Positions 1 to 51,201 of a stretch of DNA of 51,201 nucleotides are shown here, piece after piece (the first letter of the stretch is position 1; the number at the start of each line of letters is the position of its first letter). The notes under the pieces are model-generated. The model was not told the origin of the DNA, searched no databases, and saw nothing but the letters and a program-made list of their open reading frames with translations. The stretch is from contig NZ_AZRY01000139.1 of assembly GCF_000520515.1 (NCBI RefSeq), positions 1-51,201 on the forward strand, read 5' to 3'. The stretch comes from Arthrobacter sp. H20. Lineage in GTDB: Bacteria > Actinomycetota > Actinomycetes > Actinomycetales > Micrococcaceae. The position numbers were made by a program, and so were the translations under genes.

Positions 1-843
1 ATGAAGCCGCTTCCTGTTGTAATAGACTTCAACGTACTCAAATACCTCTCCCCGCACTTCGTCAATGTTCAGCCATGGCCTACGGTAGATAAGCTCCTTC
101 TTGATCGTGGAGAAAAAGGATTCCGCCACCGCATTATCATAACAAGACCCGGTCCTACCCATTGACCGGACCACATTGTAATCCCGGCAGTATTGCGCGA
201 AAGCAGAGGACGTGTATTGAGATCCACGATCTGAATGAAAAATAACATTCTCCGGCATACCTCGGGTGGTCAGAGCATTCGCTAAGGCATCCCGCACCAA
301 TGATTCACGCATATGATCGGCAATCGAATAACCAACGACCTTCCGCGAAAACAAATCAATCACCGTTGCCAGATACACCCACCCGGCACCGACCCGTATG
401 TAGGTGATGTCGCCCACCCAGCGTTGATCCGGTGCGTCGGCGGTGAAGTCACGGCCGATCAGGTCCGCCACCTTCGGCGCATCCGGGTCAGGGATCGTGG
501 TCTGCTTACGCGGGCGCGGATGGCAGCAGACCAGCACGGCATCCGCCATCAGCCGCCAGACCCTCTTGACGCTGGTACGCACACCGGAACGGGCCAGCCA
601 TGCATGCACGGCCCGGGATCCGACCCGCCCCTTTTGCTGCTCGAAATAATGCCGGATCATCTCCGTCAGTTCACGGTCGCGGCAATCATGGGCGGACTCG
701 CCCCCGCCGGCCCGCCGGTAATACGTGGATTTGGGGACGTTCAGATAATCACACATGAACCGGACGGAGAATTCTCCTTCGTCAGCCCAACCGGCGATAG
801 CAGCACACATCACTGCTCGGTCTTCGCCAGCCAGGCCGCGCAT
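1..843 (-). CDS. IS3-family transposase OrfB (DDE integrase), C-terminus cut by window edge
   Basis: The frame runs without a stop from the OrfA overlap to base 1, so the C-terminus is missing. Conserved IS3 OrfB segments are readable: a PKSTYYRR motif, an HTH_21-like stretch (GSRAVHAWLARSGV), then the catalytic core with WVGDITYI (first Asp), FHSDRGSQYTS (second Asp) and SMGRTGSCYDNAVAESFF (Glu). It ends at YYNRKRLH. ATG at 843 is the first internal start, but expression is normally by -1 frameshifting from OrfA. All three DDE residues are visible, so the copy may be active. Confidence 0.88.
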   Translation of the reverse strand, partial: MRGLAGEDRAVMCAAIAGWADEGEFSVRFMCDYLNVPKSTYYRRAGGGESAHDCRDRELTEMIRHYFEQQKGRVGSRAVHAWLARSGVRTSVKRVWRLMADAVLVCCHPRPRKQTTIPDPDAPKVADLIGRDFTADAPDQRWVGDITYIRVGAGWVYLATVIDLFSRKVVGYSIADHMRESLVRDALANALTTRGMPENVIFHSDRGSQYTSSAFAQYCRDYNVVRSMGRTGSCYDNAVAESFFSTIKKELIYRRPWLNIDEVRGEVFEYVEVYYNRKRLH

Positions 844-1148
844 TTTTTTGCGAATCGAAGTTCCATGTCCTGTTGCTGGATCCGCTTTTCCTGATCGTTC
901 CGCTCTGCCCGCAAACGCAATAACTCACGGCGTTCACTCTCATTCAGCGGTTCAGCCTCATCCGGCTCAGGCAAACTTTCCCTCCATTTCTTCACCCAAT
1001 TGCCTAAAGTCTGCGGCGCAATACCCAGATTCTCCGCAACACCAGCAATCGTCACACCGTCATTGCTCACCAATTCTACAGCGTTCTGCTTATACTCCGC
1101 CGTGAACTTCCCTCGAGCCGATCCCATATAAACCAGACGTCCTTCCAT
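810..1148 (-). CDS. IS3-family transposase OrfA (HTH protein)
   Basis: This 112-residue protein (103 from the internal ATG that begins MGSARGKF) has the IS3 OrfA pattern: an N-terminal helix-turn-helix in which GVTIAGVAENLGIAPQTLG is recognisable, followed by a charged leucine-rich coiled coil (ERRELLRLRAERNDQEKR) that normally mediates dimerisation. OrfA binds the IS ends. Its frame overlaps OrfB. A run of seven A residues on the minus strand (complement of 844-850) lies in the overlap and would let a -1 slip produce the OrfAB transposase. The frameshift product is inferred from family knowledge and this slippery run. Confidence 0.88.
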   Translation of the reverse strand: MEGRLVYMGSARGKFTAEYKQNAVELVSNDGVTIAGVAENLGIAPQTLGNWVKKWRESLPEPDEAEPLNESERRELLRLRAERNDQEKRIQQQDMELRFAKKCAAWLAKTEQ

Positions 1149-1187
1149 AGAAGGCAGCTAAATCACCCGTCCCAAAAATCGGAAACA

Positions 1188-1220
1188 GTCCAACTGCAGG
1201 GTGGTAGCGAGGTAGGTCAT
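1188..1220 (-). pseudogene. Start of a third tyrosine recombinase, truncated by the IS3 element
   Basis: Directly after the preceding recombinase, the minus strand has a ribosome-binding-like GGAG, an ATG at 1220 and eleven codons reading MTYLATTLQLD before the sequence becomes the IS end. From memory of trio-type integrases in actinobacteria, the third protein typically begins with a very similar MTALAPTLQ-like segment. I infer that this was the third gene of the trio and that the IS landed in its first codons. Confidence 0.5.
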
Positions 1221-1226
1221 GGCGGT

Positions 1227-2203
1227 TCACTCCATGGTGGTGGTTGTGTTGGTGTTGGTGTTGATGCGGTGGGCAGCCAGTGCCAGGAGCTCCGGGACGG
1301 CTTGGATATACCAGTAGGTGGGGGAAGGGTCGGAGTAGCCGAGCCAGGTTGCCAGCAGGCTGAGCCTTGCTGCGGGGTTGCCGCCGTCGGTGGTGTAGGC
1401 CTGGATCATCTGCCGGGTAGCAAAGCTATGGCGCAGGTCGTGCAGGCACGGGGCCGGACCCTCCCACGTGAAATTTGCCGCCGCGCGGATCCGCCGGAAG
1501 TGATCTTCCACGGTTGCCCGTTGGTAGTCGCTGCCCCTGGTACTGACGAAAAGGGGCCCGTCGAGGTGCGGGCCCACGGTTTGGCGATAAGGGCTGGACT
1601 CGTATTTGGCTAGCGCATTCACAGTGGTGGGGTGAAGCGGAATGAGCCTGTCGGGGCCGTGCTTGTTCGCGCGGACCAGCACGGTGAACTCGGGCGCATG
1701 GATGTCTTGAGGTCTCAGTCGCAGGACCTCCCCGATCCTCATGCCGCTGACGGCCAGCAGGGCGATGATGTTCGCCATCGTGGCCTGGACGAGCACGGGT
1801 GTTAACACCTTTTGGCAGAGGGCGATCAACGTGTCGACCTCATTTTGGGTGTAGATATGGGGCATGCGTCGGTCCTTGGCAGCGTTCAAAGTGCTGGCCG
1901 CAGGGACGTGGACGTCCAATTCCCGGGCCTGGCAGTAGCGTGAGAAGCCTCTCAGTGAGTTCAGGCGCTGGCCCTGGTATGAGCTTTTGAAGCTGCCGGC
2001 TCCCCGCGCCCACGTGGTCGCCTCGCGGCGGTGAAAGCTGCCCGGGTGTTCCCGCAAGCCCACAGCCATTCAAGAAATCGACGGGTGTGGCGTTCTTCCT
2101 CGATGAGTTGGAACCCCAGTGCGTGCCGCCGGCTGAGATAGTCATTCAGGGCAGCCACGAGGACTGCATTGACCGGTTCCTTGTTCACGGCAATTTCCCC
2201 CAC
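1227..2203 (-). pseudogene. Second tyrosine recombinase of a trio, frameshifted
   Basis: The N-terminal frame starts at 2203 with MGEIAVNKEPVNAVL and a SAM-like core-binding region. It loses homology near RAAFTAAR (about 2010-2050), where the next frame continues with EATTWARGAG and LNSLRGFSRYC, so one frameshift separates the two parts. The catalytic part (280 residues) retains the integrase residues: Arg in SGMRIGEVLRLR, the HDLRHSFATR box, and a C-terminal YWYIQAVPELL with the candidate nucleophile Tyr. It overlaps the previous gene by 19 bases, as in trio recombinase elements. The frameshift may be real decay or a sequence error. Confidence 0.75.
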
Positions 2204-3516
2204 GCCGGTGCCAACGGGCGCAACGGCGCCATGTCGACTCGGGCATACGTCATCGACGAGGCGATGCTCGCATGCCCAAGGAGTTCCTGGACCTGCCTGA
2301 AGTTCCCGCCTCCGGCGAGGACCTCGGTGGCGGCCGTGTGGCGAAGACGATGAGGATAAACGCCATCAAGGCCAGCAATACGGGCATGCTTGAGAATGAT
2401 CTCGGTAATACCTGCACGCTTCAGGGTCATAAAGGGTGGCAGGGAACGAATGAAAACACCTCGTTCGCCAGGCTCCGCCCGTCGGACTCGTAAGCAGCCC
2501 ACCAGCGTCTCACCAACATCAACGGGCATAGGCAAAACGAGGACGCTCCCTTGCCGACCACCCGTAAGGACGGTTCCCGCCAGTTAACGTCCTCCAGCGT
2601 CAGGCCAGCGATTTCACCCGCACGCGCTCCGAGGCGGGCCAGCATCACGATGACCGCCATGTCGCGACTGCCGGTCGGGCTTGCCAAATCCACTGCACCC
2701 TTCAACGCCGCAACGCCGCCAACGCTCAGTGCCTTGGGCAAACCCGAATGGATCCGCCGGGGCGAGAGGACACCGAAAGCAGTCCCACGCTTGACCCATC
2801 CGTTGCCCGCAGCCCAGGTAAGCAGGCCACGTAGCAGCGCTGCCGTGCACTGAGCCGTTGATGAGGAATATCCGGCCACAGCACGGACCAGAAAGTCATT
2901 GGCCATCGCGACATCGACGCGTTCCCAGTCCAGGTCCCCGGACCGTTCTTCGATCAGCTCCAAGAAGGGTTCCCCGACTCTGCGGGCCTTGTCGACCCAG
3001 CTGCTGCCCCGGCCTTGGTCCTCCTCAAGAAACCGCAGCCACTCCGCCAGGCATGCCTTCGCAGGGCGAGGTTGTGCGTGGATTACAGGCACAGATCGGA
3101 GGCGACCCGTTTCATGCAGGAACCGAAGGACCGCGGAGAACGTTCTCATTGGCCGAAGCATGCTCCGGGAAGCGTTTGTTGTCCTCCCTGACCAAGCGAA
3201 TTCCCCGCTCCGCATCCAGGTCACCGAGCCTGAGATCCTCAGTGACCATCCATGAGCCAAGACGCGCTGCCGCACGAACATGGTTGCGTTGGGTGGTCGG
3301 GGCGTAACCCTGCATGGTCAGCCACTCGATCAGCTCCATCACCACTGCGGCAAGAGGACCGGCCTGACGACGGAGCCAGATCCTCTCGTGCCAACTACCC
3401 GCTGAAGGGGCTGTGCTTCCGTCAGCCACTGAGGCCCCAACGTACGCTAGCTCGTCCTCGTCCTCGTCCTCGACACCGGCAACGAGCGCACACTCGACAT
3501 GCTTCGGATCATCCAT
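2185..3516 (-). pseudogene. First tyrosine recombinase of a trio, two frameshifts
   Basis: Three frames together make one integrase of about 440 residues. Frame one (start 3516, preceded by GGAGAAGGAGA) gives an acidic N-terminus and the start of the core-binding domain (LAAVVMELIEWLTMQGY). Frame two, entered near 3130-3150, carries FLHETGR to the first catalytic Arg (LGARAGEIAGL). Frame three, entered near 2540-2565, carries PHRLRHTAATEVL, ELLGHASIASS and TYARVD with the Tyr. Every catalytic residue is present but split across frames, so the gene is probably dead unless the sequence has errors. The tail overlaps the second recombinase. Confidence 0.75.
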
Positions 3517-3645
3517 GACCCATCTCCTTCTCCCGTTCGGAGAAGGAGACTCTCACACCGCCACTATGCCGACAATGCCCCGCAGTAACCGGCGCCAGGC
3601 AAGGCGGGCATACGCATAGTCGACATAACCCAGACCTCGGCATAA

Positions 3646-3777
3646 GCGATCAACGGGCGCCTCGAGCATCTTCGCGGCTCAGCCCTGGGTTTCCGGAACC
3701 TCAACAACTACATCGCCCGATCGCTTCTGGAATCCGGCGGCTTCAGACCCCAACTACACCCTCGTTCGTGAAGAGCC
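3646..3777 (+). mobile_element. Remnant of an ISL3-like transposase and its right end
   Basis: An open stretch from 3646 to a stop at 3769-3771 encodes about 41 residues, including NGRLEHLRGSALGFRNLNNY and IARSLLESGGFRPQLHP. I recognise this as the C-terminus of ISL3-family transposases. The next bases, ending GAAGAGCC at 3777, read GGCTCTTC on the other strand, the usual start of ISL3 terminal repeats. Everything upstream of the fragment is gone. It marks the left edge of the exopolysaccharide locus. Confidence 0.6.
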
Positions 3778-3881
3778 ACTTTTGTTTACAAATTCTGGTC
3801 TTATTGACGCCTTCCTATGTCAGAATGGTGCAACAGTCACAGTCTGGGTCTTTTCGCACGACAAAATTGTGGGGAAATAAC

Positions 3882-5471
3882 ATGTTGGATCAATCTTCCG
3901 CTCGCTCTGCCTTCTTCGGCCGATCAATTAGGAGGCATTGGCGTGTCCTCGCGTCCGTGATGGTCGTTGGGCTGTTGGCTGCCGCCGCCTATTTGGGCAT
4001 AAACACAGCGCGATATTCGTCCACCAGCATCGTTTTTCTTGAACCCTTGGCGGGAAATCCCTATTCGCCCGCCACTCCGCCGTCACGCCCTGAACAATTG
4101 GCTGCCTTGACTACCGAAGCCGGTCTCGTCTACACCGATGCGGTAGTGGACCTCTCGTCGAGCATCGGGACTACCCTCGGGTATGACCTCGGAAGTGGTA
4201 TTCAGGACGATGTAGTCACCGAGGTTCCGTCAAATTCGCAGGTAGTCCAAATCACCTACACAGAAAATAGCCCGGAGCTGGCGCAGGCCGGCTCGCAGGC
4301 ATTGGCAGAGGCATATCTGCAGTATCGGCGGGAACGCGCGACACGCGTGGTCGAAGCGCAAACCGAACTCAGCAACCAGCAGTTGGATTCGATCTCTTCC
4401 CTTCTTAGTCAGGCGTCTGAGGCGCTGAATGCTGCGATAGCCTCCGGAGATGCAGACGAGGCGGAAGCACTTGACCTTGAGCAACAGGTCATCCTGTACG
4501 CGAACCAGTTAGCGCAGGTCCGGCTGGACCAAACTGATGCAGCCACCACCTCAATTACCCCCGGGGACATTATCAGTCCGGCTCCTCTACCGCCGGTTCG
4601 TGACGGAGTTCATCCACTGCTGATTGGTTCAGGCATCCTCGGCTTGACGCTGTTTATCGGCATCTCGCTTACACTCGTTCGCGAACACACTGATAGGAGG
4701 ATTCACGATCGTGAAGACCTGACGGCAGCAGGAGTGTCACCTTTCTTAGGCTCTGTTAGCCGAGGTGGTGGTCCTGATCAAACGGGGGCCCGCGAGGATT
4801 ACCACCGCCTGACCAATAGCTTGCACCAGTTCATCTCCTTGCCGGAAGGAGCGCTAATGGTTGCGGGCGTCTCCACTCAGACCCCGGCTTGGGAGGTGGC
4901 GGCAGGGATCGCCGATACCCTGGCGGAAGCCGGCGTGTCCGTCACTATAGTCCTCGCAACAGATGAAGCCCCACACGGGATGGGTTCCTCGACCGCAGGT
5001 TTCACCGACGTGTTATCAGGCCAATACCGGCCCACTGCGGCCCGCGAGTTGGTAGTCCGAGTGACTGACCATGTAGCGGTGCTGGGCCCCGGCACTCAGT
5101 CGGGTCGTCTCGAGTCCCTGGTGTGGGACCCGTCACTGGAAATGATCTTCAGGGACCTGTGCACTACCGGGTTGGTGCTCGTCGTGGGGCCGTCAGTGAA
5201 CACTGCGCTCGGCGGGGTCCTGGCACGCGAGTCCGCAGCGATCCTGTTGGTCGTCGAGGAGGACAGGTCGACCCTATCCGAGGTCCTGACAGCCAGGGAA
5301 ATTCTTGAGCAAGACCGGACGGAGATCGTGGGCGGGGTGCTTCTGCCCCGTGTACAAGGGAAACGTCAAACCCCAACCAACGTGTCAACCTTCGATCTTT
5401 GGGGGCACAGGTCCAGAACACCTTCCGATCCGGAGACCGAAGCTGCCGCCCAGCACTCATCTCATACGTGA
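3882..5471 (+). CDS. Wzz/CpsC-type polysaccharide co-polymerase with degenerate kinase-like domain
   Basis: Likely 529 residues from ATG 3882 (GGGGA lies upstream). The frame is open back to a GTG at 3768, but that start would lie inside the ISL3 remnant. Residues 20-41 form the first membrane helix, 42-244 an extracytoplasmic region with coiled-coil character (VVEAQTELSNQQ), then a proline-rich SPAPLPP and a second helix at about 245-266. This is the Wzz topology, which controls polysaccharide chain length. The cytosolic C-terminus resembles bacterial tyrosine kinases (Wzc/CpsD type), but the P-loop position reads STQTPAWEVAAG without GK[ST], and no Tyr-rich tail is seen. It is probably a non-catalytic scaffold. 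The stop overlaps the start of the flippase gene. Confidence 0.8.
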   Translation: MLDQSSARSAFFGRSIRRHWRVLASVMVVGLLAAAAYLGINTARYSSTSIVFLEPLAGNPYSPATPPSRPEQLAALTTEAGLVYTDAVVDLSSSIGTTLGYDLGSGIQDDVVTEVPSNSQVVQITYTENSPELAQAGSQALAEAYLQYRRERATRVVEAQTELSNQQLDSISSLLSQASEALNAAIASGDADEAEALDLEQQVILYANQLAQVRLDQTDAATTSITPGDIISPAPLPPVRDGVHPLLIGSGILGLTLFIGISLTLVREHTDRRIHDREDLTAAGVSPFLGSVSRGGGPDQTGAREDYHRLTNSLHQFISLPEGALMVAGVSTQTPAWEVAAGIADTLAEAGVSVTIVLATDEAPHGMGSSTAGFTDVLSGQYRPTAARELVVRVTDHVAVLGPGTQSGRLESLVWDPSLEMIFRDLCTTGLVLVVGPSVNTALGGVLARESAAILLVVEEDRSTLSEVLTAREILEQDRTEIVGGVLLPRVQGKRQTPTNVSTFDLWGHRSRTPSDPETEAAAQHSSHT

Positions 5472-7036
5472 GAATCCGGAGGCTCCCCCCGGCCACAACC
5501 GCACGCTCCAACGGGCAAACGGCTGTCGCCACCATAGCGCGGTCAGGCAGCGCTAACCTGCTGGGCGCTGGGCTGTCGGCGTTGGCGAACTTCACAATCG
5601 TGGTGCTCGTCTCCCGGATGTGGAGTTTGGAGATAGCAGGGTCCCTTTTTGCGGTGACTTCCATCTTCCTTATCGCCCTCGCTTTATCCCAACTTGGAGT
5701 TGACCAGGGTTTGGTTAGGTTCATTGCCTGGAACAGCGCTCGGGGTGAGGGCGGGAGTAACCGCTACCTAATAGCCCGAGGCGTGAATATAGCGCTGGCG
5801 GTGAGCTGCGTGGTCACGATTGCGGGTCTTGCTCTGGCTGAGGCCTTGAGCGTTCTCCTCGCAGGAAACGACGGTTCAGAAGCGACCCGCGCAATGATCA
5901 TCGTCTTCGCCGTCGCGCTGCCGGTAGCGGCGACTTATGAACTGTTTCTGGCTATCACCCGGGGGCTGGCTCGGATGCGGCCCACTATTCTGATCGAAAG
6001 GATATTACGTCCGCTCCTGCAGCTTGCGGCGGTGGCTTATGCCGGGTTAGTCGGTGCCGATGCGGGTTACCTGGCACTCTCCTGGGTTGCGCCCTACGGT
6101 GTTGGCTTGATTTGTGCCATTGGCAGTCTCAGGGGCATCGTGCGCGACAATCCCGGCATCCTTGCGCATGGAGGTTCCGTCGACAAGAAGGCGGTTTCGT
6201 CGGAGTTTTGGGCGTTCACCGTGCCACGGGGTGCGGCCCGGCTAGGCCAGGTTGGGCTCCAGCGAGCCGACATCGCGATAGTCGTGATTTTGGCCGGCCC
6301 TGCCGCCGGTGCACTATACACAGCCGTGACGCGGTTTCTCGTCCTCGGTCAACTTGCCGGAAGCGCGCTTCAGCAGGTCAGCGAGCCCCAGTTGGCGCGT
6401 CTGCTGGCGGTCAAAGACCTCGACGGCGCCAAACTGGTGGCGCGCCGACTAACGTTATGGACGGTCCTGCTGACCTGGCCCATCTATCTGATCATCGCTG
6501 TCTATGCCGAGTTTTTCTTGATCCTTCTCTTCGGCACGCCTTACGGGGCTGGGACCCTCAGCCTGCAGATCCTCGCTCTTGCCATGTTGTTCTCCACGGC
6601 AATGGGGCCGCTTGACGTCCTGCTATTGATGGCAGGGCGTAGCAGCCTTTCCCTGATCAATACGACGACGGCGTTGGCCGTCGACGTTGCCGGATGCCTC
6701 CTGCTTGTCCCGGTCATGGGCATCACCGGAGCAGCGATCGCGTGGGCCTCGGCTATCATCACCAAGAATGTCTTGTGTTTCATTCAGGTACGCCGGTCAC
6801 CTGGCATCACGCCGTCTTCAAAGGAACTTCTATGGGTGACGGCTGCCCTGGTGTTGTCCTTCGGAGCTCTGCCGTCCGTGGTTCATCACCTGGCGTCCGT
6901 ACCGCCCGCGGGGGAGGTCACGGTGCTGGCCGTCACTGCGGTGAGCTACGTAGTGCTGTTGTGGCTTCGCCGCGGGGCGATCCTTGCTGGCAGTGCTGGG
7001 CCGCCACCGCGCAGACCCGCCTCCAACACGGCGTGA
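5468..7036 (+). CDS. Wzx-like polysaccharide flippase (MOP superfamily)
   Basis: The GTG at 5468 shares bases with the TGA of the preceding gene (GTGA overlap), so translation is probably coupled. This gives a 522-residue protein; an upstream in-frame start at 5399 would lie far inside the Wzz gene. The protein is almost entirely hydrophobic helices (roughly 12-14), starting with NLLGAGLSALANFTIVVLVS, the usual first segment of polysaccharide exporters in the MATE/MOP superfamily. It would flip lipid-linked repeat units across the membrane for polymerisation. MurJ is unlikely because of the context and the sequence at the N-terminus. Substrate unknown. Confidence 0.82.
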   Translation: MRIRRLPPATTARSNGQTAVATIARSGSANLLGAGLSALANFTIVVLVSRMWSLEIAGSLFAVTSIFLIALALSQLGVDQGLVRFIAWNSARGEGGSNRYLIARGVNIALAVSCVVTIAGLALAEALSVLLAGNDGSEATRAMIIVFAVALPVAATYELFLAITRGLARMRPTILIERILRPLLQLAAVAYAGLVGADAGYLALSWVAPYGVGLICAIGSLRGIVRDNPGILAHGGSVDKKAVSSEFWAFTVPRGAARLGQVGLQRADIAIVVILAGPAAGALYTAVTRFLVLGQLAGSALQQVSEPQLARLLAVKDLDGAKLVARRLTLWTVLLTWPIYLIIAVYAEFFLILLFGTPYGAGTLSLQILALAMLFSTAMGPLDVLLLMAGRSSLSLINTTTALAVDVAGCLLLVPVMGITGAAIAWASAIITKNVLCFIQVRRSPGITPSSKELLWVTAALVLSFGALPSVVHHLASVPPAGEVTVLAVTAVSYVVLLWLRRGAILAGSAGPPPRRPASNTA

Positions 7037-7092
7037 GCCCTGTTGTGTGCCAGTAACATCAGTCTCCCGTTTCCCGCTTCGAATCAATCTTT

Positions 7093-7108
7093 GTTACAGT
7101 TTGGTAAC
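7093..7108. promoter_or_regulatory. GTTAC-N6-GTAAC inverted repeat upstream of the GH26-like gene
   Basis: A perfect 5-bp dyad with a 6-base spacer lies 72 bases before the ATG at 7180. Arm and spacer lengths fit an operator for a dimeric regulator; GlnR-type boxes have the same GTnAC-N6 spacing, but the second half-site differs from that consensus. The regulator is not known. Confidence 0.3.
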
Positions 7109-7179
7109 CTTCACCCACCACATAGGGTGCTTCGACTTGCTAGCTGGGACAGGTAAGCAGCCGAAACGGAGTTATATCT

Positions 7180-8841
7180 ATGGCAAAAGTCACTCAATCA
7201 CGACGGCCAAATCACGGTTCAGATGCCGGCCCCCGATCGTCCCTGAGGAACCAGCTCAGGCTATTGACTGCATCCGGCGGGGTCGCAGTTCTTGCAGCCA
7301 CCATGCTTGCAGCAGGAACGACCGCAGAAGCAGCCTCCCCCGCGATAAGTGTTGCCGACGCCTACACCGTGTCGACGATGCCTAACGAAAACCGGGGGGA
7401 CTCGACCAAAATTGCTGTAGGCCTGGACGCCGAGGATCGAAAAACCGGATTCATCCGGTTCGATCGACAAACCGGCGATAGCGATTCGGGTCTGCACCTT
7501 GAATTGTCCGTCACCGGCGGTAACGCAGGCAACCTCGAGGTCCATCAGGTTGGCTCTGACTGGACTGAACAGGGCGTCACTGCCACCAACGAGCCGTCGC
7601 TTGATTCGCTCGTCGGAAATTTTGCGGTGGCGGGGGGTGCCCAGACCATCAGAATTCCTCTCGTCGGTCTCCAATCGGGTGAGGACGGGACGGTGTCCCT
7701 AGCCTTGACCCGCGCTGGCAACGGTGTCAGCCGGATCGCCTCGCGTGAAGGCGGCGCTGAACTTGCGCCGAAGTTCACCAGCGACGTCGAGACCGGATCG
7801 CCGGCTCCGACGCCGGCACCTAGCCCTGTGCCGACACCGACACCCGTACCTGCCCCGGTACCGGATCCCGCCGCACCGGAGTGCAGCGTCTCCGCGATAC
7901 TTGTCCCCAGTTGTGGAAGTTGGTTTGGGGCAACAGCCAACCCGCTGAGCGGTGAGAGCTGGGATACGGCCCTCGCTAACTTCGAGGAAACCGCCGGGCG
8001 CACCATGGATATCGCCCACTACTACAAACGCGGTCAGAGCGCCTTATTCCCCAACGAGGTTGAGCTGAACCGTCAGGATGAGGCGGGCAAGAACCGCATC
8101 CTGTTTTACAACTGGAAGCCGACCGGTCTAACCTGGCGCCAGGTTGCTGAAGGCGCCGCTGACGGATACTTGCAGGACCTCGCAGCCCATATGAATCGGC
8201 ACGCGGACAAGCCCTTCTACCTGTCCCTCAATGCAGAGATGGAGGATGAGGTCGACCTAGCCCCCGGATCCGGCCAAACACCAGCCGACTTCCGGAACTT
8301 CTTCCGCCATGTCGTAGAGGAACTACGCGGCAATGGCGTCGACAATGCGGTCACGGTCATGAACTACACAGGGATAGAAAAATGGGGGGAAATGCCTTGG
8401 TTCAATGACCTTTACCCCGGAAACGATGTCGTCGATTGGATCGCTCAGGACCCCTATGCCTTCGGGAAACCACCAGTCTGGCTGACCGACTTCGCCGGTA
8501 TGGTCAATCGGACGGACGGCGGCTGGCCAGGATTCTACAACTGGGCCGCCATTAATTACCCGGATAAGCCGCAGATGCTGGCCGAATGGGGGGTGGATGA
8601 GGATCCTGCCTACCCGACTTACAAGCGGGACTACTTCAACACCGCCGCTGACCAGCTCGCTCAGCACCCGAAAATCAAGGCCGTCGTGTACTGGGACTCG
8701 ACGGGCATAGACACGTCAGGAAACCCGCTAATCGTTGGCGATACGCGGGTCGATTCCACACCCTCCAGCTTGAACGCGTTTAGGAGCTTTGTTGACAGCG
8801 ACATCCTGACCGCGCCCCGAAAGAGCTATCTCGACCGATAA
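7180..8841 (+). CDS. Secreted GH26-like glycoside hydrolase with N-terminal DNRLRE-like domain
   Basis: 553 residues from ATG 7180 with a good GGAG site. A long n-region and hydrophobic core (ASGGVAVLAATMLAAG) form a signal peptide cleaved near residue 50 (AEA-ASP). Residues about 55-200 resemble DNRLRE/CBM-like beta-sandwich modules (DAYTVSTMPNENRG, GFIRFD). A Pro-rich linker follows at 207-232. The catalytic region, about 235-545, looks like clan-A (beta/alpha)8 enzymes near GH26, with Glu353 in SLNAEMEDE and Glu469 in MLAEWGV as candidate acid/base and nucleophile. Its neighbour at 8952 encodes the same catalytic module. It probably cleaves or remodels the polysaccharide of this locus; the substrate cannot be read from sequence. 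Confidence 0.7.
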   Translation: MAKVTQSRRPNHGSDAGPRSSLRNQLRLLTASGGVAVLAATMLAAGTTAEAASPAISVADAYTVSTMPNENRGDSTKIAVGLDAEDRKTGFIRFDRQTGDSDSGLHLELSVTGGNAGNLEVHQVGSDWTEQGVTATNEPSLDSLVGNFAVAGGAQTIRIPLVGLQSGEDGTVSLALTRAGNGVSRIASREGGAELAPKFTSDVETGSPAPTPAPSPVPTPTPVPAPVPDPAAPECSVSAILVPSCGSWFGATANPLSGESWDTALANFEETAGRTMDIAHYYKRGQSALFPNEVELNRQDEAGKNRILFYNWKPTGLTWRQVAEGAADGYLQDLAAHMNRHADKPFYLSLNAEMEDEVDLAPGSGQTPADFRNFFRHVVEELRGNGVDNAVTVMNYTGIEKWGEMPWFNDLYPGNDVVDWIAQDPYAFGKPPVWLTDFAGMVNRTDGGWPGFYNWAAINYPDKPQMLAEWGVDEDPAYPTYKRDYFNTAADQLAQHPKIKAVVYWDSTGIDTSGNPLIVGDTRVDSTPSSLNAFRSFVDSDILTAPRKSYLDR

Positions 8842-8855
8842 ATCTGATTGGGAAA

Positions 8856-8894
8856 CATTAGGTGCCACCGAATGTTTTTCGGTGGCACCTAATG
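8856..8894 (+). terminator. Perfect 17-bp hairpin after the first GH26-like gene
   Basis: Arms 8856-8872 and 8878-8894 are exact complements with a five-base loop. The hairpin begins 15 bases after the stop codon. There is no U-run behind it, so it may pause or stabilise the transcript rather than end it. The next gene starts 57 bases later. Confidence 0.6.
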
Positions 8895-8951
8895 CATTTC
8901 CGGAATGCGATGACTAGGATCGATATCTGAGCAACGAGGACGAGGGGGCAG

Positions 8952-9980
8952 ATGAAGCATCCATCCCCGCTCGTCGCGCTCGGCCTCATTCTCTGCATTT
9001 TGGCTACCTCGTGCGCAGCACCCACAAAACCGTCGGCAGGGTGTGACGTGTTCTTTGGAGTAGCTGCCAATCCCCACGGGGATGAAAACTGGGACACCGC
9101 ATTGACAAACTTTGAGCGAACCGTTGGGAGACCGGTGGATATCGTTCATTACTACAAACGCGGCCAAGACACAATGTTCCCGAATGAAACTGAACTGAAC
9201 CGGCAGGACGAGCTTGGCAGCGAACGGATTCTCTTTTACAACTGGAAGCCGGATTCCCTGACCTGGCGCCAAGTAGCGGACGGCGAGGCGGACGCTTACC
9301 TAAGTGAGCTTGCCGCCCATATGACGCGGGAAGCGGATAAACCGTTTTTCCTTTCGCTCAATGCGGAGATGGAGGACGAAGTCAATGAAGACGGAAAGTC
9401 CGGGCAAACGGCAGCTGACTTCCGCGACTTTTTTCGTCACACCGTCGAAGTCCTCTCACGCACCAACCCTGAGACGATAGTGACGGTGATGAACTACACG
9501 GGGACGCAAAAGTGGTCGGAAAAGCCCTGGTTTGAGGATCTCTATCCGGGCAACGACGTCGTTGACTGGATTGCGCAGGACCCCTACGCCTTCGATCTGG
9601 CAGCGACGCCAGACATCTTCCAGCTTGCCAACCAGACTAGCGGCGGATCCTGGCCCGGATTTTATCAGTGGGCGGCAGCAAACTTTCCTGACAAGCCCCA
9701 GATGCTTGCGGAGTGGGGAGTGAATGAGAAAACCCGTGGATCACACTCCAAGGCAAGCTTCTTCGGCTCAGCCGAGGAGAAACTATCCCGTATGCCCAAG
9801 CTTCGTGCGCTCGTGTATTGGGACCACCCGGAGGTCACCACGGAGGGAGAGGAACTGAACGTGGGCCATACGAATATTCAATCGTCCCCCGAAGCTCTCT
9901 CAGCTTTCAACAGCTTCGTTAACGGCCCCTCCCTGACCTCAGAGCGAAGTTGTCAGATAGGGCCTTCCCAATCCGGCTAA
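8952..9980 (+). CDS. GH26-like lipoprotein, paralogue of the upstream gene
   Basis: 342 residues. ATG 8952 follows a strong purine-rich site (GAGGACGAGGGGGCAG). The N-terminus is a lipoprotein signal with a plausible lipobox ending LATSC (Cys21), so the protein should be anchored outside the membrane. From residue 31 it matches the catalytic module of the preceding gene almost segment for segment (ANPHGDENWDTALTNFE, HYYKRGQ, ILFYNWKP, NDVVDWIAQDPYAF). Candidate catalytic Glu139 (NAEMEDE) and Glu254 (MLAEWGV) are kept. The DNRLRE-like domain and Pro-linker are absent. It arose by duplication and differs mainly in location: anchored versus released. Confidence 0.7.
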   Translation: MKHPSPLVALGLILCILATSCAAPTKPSAGCDVFFGVAANPHGDENWDTALTNFERTVGRPVDIVHYYKRGQDTMFPNETELNRQDELGSERILFYNWKPDSLTWRQVADGEADAYLSELAAHMTREADKPFFLSLNAEMEDEVNEDGKSGQTAADFRDFFRHTVEVLSRTNPETIVTVMNYTGTQKWSEKPWFEDLYPGNDVVDWIAQDPYAFDLAATPDIFQLANQTSGGSWPGFYQWAAANFPDKPQMLAEWGVNEKTRGSHSKASFFGSAEEKLSRMPKLRALVYWDHPEVTTEGEELNVGHTNIQSSPEALSAFNSFVNGPSLTSERSCQIGPSQSG

Positions 9981-10008
9981 TTCCCTAAATTCCAGACTAG
10001 ATTAAGTT

Positions 10009-10060
10009 TTGGGGCGCAACCAACCAAACCAATTGATTTTTACTGTCTCTTGCGCCCCAA
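10009..10060. terminator. 11-bp inverted repeat after the GH26-like lipoprotein gene
   Basis: TTGGGGCGCAA at 10009-10019 and its exact complement at 10050-10060 flank a 30-base A/T-rich loop. The position, about 30 bases after the stop, suits a terminator, but the loop is long and no T-run follows. It could equally be an operator for the lipoprotein gene at 10130. Confidence 0.4.
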
Positions 10061-10129
10061 CTGGGCTAAGATCGGCCCACCTGTTTGCTTTAGAGTCCTC
10101 ATAGCCAACCCATCTTCCGGGAGAGCACG

Positions 10130-10870
10130 ATGAATCGTTCGGACCGCATCCTCACCCTAGCCCTCGCTTTCACTTTGACCGGTTGCACGGGCTCGCCAGC
10201 CCTGGATTCCTCCGACACTCCGCCCGTTCAGAACGAGTCTTCCGCAGCAACCTCCCCTTCTCCGAGCGCCAGCGCCAGCCCCAGCGCCAGCCCCAAACCA
10301 TCAGAGATCACGAGCAGCGAAAGCCCACCCCCTCCGGAGGCGACCGGCGGTGCCGAGGACGGCGAGTCCGCTTCACCGCTGCCTGAAACTCCTGAGCCTG
10401 GAACCGCCCAGGGGCGGCCGGTCAACGAGCACGGAAACCTGGGCGAAACTGTGGGTGAGACCAGTGTCTTCAACGACGGTTCCGGCACCACGTTCGCCGA
10501 AATGGAGGCCGAGGAAATTCAGGTCGATTTTCAGTGTACTGGCGGCTCAGCTCAGAAGAGTATTAACGGCCAGTTCGTCGCACTGCAGTTTTCCGTGGAG
10601 GCACAACCCGAGCTGGTGGATTCCGGCTGGCCTTACTTTGCCATGTCAGCCCGCGAATTCAGGGCCTGGGATGCTGACGGGCAACCGGTCGACGACCCGG
10701 TAGGAAACAGTGCTGGCTGCGTAGATCCTGACGAACTCTTAGCCAGTCCCATCGAGCCGGGGAGCGACGCCGTAGGTCTCATTGTGCTCGATGTGCCCGC
10801 TGGCAGCGGCTCCGCAAGTTTTACGATCGGTGGCTTTGAAGGATCGTACGGGTGGGAATGGGCCTGGTAG
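10130..10870 (+). CDS. Putative lipoprotein with Ser/Pro linker, function unknown
   Basis: 246 residues. ATG 10130 is preceded by GGGAGA. The N-terminus is a clear lipoprotein signal with lipobox LTGC (Cys19). Residues 20-95 are a low-complexity Ser/Pro/Glu linker that includes SPSPSASASPSASPKPS. Residues about 100-246 form a compact domain (FVALQFSVEAQPELVDSGW, ASFTIGGF) whose beta-rich pattern recalls the immunoglobulin-like DUF4352/telokin type, though I cannot confirm that. It contains two cysteines that could form a disulfide. The setting between polysaccharide and sulfate genes suggests an envelope role, nothing more specific. Confidence 0.6.
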   Translation: MNRSDRILTLALAFTLTGCTGSPALDSSDTPPVQNESSAATSPSPSASASPSASPKPSEITSSESPPPPEATGGAEDGESASPLPETPEPGTAQGRPVNEHGNLGETVGETSVFNDGSGTTFAEMEAEEIQVDFQCTGGSAQKSINGQFVALQFSVEAQPELVDSGWPYFAMSAREFRAWDADGQPVDDPVGNSAGCVDPDELLASPIEPGSDAVGLIVLDVPAGSGSASFTIGGFEGSYGWEWAW

Positions 10871-10969
10871 CTATCAGAATTTCTTCTTTGGCAAAATGCG
10901 ACGAATTTCTGGTTCCATAGCAGCCCGAAAAGAAAATGCGGTGAAGCCCTATTCCCGGCATTGTTATTT

Positions 10970-11974
10970 ATGACAGAATCATTTTCCATGGACCAAACCA
11001 TGGTTGTCGCCGCTTTCGGCGTGGGGATCGTAGTCGGATTGACGGGCATGGGCGGGGGCGCACTTATGACGCCCATTTTGGTTCTCTTTTTCAACGTTCC
11101 ACCACTGACAGCAGTTTCGAGTGACCTCATGGCAAGCGCTGTGATGAAACCGGTCGGGTCGGCCGTTCACCTGCGTCGGGGCACCGTGAACCTTCAGTTG
11201 GTCAAATGGCTGGCGATCGGCTCCATTCCGTCTGCATTTTGCGGGGTACTGATCCTCAAGGCCCTGGGCGACGAGCAGAGTGTTCAGGCGGGCATAAAGT
11301 TGGCACTCGGCATAGCACTGATGGTTACTGCGATACTCCTTGTAGTCAGGGCTTACATGCGATTGGTGGAACGGGCACGAACCCGGAGCGGGATCGGGCC
11401 GAAGCTGCCGCAGGGACGGCCCGAGGTTACCCCGAGAGTCATGCCGACACTCCTGCTCGGAGCGGCCGGAGGCCTCATTGTGGGCTTGACCTCAGTGGGT
11501 TCCGGCTCGATCGTCATCATCGGCCTCATGATGATTTACCCGGGGTTAAAAGCAAGCCAGCTGGTCGGAACTGACCTATTGCAGGCAGTTCCCATGGTGG
11601 CTGCTGCTGCTGTGGGGCACATGCTCTTCGGGTCGCTGGACCTTGGAATCGCGTTACCTCTGATCGTGGGCAGTATTCCCGGCGTATATATCGGCGCTCA
11701 GATGTCATCGCGGCTCAGCGGGGGTTTCGTCCGCCGGGCTCTGGCGTTCGTATTGCTGGCCTCCGCCCTCAAGATGCTCGGGGTGGACAACGTCACGACC
11801 GGCGTGATTCTTGTTGCGGCCCTCCTACTTGCCCCAGTCCTTTGGATGTACCTACGCCGGCGCTATGGTTTTCCGGCTCTGGCGTATACAGAGAAACGAC
11901 AGAGCGCTCAAGCCCGCAAACTTGCTGATGCCCCCGCCGCAAGTAACGACTCCGGACAAGGAAACGAAAGGTGA
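10970..11974 (+). CDS. TauE/SafE-family permease, possibly for sulfate or sulfite
   Basis: 334 residues from ATG 10970; ATG 10988 and TTG 10961 are alternatives, and no strong ribosome site separates them. The family signature is plain: an N-terminal GVGIVVGLTGMGGGALMTP repeated in the second half as GLIVGLTSVGSGSIVI, with about eight membrane helices in two related halves. TauE/SafE proteins move sulfur oxyanions or organosulfonates. Its stop overlaps the next frame, which encodes an APS kinase, and CysD/CysN/CysQ follow on the other strand. Sulfate or sulfite transport is therefore a reasonable inference; direction is not known. Confidence 0.75.
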   Translation: MTESFSMDQTMVVAAFGVGIVVGLTGMGGGALMTPILVLFFNVPPLTAVSSDLMASAVMKPVGSAVHLRRGTVNLQLVKWLAIGSIPSAFCGVLILKALGDEQSVQAGIKLALGIALMVTAILLVVRAYMRLVERARTRSGIGPKLPQGRPEVTPRVMPTLLLGAAGGLIVGLTSVGSGSIVIIGLMMIYPGLKASQLVGTDLLQAVPMVAAAAVGHMLFGSLDLGIALPLIVGSIPGVYIGAQMSSRLSGGFVRRALAFVLLASALKMLGVDNVTTGVILVAALLLAPVLWMYLRRRYGFPALAYTEKRQSAQARKLADAPAASNDSGQGNER

Positions 11975-11976
11975 AC

Positions 11977-13287
11977 ATGATCGCCGGGCACACCCACCTC
12001 CTCGAACCCGCCCTGTCACTGGATGGATCGATGCTCGATGAACTTGAACTGCTGTCGGGGGGGCTGTACAGCCCGGCGAACGGCTACTGTCTTCCGGGCC
12101 AGATGCCGGCCGGTTGGCCAACTGAATTCACCCTAGGAGTCCCCGCGGCAGTCGCGCAGGAAGCACTTCGGCACGGCGCCATCCTTATTACAGATCCGGA
12201 CGGCACACCGTTGGCCAGACTCACCGTGACGGATGCCCAGAATGCCTCATCGGTGGTCTTCCTCGCTGGCAGCATCAGCAAACTGCAACCCGCCGAGCAT
12301 CCACCAGCGCGGAATCTCCGCGTCACTGGGCCACTGTCCCGATCCGGCCCAGATGGCCCACAACGACTCCTCGTTGCGGCGTTCGCCCACCCCCCATTGG
12401 CCGACCAAATAGCTCTCACCATGTCTAAAGCGCGGGAGGCGGACTGCGATCTTCTCCTGTTCGCCGTGGTTGACAGCAACCAGACCGGTACCCAATTCGT
12501 CCAGGAATTGATCGACAGCCTCCAACTGTGTGCGGACCAAATCCCCAATGCCCGCGTGCGTCTTTTGGTCTTTCCAACAGCTAAAGGCCCTGAAGGGATG
12601 CACGCGCCCTTGTTGCGACGGCACGTCCTCGACCGCGTCGACGCCGACCTGGTCCTCGACTTCACCACGCGGGTAGTTGAGCGAACTCCCCCCGCCATCT
12701 CGCAGGGGGGCGGACTTGTCGTTCTTTTTACCGGGTTCTCCGGTTCAGGCAAGTCGACCCTAGCGCGAGAGTTGGTCGAACGCCTTCGGATAGTCGACAG
12801 CCGGCATTCAACACTCCTGGACGGAGACTCCGTGCGCAGGATGCTGTCCTCGGGGTTGGGCTTTTCCCGGGCCGACCGCGAGATGAACGTTCGACGAATC
12901 GGATGGGTCGCCTCTCAGATCGCAAGTGCGGGCGGTATTGCGGTGTGCGCTCCCATAGCTCCTTACGATTCAACGCGACAAGAGGTTCGCGAAATGGCTG
13001 AATCGTTCGGGGATTTTCTTCTTGTCCATGTCTCCACCCCATTGGCCATCTGCGAACAACGGGATCGAAAGGGTCTTTACGCTAAAGCACGTGCCGGGCT
13101 GATCAAGGAGTTCACAGGAATTGATTCACCCTATGAGATCCCTACCGATCCCGACTGTTGCTCGATAGATACTTCAGCGGTAGAAGTAGAAGACGGCGTC
13201 ACACGGGTATTGGAAGCCATTAGCCGACTACGCCCTGATCTTGCTCGCGAGACGCCGGTCTCACGGCGGCAGATCCTCGCCGAGTAG
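11977..13287 (+). CDS. cysC: Adenylylsulfate kinase fused to a degenerate ATP-sulfurylase-like domain
   Basis: About 436 residues. ATG 11977 has AAAGG close upstream; a GTG at 11971 overlaps the permease stop. The C-terminal 190 residues are APS kinase: P-loop GFSGSGKS (255-262 counted from the GTG), LLDGDSVRR, FSRADREMNVRRIGWVA, and FTGIDSPYE. It makes PAPS from APS and ATP. The first 230 residues echo ATP sulfurylase, with a PUA-like ELELLSGGLYSPANGY, but the sulfurylase active-site region reads AAFAHPPLADQ, so the QxRN and HxGH motifs are missing and that part should be inactive. The CysDN pair encoded next door, convergent, can supply APS. Confidence 0.85.
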   Translation: MIAGHTHLLEPALSLDGSMLDELELLSGGLYSPANGYCLPGQMPAGWPTEFTLGVPAAVAQEALRHGAILITDPDGTPLARLTVTDAQNASSVVFLAGSISKLQPAEHPPARNLRVTGPLSRSGPDGPQRLLVAAFAHPPLADQIALTMSKAREADCDLLLFAVVDSNQTGTQFVQELIDSLQLCADQIPNARVRLLVFPTAKGPEGMHAPLLRRHVLDRVDADLVLDFTTRVVERTPPAISQGGGLVVLFTGFSGSGKSTLARELVERLRIVDSRHSTLLDGDSVRRMLSSGLGFSRADREMNVRRIGWVASQIASAGGIAVCAPIAPYDSTRQEVREMAESFGDFLLVHVSTPLAICEQRDRKGLYAKARAGLIKEFTGIDSPYEIPTDPDCCSIDTSAVEVEDGVTRVLEAISRLRPDLARETPVSRRQILAE

Positions 13288-13309
13288 GGATCTGCCCCCG
13301 TGAGCCGGA

Positions 13310-14560
13310 CTAGTCGGCCCCGACAATCATTCCGGCCCCCACCGTGCTGTTGCTGAACTCATCGATTAGAACGAAGCCGCCTGTCTGGCGATTGCGCCGG
13401 TACTCATCGGCGAGCAGGGGTGACGTGGTGCGTAGGCGCACCCGACCTATCTCATTCAACTTGAGATCATCCACGCCAGAGTTCCGGTGCAGAGTGTTGA
13501 TGTTTAGTTCGTAGTGCAGTTCCTTGACGAGCGCACGAGCGTTCCGGGTCGTGTGCTTGATCGCCAGCTTGTGGCCCGCGCGAAGCGGTTTGTCACTCAT
13601 CCAGCAGACCATTGCATCTATGTCCTGCGACACGGTCGGCTGGTTGTTGGCCCTGCAGATCATGTCCCCGCGGGAAATATCCACGTCGTCTTCCAGCCGA
13701 ACCACCACGGACATCGGTGCATAGGCCTCAGCTAAGGGACCGTCGGCTGTCTCGATCGATGCAATCCGGGACGGCAGCCCGCTGGGCAGGACCAAGACGT
13801 CGTCCCCCGGCCTCATCACGCCGCCGGCCACCTGACCGGCATATCCCCGGTAGTCGTGGCTGCGGTTCTGATGCGGACGGATGACATATTGCACGGGAAA
13901 GCGCACATCAACCAAATTTCGATCGCTTGCAATGTGAATATTTTCGAGGTGATGCATGAGAGCTGGACCCTCATACCACGGCATGTTGCTCGACCGCGTT
14001 ACCACGTTGTCACCCTTCAGCGCGGACACCGGGATTACCGCGAGATCAGTGATATCAAGCTTCGCCGCAAACTCTACAAACTCCGCATGGATCGACTCGT
14101 AAACTTCCTCCGACCAGTCCACCAGGTCCATTTTGTTAATTGCCAGCACAAGATGGGGAACGCGGAGTAGTGAAACCAAAAAGGCATGCCGTCTGCTTTG
14201 CTCTACCAGACCTTTTCGGGCATCCACCAGAACGATAGCCACATCAGCGGTAGAGGCGCCGGTGACCATGTTGCGGGTGTACTGGATATGACCCGGGGTA
14301 TCCGCAATGATGAATTTGCGTTTCGGCGTTGCGAAGTACCGATACGCCACATCAATGGTGATTCCCTGCTCCCGCTCGGCGCGGAGGCCATCCGTCAATA
14401 GAGCGAGATCCGTGTACTCGTCTCCCCGGTCTCGGCTGGTCCGCTCAATTGACTCCAGCTGATCGCTGAAGATGGATTTGGAATCGTACAGCATACGGCC
14501 GATGAGCGTGCTCTTGCCATCATCCACTGACCCCGCCGTTGCAAAGCGCAAAAGATCCAT
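13310..14560 (-). CDS. cysN: Sulfate adenylyltransferase subunit 1 (GTPase)
   Basis: 416 residues, a complete CysN without a fused APS kinase. GTPase motifs are in order: GSVDDGKS (10-17), the switch region ITIDVAYRYF, DTPGHIQYTRNM (from Asp87), NKMD (142-145) and SALKG. Beta-barrel domains 2 and 3 follow. CysN couples GTP hydrolysis to APS formation by CysD. Its start codon overlaps the cysD stop (ATGA type), so the two are translationally linked. Downstream it converges on the APS kinase gene with a 22-base gap. Confidence 0.95.
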   Translation of the reverse strand: MDLLRFATAGSVDDGKSTLIGRMLYDSKSIFSDQLESIERTSRDRGDEYTDLALLTDGLRAEREQGITIDVAYRYFATPKRKFIIADTPGHIQYTRNMVTGASTADVAIVLVDARKGLVEQSRRHAFLVSLLRVPHLVLAINKMDLVDWSEEVYESIHAEFVEFAAKLDITDLAVIPVSALKGDNVVTRSSNMPWYEGPALMHHLENIHIASDRNLVDVRFPVQYVIRPHQNRSHDYRGYAGQVAGGVMRPGDDVLVLPSGLPSRIASIETADGPLAEAYAPMSVVVRLEDDVDISRGDMICRANNQPTVSQDIDAMVCWMSDKPLRAGHKLAIKHTTRNARALVKELHYELNINTLHRNSGVDDLKLNEIGRVRLRTTSPLLADEYRRNRQTGGFVLIDEFSNSTVGAGMIVGAD

Positions 14561-15489
14561 CAGAAATACCCTTCCTTTTTGCGGTCTTCCATGGCCGCCT
14601 CGCTTACCTGGTCGTCGCCGCGGGTCGCTCCCCGTTCGGTGATCCGCGTCGTCGCTACCTCGGCAACGACCTGATCAGCCGTCGCTGCGTCTGACCTGAC
14701 CGCTGCAGTGAGGCTGGCGTCACCCACCGTGCGGTAACGGACCGTCTCCGTGAAGACCCTCTCGCTTGCATGAGGTGTACAAAACCGGTGCACTCCAAAT
14801 AACATCCCATTCCGCTCGAATACCTCGCGTCGGTGAGCGTAGTAGATCGACGGCACCTTAATCCCCTCGTGAGCTATGTAGCTCCAGATGTCCAGCTCGG
14901 TCCAGTTGGAGATTGGGAAAACCCTGATGCTTTCTCCCACCTGCACTTTGGTGTTGTAAAGATTCCACAGCTCCGGCCGCTGATTCTTCGGATCCCACTG
15001 TCCGAATTCGTCCCGGAAAGAGAACACCCTCTCCTTTGCGCGTGCCTTCTCCTCATCCCTACGGGCACCACCCATTAGCGCGTTGAATCCATTCTTCTCC
15101 GCGGTTTCCAGCAGAACGGGCGTCTGAATACGGTTCCTGGAACCATTCGGCTCCTCCTGAACCAGGCCGCGGTCAATTGCCTCCTGCACCGAGCCCACCA
15201 CGAGATGCACCCCTATCCGTTTGACCATTTCGTCGCGAAATTCCAGAACTTCGTCGAAGTTATGTCCCGTGTCGATATGCATAACCGGAAAAGGCACCGG
15301 GGCAGGGGCGAATGCCTTGGCCGCCAAGTGCAACATAACGATTGAATCTTTTCCCCCAGAAAACAGCAGTGCGGGGCGTTCCAGCTCAGCCGCCACCTCG
15401 CGGATAATATAGACCGCTTCAGACTCCAAGGCTTTCAATTGTGTCAGGTTATACCGCGGGCCTTTGTCATTCTCAACCATAGTGCACAT
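14560..15489 (-). CDS. cysD: Sulfate adenylyltransferase subunit 2 (PP-loop)
   Basis: 309 residues from ATG 15489; a second ATG at 15480 (MVENDKG) is equally possible. The PP-loop SGGKDS at 44-49, the HIDTGHNFDEVLEFRD segment and GGARRDEEKARAKER are diagnostic of CysD, which makes APS from sulfate and ATP. The C-terminus ends in a variable charged tail. It lies between cysQ (19-base gap) and cysN (overlap) in one minus-strand operon. No cysH or sulfite reductase gene is present in the window. Confidence 0.95.
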   Translation of the reverse strand: MCTMVENDKGPRYNLTQLKALESEAVYIIREVAAELERPALLFSGGKDSIVMLHLAAKAFAPAPVPFPVMHIDTGHNFDEVLEFRDEMVKRIGVHLVVGSVQEAIDRGLVQEEPNGSRNRIQTPVLLETAEKNGFNALMGGARRDEEKARAKERVFSFRDEFGQWDPKNQRPELWNLYNTKVQVGESIRVFPISNWTELDIWSYIAHEGIKVPSIYYAHRREVFERNGMLFGVHRFCTPHASERVFTETVRYRTVGDASLTAAVRSDAATADQVVAEVATTRITERGATRGDDQVSEAAMEDRKKEGYF

Positions 15490-15508
15490 CCCATCTTTTG
15501 AGACCGAT

Positions 15509-16300
15509 TTATCGTAGTAATTCTTTTTGGCTTAATACCTGTAATTTCATAATCAACAATTCCGCAAGGTCAGGGCGGCAAATGAGGAGGTCCGGCAAGT
15601 AAGGATCGCGCTGGTTATACGCCAGGGGCGAGCCGTCGATTCGGCTGGCATGCAGTCCCCTGCTTCGGGCCACAACCACCGGGGCAGCAGAATCCCATTC
15701 ATACTGGCCTCCCGCGTGCACATAGGCATCGACTTCCCCACGCACCACAGCGCAGGCCTTATACCCGGCCGATCCCATCGGAACCAGCTCTGCATCCAGC
15801 GATTCGGCGAGCACGCCGACTATCGACGGGGGTCTACTCCGCGAGACGGCGATTCTTATCCGGCCGTTCTGGGTTGTGGCCGGGGCGACTTCCGGGCTGC
15901 TGTCCAGAACCACTCCGAGACCCGGCAGTGCTACCGCTCCAACCGACAGTTCGCTTCCCTGCCACAATGCGACATGAACCGCCCAGTCAGGGCGACCTTC
16001 TGCAAACTCGCGTGTCCCATCCAACGGATCGATAATCCAAACCCGATCCGAATGCAACCGGGCTGAACTGTCGGCGGCCTCCTCCGAGAGAACGGCATCT
16101 GTTGGCCGATATCGGTTAAGCCCCGCGCTGATCAGGAGTTGCGACTGAGCATCTCCTTCATCCTTGAGCTGCTCGCGAGTCAGGGAACGGTTCGTTGCCG
16201 TTCGCTGACGTTCCAGAAGCATCTTTGACGCTTGGTTTGCTAGCTGGACAGCCAAGCGTAGATCAGAAGCATCCTCGCGTAACCCTGTCCTGGAATTCAT
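15509..16300 (-). CDS. cysQ: 3'(2'),5'-bisphosphate nucleotidase, inositol-monophosphatase fold
   Basis: 263 residues. Metal-site motifs of the family are visible: SEEA (72-75), DPLDGTREF (91-99) and YEWDSAAP (200-207). Within this superfamily the CysQ branch removes PAP, the by-product of PAPS-dependent sulfotransferases and PAPS reductase, and the gene context (cysDN, cysC) favours that assignment over inositol phosphatase. Its ATG overlaps the stop of the upstream acyltransferase (ATGA), tying sulfate metabolism to a sugar-modifying gene. Confidence 0.85.
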   Translation of the reverse strand: MNSRTGLREDASDLRLAVQLANQASKMLLERQRTATNRSLTREQLKDEGDAQSQLLISAGLNRYRPTDAVLSEEAADSSARLHSDRVWIIDPLDGTREFAEGRPDWAVHVALWQGSELSVGAVALPGLGVVLDSSPEVAPATTQNGRIRIAVSRSRPPSIVGVLAESLDAELVPMGSAGYKACAVVRGEVDAYVHAGGQYEWDSAAPVVVARSRGLHASRIDGSPLAYNQRDPYLPDLLICRPDLAELLIMKLQVLSQKELLR

Positions 16301-17103
16301 GACACCTCTCCGAGGTAGGGCTGATTATGCACGTAGGTTCTGCCGTCGCTTTTGGACGAAATGGCACCCAATTCGTTACCTTGCGTTCGAAACGACGCTG
16401 ACATGACCAGCCTCTCGAAGGCAGACGAGGAGCCAATTCCTCCCCGTAGCCGGTCGAATCCGGTCCGGGCACCGCGGGAAACCGGCGCCGCGGGTACACC
16501 ACCCCAGCGTTCGCCGGCCGGTACGTCCTCGAGGACTGCGGCGCCCATATCGACGCTGGCGCCAGCTCCGATCAGGACCCCGCCCCGAACGCTGGAGTTC
16601 ATCCCAAGGTAGGCTTCACGGCCAACATGCACCTGACCGCCGAGCGCCGTTCCCGCGGCAAGCATCGAAAAATCCTCCAGTATGTCGTCATAAGCCAACG
16701 ACACCCGGGGCATCACTACCGCATGATGTCCAATCGACACGGCTGTAGTCATCACCACGTGGGCCAACACGATACTGCCCGTACCGACACAACAACCCGG
16801 CGGCACCCGGACGCTCCGATCAATGACCGTGGCGTATCGGTCGGCTGTCACGCCGACATCACAGAGGGCTTCCACCCCTCGTCGTCGTGCAGTCCGCGAC
16901 GAAGCGCAGACCAGGAACTGCGCACGTGGATACAGTCCGGCATCACTCACGAGGCCTAGAATGGAAACGCCATCCAGGTCAGTCTTGAGCAGATGCTCCT
17001 CATCGTCGAGCACCCCGACCACGTCGTAAGTATCAGTTCCTCTGAGAGAGGAAATGACCTCCCTTGCAAGACCGCTCGCCCCAATGAGCAGGAGGGGAAT
17101 CAT
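16297..17103 (-). CDS. PglD/NeuD-like sugar acyltransferase (left-handed beta helix)
   Basis: 268 residues from ATG 17103; the frame extends to 17124 but the Rossmann start MIPLLLIGASGLAREV fits the ATG. The N-terminal half binds a nucleotide sugar (GVLDDE). The C-terminal half shows hexapeptide repeats (VHVGREAYLGMNSSV, GVLIGAGASVDMGAAV) and ends with the usual VPAGERWGGVPAAPV. Enzymes of this type acetylate amino sugars. The site that carries the catalytic His in PglD (NHDC) appears here as LAYDD, so activity is uncertain. It is the first gene of the acyltransferase-cysQ-cysD-cysN operon. Confidence 0.75.
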   Translation of the reverse strand: MIPLLLIGASGLAREVISSLRGTDTYDVVGVLDDEEHLLKTDLDGVSILGLVSDAGLYPRAQFLVCASSRTARRRGVEALCDVGVTADRYATVIDRSVRVPPGCCVGTGSIVLAHVVMTTAVSIGHHAVVMPRVSLAYDDILEDFSMLAAGTALGGQVHVGREAYLGMNSSVRGGVLIGAGASVDMGAAVLEDVPAGERWGGVPAAPVSRGARTGFDRLRGGIGSSSAFERLVMSASFRTQGNELGAISSKSDGRTYVHNQPYLGEVS

Positions 17104-17386
17104 TGAGCTGACTTCCGGACGCACCCTAGGAAATCGTTTGTGAGAGACCGCAGCATCGAGACCCTTAATACCGTCGTAACGAGTGATTCCCTAAAGAATA
17201 GAAAGACCACAAGTTCAGCACACGCGTAACGCCTACCCGCCGTTCAACTCCCGGTACTTGCATTTCGAAGGAACGCCACCTAGAGGACCGCGTCATCTGG
17301 AGCGAGTATCCGGAAATTTACGCGGGAATTGAAAGCGGACTACTTCTTTCCGGGCATCCGACAGCAACTAAAAGCCACCGTCGGTC
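17104..17386. other. Spacer upstream of the acyltransferase-cysQDN operon
   Basis: About 280 bases with no convincing ORF. It should hold the minus-strand promoter of the cys operon and the 3' end of regulator pair 1. A GGAAG lies just before the ATG at 17103. A CCCGGTACTTGC at about 17248-17259 loosely resembles sequences in the spacer at 22901-22912. I see no strong terminator. Confidence 0.4.
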
Positions 17387-19990
17387 CTAGCCCTCGGCGC
17401 GGAGGTGGTCCTCGTTAATCGATTCCCGACGACTGATGCCGAGCTTCTCGAAAATCCGATACACGTGTCCTTCGACTGTTCGCACAGAAAGCCCCAGTTC
17501 CAGCGCTACCTCAGCATTGCGTTTCCCTCTGCCCACCAGAACGGCGATATCCCGCTCTTTGCGAGTAAGCTTTGGTGAGCTCACGCCCCGGTGGAAGGAC
17601 TGGCCCTTCTGGTGCAGCTGCTCCAGCAGTTGCCTGATGTTCTGCTCCCGCAACCGGTTCTGATCGGAGCCGGCCAGGTTGAGGGCTTCCTGCAGGCAGA
17701 GCAGGGCGAGCGGAACGTAGCCGATATCCTCGGCCTGGTGCGCGATACGGACCAATTGATCGGCGTCGTGTTGATCCACAGCTCGGCAAAAGCCAGCCAC
17801 TAGCGCGGCGCCGGCGCCATCCACCAAGCTGGCAAGTTCCTTTACCCGCGCAAACCGACTGTGCTGTCCCACTCCCAGGGCGAGGACACGCAGGTCCATC
17901 TCGGCAGACACCCACCCCCTCGCCTCGGCATGGTCGGCCAAAGAGTGCAGCTGGGCCACTGCATCCGGGTCAGCTGACTGCACCACCCTGGCAGCGAGAA
18001 TGAAGCCACGGCCCATAAGTTGTGACTGTTGATTTCCCTTATCGCCGATGCTGTCGAACTCCATCGAGAATCGTTGCCAGCTAACCCGCTCGCCCACCAC
18101 TGAGGCGGTGAACGCGGCGAGTCCGAGTGCCACTGGACGCAAATTCTCCACATCGTGGATGCGAAGGCCTTCCACGGCACCACTCAAAGTTTCAGACGCC
18201 TCCCGATATTTGCCCTCACACATCTGGACGACCCCCATGGCTAGGTCAATAGCACCGCCCCAGTAGGCAAACGAGTCCGACGCCGACTCGGTATATCGAT
18301 TCAGCACCGCTGCAATCTGGCTCCACCGGCCAGCCCGAATCAGTGAGACAACGTGGCGGATAAGGACCCATTCGTGGTCGAGGATGAACCGCTGCGGATT
18401 GTCCTTCAACCTACGGAGTGCGTTACCGGTAACATCAGCTCCCCGCGCGGCCTGCCCCGTCGATGCATAGACCTCTCCCAATAGCGTGAGTGCAAGGATT
18501 GTGCTGCGTTCGTCATCGTCCGACAATGCGCCGTCAAGGTGCCTACGGAGACGTTCGGTCACGCCCGTGTACTTTCCCTCTGAAACCTCGCGATGCAGCT
18601 GCAGCAGGTCGACCTCCCGGTCGGAGGAGAACGGTCTGATCGCCTGGGCATCACCGGCACCAGGTGACTGCAGTCTGATAGCGAGGTGGGCTGCATAGTT
18701 CATTGATTCGAGGTCCAGATCGGCTGCAGACAGGTCCTTCAGACACTCCTGAGCTGATCGATACTCGCCTCGGTGGACGTATGCCCGCGCTTTTTGGACA
18801 CAAGCGGCTGAAGCCATCCTCGGTTGGTCGACCGCTGATGCTGCCCGCAAAGCGAAGGCTGAATCAGCAAGGTTATTGGCCACCGCGGCGGACTGGAGCA
18901 GCCTGTCGTTGGGGACAGACACACCACAGTCCAATAACCAGGACGTGTGCCGCACCAGGGCTTCACCGGTTAAGGAACCCGCGCTCGCACCAGCTTCCAG
19001 GAGCTGACGAAGCCGCAACTTGCGTCCCGCTGGAACGAGTCCACGAAGGATCTCGCCCAGCAACGGGTAGCTCGGGCGGACCAACGGCATCGGAGGCTCC
19101 CCGATAGCAATGAGGTGCGCCTCGTATAGCGCATCGATCGACGAGTGCCTACCCAGTTCGAACAGGGCAGAGATCATCAACGGTTCAGCCAACGCAACCA
19201 ACTCAAGAACCTCACGATCTCCCGGCGACAATCTCGACAGCTGCCTCTTCGTCAGTTCAATCGAGTGCTTGCCGGGTAACAGGCAGCCCTCCCTGAGAAT
19301 CCACACCCCATTACTGTTGACTACTGTGCCGCCTCGGCGGGCCTCCGCGATGAGAGTGAAAATGAGGAGCGGATTCCCTCCGCTCACACGTTCCACTGCG
19401 GCGCTCGTGCTCAATAGCACCCGCCCGCCGAACACCTGCTGGCATAGTTCATGGACCCCATTCTTGGTGAGAGGCCGAAGCTGGTAGCGGGCCAGAAGCC
19501 TGTCTACCGCTGGTCCGAATACTTTTGCATCCATCGCGTGACCTGGTCTACTGAGCAGGAGAACCCGGACTTCTCGTGAAGCCACCACCTGCAGGATCAA
19601 ATCCGCGCTGGCTTCGTCGAGCTCGTGCGCGTCGTCGACGATCAACAGGGCCGGCGCTGAGCTGGCCGGGTCATTGCCCGCGCGAAGGCTCCCGATCAAT
19701 GTGCGCATGAAAGCAATCGGGGAATCCGATTCGAGAGGACTGAGCTGTGTCAGCAGCGGCGCCAGCGCCCCGTAAGGGATACCTGCCAACGCCGCGCTGC
19801 CGTGCACACGGAAGGGTCTCACTTCTGCTTTGAGCTCTTTGAGCGCGGCCTCGGCGAGTGCACTTTTGCCTAAACCCGCATCACCAACAATCCACGTTCC
19901 ACTGCCGGACCTGATGTATTCCAGGATGATCTGCAGTTCATCCGCCCTGCCAACGAGGTCACAAGACCCGGGGTTAGCTATGAAGTCCAT
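17387..19990 (-). CDS. Giant LuxR/ATPase (LAL) regulator, pair 1 downstream member
   Basis: 867 residues in the plan of MalT/LAL regulators. The ATPase has Walker A GDAGLGKS (36-43) and Walker B LLIVDDAHELDEAS. The middle is a long helical repeat region, and the C-terminus is a LuxR helix-turn-helix (LTRKERDIAVLVGRGKRN, SVRTVEGHVYRIFEKLGISR). Such proteins usually bind a small signal, oligomerise with ATP and activate a few operons. It shares IPYGALAPLLTQL and SPIAFMRTL with the products of 34054-36747 and 39847-42528, marking a subfamily of downstream members. It begins 11 bases after the previous regulator. Targets unknown; the neighbouring cys and polysaccharide genes are candidates. Confidence 0.88.
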   Translation of the reverse strand: MDFIANPGSCDLVGRADELQIILEYIRSGSGTWIVGDAGLGKSALAEAALKELKAEVRPFRVHGSAALAGIPYGALAPLLTQLSPLESDSPIAFMRTLIGSLRAGNDPASSAPALLIVDDAHELDEASADLILQVVASREVRVLLLSRPGHAMDAKVFGPAVDRLLARYQLRPLTKNGVHELCQQVFGGRVLLSTSAAVERVSGGNPLLIFTLIAEARRGGTVVNSNGVWILREGCLLPGKHSIELTKRQLSRLSPGDREVLELVALAEPLMISALFELGRHSSIDALYEAHLIAIGEPPMPLVRPSYPLLGEILRGLVPAGRKLRLRQLLEAGASAGSLTGEALVRHTSWLLDCGVSVPNDRLLQSAAVANNLADSAFALRAASAVDQPRMASAACVQKARAYVHRGEYRSAQECLKDLSAADLDLESMNYAAHLAIRLQSPGAGDAQAIRPFSSDREVDLLQLHREVSEGKYTGVTERLRRHLDGALSDDDERSTILALTLLGEVYASTGQAARGADVTGNALRRLKDNPQRFILDHEWVLIRHVVSLIRAGRWSQIAAVLNRYTESASDSFAYWGGAIDLAMGVVQMCEGKYREASETLSGAVEGLRIHDVENLRPVALGLAAFTASVVGERVSWQRFSMEFDSIGDKGNQQSQLMGRGFILAARVVQSADPDAVAQLHSLADHAEARGWVSAEMDLRVLALGVGQHSRFARVKELASLVDGAGAALVAGFCRAVDQHDADQLVRIAHQAEDIGYVPLALLCLQEALNLAGSDQNRLREQNIRQLLEQLHQKGQSFHRGVSSPKLTRKERDIAVLVGRGKRNAEVALELGLSVRTVEGHVYRIFEKLGISRRESINEDHLRAEG

Positions 19991-20001
19991 TGATCACACC
20001 T

Positions 20002-22647
20002 TCAACAAAGAATTTCTCGAAGTTGTGCCCGGCCGGAGATGTGAAGCCGCTCGAAAATTTTCCCCAAATGCCAATCAATCGTGCGCGCGGACAGATTCAG
20101 ACTCCGGCCCAGAGCGGCACTGCTCTCGCCAGCCGCGGCGGCCGTTGCCAAGGCCAGTTCGAACTCGGTGAGCAGCGCCAAACGATCCTCGATCCCGTGA
20201 GAGCGCCGAAGCAGGCGGTAGCTTGTATTCTCCACCAACCGCGCGGCCCGAACCCCTGCCCGGTTCCCCGCACGGTGCGCCGCAGCGCGGGAGGCCCTAG
20301 CCGCGTCATAACTGAAAAGTGGATTGCCAATCTCCTGCGCTAGTTCGGCTGCGCGGATCAACACTGGTGCGTCGTCAAGAACCAGACCAGCCCCGAAATC
20401 CCTACACAGTGTGGCGTATGCCCCATCGTTTCTCCGGGCGGCGCTGGCGAGCATATCCCCTGAAACTGTACCCTCTAACCGAGTCGCGGCTGATAGAAAA
20501 ACCAGAGCATGGGATACGTTCCCGTTTGCCAGATCCTCACTGGCAAAAGAGGTCAGTTCATCGGCAACGTCCTCAGTTAACCCGCTGCCGGAAGAAGCTA
20601 GAAGGGTAAAGTACGTCGTTCCGCGCTGGATGCTCCATGAAGAAGGGTAGCCGTGAACCCGTACCAGACCAAGATGGTGCTTTGCGCGCTCGGTCTCGTC
20701 CTGGAGGGAATAGGCGTAGGCCGTAGCGGCCCGAGCATAAGGCGCCATCCCTTCCGGGTCCCGAAGGCTTAGCTGGCTCAGCGCTGGCACTAGGGACTCC
20801 AGGGCAAGATCAGAACATCCCGCGTACGCATAGAGTAGGCCCCGGAAAAGTTCGCTACGGGACGCCCACCGCACCCGGTTCATACCGAGTGCTTCCTCGC
20901 CGTCGAGCAGTTCAAGGCATTCGGCGTACTCCCCCGCAAACAGGAGCGCGTTGAATGCCCGAAGATACACCGCGTCTCGCGCCGCCTCCGATACGTTCGA
21001 GGTGCCGATTTCCCGCAGCAGGTCCCTAACCAACGTCACCGCTTCTTGCTGTCGCCCAGTCACCGACCACGCCTCGCAGAGCAAACTGCCGGCGTACATT
21101 CGAAGGTCGGGTAACCGGTCGCGGTCGAAGTAAAGGTCAGGCAATTCATCGGGCAGTTGCGCGTGCCTGCCGTCGAACATTGCCTGCTCAGCTTTGGCCA
21201 GGATCAGTCTGTCCACCATCATTGTGGTCTGCGGGTCCACACGATGGATGGCCCTAGCCATGCCTTCGTGCACACACTCGGTTACCGACAAAACTCCGGT
21301 TGGCTGGCCCGTTTCGTCGGGCAACGCCCGCGCTAGTTTGTGATGCTCGATTGCTAGGCTGGCCCGTAGCTCTGGATCTGGCACACCTTCGACGGACGAG
21401 ATCGTGCCCAGAACCTGGCTCGCGGTTGCTAGCTCGCCGAGTGCCACGAGCGCCCGTACCGTTTCAAGGAGTGCTGCCGGCTCGCGTGTCGCTGTGTCGA
21501 TATCGGGTAGCAGCGCCAGAGCTGAACGGGGGTCACACTGCTCGTTGGCAGCTTTGGCCGCCCGCAGCAGCAGTGATGGGTCAAGATCCACTCCGCAATC
21601 GCGGCCCCAACACGCAAAGTGGGGAAGGCTAGCCGGCGGGAGGGTGGAAGGATCCAGGACCGCATTGAGGCGTTCCCAGAGCTCACGACTCCTTCCTGAT
21701 GGCATTCCAAATCTTAGGGCTTCAGCGGTGAGCCGGTCGCTGATTCGTGCGGTGAGCTCCGGGCCTGGTGAGACCTCCACCATCTCTTGTTCCTGGAGAT
21801 AATCAGTATCCTCGGGGTCAACGATCTGGTTCAGGACTTTCACGGGCAACGCGCCGGCAAGGGCAAGAACCTCCAGCACGCGACACTGCGCAGGCGTCAG
21901 GGCGTCAAGTCCTAGCCTGACGATTTCCGCGATGTCCTCTGAGAAGAGGACATCTCCGGCCAGGACCCACACACCGTCGAGTTCAAACAATCGTCCGCTA
22001 CTTATCTGCTTTTGGGCCAACACCTGCAGGAATAGGGGATTGCCTCCCGTGACCGACCACAACGTCCGAATAGCGATAGCGGAGAGACGCTTTTCTAACG
22101 TCTGTTGCAGCAGATCTCCGGCTTCAACGAGGCTGAGGGGTTCCACGTCTATACGCCGTAAGTGGCCCGTAGTCCACAATTTGAGGAACTCCCCGCTCCC
22201 AGCGGCAATGTCTTGGCTTGTGATGAGCAGAGTGACCGAACCGCTGGAGGCCAACTGAGTGATCACTGTCGCGGTGAGTGGATCAAGGCTCTCAGCGTTC
22301 TCCAGAAAGATCAGCAATGGTTTCCCCTTGGCATGCTCGATGAGCACGCTCGCAAGTCCCTCAAGGAGGAGTGCAGGATGGCCGAGCGAACGGGCGTCCA
22401 GGGCGCTCAATAACAGGCTCAGGGCGCCATACGGCGTCCGGGAAGCCACCGGGCTGCACCGGATGTGTTCTACGTGGAAGTTTGAACCGGTTCGCGAGAG
22501 CATAGCGCTGGCAATTGTGGATTTGCCGACTCCTGCGCCACCCACGAGAATGACGCCGCCTCTCCCCGGCTCAAGCGAATGTAGCGCCGCCGAAACCATC
22601 TCTTCCCGGCTCCGGATCGTTGCAGTGGGCGTCTGACGGGTTGTCAT
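20002..22647 (-). CDS. Giant LuxR/ATPase (LAL) regulator, pair 1 upstream member
   Basis: 881 residues from ATG 22647. Walker A is GGAGVGKS (36-43). The Walker B position reads LLIFLENAESLD, lacking the usual paired Asp. The C-terminal LuxR domain is weaker than in its five paralogues (LTEFELALATAAAAGESSA, ARTIDWHLGKIFERLHISGR), although the TxxxHLxxIxxxL core remains. RTPYGALSLLLSALD followed by GHPALLLEGL groups it with the upstream members 36740-39391 and 42525-44849. Transcription runs away from the pssD/pssE genes across a 474-base spacer rich in dyads. Confidence 0.87.
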   Translation of the reverse strand: MTTRQTPTATIRSREEMVSAALHSLEPGRGGVILVGGAGVGKSTIASAMLSRTGSNFHVEHIRCSPVASRTPYGALSLLLSALDARSLGHPALLLEGLASVLIEHAKGKPLLIFLENAESLDPLTATVITQLASSGSVTLLITSQDIAAGSGEFLKLWTTGHLRRIDVEPLSLVEAGDLLQQTLEKRLSAIAIRTLWSVTGGNPLFLQVLAQKQISSGRLFELDGVWVLAGDVLFSEDIAEIVRLGLDALTPAQCRVLEVLALAGALPVKVLNQIVDPEDTDYLQEQEMVEVSPGPELTARISDRLTAEALRFGMPSGRSRELWERLNAVLDPSTLPPASLPHFACWGRDCGVDLDPSLLLRAAKAANEQCDPRSALALLPDIDTATREPAALLETVRALVALGELATASQVLGTISSVEGVPDPELRASLAIEHHKLARALPDETGQPTGVLSVTECVHEGMARAIHRVDPQTTMMVDRLILAKAEQAMFDGRHAQLPDELPDLYFDRDRLPDLRMYAGSLLCEAWSVTGRQQEAVTLVRDLLREIGTSNVSEAARDAVYLRAFNALLFAGEYAECLELLDGEEALGMNRVRWASRSELFRGLLYAYAGCSDLALESLVPALSQLSLRDPEGMAPYARAATAYAYSLQDETERAKHHLGLVRVHGYPSSWSIQRGTTYFTLLASSGSGLTEDVADELTSFASEDLANGNVSHALVFLSAATRLEGTVSGDMLASAARRNDGAYATLCRDFGAGLVLDDAPVLIRAAELAQEIGNPLFSYDAARASRAAAHRAGNRAGVRAARLVENTSYRLLRRSHGIEDRLALLTEFELALATAAAAGESSAALGRSLNLSARTIDWHLGKIFERLHISGRAQLREILC

Positions 22648-22869
22648 GAGCCTGAGCCGATACTCGTCGTAAATCGGCTCCAGGTAGAGCTGAAGACGAC
22701 CATGCGGGCTTCCTCTAGGGAGCGGATAGTGCGATGTCGGGCTGGTGAGCCCATCCTAGGTCCGATTCGAGAATGCGTCCATGGCAACTCGCGATCGGAG
22801 CTTTCGATACGGCCCTGAACTGGTGGAGGTGTAAACATGCCCTGCGCCCAACCCCCAACCCGGGAGAAC

Positions 22870-22882
22870 CGAGTACTACCCG
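22870..22882 (+). promoter_or_regulatory. Shared 13-nt motif CGAGTACTACCCG, copy 1
   Basis: A near-dyad (CGAGTA-C-TACCCG, one mismatch). The identical 13-mer occurs on the opposite strand at 33985-33997, upstream of wcaJ, and its GTACTACC core recurs at 46554-46561 upstream of ugd. Proposed regulator binding site. Confidence 0.5.
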
Positions 22883-22976
22883 GTCGATGACGGGTAGACG
22901 GATCGGTACTTAACCTTCCTCGCATGGTTGAGTTCCCCACGGTTTAGCTCGTCGCGGGTACTCGCCACAAGAAGTC

Positions 22977-22993
22977 CGAGTAGCGAGTACTCG
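22977..22993. promoter_or_regulatory. Perfect dyad CGAGTA-GCGAG-TACTCG
   Basis: Six-base arms with a five-base centre lie 129 bases before the pssD ATG and 330 bases before the pair 1 regulator start. It shares GAGTAGCGA with the dyad at 44924-44938. Confidence 0.5.
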
Positions 22994-23121
22994 TGTCCTG
23001 CCCGACCCCCTCACCCTAGGCTTCTGTCCATCACATCGATATCAAGCCGAAACTCAGGTTCCGTTCGGGAGTGGGCACTGACAGGACGCAGCACGGGGCA
23101 GATCCCGGAAAGGAAGAATCG

Positions 23122-23571
23122 ATGAAGATCATGCTAGTGACCTCCGCGGGAGGCCACCTCGCTCAGTTGTTGCCATTGGACGATTGGTGGCGCGCTCATG
23201 CGCGATCCTGGGTTACTTTCCGCCGCCCAGAGGTGGAGGCAGCGTTGGCAAGTGAAGAGGTCACTTGGTGCTATTTCCCGACGACTCGCAACATCCCCAA
23301 CGCATTCAAGAACCTTCTGTTGGCATGGCCAACCCTGCGTCGATTCAGGCCCGATGTGGTGGTGTCAGTCGGCGCCGGTGTGAGCGTTCCATTCTTCGTT
23401 GTCGCAAAACTTCTGCAGATCCATACGGTGTACATCGAGTGCTTTGACAGGATTACAATGCCCACCCTTAGCGGCAGACTGTGTTATCCGCTCTCCGACG
23501 TATTCTGCGTGCAATGGGAGGAACAAATGCGGTACTACCCTGATGCAATCAATATCGGACCGATCCTATGA
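23122..23571 (+). CDS. pssD: Alg14/PssD-like membrane subunit of a glycosyltransferase
   Basis: 149 residues from ATG 23122, preceded by GGAAAGGAAG. The start KIMLVTSAGGHLAQLLPL, the PDVVVSVGAGVSVPF segment and VYIECFDRITMPTLSGRL are typical of Alg14/PssD, the small subunit that anchors an Alg13-like partner and contributes to acceptor binding. The partner gene follows with an ATGA overlap. In rhizobial and lactococcal polysaccharide loci such split enzymes add the second sugar (often glucuronate or galactose) to the lipid-linked primer. The same role here is inferred. Confidence 0.82.
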   Translation: MKIMLVTSAGGHLAQLLPLDDWWRAHARSWVTFRRPEVEAALASEEVTWCYFPTTRNIPNAFKNLLLAWPTLRRFRPDVVVSVGAGVSVPFFVVAKLLQIHTVYIECFDRITMPTLSGRLCYPLSDVFCVQWEEQMRYYPDAINIGPIL

Positions 23572-24143
23572 GCAATTTCGCCTCCCAACCGCAGGTGATC
23601 GTCTCGTTGGGTACAGATCATCATAGATTCGACCGGCTTGTGGATTGGATTGACGAATGGCTCTCCTCCACGCCGTCAGCGCCGAGTTGTCTAGTCCAAC
23701 ATGGTGCCAGTCGCGCCCCCCGATTTGCGGAGGGTGTAACGCGGATGCCCCGACAAGAGCTGCTGGGGCTATACAGTCGCGCAACCGTTGTTGTGGTTCA
23801 AGGTGGCCCAGGGTCCATTCTCGACGCCCGGGAGGTGGGGCATATTCCCATCGCAGTCGCGCGTAGACCCGAAATGCACGAGGTTGTCGACAGTCATCAA
23901 ATCGCTTTCGCGAACACCATGGCGAGATACGGGAACGCGATGGTGGTCAACAGCTCCGGGGCTCTCGCGCAGGCAATGGAACGTGCCCTCCAATACCCGG
24001 AATCAATGCGGACAGCGCCCCGCATCTCCGGCGCACAGACGGCTGCAATGAAGCTGGACGAAGCCATTCGCCAGCTCGAAATGAGCCCCCACAAGCCCGT
24101 CGCACTCCGGCGCATCAAGCAGTTGGTGAGCCGCCACTCCTAA
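23568..24143 (+). CDS. pssE: Alg13/PssE-like catalytic subunit of a glycosyltransferase
   Basis: 191 residues; the ATG overlaps the pssD stop. It is a GT28-type C-terminal domain: PQVIVSLGTDHHRFDRLVDW at the start, then VVVVQGGPGSILDAREVG and PIAVARRPEMHEVVDSHQ, which form the sugar-nucleotide site. It needs the PssD partner for membrane association. The Gly-rich GGPGS and HEVVDSHQ motifs indicate a working active site. The gene converges on mfd with an 88-base gap that shows no strong hairpin. Confidence 0.82.
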   Translation: MSNFASQPQVIVSLGTDHHRFDRLVDWIDEWLSSTPSAPSCLVQHGASRAPRFAEGVTRMPRQELLGLYSRATVVVVQGGPGSILDAREVGHIPIAVARRPEMHEVVDSHQIAFANTMARYGNAMVVNSSGALAQAMERALQYPESMRTAPRISGAQTAAMKLDEAIRQLEMSPHKPVALRRIKQLVSRHS

Positions 24144-24231
24144 CGCGGGCGACTCGCCATTGCGTCATTCACGGTCCCTAATCTTCCACATTCCCAGCCT
24201 CAGCAGTAGTTATTTGATGCCAGCGGAACCG

Positions 24232-27200
24232 TTAGTCGGTAAAGATCGCGTCCACCACGTTCTGCGCCCAGGTGAGGATGTCAGCGTCGGCGAGGTCCCG
24301 TCCGCCCACCGGCGACGATTTGGGTTTCGGGATCAGCGCGGCGTTCAGGGCTGGCTTCACCGAGGACCCCGGATACATGCGCTTGAGCCGCATTTCCTTC
24401 GATTCCGGCAGGACGGCCGGGGCGAACTTGATGAAGTTTCCCTGGAGCGCCACATCGGTCAGGCCCACGGCGCGTGCAGCCACCCTGAACCGTGCAACGG
24501 CAATAAGGTTCACCACCGGCGCGGGCGGCTCGCCATACCTGTCATTGAGCTCCTCAACCACCCCGTCAATCGCTTCAACTGTGAGTGCCGAGGCAAGTTT
24601 TCGGTAGGCCTCCAGCCGCAACCGCTCCCCCGGCACATAGTCGTGGGGAAGGTGCGCGTTGACTGGTAGTTCGATCTTCATCTCGGCTGCCTTTTCCTCA
24701 GCCTCGCCGCGGAAGTCAGCGACGGCCTCCCCGACCAACCTGATGTACAGGTCGAAGCCCACCCCCTGGATGTGGCCTGATTGCTCGCCGCCAAGCATAT
24801 TACCGGCGCCGCGGATCTCGAGGTCCTTCAGTGCCAGCTGCATGCCAGCGCCGAGTTCGTTATGCGAGGCGACAGCCTTCAGGCGCTCGAGGGCCACCTC
24901 GCCCAGGGGTCTTTCCGACGGATAGAGGAAGTAGGCGTAGGCCCGCTCCCTGCCGCGGCCCACCCGCCCGCGGAGCTGGTGCAGCTGGGACAGGCCGTAG
25001 TTGTCGGCCCGGTCAACGATCAGCGTGTTGGCGTTGGAGATGTCCAGGCCAGTCTCAATGATGGTGGTGCACACGAGCACGTCAAAGCGTTTCTCCCAGA
25101 AGTCGACAATGATCTGCTCCAGCCGGGACTCGCTCATCTGGCCGTGCGCGACGGCGACGCGGGCCTCGGGCACCAGCTCCTTCAGGTGCGCCGCGGTCCG
25201 GTCGATCGATGACACCCGGTTGTGGACGAAGAAGACCTGCCCCTCGCGCATCAATTCACGGCGTATGGCCGCCGAGGTCTGCTTGTCCGTGTAAGGACCC
25301 ACATAGGTCAGCACGGGGTGCCGTTCCTCCGGCGGGGTGGCAAGGGTCGAGGTCTCACGGATGCCGGTCAGTGACATTTCGAGTGTCCTGGGAATCGGGG
25401 TCGCACTCATGGCGAGGACGTCAACGTTGGTGCGCATCTTCTTCAGCGCCTCTTTGTGTTCAACTCCGAAACGCTGCTCCTCGTCAACGATCACGAGGCC
25501 CAGATCCTTGAACTGCACCTGGTTGGAGAGCAACCGGTGGGTGCCAATGACCACATCGACGGCGCCGGTACTGATTCCATCGGTGGTTTCCCGCGACTCT
25601 TTCGCACTCTGGAACCGGGACAGAGGCTTGACCCGCACCGGGAAACCGGAGAACCGTTCGGAGAAGGTTTCGTTATGCTGCTGCACCAGCAGTGTGGTGG
25701 GCACCAGGACCGCAACCTGCTTCCCGTCCTGGACTGCCTTGAACGCCGCCCGCACGGCGATCTCTGTTTTTCCGTAGCCGACGTCGCCGGAGACCAGACG
25801 GTCCATCGGCACCTCGCGCTCCATATCGGCTTTGACCTCGTTGATGGTGGTCAACTGGTCGGGCGTCTCAATGTAGGGGAACGCTTCTTCCAACTCACGC
25901 TGCCAGGGTGTGTCGGTGGAGAAGGCGAAGCCACGGGAGGCCATCCGCGCCGAGTACAACCGGATCAGCTCCCCTGCGATCTCCTTGACCGCCTTGCGCG
26001 CCTTGGACTTGGTGCTGGCCCAGTCCGAGCCGCCCATTTTGCTTAGCGCGGGGGCATCTCCGCCCACGTACCGGGTCACCTGGTCCAGCTGGTCAGTGGG
26101 CACAAACAGGCGGTCGCCCGGGGCGCCGCGTTTGGACGGCGCGTATTCAAGCAGCAGGTATTCGCGGATGGTTTTGGTCGGCCCGGCGCCTGATGCACGT
26201 TGCAGCAGCTCAACGAACCGCGCGACGCCGTGCTGCTCGTGCACCACGTAGTCGCCTTCGCGCAGCTGCAACGGGTCAACTGCGTTGCGCCGTTTGGAGG
26301 GCATCTTCCGCATGTCGCGGGTTCCCGAGGCGGTGGTCCGGCCCAGCAGGTCGGCCTCGGTCAACAGCCCCAGCTTGAGAGAATCCAGCACAAACCCGCG
26401 GCCCGCCGACGCGGTGGTGATCTCGATGATGCCCGGTTGCGGCGGCGAATCGAGTGAGTCCACCCGCGCCGCCGGAATGTCATGGTCGTGGAACAGTTCG
26501 GCCAGCCGCGCTGCCGGGCCGGGGCCCTCGGTGGCGACTACCACCCGCCACTGGTCCTTCACCCGCTTGCCCAGGAACTCCATCATCTCCGCCACATCGC
26601 CCTGATAGCCGCGTGGTTCGCGGGCGTGAACTGTGAACGTGTCTATCTCGGGCAGGAGGTCCTGAAGCGAGTCATCGGAGGCGAAGGAAGTGATGGACCA
26701 CCAGGCAACGTCGTTTGCCAGCGCCGCAGACCGGGTGTCGGTCAGCGACCTGAAGCTGGCCGTCTGCAGGTCAGCACCCAGAGTGCCGCCCAGGTCGAGC
26801 GGGGCAGCGCCGCCGTCGGAAGCTGTCGCCCAGGCTGCCTCAAGGAATTCCTCGTTGGTGGCGGCGAGGTCGTGGGCCCGGGTTCGCACCTTCTCCGGCT
26901 CGATGACGACCGCGATCGACCCTGCCGGCAGTTCGCCTACCATGGGCACCATCGAATCGACCAGGACCGGCGCCAGGGATTCCATCCCCTCAACCGCGAT
27001 GCCGCCCGCGATCTTTTCCAGCATGGCGGCGGCCGCCGGGAGGCCTGCCTTCAGGGTGGCCGCCCGGGACATGACTGCTGGGGTAATCAGAATCTCGCGG
27101 CAGGGCGGGGCGAAGAGCGCGGCCGGGCTGCCGTCGTCGTCCCGCGCCAATGACCGCTGGTCGGCAACAGCGAACCAGCGCATTGCCTCCACTTCGTCGC

Positions 27201-27852
27201 CGAAAAACTCAACCCGGATCGGGTGGTCCTCGGTCGGTGGGAACACATCAATGATGCCACCGCGCACCGCGAACTCTCCGCGGTGGGTGACCATGTCCAC
27301 GCGGGCGTAGGCGGCGTCGGACAGCGCCCGAACCACATCGGAAAACACTGCGTCCTGGCCCACGGTGAGGGTGACCGGCAGCAATTCTCCGAGGCCAGCA
27401 ACCAGTGGCTGCACCACTGCACGAATGGGAGCGACAATAATCCGCACGGGGCGCCCCGCAGGATGCGCCAAACGCCGCAGCACCGACAGCCGCCGGCCCA
27501 CGGTGTCGGAGCGGGGGGACAGACGCTCGTGCGGCAGAGTTTCCCAACTGGGGAACTCTTCGATATCTGACGCCGGCAGGTAGCTCCTGAGGGCGGCGGC
27601 CAGATCTTCTGCTTCACGCCCGGTCGCGGTGACCGCCAGGACCACTGGTGGGCGGCCGTCGGGTGCGCCGCTGTCGGTTCCTGCAGAGGGGAGGCCGTCC
27701 ACCATCTCTGCCAGGAGTGCCGCCCGCAGCCCCGCGGGGGCTCCGATCTGCAGGTCGGTGTTGCGTTCAGCGACGCCGTTCGATGCGTTCATCCTCACCC
27801 GGGCGAAGGACGTGTCCTCGATCAGTGCGGCGCGCAGTCCGTTCAGGCTCAA
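24232..27852 (-). CDS. mfd: Transcription-repair coupling factor
   Basis: 1206 residues from TTG 27852, chosen because AGGAG sits just upstream; the open frame extends to 27906. Domains run in order: UvrB-like N-terminal region, RNA-polymerase-interacting domain (REGDYVVHEQHGVARF), then the RecG-like translocase with Walker A GDVGYGKTE (about residue 690), DEEQRFGVEHKE, SATPIPRTL, and QLRGRVGRGRERAYAYFLY, and the C-terminal TRCF domain. Mfd removes RNA polymerase stalled at lesions and recruits UvrA. It is full length and part of the housekeeping backbone. Confidence 0.97.
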   Translation of the reverse strand: MSLNGLRAALIEDTSFARVRMNASNGVAERNTDLQIGAPAGLRAALLAEMVDGLPSAGTDSGAPDGRPPVVLAVTATGREAEDLAAALRSYLPASDIEEFPSWETLPHERLSPRSDTVGRRLSVLRRLAHPAGRPVRIIVAPIRAVVQPLVAGLGELLPVTLTVGQDAVFSDVVRALSDAAYARVDMVTHRGEFAVRGGIIDVFPPTEDHPIRVEFFGDEVEAMRWFAVADQRSLARDDDGSPAALFAPPCREILITPAVMSRAATLKAGLPAAAAMLEKIAGGIAVEGMESLAPVLVDSMVPMVGELPAGSIAVVIEPEKVRTRAHDLAATNEEFLEAAWATASDGGAAPLDLGGTLGADLQTASFRSLTDTRSAALANDVAWWSITSFASDDSLQDLLPEIDTFTVHAREPRGYQGDVAEMMEFLGKRVKDQWRVVVATEGPGPAARLAELFHDHDIPAARVDSLDSPPQPGIIEITTASAGRGFVLDSLKLGLLTEADLLGRTTASGTRDMRKMPSKRRNAVDPLQLREGDYVVHEQHGVARFVELLQRASGAGPTKTIREYLLLEYAPSKRGAPGDRLFVPTDQLDQVTRYVGGDAPALSKMGGSDWASTKSKARKAVKEIAGELIRLYSARMASRGFAFSTDTPWQRELEEAFPYIETPDQLTTINEVKADMEREVPMDRLVSGDVGYGKTEIAVRAAFKAVQDGKQVAVLVPTTLLVQQHNETFSERFSGFPVRVKPLSRFQSAKESRETTDGISTGAVDVVIGTHRLLSNQVQFKDLGLVIVDEEQRFGVEHKEALKKMRTNVDVLAMSATPIPRTLEMSLTGIRETSTLATPPEERHPVLTYVGPYTDKQTSAAIRRELMREGQVFFVHNRVSSIDRTAAHLKELVPEARVAVAHGQMSESRLEQIIVDFWEKRFDVLVCTTIIETGLDISNANTLIVDRADNYGLSQLHQLRGRVGRGRERAYAYFLYPSERPLGEVALERLKAVASHNELGAGMQLALKDLEIRGAGNMLGGEQSGHIQGVGFDLYIRLVGEAVADFRGEAEEKAAEMKIELPVNAHLPHDYVPGERLRLEAYRKLASALTVEAIDGVVEELNDRYGEPPAPVVNLIAVARFRVAARAVGLTDVALQGNFIKFAPAVLPESKEMRLKRMYPGSSVKPALNAALIPKPKSSPVGGRDLADADILTWAQNVVDAIFTD

Positions 27853-27946
27853 TGGTTCTCCTACAGGATCCGTCAGTTCCGGCAATTTTCGGTCGCAGAT
27901 GCACATTCGCGGTGGACTACCGAAACGGGCCTGTCCAGCACAAAAG

Positions 27947-27970
27947 CCCGAAATTCTGTCGAATTCCGGG
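27947..27970. terminator. Hairpin in the mfd / DUF2505 divergent spacer
   Basis: CCCGAAATTC and GAATTCCGGG pair over 9 of 10 positions around a four-base loop. It lies between two divergent genes, so it may be an operator or attenuator rather than a terminator. Confidence 0.3.
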
Positions 27971-28078
27971 GATACCCTAAGCTTACCCTGCGGGGCCGAC
28001 CAGGAGACCGATCAGGCCTTAGGATAGGTGGGACGCAAATCCGCTTTCCACCTCATCGTCTTACCCTTCGGAGGACCC

Positions 28079-28585
28079 TTGGCACTGAACGCCTCAACAA
28101 CTCTGCCCTACGACGTCGCCGCGGTAACCGGCGTCTTCACCGACGAGGCCTTCCTGAAGCACGTCAGCGAACACGTCGGCGGCACACTGAAGTCAGTGAC
28201 TGTCGACGGCGACACGTTGTCGGCCTTCACGCTGACCGCTGTCAGGACGCTTCCCACCAGGCGACTTCCGGAAATGGCCCGCAAGTTCGTCGGTGATTCC
28301 CTCACCGTCACCCAGACCGAACAGTGGGCAGCTCCCCTCGCCGATGGTTCTCGGACCGCCACAATCACTATGACCATCGCCGGTGTGCCGGTCACTGTCG
28401 ACGCCGAACAACTGCTGGTCTCCGTCGGAACTGACACCCGTGTGGACCTGACCGGAACAGTCAGTTCCTCAATTCCGTTCATGGGATCGAAGATCGCCTC
28501 AGCTGCGGAACCCATGATCGGCAAGGCCCTCAACCTGCAGGCCTCCGAAGCCGGCAAATGGCTTGAACGCCGGACGGCAGAGTAG
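28079..28585 (+). CDS. DUF2505-family protein
   Basis: 168 residues from TTG 28079, preceded by GGAGG; a longer frame from 28028 has no ribosome site. The sequence (TTLPYDVAAVTGVFTDEAFL, TQTEQW near the middle, KIASAAEPMIGKALNLQASE near the end) matches the actinobacterial DUF2505 family, whose fold is thought to be START-like with a lipid-sized pocket. Function unknown. It is followed after 8 bases by a small membrane protein and then by nhaA, so the three are likely co-transcribed. Confidence 0.7.
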   Translation: MALNASTTLPYDVAAVTGVFTDEAFLKHVSEHVGGTLKSVTVDGDTLSAFTLTAVRTLPTRRLPEMARKFVGDSLTVTQTEQWAAPLADGSRTATITMTIAGVPVTVDAEQLLVSVGTDTRVDLTGTVSSSIPFMGSKIASAAEPMIGKALNLQASEAGKWLERRTAE

Positions 28586-28593
28586 GAATCACC

Positions 28594-28815
28594 GTGTCAC
28601 TCCCCACCCCCCTGGCGCTGATTCTCATCCTGAGCGGCGTCTGGACGCTCATTGTCTGGCCACCCTTCCTGCGTCGAATCTTCAAGGACCCCCGTTCAAA
28701 GGATGAGCAGGGAGCACCGACCCGTTTCCTGAAGGTGCACTTTATGCTGATCAGCACCTCAATGATCCTGGGACTGGCCACCCTGATCATCGGCGTCCGC
28801 ACCCTGATCGGCTAG
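28594..28815 (+). CDS. Small two-helix membrane protein, SCO4848-like
   Basis: 73 residues from GTG 28594. There are two membrane helices (about 7-27 and 48-70) separated by a charged loop (RRIFKDPRSKDEQGAPTR). The GVWTLIVWPPFLRRIFKD and FLKVHFMLI segments resemble the SCO4848 family of small actinobacterial membrane proteins, as far as I recall. Function unknown. It sits between the DUF2505 gene and nhaA in one direction. Confidence 0.65.
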   Translation: MSLPTPLALILILSGVWTLIVWPPFLRRIFKDPRSKDEQGAPTRFLKVHFMLISTSMILGLATLIIGVRTLIG

Positions 28816-28836
28816 AGCACCAGAAGAGGACCAGAC

Positions 28837-30189
28837 GTGAGCGAGAATCAGGAACCCCAAGCCCCGAAGCGCATCCTTGGGCGGTCAAGCTATCCCGAGT
28901 ACCAACGAATCAGCGAGATCCTGCGTAAGGAAACAGTTGGCGGCATTCTCCTGCTGATCGCCGCGGTCGCAGCGCTGATCTGGGCAAATTCGCCAGCGTC
29001 GGCCAGCTACTTCGCCATCCGGGACTTCGAATTCGGATACGAACCGTGGCACCTCAGGTTGAGCGTCGGAGCCTGGGCAGCTGATGGGCTTCTCGCCGTC
29101 TTTTTCTTCCTGGTGGGGCTGGAGCTCAAGCGGGAGTTCGTCGCCGGAGACCTGCGGCGGTTCAGCAGGGCAGTTGTGCCGGTGACGGCCGCTGCTGGCG
29201 GCGTCGTGGTACCAGCACTGTTCTATACGGTGATCAATCTGGCCTCGCCGGAGTCCCTGCGGGGGTGGGCTATTCCGACCGCAACCGACATCGCCTTCGC
29301 GCTGGCCGTCCTGGCGGTGATCAGCTCGCATCTTCCGAGCGCGCTGCGGGTATTCCTGCTCACCCTGGCCGTGGTCGATGACCTGATCGCTATCGGCATC
29401 ATCGCGTTCTTCTACTCGGACGACGTCGAGTTCACCTATCTGCTACTCATGCTGCTGCCGCTGGCCCTGTTTGGCTTCCTGGCGCAGAAGAACCCCAAAT
29501 ATTTCGGCCGGCACACCCCGGCCGCCTGGCTGATTCTCCTGCCGATCGGAGTGGCCACCTGGATTTTGATGCATGCCTCGGGAGTCCATGCGACGGTCGC
29601 TGGTGTGCTGCTTGGTTTCCTTGTCCCTGTCCTGCGCAAGGGCAGGGATGGAAACGCCTTGCTGCCGCGGCCCAATAAACCTGGCCTCGCCGAGATTTTC
29701 GAGCATCGGTTCCGGCCACTCTCCACCGGGTTCGCGGTACCGGTGTTCGCCTTCTTCTCCGCCGGCGTTGCCGTGGGTGGAACCGAGGGACTGATCTCGG
29801 CGATAGGCGACACAGTGACGCTCGGTATCATTGCCGGGCTGGTGCTGGGCAAACCCATCGGGATTCTGCTGACCACCTTTGCCCTGACCAAGACCACCCG
29901 GGCGAACCTTGACCCCGACCTGCGGTGGGTTGACCTCCTGGGCGTTGGGCTGCTCGCCGGCGTGGGCTTTACCGTGTCCCTCCTGGTCAACGACCTGAGC
30001 TTCGAGCAGGGCTCTGAACACAATGACCACGCAAAGGTGGCCATCCTGGGCGCCTCACTGATCGCTGCGCTGGCGGCGTCGGTGATTCTCAGGAGCCGGA
30101 ATAGGCACTACCGCCGGATCGAGGAAGCTGAACGCGTTGACGCTGACGACGACGGCGTTCCGGATCTCTTTGAGGACCGGAACCGCTAG
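28837..30189 (+). CDS. nhaA: NhaA-family Na+/H+ antiporter
   Basis: 450 residues from GTG 28837. It carries the NhaA signature segments: [30 protein letters not shown] and the ion-binding [17 protein letters not shown] with the paired Asp, then [13 protein letters not shown] and [16 protein letters not shown]. It would exchange protons for sodium at the inner membrane. An unusual tail after the last helix contains [10 protein letters not shown], similar to calcium-binding DxDxDG loops. The gene converges on sufU. Confidence 0.93.
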
Positions 30190-30205
30190 GACCGGCTAAC
30201 GGTTC
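30180..30205. terminator. Hairpin spanning the nhaA and sufU stop codons
   Basis: GAACCG at 30180-30185 pairs with CGGTTC at 30200-30205, and TAG pairs with CTA inside it across one mismatch, giving about 9 bp around a six-base loop. It covers both convergent stop codons and could act in both directions. No T-run is present. Confidence 0.4.
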
Positions 30206-30648
30206 GCTGCGAGAAGCGCCTCTTCCAGTGCCACCCAGGCGAGCATCGCGCACTTGACCCGTGCCGGGTACCGGGAGACTCCGGCGAGCGCCGCCGCGTC
30301 ACCCAGCACTTCCTCGTCGGCGACGATCTTCCCGCGTGATCGCATCACGGTCCGGAACTCGTCAACCAGGTCCATCGCGTCGTCCCGCGCCAGGCCGAGC
30401 ATCAGATCGGTCATCACCGACGCCGACGACATGGAGATGGCGCAGCCGGCGCCATCCCAGCTCACACTGGTGAGCGTGCCATCAGAGAGAACTGCCCGCA
30501 ACGTGATCTCGTCTCCGCAGACAGGGTTGAGCTGGTGGGACTCGCCGCACGTACCAACGCCGTCGTGCTCCTGCAGTCCCGCCCCGTGCCGTTCCTTGGC
30601 ATGATCGAGGATGATCTGTTGGTAGAGCTGCTGCAGGTCATCGGACAT
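30196..30648 (-). CDS. sufU: SUF-type Fe-S assembly protein SufU
   Basis: 150 residues. The zinc/sulfur-ligand residues of SufU are seen: Cys44 in NPVCGDEI, Cys69 in DGAGCAIS and Cys133 in RVKCAMLAW. The loop between the first two Cys sites has SufU rather than IscU character. It accepts sulfur from SufS. The gene starts directly at the end of sufS (adjacent bases), so the two are co-translated. No sufBCD genes are in the window. Confidence 0.93.
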   Translation of the reverse strand: MSDDLQQLYQQIILDHAKERHGAGLQEHDGVGTCGESHQLNPVCGDEITLRAVLSDGTLTSVSWDGAGCAISMSSASVMTDLMLGLARDDAMDLVDEFRTVMRSRGKIVADEEVLGDAAALAGVSRYPARVKCAMLAWVALEEALLAANR

Positions 30649-31962
<1,314 letters not shown>

Positions 31963-32059
31963 TTATTACGGGGCACCTATACTCTACCCGTCCCGGCCTC
32001 ATGAAGATCAATCAGTTCTACCCTGCCCATCGCCATGATGGTGCGTGGAGCTCAAACTC

Positions 32060-33556
32060 CTAGTATGCGCCGACCGGCTGAATCATGACCTTGAAGGTCC
32101 GCCACATGATCATCAGATCGCCAGTAACCGACCAATTCTCTACGTAGTAAAGGTCGAGGCGAACACTCTCCTCCCAGCCAAGGTCCGAGCGCCCGCTGAT
32201 CTGCCACAGACCGGTTAGCCCCGGTTTGATGAAAAGCCTGCGGTGGGTGTGCCCGGCGTACCCGGACACCTCACTCGGCAGCGGTGGGCGGGGCCCCACC
32301 AGCGCCATGTCGCCTCGAAGGACATTATAGAGCTGTGGGAGTTCATCGATTGAGTACTTGCGCAGCCAACGTCCCACAGTGGTGACCCGCGGATCGTCAC
32401 GCATTTTGAAGAGGACCCCGTTGCCTTCGCTGCGGGCTTTCAGTGCAACCAGGTCTTCTTCAGCGGTTGTCACCATTGAACGGAACTTGTACATCGGGAA
32501 CTCGGCTGACGATCGGCCAACGCGATTCTGGGTGAAGAGCACTGGTCCGGGGCTGTCATGTCTGATCAGCAGCGCAACAACTGCAAAGACGGGTGCCAGC
32601 GCGATCAACGCTGAAAGTGACACGATCACGTCCATTACCCGCTTGACCACATGACGTCCCCCAGCGAATTGGGGCATCTCTACGTGCATGAGGGGCAGAC
32701 CTTCGACTGGCCTCATCTGAATCCGTGGACCCGCCACATTGGTCAGAGTCGAGGCCAGCACCAGTTCAGTGGCGGAGCGCTCAAGCCGCCACCCCAGTTC
32801 CCTGATGTATTTGCTCCCCTTGTGCAGGTGTCCTGCGACAATTACCGCGTCGGCTCCGGTCTCGGCGACCGATTTCTCGACTCTGCTCAAGCCGTACACC
32901 ACTGGGATACGTCGTTCACCTGCGTGGATGAACTGCGATCTGTCCCTACCCTCAAGCACTGTGCCTACGACGTCATAGACCGCGCCTGATTTCTTGGCCA
33001 GCTGTCCGACGACGTACTGGACGTCATCGTACCGTCCTACCACTATGACTTTGGAGAGGAACAACCCAAACCGGCGCTGGCGCATGAGCCAGTTGCGCCA
33101 GATCCAGCGGCTGCACAGCAGCCCCAGTAGCCCCGCGGGAAGGGTGACGATGAGAAAGTTGCGGAAATCGTTGGCGCCGAACAGCACCACTGCGACAGCC
33201 ATCCAGCTGAAGGTGGTCGCGCTGGCCTGGACGATCCGCTTGTATTCGGAGGCTCCTGTCCCGATAAGCAGGGGGTCACGGGTTCTAAACATGGATAGCA
33301 TGACCAGCCAGCCCACGCCGACTGCGGCGGCAAAGGTCACCGTTTCAGCAGTGGCTGTGCCGCTTGCCATGTTTGTCAGGATCCAGTCGGTACTGATCAG
33401 GACTACAGTCAGCACGATCAGGGTATCTGTTACACGCAGGGACATCTGGTAGCGCTGGCGCCAGGGGACTCCCGAGACTGCTGCGCCGCGAACCCGAGGG
33501 CGCCGCGAGACGGAGGGGAACGGAAAACGTAGCGTCTGTTCTTGAGCCTGATACAT
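32060..33556 (-). CDS. WcaJ-type initiating sugar-phosphate transferase
   Basis: 498 residues. The N-terminal half has four or five membrane helices (DTLIVLTVVLISTDWIL, AAAVGVGWLVMLSMF, FLIVTLPAGLLGLL) and a CoA-binding-like cytosolic domain. The C-terminal bacterial sugar transferase domain is complete: VVKRVMDVIVSLSALIAL, FTQNRVGR, PMYKFRSMV, RKYSIDELPQLYNVLRGDM, LVGPRPPLPSEV and KPGLTGLWQISGRSD. It puts the first sugar phosphate on undecaprenyl phosphate. Galactose or glucose is usual, but this cannot be decided here. Downstream of it is sufS; upstream is a 497-base spacer with dyads and a hairpin element, so it may be a regulator target. Confidence 0.88.
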   Translation of the reverse strand: MYQAQEQTLRFPFPSVSRRPRVRGAAVSGVPWRQRYQMSLRVTDTLIVLTVVLISTDWILTNMASGTATAETVTFAAAVGVGWLVMLSMFRTRDPLLIGTGASEYKRIVQASATTFSWMAVAVVLFGANDFRNFLIVTLPAGLLGLLCSRWIWRNWLMRQRRFGLFLSKVIVVGRYDDVQYVVGQLAKKSGAVYDVVGTVLEGRDRSQFIHAGERRIPVVYGLSRVEKSVAETGADAVIVAGHLHKGSKYIRELGWRLERSATELVLASTLTNVAGPRIQMRPVEGLPLMHVEMPQFAGGRHVVKRVMDVIVSLSALIALAPVFAVVALLIRHDSPGPVLFTQNRVGRSSAEFPMYKFRSMVTTAEEDLVALKARSEGNGVLFKMRDDPRVTTVGRWLRKYSIDELPQLYNVLRGDMALVGPRPPLPSEVSGYAGHTHRRLFIKPGLTGLWQISGRSDLGWEESVRLDLYYVENWSVTGDLMIMWRTFKVMIQPVGAY

Positions 33557-33606
33557 GTCAGGCCGCCGGGCGGCAGCACGCGCCCACGTAGATGGCGCTC
33601 GTGGAA

Positions 33607-33666
33607 GGAGCCGACGACGGCTGGGGACGAGCCTTGGTCTCAGAAGGCTCCGACGTCGCCGGCTCC
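33607..33666. repeat. GTCTCAGA hairpin element, copy A
   Basis: Outer arms 33607-33619 and 33654-33666 pair over 12 of 13 positions. An inner stem, GAGCCTT at 33629-33635 with AAGGCTC at 33644-33650, closes the loop GGTCTCAG. It lies about 50 bases before the wcaJ-like start. Two related copies are at 39622-39696 and 45055-45111. Function unknown. Confidence 0.6.
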
Positions 33667-33931
33667 GAATAGGGAGGACGTAGTTCAGAGCGATGGCCCA
33701 GTGCCGATACAGAAAACTTTCGGCGGGGTCGCAGCTGCGTCCAGGACAGAATTGGGTGGTCTAACTCGGCCACTATTCCGCCACCTGAGGGGAGATGGGA
33801 ATTTGTAACTCCAGATGACCAGCGGTTTGCACCGCTGGTTGAATCGATTGACATGGCGAGACCCGCTTCATAAACGCCCTGGAACTGCTTTCGGGGCAAG
33901 CCTATGAATCAGCTGAATGCCGGACACGAGT

Positions 33932-33941
33932 GGTAGCTACC
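33932..33941. promoter_or_regulatory. GGTAGCTACC palindrome upstream of the wcaJ-like gene
   Basis: A perfect 10-base palindrome about 375 bases before the wcaJ start. It shares the TAG/CTA half-sites of the other dyads. Confidence 0.35.
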
Positions 33942-33956
33942 TGAATCGACAGAGCT

Positions 33957-33997
33957 GGTACTACTCGGATAGGCACTGCGAACTCGGGTAGTACTCG
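33957..33997. promoter_or_regulatory. Two shared motifs, GGTACTACTCGG and CGGGTAGTACTCG
   Basis: The second site, 33985-33997, is the exact reverse complement of 22870-22882. The first, 33957-33968, is a close variant. Their starts are 28 bases apart. Proposed binding sites for one of the LuxR-type regulators. Confidence 0.5.
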
Positions 33998-34053
33998 TTG
34001 CGGTGACGGGTGCTACGCAACGACGAACCCTTCGCTGAGCATGCTGCACCGGT

Positions 34054-36747
34054 TTAGGTCTGGTTCAGGTCCTGTAAATCTTCCCGGCGGCTGATGCCGA
34101 GTTTGGCGAAGATTCGGTACAAGTGCCCTTCCACTGTCCGGACCGATACCCCGTGCAGCTCAGCGATGTCGCGGTTCGAATGGCCCTGTGACGCAAGGCT
34201 AACAATGTCTTGTTCACGCTGGGTCAGCTTGGTGACCGACTGTGACTCTGAGAACTGTTGACCGTGCAGACCCTCAAGCTTCTCAACCACTGTGTTCAGG
34301 ATGGGCTGCAATGCCCGTGAACGCTGGGTCTGCCCGTGCTGGGAAAGCAGGTTGATCGCCATACCCAAGCACTCAGCCGCAATCAGGAAGTAGTCGCCGT
34401 TCTGGGCCTGTTGGGCAGCTGCTTCCAAGGCCGTGGCGTCCTTGGCGAGCATGGCTGCGGCCATCGCGCTCACAATGGCGCCGTCGTTTCCGTCGAATTC
34501 GCTGGTAATTCGGGAGAGCGGTGCCAGGGAACTTGAGTCCCCCAGCCGGACCGCCAATTCATACGCTGTTGCGGAAAGGGTTGACATACCCGCCGAATCG
34601 GCGTGTTCGGCGATCCGGCGGAGCTCAGAAATGCTCGCGGTCGAACCTCTTAACTTCGCGTCGGCGCTAACCACGTGGATGCGTCCCTGGAGCCGAGCCT
34701 GCAGAGAACCGTGCGGTGGCAGTGCGGCAAACTCGGTTGAATACTGTTGCGCCCCAGCGTTATCTCCTGCCATGGAACAGGCATAGGCTGCCATCCCAGT
34801 GGCCATCGTCAGGAGCTGCGCAACGTCTGACTCCCGAAAGCCTTCGACGGCGAGCATGAGCCGTTTTCGAGCGGTCCGCATCCTTCCCTGCCGAAGGGCA
34901 ACAATGCCCTCAAAATACTCAAGGATCCCGCCGAAGAACGCCATCCCACCGCTGGCCGCCTGCGAGTAGGCGACCAGCAGATTGCTGATCTCTTTCCACC
35001 GGCCCGCACGAATCAAACACATGCCATGCCGGGTGATCACGAATCCCTGATGGCGCAAGAATCTGTGCCCATTCTCAGCGATGATTGTCAGGGCTTCTTT
35101 AGTTACCGCTGCACCTTCCAGCGGCCGCCCAGTGGATCCAAGTGCTTCGCCAAGAAGTGCCAGCGCCGCCAATCGGGTTTCATCGGTACCGTCCGACTCA
35201 TCGTTGATCTCACGGAGTAGCTTCTCGGACTCAGAAAATCGGCCATCCAGATTGAGCACAAAACAGGAGAGAAGTCGACATCCCATTCGGGATAGTCGAA
35301 CGGAGCTGCTGGAGGCACCGTCCCGTTGCTGCTCAATCCGGTTGATGGTCTTGGTCCATCTGTTCACATCGTTCTGGATTTCACCAGAGTTGGCTCCTGC
35401 TATCATCCGGAGGTCGATGGACAGGAGTGTCGCTTCCTTGGCGATCCGAAGGCTGTCACAGTTCAGGAACGCCTCGTCCACCAGCTCCCGGGCGTAGGCG
35501 AAGTCGCCGCGTGTCACGCGTGCGTGAGCTATTTCCACGAGCGCCCGCGATTTTAACACCGGCGTCTGAACAACCCTCGCGGCACGAAGCGCGAACGCGG
35601 GATCATATAATCGGTTCGCAACAATCGCAGCTTTGAGGAGGGTGGCGTCGTCGAGCACTGCGCCACAGTCCAGGCCCCAGGAAACCCAGCGGAGGAAACC
35701 CTCGATAGACTCTGTCTGCTCCTCCGAGAGCTTCAGCAGACGTCGCCGGATCGTTAGGCTTCTCCCGACCGGAACCTGTGCACGGATGACTTCCCCGTAC
35801 AACGGGTGAGCTAGAGCTACCCGGCGATCAGGACCGATGGTGAGGGCCAGGAGTTGGTCAGCCACGAGAGTGTCGACCGCATGGGAGTCGCAGTTTTCGC
35901 GCAGAACGTTCATGGCCACGGGTTCAGCGAGGGCGACAGTTTCGAGAGCGTCCAGCTCTGCGGGCGAACGCCCCCGTAGTTGGCCTTTGATGAGGTCGGT
36001 GAGACGAAGGTCTATCTCCGGCCGCTCGCCCGACAGGCACCACACACCATTGCGTTGAACCAGGTATTTTGATCGGGCGTCCGGGTGAAGCAGCGCAAGG
36101 AGGAACATGGGGTTGCCCCTGGACGTTTTGCTGAGGAGCGCGCTGACGTTGGAGAGGACCTCGCTTCCGAGTTCCCGGACGCATAACTCGTGAATCTCTT
36201 CCCGATTCAGAGGCCCGAGATCGTACCTGAGTAGCATTCCGTCGTGCCAAAGCGAGAGGAACTCAGAGGGTGGCCCGGGTGTTGATCTGGCCAGCACCAA
36301 GACCTGGGCGCGGCGGGTAGCAATAAGCTGCGCCAGCAGGATACTCGTACTGTCATCAAGATCGTGCGCGTCATCGACGATAAATAGGGGAGCCGGGGCG
36401 CCGGCCTTCGGCTCCCCGAGATGCTTTGTCAATCCACGATAAATGGCGATCGGCGATCCTGCATCAGCTACCGTCAGCTCGGTCAGGTATGGGGCGAGCG
36501 CACCAAAAGGGACCTTGCGCAGGGAGCGTTGTGCACTTATCTGCACCACCGTGACGTCCTCTGCCAGCGCATCGGCGATGGCGCGGGATAACGCAGTCTT
36601 TCCGAGCCCGGGATCGCCCACAACTAATACACCGAGAGCGGGTGTGGCGGTCAGTGTTCCGACGATGTCGCTGACCAGTGATTGCCTGCCGACCAATCCG
36701 ACAGTGGCTGTGGGTACGACTCCCCCTGCAGCCATGGAACTATTCAA
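34054..36747 (-). CDS. Giant LuxR/ATPase (LAL) regulator, pair 2 downstream member
   Basis: 897 residues from ATG 36747, or 893 from the in-frame ATG at 36735; the longer form overlaps the upstream regulator by 8 bases. Walker A is GDPGLGKT (44-51) and Walker B LFIVDDAHDLDDST. The C-terminal LuxR domain is intact (LTQREQDIVSLASQGHSNRD, SVRTVEGHLYRIFAKLGISR). VPFGALAPYLTEL with SPIAIYRGL places it with the downstream members. Its closest relative by eye is the product of 17387-19990. Any ligand and targets are unknown; wcaJ immediately downstream is a candidate. Confidence 0.88.
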   Translation of the reverse strand: MNSSMAAGGVVPTATVGLVGRQSLVSDIVGTLTATPALGVLVVGDPGLGKTALSRAIADALAEDVTVVQISAQRSLRKVPFGALAPYLTELTVADAGSPIAIYRGLTKHLGEPKAGAPAPLFIVDDAHDLDDSTSILLAQLIATRRAQVLVLARSTPGPPSEFLSLWHDGMLLRYDLGPLNREEIHELCVRELGSEVLSNVSALLSKTSRGNPMFLLALLHPDARSKYLVQRNGVWCLSGERPEIDLRLTDLIKGQLRGRSPAELDALETVALAEPVAMNVLRENCDSHAVDTLVADQLLALTIGPDRRVALAHPLYGEVIRAQVPVGRSLTIRRRLLKLSEEQTESIEGFLRWVSWGLDCGAVLDDATLLKAAIVANRLYDPAFALRAARVVQTPVLKSRALVEIAHARVTRGDFAYARELVDEAFLNCDSLRIAKEATLLSIDLRMIAGANSGEIQNDVNRWTKTINRIEQQRDGASSSSVRLSRMGCRLLSCFVLNLDGRFSESEKLLREINDESDGTDETRLAALALLGEALGSTGRPLEGAAVTKEALTIIAENGHRFLRHQGFVITRHGMCLIRAGRWKEISNLLVAYSQAASGGMAFFGGILEYFEGIVALRQGRMRTARKRLMLAVEGFRESDVAQLLTMATGMAAYACSMAGDNAGAQQYSTEFAALPPHGSLQARLQGRIHVVSADAKLRGSTASISELRRIAEHADSAGMSTLSATAYELAVRLGDSSSLAPLSRITSEFDGNDGAIVSAMAAAMLAKDATALEAAAQQAQNGDYFLIAAECLGMAINLLSQHGQTQRSRALQPILNTVVEKLEGLHGQQFSESQSVTKLTQREQDIVSLASQGHSNRDIAELHGVSVRTVEGHLYRIFAKLGISRREDLQDLNQT

Positions 36748-39391
36748 GGATCAGCTTTAATTGGCTGCGGTTGGAGACCCCCAACTTGGCGTACACCTGA
36801 TACATATGGCCTTCGACGGTTCGGATGGACAGGGTCAGCAGCGTAGCAATGTCCCGATTGCTGGATCCTTGGACAACTAGGCGTGCAATGCTGCGTTCTC
36901 TTTCGGTCAGCTTGTCCAGCACGCGCTCTCGCAGCTCCCCTCCGCCGCGTCCTACAGAGCGCAGGACAGTGTCGGCCGCGATAGCGGCTCTCCGTTCCCC
37001 CTCCCCAGGCCCATTATTGGCTAACCGCTGAACCAGACTGGCCGCGTCGGCTGCCAGTCGGCGGTTACCGACGCTGGCCGCCAGCGTCGCCGCCTGAAGG
37101 ATCTGAGCCGTGTCACCCGATGCGACGCCTTTGCCGTACAGCGCACAAATCTCAGCGAAAACCCCCTGCCCATCCATACCGCTGGTCGCAAGTCGCTCTG
37201 CCTCGTCAACGAGTCCAAGTTGGACTGCCTGGCACAGAAAAAACAGTTCATGGCCGAGGTTGCCTTCTGCTCGATCCTCGTTCGCGAGGTCAAGCATCTC
37301 TTGCGCTGCCAGGAGTGGATCCTGTGTCGCGGTGGATGCCAGTACTGCGAAATACTTGGTTGCCCGGCTGGTGTGCCAGTCATACCGACGGGATTCGAGG
37401 TCCACCTGCGCGAGGTGAGACATCGACAGTTGAACGTCTCCGGTGAGTGCGTATGCATAGGCGGTCGCGGCCTCCGCCAACGAAAGGAACTCCTGCCTGT
37501 CACGGATCCGTAGCTGACTCAGTGCCGGAAGCAACTTCCCGAGCGCTTCCGCTCCTCGACCCGCGTAAGCGTAAAGGCAGCCCTCAGCCAATTCGAACGA
37601 GGACCCATCGAAGATGCCTGCCAGCGCACTCTCTGCATGATCGGTCAGCATCGAAAGGCACCGCTCCCACTCGCCCGAGATCAACATCACCGCGAATAGC
37701 CGAACCTGGGCAGCTTCTGCGATGAGTGGGTCATCGCTGGAGTCGGCGAGTCGCGACACCACGAGGCGGCTGAGCCGTAGCGCGTCTTCCTGCCTTCCAG
37801 TCATGCACAATGCTTCAGCCATCCAGCCACACAGCTGGTGACTGATGGACGTGTCCATGGTGCCGCTCCGGTTCAGCAGCCCCCCGAGGGCTTCAACCAT
37901 CGTGGGATATTTGCCGTTATAGGCGTTCAGCTCGGCCTCAAGGACAACAGTCTCCGCAAGGAAACCGGCAAGGTCTGCGCGGTCGACCTGACCTTCCAGC
38001 GTCAGCCGCTTGCGAATTTCGTCAAGAAGACCATCCACATCGACGAAGCGATCGTGATCACGGGTAAGGAGACGGCACCTGAGCGCCTGCATCCCAATCC
38101 ATTCACCCAGCCCAGCGGGGTCCAGCACCGATTCGTTGAAACTTTCGAGGACTGCAAGCGCACGGTTTGTGTCGCCCAGGTTGCCGTAGGCTCGTGCCTC
38201 CTCGGTAACCTCCGCGGCGCCTACCTGTGCGGGTGGAATAGCCTCGAGAAACCGCAATGCACCTTCAGTATTAAAGTAGCGGTTCGCGAGCTGCGCAGAT
38301 TCGATGGCCAGCTCGGGTTCAATATCCATCGAGCAGTCCAGGCACCAGGCGGCGTAGTTCATCCGGCTCAGCGCCGGCATAGGAACTTTAAGCGACGCGG
38401 CAGCCAGTTGGTAGAGAAGTTCACGACTCCTGCCGATTGGAACCTGGGCCCTTATCACGTCGCCTACAAGCCCATTAGCCATGCGTACGGTCGGCCGCTG
38501 AGATAGCCCGATTTGGAGGGTCCCTGATTCCATCAACGCGTCTATCTCGTCCCCCCCAGCGAACTCTGTGAGCAGCTCAAGAGGGATGACGCCGACAATC
38601 GAGACAATTTCTGCAGTTCTCAGCTGATCAATCGTCAGCCGGGTAAGGCGTGCAGTAATTCGCTCAGTGATCGTCCGGCTTGGATCCGGGGCCTTCCGGC
38701 CACTTGCCACCCAGATACCATCCTGAACGGTGATGTATCCGGAATCCACCTGCTCCCGGCAGATCGCTTGCAGGAAGAGCGGACTACCTCCGCTAACGTG
38801 CCACGCGTCCAGCACAACGGACCGGGATACCGGGCCCTCAAGGGCTGCGGCAAGCAGCTGTGTTGTGTCAGCCAACGAAAGAGGGCCAACATCAACCCGT
38901 CGGATGAGTTCGTCTTTCCATAGGTCGCTAAACTCTTCGGGTGCCGCCTGAAGGACCTGGCAGATTAGCAGGACTTTGACTGAGCCACTTCTGACGAGGT
39001 GTGCAATGGCCATTGCCGATGCGCTATCCAGATCTTCGATGTTGTCGACGAGGATCAGGGTGCGCTTGCCATCTATCCGTGAAGCGAAGAGGTGCCGGAG
39101 GCTTTTCAGGAGGACCAGTGGATTGTCGACTGCATCGTCATCGAGTTCGCTGAGGACGAAGTTGAGGGCCCCGTAGGGCGTATCGGCTGTGATGACGCTG
39201 CCGCGCAGATAAAGCAGCTCGTACTCTGCTCCAAGGTCCCGGGCGGCGCTCTGGGCTAGAGCAGTCTTTCCGATGCCCGCAGGTCCGATCAGAACGGCAC
39301 CATTCCACGCCGGATTAGCCACGGCCTCCCGCAGCGTATTCAGCTCGTTCCCCCGGCCAACAAGTGGCCACACTCCTTGCACCCAAAACAT
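36740..39391 (-). CDS. Giant LuxR/ATPase (LAL) regulator, pair 2 upstream member
   Basis: 883 residues. Walker A GPAGIGKT (36-43), Walker B TLILVDNIEDLD, long helical middle, and a well-conserved LuxR domain (LTERERSIARLVVQGSSNRD, SIRTVEGHMYQVYAKLGVSNR). DTPYGALNFVLSELD and DNPLVLLKSL mark it as an upstream-type member. Its stop overlaps the start of the downstream partner, so the two proteins are probably made in similar amounts. Confidence 0.88.
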   Translation of the reverse strand: MFWVQGVWPLVGRGNELNTLREAVANPAWNGAVLIGPAGIGKTALAQSAARDLGAEYELLYLRGSVITADTPYGALNFVLSELDDDAVDNPLVLLKSLRHLFASRIDGKRTLILVDNIEDLDSASAMAIAHLVRSGSVKVLLICQVLQAAPEEFSDLWKDELIRRVDVGPLSLADTTQLLAAALEGPVSRSVVLDAWHVSGGSPLFLQAICREQVDSGYITVQDGIWVASGRKAPDPSRTITERITARLTRLTIDQLRTAEIVSIVGVIPLELLTEFAGGDEIDALMESGTLQIGLSQRPTVRMANGLVGDVIRAQVPIGRSRELLYQLAAASLKVPMPALSRMNYAAWCLDCSMDIEPELAIESAQLANRYFNTEGALRFLEAIPPAQVGAAEVTEEARAYGNLGDTNRALAVLESFNESVLDPAGLGEWIGMQALRCRLLTRDHDRFVDVDGLLDEIRKRLTLEGQVDRADLAGFLAETVVLEAELNAYNGKYPTMVEALGGLLNRSGTMDTSISHQLCGWMAEALCMTGRQEDALRLSRLVVSRLADSSDDPLIAEAAQVRLFAVMLISGEWERCLSMLTDHAESALAGIFDGSSFELAEGCLYAYAGRGAEALGKLLPALSQLRIRDRQEFLSLAEAATAYAYALTGDVQLSMSHLAQVDLESRRYDWHTSRATKYFAVLASTATQDPLLAAQEMLDLANEDRAEGNLGHELFFLCQAVQLGLVDEAERLATSGMDGQGVFAEICALYGKGVASGDTAQILQAATLAASVGNRRLAADAASLVQRLANNGPGEGERRAAIAADTVLRSVGRGGGELRERVLDKLTERERSIARLVVQGSSNRDIATLLTLSIRTVEGHMYQVYAKLGVSNRSQLKLILE

Positions 39392-39621
39392 AGCGCCCCA
39401 CTACACGGTGCAGGTCGGCACGGCGAGTCGTCCCAGCCCGACAGTTACGAAGAAAGCGGTGTGTCGTCCCGCTTCCGGTCCTACGTCGGGTGCAGACTCC
39501 GCCTCGGCATCCGACATACTAGGACACCACCATACGCCGGTTAGCGTAATAAGGCACGGAGGATTAGGAGAAACCTGTGATCAGCGCAATCGAATTGCCT
39601 TGAACAACGCGGTCGAATCTT

Positions 39622-39696
39622 CCCATGGTGGGGCCGGCGACGGGCTGGGGATCAGCCCGGTCTCAGAAGGCTGGCCGCCGCCGGCCCGACCGTGGG
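39622..39696. repeat. GTCTCAGA hairpin element, copy B
   Basis: Arms 39622-39639 and 39679-39696 pair over 17 of 18 positions (one G-G mismatch, one G-U pair). Inside, either GGGCTG/CAGCCC (39642-39658) or CAGCC/GGCTG around CGGTCTCAGAA can form, so two inner folds compete. It lies about 230 bases before the pair 2 regulator start on the minus strand. Confidence 0.6.
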
Positions 39697-39738
39697 TCCG
39701 CCGTTGCAGCGGATGCGTCTCGCCAGCGCGCCCGGCCT

Positions 39739-39772
39739 GGGTGACTCAACCAGTCTAGAAAATCAGTCACCC
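39739..39772 (-). terminator. Stem-loop downstream of regulator pair 3
   Basis: GGGTGACT at 39739-39746 pairs with AGTCACCC at 39765-39772 around an 18-base loop, about 75 bases past the stop of the pair 3 operon. A terminator role is possible but no T-run follows. Confidence 0.35.
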
Positions 39773-39782
39773 GTTTACATAG

Positions 39783-39793
39783 GTAGTCGCTAC
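39783..39793. promoter_or_regulatory. GTAG-TCG-CTAC dyad
   Basis: Perfect four-base arms. The 13-mer GTAGTCGCTACTC at 39783-39795 is also present, on the minus strand, within the dyad at 44924-44938. Proposed regulator site. Confidence 0.5.
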
Positions 39794-39846
39794 TCGTCTT
39801 ATTGTGGACGCCTACCTCCACCTCCGACGAGCCCTACGCAACACCA

Positions 39847-42528
39847 TCAGGGGGCGAACCCCGCCGCTGCAAGGCCTCTACTCAGTTCGTCCCGACCACA
39901 GATTCCGAGTTTGAGATAGATCCGGTACAGATGGCCTTCAACTGTTCGACGGGAGACGGTGAGCCCTCTGGCAATCTCGCTGGATGCTGCGCCGTCTGCG
40001 GCAAGCCACGCAATCTCCTGTTCGCGCTGGGTCAGCCCTACCTGGTCCATCACCTCATCGCTCATGGCACTGGTGCGGACCCGCCCCAGCGAAGTGCCCA
40101 ACTCCCGCAGTTGCTGCAGGACCCCCCGCTGGGCTCGCCCGTTTCCTACTGAGGCAAAGCCGATAGCAGCGCGGGCCAGACATTCAGCCGCTAGCAGGCG
40201 CCTTCCTCGCTGCAAAGCCCTGGCGCCTGCCGCTGCCAGCACCCCGGGATCGAGTGAGTCGGTGACCTCCATCATGATCTGGACAGCCTCTGAGTCAGCG
40301 GCGCCCATCCGCTCCGTCAGGTCCTGCATTCGTTCCTGCTGCACGGGACACTTCAATAGAAAGAGAACCTCCACTATTTCTGCCTCCGCGTGAACAAGAC
40401 CGGCTGCGCGGGCTTCGTCGGCCCGCTCCAGCACAACCAACAGGTCCTCCGGGCTTACCGCTGGCCATGACTGCGCAGCGGAGACATAGGCATCAGCGAC
40501 CAGCCGCTGGGGCAAGGAACCACTATATGCAAGCGTCCTATAGTCCTGCGTATAGGTGCGGGACTTCCCCAGTTCTCCAACCAGTCTGTTGGCGAAGGCG
40601 GCTGTTCCCAAGGCTAGGGGTAGCAGCAACTCTGGGTCGCAGCGCCGCAGTTCTTCTATCCCAGCGGCCAGCAGCTCGCAACCATTCGTTATTCTTCCGC
40701 TTCTGAATTCCATGAGTCCCTGCAGCGTGATCATGTCGCCGCCAAAGTATCGAAGTTCTGGCGGTGCGTGTTCTTCGTGCCACTGCAAGAGCTCGGTGAG
40801 CCCTGCTTCGTCTCCGGTCTGCACCAGCAGAGATCCGTGACGGGCGGTGATTGAACGGTAGTGGTTGACAAGGGTCCCGCCGGAGGAGGTTTCAGCCACG
40901 GCTCGCAGGGTGAGATTCCTCGCCTCGGTGGTGTCCCCTGTTGCGCCCAGCATTTCCCCGAGAAGCACTTGGGCAACCATGCCAGTAGCGGATTTCGGGG
41001 GGGCGTCATCTGTGATCTGCTTGAGCCACTCAGTAGCGGCGCCGTAGTCACCCCCGAGGCTGAGAGCTATACACTTCAGGATCGCCGCGCCCTGCTCTGG
41101 TTGATGTGTGAGGTCAATTGGCAAGGTACGCCCGATGATCACCCAGCGGTCGGCCACCTCATTAAGACCGTGAGGCCCGCCGCCACGCTGCAGCGATATT
41201 CTAGCCTCGGTAACAGCTGCGGTCGAAAGGGTCAGCTGGTCCGCAGCGTCCTCCATCAGGCCACGAATTTGAGCTGCAGCAGCCTCGGTGTCACCCAGGC
41301 TAAAAATGCTTCGCACTATTTCAATCCGCGCCGCGGTGGCGAACTCTGGCGAGGTGATTGCGGCACAGAACCGCTGTGCCAGGCGGGGCGCATACCCGTT
41401 GTTGGCCAGATGTGCTGCTTCCAGCAATAGGGGGTCCTCGATCGGGTAACCCAGGTCCATTTCCCAGGTGAGGCTGCCGCTGACTCCGCCACCTTTCAGC
41501 AGTCCGCGTCCAAGCGCTGAATCCTGAAGCCAATGCAGGATTTCGGCGCGTCTCCCGGGCGGAACCAGGTCTCTCACCACTTTTCCGTAAACCTTCGGGT
41601 CAATCGTAACTAGGCTCCTGTCGCTGCCTTGTGGTCCGGAATATGACAGGATACCGATTGTCAATGCCTCTTCCACAGCGCTGGCATCCAACAGGTGTCG
41701 GGCAGCCGCGATAGGGATAGAACCCAGCAGAGCAACAACCTCAACTACCCGGCGTTGGGCCCGAGTACAGCCGTGGAGAATGGTCTGTACTTGATCAATA
41801 AGCACCTTTCCTGGCGATTCGGGGGCACGGGCCATCAGCCACACTCCGTCTCGTTTAACCATTGCCCCTGAACGAACAAGGTGAGCAAGCAGCTCTTTCG
41901 CAAGGTGAGGGTTGCCCTGAGACCAGTCCGAGATGAAGGCTGCGGAGCCGGAGCTGACGATGTCGCCCAGCTCCTGCCGGCACAGCTGAGTGGTTTGGTC
42001 AGGGCTTAGCGCCTCAAGCTCAAACAGTGCAAGTAGCCCATCTCGGCGCAGCGCGTCCAGTTCTTCGGGCCTGTTCCCTGACCCACGGGACAGGATCAGT
42101 AACCGGACTTCGCCAGCAAGCGCGAGTTGACCGAGCAAGTGGCTGCTATCTTCGTCGAGATGATGGGCGTTCCTCAAAACAACCAGCACCGGCAACGCCG
42201 CATCGTTTGAGGTCAACCGCAGGGATGACCGAATGCTGCGCAGGACCGATAGCGGCGAGCTGAGATCGTTAGGGAAACGTCCGTTGAATACTGGAGCAAG
42301 TGCGCCGTAGGGAACGTCCTCCAGTGAGGCATCAGCGAAGACCGTGACCGGATCTACCGTGCCGTCCAACTGATCGAGGACAGCGTCGACCACCGCCGTT
42401 TTACCGATGCCCGGTGCCCCGCACACCAGAACGCCGCCGATCATCGGATCCAGGATGCTCACCGCAATTGCCCGAATCTCGGCGGAGCGTCCCACGAGAC
42501 TTCCAAACCCTCGTTGGGGGCCCATCAC
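39847..42528 (-). CDS. Giant LuxR/ATPase (LAL) regulator, pair 3 downstream member
   Basis: 893 residues; the ATG overlaps the upstream regulator's stop by four bases. Walker A is GAPGIGKT (37-44), but the Walker B position reads VLVVLRNAHHLDEDS, with no Asp pair before the His-containing segment. ATP hydrolysis may be altered. DVPYGALAPVFNG and SPLSVLRSIR align with the downstream members. The LuxR domain is intact (LTQREQEIAWLAADG, SRRTVEGHLYRIYLKLGICGR). Confidence 0.87.
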   Translation of the reverse strand: MMGPQRGFGSLVGRSAEIRAIAVSILDPMIGGVLVCGAPGIGKTAVVDAVLDQLDGTVDPVTVFADASLEDVPYGALAPVFNGRFPNDLSSPLSVLRSIRSSLRLTSNDAALPVLVVLRNAHHLDEDSSHLLGQLALAGEVRLLILSRGSGNRPEELDALRRDGLLALFELEALSPDQTTQLCRQELGDIVSSGSAAFISDWSQGNPHLAKELLAHLVRSGAMVKRDGVWLMARAPESPGKVLIDQVQTILHGCTRAQRRVVEVVALLGSIPIAAARHLLDASAVEEALTIGILSYSGPQGSDRSLVTIDPKVYGKVVRDLVPPGRRAEILHWLQDSALGRGLLKGGGVSGSLTWEMDLGYPIEDPLLLEAAHLANNGYAPRLAQRFCAAITSPEFATAARIEIVRSIFSLGDTEAAAAQIRGLMEDAADQLTLSTAAVTEARISLQRGGGPHGLNEVADRWVIIGRTLPIDLTHQPEQGAAILKCIALSLGGDYGAATEWLKQITDDAPPKSATGMVAQVLLGEMLGATGDTTEARNLTLRAVAETSSGGTLVNHYRSITARHGSLLVQTGDEAGLTELLQWHEEHAPPELRYFGGDMITLQGLMEFRSGRITNGCELLAAGIEELRRCDPELLLPLALGTAAFANRLVGELGKSRTYTQDYRTLAYSGSLPQRLVADAYVSAAQSWPAVSPEDLLVVLERADEARAAGLVHAEAEIVEVLFLLKCPVQQERMQDLTERMGAADSEAVQIMMEVTDSLDPGVLAAAGARALQRGRRLLAAECLARAAIGFASVGNGRAQRGVLQQLRELGTSLGRVRTSAMSDEVMDQVGLTQREQEIAWLAADGAASSEIARGLTVSRRTVEGHLYRIYLKLGICGRDELSRGLAAAGFAP

Positions 42529-44849
42529 GTGGCTCCTGCGCTGAGGGCAACCTTGGCCAGCAATTCCGCTTTCGTCCTGACATGCAGCTTCGTATAGACC
42601 CGATGCAGGTGCCCCTCGACCGTGCGAACGCTCAACCCCAGTGCCAGCGCAACATCTCGGTTGGACCTGCCGTCAACCACAGCACTAACAACTTCCGCCT
42701 CCCTGCCTGTCAGAGAAGCGAGCTGGCGACGTGCGCCGAGCACGGTGCCGGTTAGCACAACGACCCCGCGGACGCGTTCAGCGACATAACCCCTGGTGAC
42801 CTGATCCCCCGACTGGGTTGCAAGTTGAACTGCCGAAACAGCCATGTCACGGGCAAGGAAGCGGTCGTCGAGGGCCTGCGCGGTATCCATCGCATGTAAC
42901 AGCAGCTCGGCGTCTTCGGCATCGACACCTTTGGCATACAGCTGGCACAGCGACGCATACTGACCTTGGCAGGTGGGACTGAGCTTAAGGATCAACTGCG
43001 CGACACCATGATCACCTTGTCTCATCGCATTGCATAGGCTGACCAGTTGCCACGAGCTGTTGCCTAATTCTTCGTCCTGGCTACTGAGTGCCCGGAGCTC
43101 GAATGCCGCGCGGTCAGCCGAAGCTGTGCCCTGTAACGCGAGGGCAGCAAAGTGTTTGGTCAACCTCCGAACAATCCACGGAGACGCAATGGACTCCGCC
43201 ATGGACATCGATAAATATTGTTCTGCCCGCTCGGGCGCATCCGCAGTGCTGATCCATGCCAGTACCGCAGCGGCGAGCGGCGCGACGCCCGCGGGATCGT
43301 GTATCTGAAGCTGGCGAAGTGCGGGGAGCAGCAGACTCTCAGCCTCGACCAGCCGCCCGCCTGCCGCTAGGATTATGCCTTCGGCGAGTTCCTCGTACGT
43401 CCCAGTGCCGCAGCTGCGGTTACGTAAGTGGGCTGACACTTCCAGCATGGCGGCCACGTTCCCTACCGATGCTTCAAGTACTGCCAGCGTAATGGCAATG
43501 CGCGTCGGTAGTTCCTTCCCCTCGAAGCGGGAGAGTTGCAGCGAGTTTGCCGCCTCCTTTGCGTCATCCGCCTGGCCGGTGAACGCCAACGCCTCGCACA
43601 ACAGAACAGTTGCACGCTGACGAGCTTCTGGTTCCAACGCCCCAAGTTCAAACTCCGGGGACTTCAATTCGTGGATAGCCCGCCGATATTCGCCTTTGAA
43701 AGCTGCCTCACGCGCGCGCTCAAGCGACCTTTCTGCGTTAAATTTCCCCCCACTTGTGCCGGAGGAGGCGGAACTGTCGACAGCTATCCTCTGACCCGGC
43801 TGACCCGGCTCCCAAAGATCGACCCGACTGGCTCGACCGAGAATCACGTCGCTGAGTAGGGGGCCGATCACCGAGACGCTCGCCCACCGATCACTATCGA
43901 TCGATAGCACCCCCAGTTCCTGAAGGTCATCCAGATCGCCCAGGTTATCGGCGGGGACTACGGCCAGCGGGGTTTCGCCCGCTACTGCGAGGGTGCCGAG
44001 CAATTGGCGCTGCGATGGCAGTAGAGTTCTGATGCGGTCGGTCACGAGGTGTGTTGCGTTTGCGCCGAGATTCACCTCATCGGCAGCCAAAACCCAAACG
44101 CCGCCGACGCAGCGCAGGGCACCTGTTGCCAGATAGTCGTCGAGGAGCGCGCTGAGCAGCCTGGCGTTTCCTGCACTTTGGCGGTGTAGTGCGAGCGATG
44201 ATGCGCGGGAGACAGGAAGTCCGAGCGCAGCGAGGAGGTAGTCAGCGACGTGCTGTTGGGTGAGATCAGGCATATCTACCCGGACCAGAATCCCCTTGCG
44301 GCAAAGGGTCTGAAAGTACTGTGGCGCTCCCGGAAGGTCAGTGCACGCAGCGACCAGCCGCACCGTCCCCGCCTGCACTAGCTGACCCAGTGCTGTGATG
44401 GAGCTTCCATCTAGGTGATTAGCATCATCGACGGTCACGATCACCGGCAGATCGTGCGCCCGATCTTTCAGTGCCCGTGTCAAGCCATTGATCACCTTGG
44501 CCGGATGATCTAGCAGGTCTTCGGGCAGATCAGCCAACAGAACACGCAGGGCACCATAGGGCTGTTGCTCGGCATGAGTCGAGCCACGCAGGTGGATCAG
44601 GCAGGTAGTTGCCCGTAGGCGGTCTACCAGTGCCCGCATCATCGATGTTTTACCAGTTCCAGTGCCACCGAGGAGGATCATCCCAGATGGGACGGACTGG
44701 CTGATCAACTGATCTCTCAGCGAGTCCGCCAACTGCTCGCGGACCTTGAGTACCCGGGACGCCAAAAGCTGGGGGCTCCCTCCGGCAGGCCCTCCGCCAA
44801 GACGTGTGGGGGCAGGATTGCAGGAGTAGTTACTGGCATCGAAACTCAT
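42525..44849 (-). CDS. Giant LuxR/ATPase (LAL) regulator, pair 3 upstream member (short form)
   Basis: 774 residues, about 100 fewer than its five paralogues, mainly in the middle region after WEPGQPGQRIAVDS. Walker A GGTGTGKT (61-68) and Walker B LPVIVTVDDANHLDGSS look functional. QQPYGALRVLLADLPEDLLD groups it with the upstream members. The LuxR domain is good (LTGREAEVVSAVVDGRSNRD, SVRTVEGHLHRVYTKLHVRTK). A strong dyad lies 75 bases upstream of the start, which suggests control of this pair by one of the regulators. Confidence 0.87.
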   Translation of the reverse strand: MSFDASNYSCNPAPTRLGGGPAGGSPQLLASRVLKVREQLADSLRDQLISQSVPSGMILLGGTGTGKTSMMRALVDRLRATTCLIHLRGSTHAEQQPYGALRVLLADLPEDLLDHPAKVINGLTRALKDRAHDLPVIVTVDDANHLDGSSITALGQLVQAGTVRLVAACTDLPGAPQYFQTLCRKGILVRVDMPDLTQQHVADYLLAALGLPVSRASSLALHRQSAGNARLLSALLDDYLATGALRCVGGVWVLAADEVNLGANATHLVTDRIRTLLPSQRQLLGTLAVAGETPLAVVPADNLGDLDDLQELGVLSIDSDRWASVSVIGPLLSDVILGRASRVDLWEPGQPGQRIAVDSSASSGTSGGKFNAERSLERAREAAFKGEYRRAIHELKSPEFELGALEPEARQRATVLLCEALAFTGQADDAKEAANSLQLSRFEGKELPTRIAITLAVLEASVGNVAAMLEVSAHLRNRSCGTGTYEELAEGIILAAGGRLVEAESLLLPALRQLQIHDPAGVAPLAAAVLAWISTADAPERAEQYLSMSMAESIASPWIVRRLTKHFAALALQGTASADRAAFELRALSSQDEELGNSSWQLVSLCNAMRQGDHGVAQLILKLSPTCQGQYASLCQLYAKGVDAEDAELLLHAMDTAQALDDRFLARDMAVSAVQLATQSGDQVTRGYVAERVRGVVVLTGTVLGARRQLASLTGREAEVVSAVVDGRSNRDVALALGLSVRTVEGHLHRVYTKLHVRTKAELLAKVALSAGAT

Positions 44850-44923
44850 GAGAGACCTTTTCCTTCGCGTTCCCAGCGTGTTGAAGTACTGAACAGGCTA
44901 GGACCTGCGGGCGCTCCGCACAT

Positions 44924-44938
44924 GAGTAGCGACTACTC
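44924..44938. promoter_or_regulatory. Perfect dyad GAGTAG-CGA-CTACTC
   Basis: Six-base arms with a three-base centre, 75 bases before the pair 3 start. A half-site, CGACTACT, follows at 44963-44970, 33 bases after the matching bases of the dyad (about three helical turns). This is the clearest of the recurring motifs. Confidence 0.6.
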
Positions 44939-45054
44939 GGGTTTTGCCAGCAAATTACGCATCGACTACTTGCATTCCTCAGCCTGGGTGCTGGCGATGA
45001 TGTCTCCTGGCCTCGGCGTTCGAAGCCGATAGCGCTGATCATGGGCACAAAAAA

Positions 45055-45111
45055 GGGACCGACGTTGGGATGGGGGTGGCCCAGTCTCAGAGGCCGCCCA
45101 ACGTCGGCCCC
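45055..45111 (-). terminator. GTCTCAGA hairpin element, copy C, with T-run
   Basis: Arms CCGACGTTGGG (45059-45069) and CCCAACGTCGG (45097-45107) pair perfectly, extended outward by GGG/CCC across one mismatch. On the minus strand the hairpin is followed by six T (complement of 45049-45054), the form of an intrinsic terminator, about 80 bases past the pth stop. The loop carries the same GTCTCAGA as copies A and B, so it may be more than a terminator. Confidence 0.7.
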
Positions 45112-45190
45112 GGTATTTGGGGCCACCCTGGCGTGACGCGGTCGAGGGTATTTACTTACCTGACCGCTGGTAGTCAATTCATTTTATCCG

Positions 45191-45778
45191 CTATTTGCCG
45201 GCGGAGTGGAACTTCTGCTGAGCGCTGACAAGCCCGTCACTGACGAGTGATTCAACTGCATCGGCTGCATCTTCAAGCAGAAACGTCAGCTCCTTCTTTT
45301 CGACCGAGCTGAAATCGCGGAGCACGTGGTCGGCGGCGTCTTGTCGCCCCGGGGGCCGACCCACCCCAACCCTGACTCGTAGGTAGTCTTTAGTCCCGAT
45401 CGCTTTGGAGATGTCCCGCAGACCGTTGTGTCCGCCCTCGCCGCCTCCGGTCTTCAACTTGATCGTGGTGAAGTCAATGTCGATCTCGTCGTGGACAGCG
45501 ATCACGCGTTCGGCGGGAATGTCATAGAAACGGCACAGCGCGCTGACCGGCCCACCTGAGAGATTCATGAACGTGAGGGGTTTTGCCAGCACCAGTCGTG
45601 GCCCACCCATGCCGAGTCGGCCTTCAAGGACTGCCGCGTGTGCTTTGTGGCTCTTGAACTTCCCGCCTAGACGCAACGCGAGTACGTCAAGGACCATCTG
45701 TCCGACATTGTGCCGGTTACGGCTATAGTCGGGCCCGGGATTCCCGAGCCCGACTATCAGCCACGTGTCAGTCGCCAC
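45191..45778 (-). CDS. pth: Peptidyl-tRNA hydrolase
   Basis: 195 residues. Catalytic His23 in SRNRHNVGQ, Asn13 in GLGNPGPDYS and Asp97 in AVHDEIDID are present, with TFMNLSGG and GGGEGGHNGLRDI as further signature segments. It releases peptides from peptidyl-tRNA dropped by ribosomes. It follows rplY closely in the same direction, a common actinobacterial arrangement. A hairpin with a T-run lies downstream. Confidence 0.97.
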   Translation of the reverse strand: MATDTWLIVGLGNPGPDYSRNRHNVGQMVLDVLALRLGGKFKSHKAHAAVLEGRLGMGGPRLVLAKPLTFMNLSGGPVSALCRFYDIPAERVIAVHDEIDIDFTTIKLKTGGGEGGHNGLRDISKAIGTKDYLRVRVGVGRPPGRQDAADHVLRDFSSVEKKELTFLLEDAADAVESLVSDGLVSAQQKFHSAGK

Positions 45779-45797
45779 GAATCCGCCAGCGAAGTGG

Positions 45798-46418
45798 CTA
45801 CTCGCCTTCTTCGGACTTCTCGCCGGAAGCGGCTACGACGTCGCCCTCTGCAACTGTCTCATCGTCGTCGCCGAGGTCCTGAACTGTGGGCTCGCTGATG
45901 TTCACGATCAGGGTGTCGTCATCGATCAGCAGAATGACACCCTTGGGAAGGACGATATCGGAGGCATGGATGTGCTCGCCAACGGTGCGTCCTTCAACGT
46001 TAACGGTCAGTGAATCCGGCAGGTGAGTCGCTTCGGCTTCAACCTCAACCGAAGTGTGCTCGAGGTTCATCACGGCGCCCGGCGCCAATTCGCCCTCGAC
46101 ATGGATGTAGACGTCAACAATTACCGTCTCGCCGCTGCGAACAGTCAGTAGGTCGAGGTGCTCGACGATGCGCTTCAGCGGGTTGCGGACAACGTACTTG
46201 GCGAGGGCCAGGTGCTTCTCGCCTTCGACGTCCAGGGTCAGCAGGGCGTTGGAGGTCCTCAGAGCCAAGGTGGTCGCCTTGGAGGGAAGCAGCACGTGGA
46301 TTGGGTCGGCGCCGTGGCCGTAGATGACCGCAGGAATCTTGTCTTCGCGGCGTGCGCGGCGTGCCGCACCCTTACCGAATTCGGTGCGTACTTCTGCGGG
46401 GAGTGTGAGGTCGGACAT
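45798..46418 (-). CDS. rplY: Ribosomal protein bL25, long CTC form
   Basis: 206 residues from ATG 46418 with GGAGAT just upstream. The N-terminal 5S-rRNA-binding part (RTEFGKGAARRARREDKIPA, VIYGHGADPIHVLLP) is followed by the TL5/CTC C-terminal domain and an acidic tail (ETVAEGDVVAASGEKSEEGE). The long form is standard in this phylum. It is the first gene of the rplY-pth unit. Confidence 0.96.
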   Translation of the reverse strand: MSDLTLPAEVRTEFGKGAARRARREDKIPAVIYGHGADPIHVLLPSKATTLALRTSNALLTLDVEGEKHLALAKYVVRNPLKRIVEHLDLLTVRSGETVIVDVYIHVEGELAPGAVMNLEHTSVEVEAEATHLPDSLTVNVEGRTVGEHIHASDIVLPKGVILLIDDDTLIVNISEPTVQDLGDDDETVAEGDVVAASGEKSEEGE

Positions 46419-46757
46419 GGAATCTCCTGTAATGACGATTAGTGGATCGTTGCTTGGGTCACGATCGGCATCTGTCTAGAAACAGTTAATCGTCAACACG
46501 TTCCGTGCTGGACGTTAGTCGCTAGCCACTGTCGATCACGGAGCAGTTCCCGGGTACTACCGGGATGCTCCCTCGCCTAGGCATCGCATTCGATAATACA
46601 GCACCCAGGGAGTCAGTGGCGACGTGGCAGCTCTCCGGCGCGTGCTCTGTTCATCTGGAGTTTCTCATCATCCTCTAATGTGTGACCCATACAGTTCACA
46701 GCTGATGGAGCGTCGGATCCTGCAGAGGATCCGGGGCCGACCCTTCAAAGGATCAAC
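46419..46757. other. Divergent spacer between rplY and ugd
   Basis: 339 bases with no gene that I can support. It should carry the rplY promoter and the ugd promoter. It contains a TTAG-TCG-CTAG dyad near 46514-46527, a CCCGGGTACTACCGGG motif at 46549-46564 and a six-bp hairpin, GGATCC-TGCAGA-GGATCC (46715-46732), just before the ugd ribosome site AAAGGA (46747-46752). Confidence 0.6.
46514..46564. promoter_or_regulatory. Two shared motifs upstream of ugd
   Basis: GTTAGTCGCTAGCC (46514-46527) resembles the dyads at 39783 and 44924. CCCGGGTACTACCGGG (46549-46564) contains the GTACTACC core seen at 22873-22880 and, inverted, at 33987-33994. Both motif types thus occur in one spacer. Confidence 0.45.
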
Positions 46758-48073
46758 ATGCGAATTTCTGTCATCGGTTGCGGCTACCTCGGTGCTGTCC
46801 ACGCGGCGTGCATGGCGAAGTTGGGGCATGAAGTCGTCGCCATTGATGTCGACGAGCGGAAGATTACCGAGCTCCAGGCGGGGCGCTCGCACTTCTTTGA
46901 GCCGGGTCTCCCGGAACTCCTCAACGAGGTCCTGCAGACCGGCCGGCTCAAGTTCAGCTCGGACATCGCAGACGCGCGTGGGTCTCAGGTCCACTTCCTG
47001 TGCGTCGGGACCCCGCAGCGCAAGGGCGAGTACGCGGCGGACCTGCGGTATGTCGATGCTGCTTTCTCCTCGCTGGTGGACTCGCTTGAAGCGGGGAACC
47101 TGGTCGTGGGCAAGTCTCGACTGTCCCGGTGGGAACCGCAGCGCGGCTCGCCGATGACCTGGCGGAACGGTTCCCCGAGGCAAGCCTCGCCTGGAACCCT
47201 GAGTTCCTGCGGGAAGGTTTCGCCGTCAAGGACACGCTGAGTCCTGACCGTTTGGTGTACGGCGTCCCGGCGGGCGAGGCAGGGAGCCACGCGACGGCGA
47301 TGCTTGACGAGGTGTATGCGGGACCCCTGGAACTGGGTACCCGCAGGCTGGTTGCGGACTATGCCACAGCTGAACTGGTCAAATCGGCCGCCAACTCGTT
47401 CCTCGCGACCAAGATTTCCTTCATCAATGCCATGGCTGAGGTTTGCGACGCCGCTGGCGCTGACGTCACACTGCTGGCGGACGCCATCGGGATGGATGAC
47501 CGGATTGGACGCAAGTTCCTCAACGCTGGGATCGGATTCGGCGGTGGATGCCTCCCCAAAGACATCCGTGCGTTCATGGCGCGTGCCGGTGAGCTGGGTG
47601 CGGATCAGGCTCTGACCTTCCTCCGCGAGGTGGACGATATCAACCTTCGACGTCGGATCAGGGTTGTCGAGCTAACCCGCCAACTGGTCGGTGGATCGCT
47701 CCTTGGCAAACGGATTACAGTGCTGGGGGTGGCGTTCAAGCCGAACAGCGACGATGTCAGGGACTCCCCCGCGCTGAGCATCGCTGCCCAGCTTCAACTT
47801 CAGGGCGCGGACGTCACAGTGACCGATCCTGAGGCGCTGGCCAATGCCAAGGGTCGCTTCCCTGAGCTGACCTATGAGCCCGACTTCGACGCCGCCGTCG
47901 GGAAGGCCAACGCGTTGCTCGTCCTTACCGAATGGGACAAATACCGTTCGCTGGGCCCGGCGGAACTGGCCACGCGGGTGGCCAGCAAAAACATCCTTGA
48001 CGGCCGCAACGTCCTCGACCCCGGACAGTGGCGAGCGGCGGGATGGAACTATCAGGGCATCGGGCGGCCGTAA
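46758..48073 (+). pseudogene. ugd: UDP-glucose 6-dehydrogenase, interrupted by a 2-base insertion
   Basis: The first 119 or so codons (GCGYLGAVHAACMAKLGHEV, FLCVGTPQRKGEYAADL) and the rest (LAWNPEFLREGFAVKDTLSP, then FGGGCLPKDIRAF with the catalytic Cys, and GVAFKPNSDDVRDSPAL) are in different frames. The break is at 47115-47118, where AAG-TCTC-GACTGTCCC would read KSTVPVG if one TC were removed. A duplicated TC therefore disrupts an otherwise complete gene of about 437 codons. The enzyme makes UDP-glucuronate for polysaccharides. The lesion is either a sequencing error or a recent mutation, since nothing else is decayed. Confidence 0.88.
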
Positions 48074-48104
48074 AGACCCAACCCGATGCCTTCGATGAGT
48101 TGGC

Positions 48105-49085
48105 CTAGGCGTTGCCGTCGAACAGGCTGGTGACCGACCCGTCGTCAAAGACCTCGCGGATAGCCCGCGCGATAAGTGGTGCGATCGACAGCACGGTCAG
48201 CTGCGGGAATCGCTTCTCGGACGGGATGGGCAGGGTGTTGGTCACCACAACCTCACGGGCGCCGGACTCGGAGAGCCGGCGGGCTGCGGGGTCCGAAAAC
48301 ACTGCGTGCGTCGCGGCAATGATGACGTCCTTGGCTCCCGCGCTCTTCAACACCTGGACGGCGCCGGAGATGGTTCCACCAGTATCGATCATGTCGTCGA
48401 TCAACACGCAGGTCCGCCCCTCGACCTGACCCACTACCTGTTTGGAGACCGCCTGGTTGGGCACTGTCAGGTCGCGGCTCTTGTGAACGAACGCCAGCGG
48501 CGAACCACCAAGGCGCTCGGCCCACTGCTCGGCGACTCTAACCCGGCCGGTGTCCGGGGAGACCACAGTGACATTGTCGGCGTCGACCCTGGTTCGGATG
48601 TAGTCCGCCAGGAGGGGAATAGCCATCAGGTGGTCGACCGGCCCGTCAAAGAAGCCCTGGATCTGCGAGGTGTGCAGGTCAACTGACATGAGCCGGTTGG
48701 CGCCGGCCGTTTTGTACAGGTCAGCGACAAGACGCGCAGAAATCGGCTCGCGGCCGCGACCCTTCTTGTCCTGGCGAGCGTAAGGATAAAATGGGGAGAC
48801 AACAGTGATCCGCTTGGCCGAGGCCCGCTTCAGCGAATCGATCATGATGAGCTGTTCCATCAGCCAGTTATTCAACGGTGCTGGATGGGCCTGGATGACG
48901 AAGACGTCGGTGCCTCGCACGCTTTCGCCGGATCGGACATAGATCTCGCCGTTCGCGAAGTCATAGGCAGAGATGGGCAGCAGCTCGGTGCCGAGGGCTG
49001 CAGCGATCTCTTCAGCGAGTTCTGGGTGGGCCCGCCCCGAAGCCAGGACCAGTTTTTTCTCGCCGCGTGCGGTGATCTCGCTCAT
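48105..49085 (-). CDS. prs: Ribose-phosphate pyrophosphokinase
   Basis: 326 residues. Class I PRPP synthase features: the flexible loop YARQDKKGRGREPISARLVA, VSPDTGRVRVAEQWA, the PRPP-binding CVLIDDMIDTGGTI (about 228-241), and DLHTSQIQGFF. It makes PRPP for nucleotides, His and Trp. Its ATG overlaps the glmU stop, forming the usual glmU-prs pair. It converges on ugd with a 31-base gap. Confidence 0.97.
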   Translation of the reverse strand: MSEITARGEKKLVLASGRAHPELAEEIAAALGTELLPISAYDFANGEIYVRSGESVRGTDVFVIQAHPAPLNNWLMEQLIMIDSLKRASAKRITVVSPFYPYARQDKKGRGREPISARLVADLYKTAGANRLMSVDLHTSQIQGFFDGPVDHLMAIPLLADYIRTRVDADNVTVVSPDTGRVRVAEQWAERLGGSPLAFVHKSRDLTVPNQAVSKQVVGQVEGRTCVLIDDMIDTGGTISGAVQVLKSAGAKDVIIAATHAVFSDPAARRLSESGAREVVVTNTLPIPSEKRFPQLTVLSIAPLIARAIREVFDDGSVTSLFDGNA

Positions 49086-50641
49086 AAACTGTCGCTTTCG
49101 TCAGTGCTATTGGTGCTGCTGGTGGATTCACCGGTGGCAAATGTATCTGAGGCCTGTTCCTGCGCCGAAGCGGCTGCAGTCGCTGCTGAACTGCCCGGTC
49201 GTTTGGCTTGCACCCAGCCCTCGGCCGTTCGCTGCGGTGCAACACTGACCGCAAGTGCGCCAGGCGGAACATCGCTGCGCACAATGGCGCCGGCACCGGT
49301 GTAGGCGCCGTCGCCGATCGTTACTGGCGCCACGAACACAGTGTTGGAGCCGGTCCGGACGTTGCTGCCAATGGTGGTGCGGTGCTTATTGACGCCGTCG
49401 TAGTTGGCGGTGATGTTGCCGCAACCGATGTTGGTGTCCTCACCAATCTCGGTGTCGCCCGCGTACCCGAGGTGGGACAGCTTCGAGCCGCGCCCGATAG
49501 TGACATTCTTTGTTTCATAGAACGCCCCGATCTTGCCGTCCTCCCCCAGTACCGTGCCCGGTCGCAGATAGGTGAAGGGCCCGACGGTGGCGCGGGCGCT
49601 AATCCGTGCACCCGATCCATGGGTCCGGAGCACTGTTGCTCCCTCTCCTACCACCACATCGGTGAGAGTGGTATCCGGGCCGACGACGGCGTCACGTGCG
49701 ATCTCGCAGGCGCCGTGAAGCTGAGTTCCCGGCAGGAGCGTCACATCTTCGGCAAGCTGCACCGAGGTGTCGACCCAGGTGGTCGAGGGGTCGACAATTG
49801 AAACCCCGGCACGCATCCAGCGGGTAAGGGTCCGCCGATTGAGCTCGGCACCCAGGGCAGCAAGCTGCACCCGATCATTGGCTCCCTCAACCTGCCAGGG
49901 ATCGTTCGAGACGACTGCGGCTACTCGTCCGCCCTGCGCCGACGCGATCCCCAATACGTCAGTCAGATACATTTCGCCCTGGGCATTGCCTGCGGTGACC
50001 GAGGTGAGGCCGCCGCGCAGGGTTGCCGCGTCGAAGGCGTAGATACCCGAGTTGATTTCGTTGAGGGCCCGCTGGACGTCGGTCGCGTCCTTGTGCTCGA
50101 CGATGCCGGTGACTGTGCCGTCGTCGGCGCGCAGTATCCGGCCATAGCCGGTCGCGTCCTCAAGGACGGCGGTCAACACTGTGACCGAGTTCTCCTGGGC
50201 GGAGTGGGACTCAACGAGCAGGGCAAGGGTGTCGGCGGTCAGCAGTGGTACATCGCCGTAGGTGACAACTATCGTTCCTTCGAGTGGCGCACCAGCCGCC
50301 CGGTCCAGCGCCTCGAGGGCCACCTGCACTGCTCGCCCTGTACCCGGTACGTCGTCCTGGTCCACAATGATTGCCTGGGAGTCGAGGCTCGCGATATGAC
50401 CGGCGACGAGGTCGCGCTCATGCCGGACCACCACTGCCATCGCCTCGGGCACCACACCGCGGGCGGCGGCCATAGCGTGCCCCACCATCGACCTTCCGCC
50501 CAGGGTGTGGAGGATCTTCGGCGTCCGGGATTTCATCCGGGTGCCTGCGCCTGCGGCGAGCACAATGACCGCGGCGGGCCGAAGGACTCCTGCCTCCGCA
50601 TCGGATACCTGATGGTTAGTGCTTGAGGTCTGCGGACCCAT
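49082..50641 (-). CDS. glmU: Bifunctional GlcNAc-1-P uridyltransferase / GlcN-1-P acetyltransferase
   Basis: 519 residues. The N-terminal pyrophosphorylase carries LAAGAGTRMKS (28-38) and VTYGDVPLL. The C-terminal left-handed beta helix has hexapeptide repeats and the acetyltransferase segment YAGDTEIGEDTNIGCGNIT. A Ser/Thr/Ala-rich tail of about 45 residues follows the helix, as in other actinobacterial GlmU proteins. It makes UDP-GlcNAc for peptidoglycan. It lies between tRNA-Gln and prs. Confidence 0.97.
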   Translation of the reverse strand: MGPQTSSTNHQVSDAEAGVLRPAAVIVLAAGAGTRMKSRTPKILHTLGGRSMVGHAMAAARGVVPEAMAVVVRHERDLVAGHIASLDSQAIIVDQDDVPGTGRAVQVALEALDRAAGAPLEGTIVVTYGDVPLLTADTLALLVESHSAQENSVTVLTAVLEDATGYGRILRADDGTVTGIVEHKDATDVQRALNEINSGIYAFDAATLRGGLTSVTAGNAQGEMYLTDVLGIASAQGGRVAAVVSNDPWQVEGANDRVQLAALGAELNRRTLTRWMRAGVSIVDPSTTWVDTSVQLAEDVTLLPGTQLHGACEIARDAVVGPDTTLTDVVVGEGATVLRTHGSGARISARATVGPFTYLRPGTVLGEDGKIGAFYETKNVTIGRGSKLSHLGYAGDTEIGEDTNIGCGNITANYDGVNKHRTTIGSNVRTGSNTVFVAPVTIGDGAYTGAGAIVRSDVPPGALAVSVAPQRTAEGWVQAKRPGSSAATAAASAQEQASDTFATGESTSSTNSTDESDSL

Positions 50642-50732
50642 TGAGGAGACACTCCTGCCTGTAGTTTCTCTGTCAACCGGAAAAGTACAGGCTCACACCG
50701 GCAATACTACCCGCGGCACTCCTGCCCGACAG

Positions 50733-50804
50733 TTCCGCCCATAGGATTCGAACCTATACTCCACAGCTCCAAAGGCTGGGGTGCTGCCATTACACCAGGG
50801 CGGA
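50733..50804 (-). tRNA. tRNA-Gln (anticodon UUG)
   Basis: The 72-base cloverleaf reads on the minus strand: acceptor arms TCCGCCC and GGGCGGA, D-stem GTG/CAC, anticodon loop CTTTGGA giving TTG, and T-arm ATAGG-TTCGAAT-CCTAT. Discriminator base A; CCA is not encoded. It lies upstream of glmU. Confidence 0.95.
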
Positions 50805-51068
50805 CTGCGCCGAAGGAACCGACAATTCTTCGTCCCGAAGCGCGGTTATCCAGTTTGCCATGAGTCGGGGGCATCCTGCGACTTGTATCCCCTTCCCGAG
50901 CCAGCGCCTGAGTGAAGCTGCAGGGATCACCGCGGCTAGCAGGTGGCCCCTGCAATGGTCCCAGCTGTTGGAGAGTCGTGGTCCCGCTTTTCTGCTGGAC
51001 CCGCAACAGCACTGAATAATCTCCAAACGTGTTCGGCCGAGCACCCTGGCCGAGCCCTTGTTTTGTCA
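50805..51068. other. Spacer upstream of tRNA-Gln
   Basis: Two overlapping minus-strand frames here cover the tRNA and do not look like protein. The spacer probably holds the tRNA promoter. Nothing else was recognised. Confidence 0.5.
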
Positions 51069-51201
51069 GTGGTCGATGATGGAATGGGGGTATGGACAGC
51101 AGAACAGCTTCTTCGTCTCGGGCGGGGTTTCCGCCCGAATCTGGTGGCCCGCTGGGAGTCGGAGCGCTCTGGAGGGCGCCACTGGGTGACCCGCCAGAAA
51201 A
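51069..51201 (+). CDS. Possible start of a gene running off the window
   Basis: A frame open to the window end reads TAEQLLRLGRGFRPNLVARW and onward with protein-like composition, starting from GTG 51069 or ATG 51084. No clear ribosome site is visible and only about 40 residues are available. I do not recognise the family. It could also be chance. Confidence 0.25.
   Translation, partial: MVDDGMGVWTAEQLLRLGRGFRPNLVARWESERSGGRHWVTRQK

Follow-up and report, generated by a model that had tools for sequence, protein, structure and literature searches.

The 51,201-nucleotide stretch of Arthrobacter sp. H20 DNA that we analyzed (contig NZ_AZRY01000139.1, referred to here as the window) encodes six giant ATPase-LuxR (LAL/MalT-like) regulators, all on the minus strand and arranged as three tandem pairs, and such pairs are apparently an undescribed kind of two-gene switch. 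Computational comparison with their relatives revealed two protein classes in a fixed gene order, codivergence of the paired members, a link to a sugar transferase gene, conservation of an operator-like site and of a leader hairpin, and an asymmetry in the decay of active parts. We lean toward the interpretation that the upstream (U) and downstream (D) members of a pair are the subunits of a two-subunit, ATP-dependent transcription switch of the MalT/LAL (STAND) type, between which labor is divided and which would control exopolysaccharide priming.

Composition and history of the regulator pairs

The initial annotation had described six giant proteins with an ATPase and a LuxR domain, on the minus strand and in three two-gene units, and both the open reading frames (ORFs) and the Pfam matches agreed with that description. 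The six genes are as follows.

17387..19990, minus strand: D member of pair 1, 867 aa (ORF; Pfam; D clade)
20002..22647, minus strand: U member of pair 1, 881 aa, with a diverged recognition helix, RTIDWH (ORF; helix comparison)
34054..36747, minus strand: D member of pair 2, 897 aa (ORF; Pfam; D clade)
36740..39391, minus strand: U member of pair 2, 883 aa (ORF; a 75% identical stretch in Arthrobacter sp. 260)
39847..42528, minus strand: D member of pair 3, 893 aa, with the Walker B aspartate changed to R (ORF; Pfam; D clade)
42525..44849, minus strand: U member of pair 3, a LAL-type regulator of 774 aa (ORF; GerE and AAA_22; U clade)

The spacing first reported was borne out, with a gap of 11 bases in pair 1 and overlaps of 8 and 4 bases in pairs 2 and 3, the 8-base overlap presuming a TTG start for 34054-36747 (from the next ATG, the two genes would instead lie 4 bases apart). 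All six proteins scored above the Pfam cutoff for GerE (28.8 to 54.4 bits; cutoff, 23.5), five exceeded that for AAA_16, and the sixth (42525-44849) exceeded that for AAA_22; the P-loop motif GxxxxGK[ST] was present in every one. With 774 to 897 residues, set against the ~900 of a LAL, an N-terminal Walker A ATPase domain and, in 6/6, a C-terminal LuxR (GerE) helix-turn-helix (HTH), they are LAL-type regulators. Two further loci of this kind lie elsewhere in the genome: a fourth U-D pair (P0007/P0008) on contig C33 and, on contig C48, a D-type orphan (P0009) that adjoins two glycosyltransferase-like genes. The giant regulators account for 9 of the 20 GerE matches in the genome.

The paired arrangement proved to be present in many other genomes. 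A first set of 63 loci (64 less one duplicate) yielded 168 proteins of the family and 69 tandem pairs, defined as neighbors on the same strand no more than 130 nt apart by profile edges. The order was U then D in 68 of these 69 pairs and in all 23 tandem pairs of a held-out set (20 regions from 19 genomes fetched afterwards), the genomes of which were new, most of them from genera already in the first set. Of 138 paired proteins, a single FastTree branch placed 137 on the side of their class, U or D, the exception to the split being a tandem of two outgroup-like genes. Separate FastTree domain trees, which the initial annotation had proposed for the ATPase and LuxR domains, sorted 126 of 132 proteins into U and D by the ATPase domain (with a support of only 8 for the split), 131 by the middle domain and 117 by the HTH. 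The tandem rule left 30 of the 168 proteins unpaired, a number of which are cut or outgroup proteins or lie farther apart than the rule allows; since solo U and solo D genes occur, pairing is not strictly obligate.

In an IQ-TREE phylogeny of 73 sequences, including 25 outgroup LALs, U, D and U+D each lay on one side of a branch, with SH-aLRT support of 100 for U, 98 for D and 98 for U+D against the outgroup. Because U and D are sister clades in this rooted tree, it is strongly supported that one ancient duplication made the U-D unit, which was later copied as a unit, much as the initial annotation had suggested. The contrary topology, with pair partners as sisters, was ruled out by AU tests for the three window pairs (p 2e-4, 3e-4 and 2e-5); for the C33 pair it was not rejected (p 0.053). 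The repeated duplication envisaged at the outset was correct in that the unit was copied, but the duplications are ancient rather than recent. The window pairs belong to separate lineages common to other genomes, pair 1 joining pairs of other genera before it joins pairs 2 and 3, and recent local duplication was ruled out because the pair lineages occur in other genera too. The density of paralogues, first taken to be unusual, is not so in the family, where several relatives carry two to three pairs per locus. As for the signatures picked out by eye (PYGALAP and SPIA/SPLS in D, PYGAL-LLxxLD and NP/HP-LLL in U), they are genuine class marks in alignment columns, with many exceptions. Among Micrococcaceae, AP follows PYGAL in 33 of 63 D proteins versus 1 of 62 U proteins, and at a later position in the alignment 44 of 62 U proteins have HP or NP (10 have SP) and 35 of 63 D proteins have SP. 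As plain text, YGALAP was found in 20 of 63 D proteins and 1 of 63 U proteins, and in the held-out pairs in 9 of 23 and 0 of 23, respectively.

Paired members have diverged together. The distances among U and among D proteins correlated strongly (Mantel r 0.92, 68 pairs), and shuffling partners within the 20 multipair genomes gave a mean r of 0.50, with none of 5,000 shuffles reaching 0.92; the nearest neighbors of U and D agreed in 50 of 68 pairs, compared with 25 expected. Discordance was seen in family f6, where the U proteins nest near the pair 1 lineage and the D proteins branch deep.

A profile built from nine sequences (A2) matched every one of 38 genomes in the genus, the match to G016, at just 7e-14, being of the strength that the HTH alone would give. 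At family level it matched 86 of 149 genomes and at order level 26 of 149, including 8 that belong to the same family; a U profile and a D profile each matched 71 of 296 class genomes. Few candidates were scored per genome (three in the class searches, six in the family search and 62 in the family search for the RNA described below), so absence in these counts is soft. Among 25 outgroup proteins from class loci, the U and D profile scores lay within about 70 bits of each other; the U/D distinction is present in Micrococcaceae (family code f1) and in f6 and, for a U, also in f11. The label Micrococcaceae, as applied to relatives, rests on Arthrobacter sp. 260, the one relative returned by a scan of named genomes with a single protein, together with code f1.

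The sugar transferase gene, its operator-like site and its leader element

Between pairs 1 and 2 lies the likely target gene.

32060..33556, minus strand: bacterial sugar transferase (PF02397, Bac_transf), a full-length match (Pfam E 1.6e-67), adjoining pairs in relatives

We compared all PF02397 matches with the pair loci in 20 chosen genomes of one to three contigs. Fourteen of 26 Bac_transf genes lay within 5 kb of a pair versus 0.17 expected, which rules out chance adjacency, and of the 18 genomes with the enzyme, 15 had a copy within 10 kb of a pair; seen from the pairs, only 18 of 31 loci had a Bac_transf gene within 10 kb. Among seven genomes with neighborhoods not viewed before, five had the enzyme within 2.1 kb, one was without it and in one it was far away. 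Of five f6 loci without labelled pth, rplY, sufSU or mfd genes, four have the sugar transferase after the pair. Judging from this adjacency and from the shared leader signals described below, the U-D pair probably controls the sugar transferase gene that primes the exopolysaccharide coat.

Alignment of orthologous leaders yielded a common inverted repeat with the operator-like consensus GAGTAG-N3-CTACTC, which we accepted with up to two mismatches. The sites in the window, none of them assigned to a strand, are as follows.

17224..17238: weak operator-like site ~100 bp upstream of the hexapeptide-repeat gene 16297-17124 (score 11.1, window only)
22978..22992: operator-like site with one mismatch, upstream of pair 1 (pattern scan, matrix score)
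33928-33942: second, weaker operator-like site upstream of the sugar transferase
33952..33966: operator-like site with two mismatches, upstream of the sugar transferase (p 0.06 against its own shuffles, marginal)
39781..39795: operator-like site with two mismatches, upstream of pair 2 (leader alignment, matrix score)
44924..44938: operator-like site GAGTAGCGACTACTC, exact, upstream of pair 3 (leader alignment, matrix score)

The core GTAG-N3-CTAC with one mismatch occurred 17 times in the window versus 7.6 expected (0/100 shuffles as high), and the full pattern with up to three mismatches occurred 19 times versus 12.6 expected, which is barely above chance (3/100 shuffles). A shorter form of the pattern, with one mismatch, lies upstream of the orphan D gene on C48. 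Elsewhere in the genome, ten regions (on C88 and other contigs) hold one exact and nine near matches, many of these sites being inside ORFs.

We then scored promoters with a symmetric matrix whose 16 training sites all precede U genes, paired or solo, each promoter being compared with its own dinucleotide shuffles; the resulting counts include related genomes. Twelve of 18 Micrococcaceae sugar transferase promoters passed at p ≤ 0.05 and 7 at p ≤ 0.01, two further loci being left out for having too little upstream sequence, and in held-out loci 9 of 13 passed at p ≤ 0.05 and 8 of 13 at p ≤ 0.01, compared with 7.2% and 1.3%, respectively, of 374 control tiles taken from these loci. Measured against random windows, all 13 held-out promoters passed at p 0.05 and 8 at 0.01. 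Control promoters at p 0.05 gave 0/29 for rplY, 0/20 for prs, 2/18 for glmU, 0/4 for mfd, 1/11 for UGDH and 1/5 for nhaA, with a few matches for pth (4/29) and SufS/U (3/21). None of four f6 sugar transferase promoters passed the same test. At p 0.05, the operator was found upstream of 2 of 63 D genes and of 25 of 62 U genes, training loci included; at p ≤ 0.05 it was found at only 4 of 23 held-out U promoters, and autoregulation therefore seems limited to some lineages. One four-sequence alignment of lineage-A pairs with drifted U helices gave no clear conserved palindrome that might serve as a second operator.

The operator-leader alignments also contained a hairpin with the loop CTGAGAC and a 3′ bulge near CCCCAG.

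33598..33669, minus strand: structured RNA element, 42 nt before the sugar transferase start
39621..39691, minus strand: structured RNA element, 230 nt before pair 2
45046..45114, minus strand: structured RNA element with a T run, between pth and pair 3

The model was built from 19 sequences picked by the loop, a following CCCC and a folding threshold, with the pair 2 copy added by hand; the loop is thus invariant by choice and pairing is favored. Two-sided changes occurred in 14 of its 17 base pairs and 99.1% of cells pair, and in a covariation control 0/500 shuffles were as high and no slide came near. Rfam searches at E ≤ 1 returned only tRNA from positions 15000-51201 of the window, leaving the element unmatched, and gave no match at the element in three other loci (L095, L223 and L002). 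The covariance model found 97 matches in 76 sources at E ≤ 0.1, 79 of them above 40 bits; of the 18 weaker ones, 16 lay on the opposite strand of a strong one. Four copies were found in the genome that holds the window, before the sugar transferase, pair 2, pair 3 and a glycosyltransferase gene beside the orphan D (62 of 4,155 first-look candidates scored). The element was present in 39 of 46 family genomes with LAL matches versus 1 of 34 without them (80 genomes, kinship uncorrected) and in 7 of 119 order genomes, all f1; the f6 pairs, which adjoin a sugar transferase, have neither operator nor element.

The next labelled same-strand gene within 700 nt of the 79 copies was a sugar transferase in 25 cases, mostly within 120 nt, a U gene in 25, and another gene or none in 29. 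Among the 31 Micrococcaceae sugar transferase loci (37 less four of f6 and two that were too short), 23 had both operator (p 0.05) and element, 2 the element alone, 4 the operator alone and 2 neither. Where both were present, the operator lay upstream of the element in 22 of 23 loci, that is, in 22 of all 31. The hairpin may act as an attenuator, a terminator, or a protein- or ligand-binding leader. Copies also precede genes in G055 whose translations look SARP-like by eye, and in G097 they lie behind pth, in a stretch that lacks a pair. The copy in L242, a stretch without a pair, comes after pth and before a SufS-like gene.

Proposed division of labor and competing explanations

Paired U and D proteins tend to differ in which active part has been retained. 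In 61 comparable Micrococcaceae pairs, a strict Walker A motif was intact in U only in 16 and in D only in 1 (p 0.0003), and in 62 pairs the recognition helix RT[VI]EGH was intact in D only in 10 and in U only in 0 (p 0.002). These counts include related genomes, and both tests were framed after the data had been seen. The asymmetry test, the only one repeated on pairs collapsed at 50% identity, there gave 11:1 for Walker A and 8:0 for the helix, and the 22 held-out pairs gave 13:1 (p 0.002) and 8:1 (p 0.04). Judged on GK alone, the Walker A ratio was 6:1 (p 0.13, not significant), and the motif may tolerate A at the position of its first G. The Walker B signature is mostly DN in U and mostly DD in D, some U helices drift to EWH or DWH forms, five f6 pairs fit the helix pattern (EW in U, EGH in D), and the D of the C33 lineage has lost Walker A altogether. 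By these comparisons, D is more often the member without a strict P-loop and U the member without a canonical recognition helix. Furthermore, the presence of the operator at U promoters tracks the U helix (Fisher 1e-5, kinship uncorrected), and the D helix hardly varies, so that U probably also touches DNA, contrary to a model in which D alone reads it.

In the mechanism that we propose, U and D would be made together from closely coupled genes and would probably assemble into a hetero-oligomer. The initial annotation had thought such an oligomer possible, and fixed order, codivergence and opposite decay fit it, all of them indirect signs from which we infer the heteromer itself. U, tending to keep a complete P-loop, would supply the nucleotide switch, and D, tending to keep the canonical LuxR helix, would hold the complex at GAGTAG-N3-CTACTC. 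MalT and IniR suggest by analogy that oligomerization may be regulated, a saccharide or envelope precursor being sensed by the helical-repeat middle domains. The ligand would drive assembly and so alter, upward or downward, transcription of the exopolysaccharide-priming sugar transferase and, in some lineages, of the pair itself, and the conserved leader hairpin would add a second control.

Several other explanations bear on this model. U and D might instead be two separate LALs that share an operon, form homo-oligomers, answer to a signal of their own each and are both needed for one pathway, which we consider unlikely, though worth keeping in mind. It has a precedent in GdmRI and GdmRII, described in part of PMC6784220 as nonredundant within one cluster for geldanamycin synthesis, and it agrees with the existence of solo U and solo D genes and with the number of pairs in which both members keep the P-loop (44 of 61) or the helix (48 of 62); neither the fixed order of 91 of 92 tandem pairs nor the within-genome codivergence and opposite decay of active parts would be expected of independent proteins. 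We give little credence to the idea that one of the two is decaying or a decoy, in which case D (or U) would inhibit its partner by titration rather than act as a coactivator. The loss of Walker A from the C33-lineage D and the drifted U helices could be read that way, but paired U and D codiverge across many genera, and each class tends to keep the part that the other loses.

The target and the leader element can also be read differently. That the pairs regulate the housekeeping genes beside them (pth, rplY, sufSU and mfd), the sugar transferase merely sharing an insertion spot, seems very improbable: many of the drawn loci do have a pair next to pth or sufSU, yet the operator is enriched at the sugar transferase, the rplY, prs and glmU controls gave 0/29, 0/20 and 2/18, and a sugar transferase comes after the pair in four of the five f6 loci that have none of these housekeeping genes labelled. 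A set of transcription terminators without a regulatory role is a more serious reading of the RNA element, if still a doubtful one. T runs close some of the copies, which lie downstream of pth, or downstream of D where a convergent gene or no labelled gene follows, and the L242 copy stands in a stretch without a pair. Against this, the loop GAGAC and the C-rich bulge recur in model-found copies in which the stems vary (the 19 sequences having been chosen partly by the loop), and 25 of 79 copies stand before a sugar transferase.

The pairs may further constitute an undescribed class of heteromeric STAND factor, a proposal that we make tentatively, with the balance tipped slightly against it. 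One duplicated subunit would keep the ATP switch and the other the DNA-reading head. The cassette would have spread through Micrococcaceae and one further family and would be coupled, in Micrococcaceae, to a new structured leader RNA, giving two-layer control of exopolysaccharide priming. To our knowledge, LAL/STAND regulators have been treated as single self-assembling proteins. A family-wide pair in which ATPase and HTH decay oppositely would be a natural experiment on splitting sensing, energy use and DNA reading, and the analysis supplies an operator and a leader RNA with which control of exopolysaccharide in common soil actinobacteria can be tested.

Relation to known regulators

A search of the literature by title and start of abstract, with subscription papers mostly outside its scope, found no publication on LAL pairs that regulate exopolysaccharide in these bacteria. 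Long proteins, LuxR-related and ATPase-bearing, are listed in a survey of the LuxR-type genes of Arthrobacter sp. UMCV2; the abstract, one section and further passages of that survey do not mention pairs. LAL regulators (De Schrijver and De Mot 1999, cited in PMC9659744) resemble the six proteins in size, N-terminal P-loop ATPase and C-terminal GerE domain; in the passages of PMC9659744 concerned, they occur as single genes or scattered sets, and a fixed U-D pair is not described. GdmRI and GdmRII (PMC6784220, in part), both needed for one biosynthetic cluster, recall U and D, although gdmRII and gdmRI stand apart in its gene table, unlike the tandem U-D genes. NysRI and NysRIII are likewise two LALs in one cluster (PMC3282765, in part), and both couples have polyketide targets, in contrast to the exopolysaccharide priming proposed here. 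LoaP and RfaH antitermination leaders, as part of PMC7819879 describes them, resemble the RNA element in that leader signals control long antibiotic or polysaccharide operons; the element differs in having no Rfam match where searched.

IniR of mycobacteria shares the ATPase, MalT-like middle and LuxR domains and links trehalose to envelope genes, but according to PMC5760070 it is a single gene rather than a U-D pair. The window proteins are not IniR equivalogs: among the matches listed, model NF038181 hit P0004 only, on the HTH only, at 37.7 bits (cutoff, 750). For all six, the highest-scoring NCBIfam model was AbsR2 (NF050132), which matched their ATPase half, and at 65 to 130 bits against a cutoff of 850 they are not AbsR2 equivalogs either. 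We take AbsR2 to be SCO6993. The overall plan is also that of Escherichia coli MalT, which is a single protein, unlike the two-gene pair, and the MalT box is GGA[TG]GA (PMC9628970, in part). Orthology with E. coli MalT was ruled out, the NCBIfam MalT model giving 17.4 to 27.3 bits in five proteins, mainly on the HTH, and no match for P0002 (cutoff, 537). In the middle region, the U profile matched designed repeat proteins, 1hz4 being absent from the best 60 matches listed, and the D profile matched MalT domain III (1hz4) at E 5e-8.

Genes bordering and within the window locus
On one side, the locus is flanked by the first of the following features (window coordinates).

1-3281: ORFs resembling those of transposases and integrases (by eye)
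7180-9980: two similar secreted proteins, side by side, glycoside hydrolase-like (by eye)
within 11971-16300: sulfate-activation-like genes for APS kinase, CysN and CysD (by eye)
within 11971-16300: an inositol-phosphatase-family gene

The sulfate-activation-like and inositol-phosphatase-family genes adjoin exopolysaccharide-like genes, an arrangement that would fit a sulfated polysaccharide. By eye, the secreted pair looks like a duplicated glycoside hydrolase, and one of the two proteins carries the carbohydrate-binding module CBM96.

LAL regulators outside the window
Outside the Micrococcaceae, we found a tandem LAL (ATPase-LuxR) pair in genome G362 (L187:4241-9505) whose two members are sisters. 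This is a separate duplication, differing from the upstream-downstream pairs. P0009, the orphan downstream-type protein encoded on contig C48 of the window's own genome (L002:5423-8383), has a near-exact internal repeat of ~70 residues directly N-terminal of its LuxR domain, which could be either genuine or an assembly artefact.

The RNA element in G055
In genome G055 (L237, L238 and L239), the covarying leader hairpin lies immediately 5′ of three genes that resemble, by eye, those for SARP-type regulators, suggesting that its regulon may extend beyond the LAL and sugar transferase genes.
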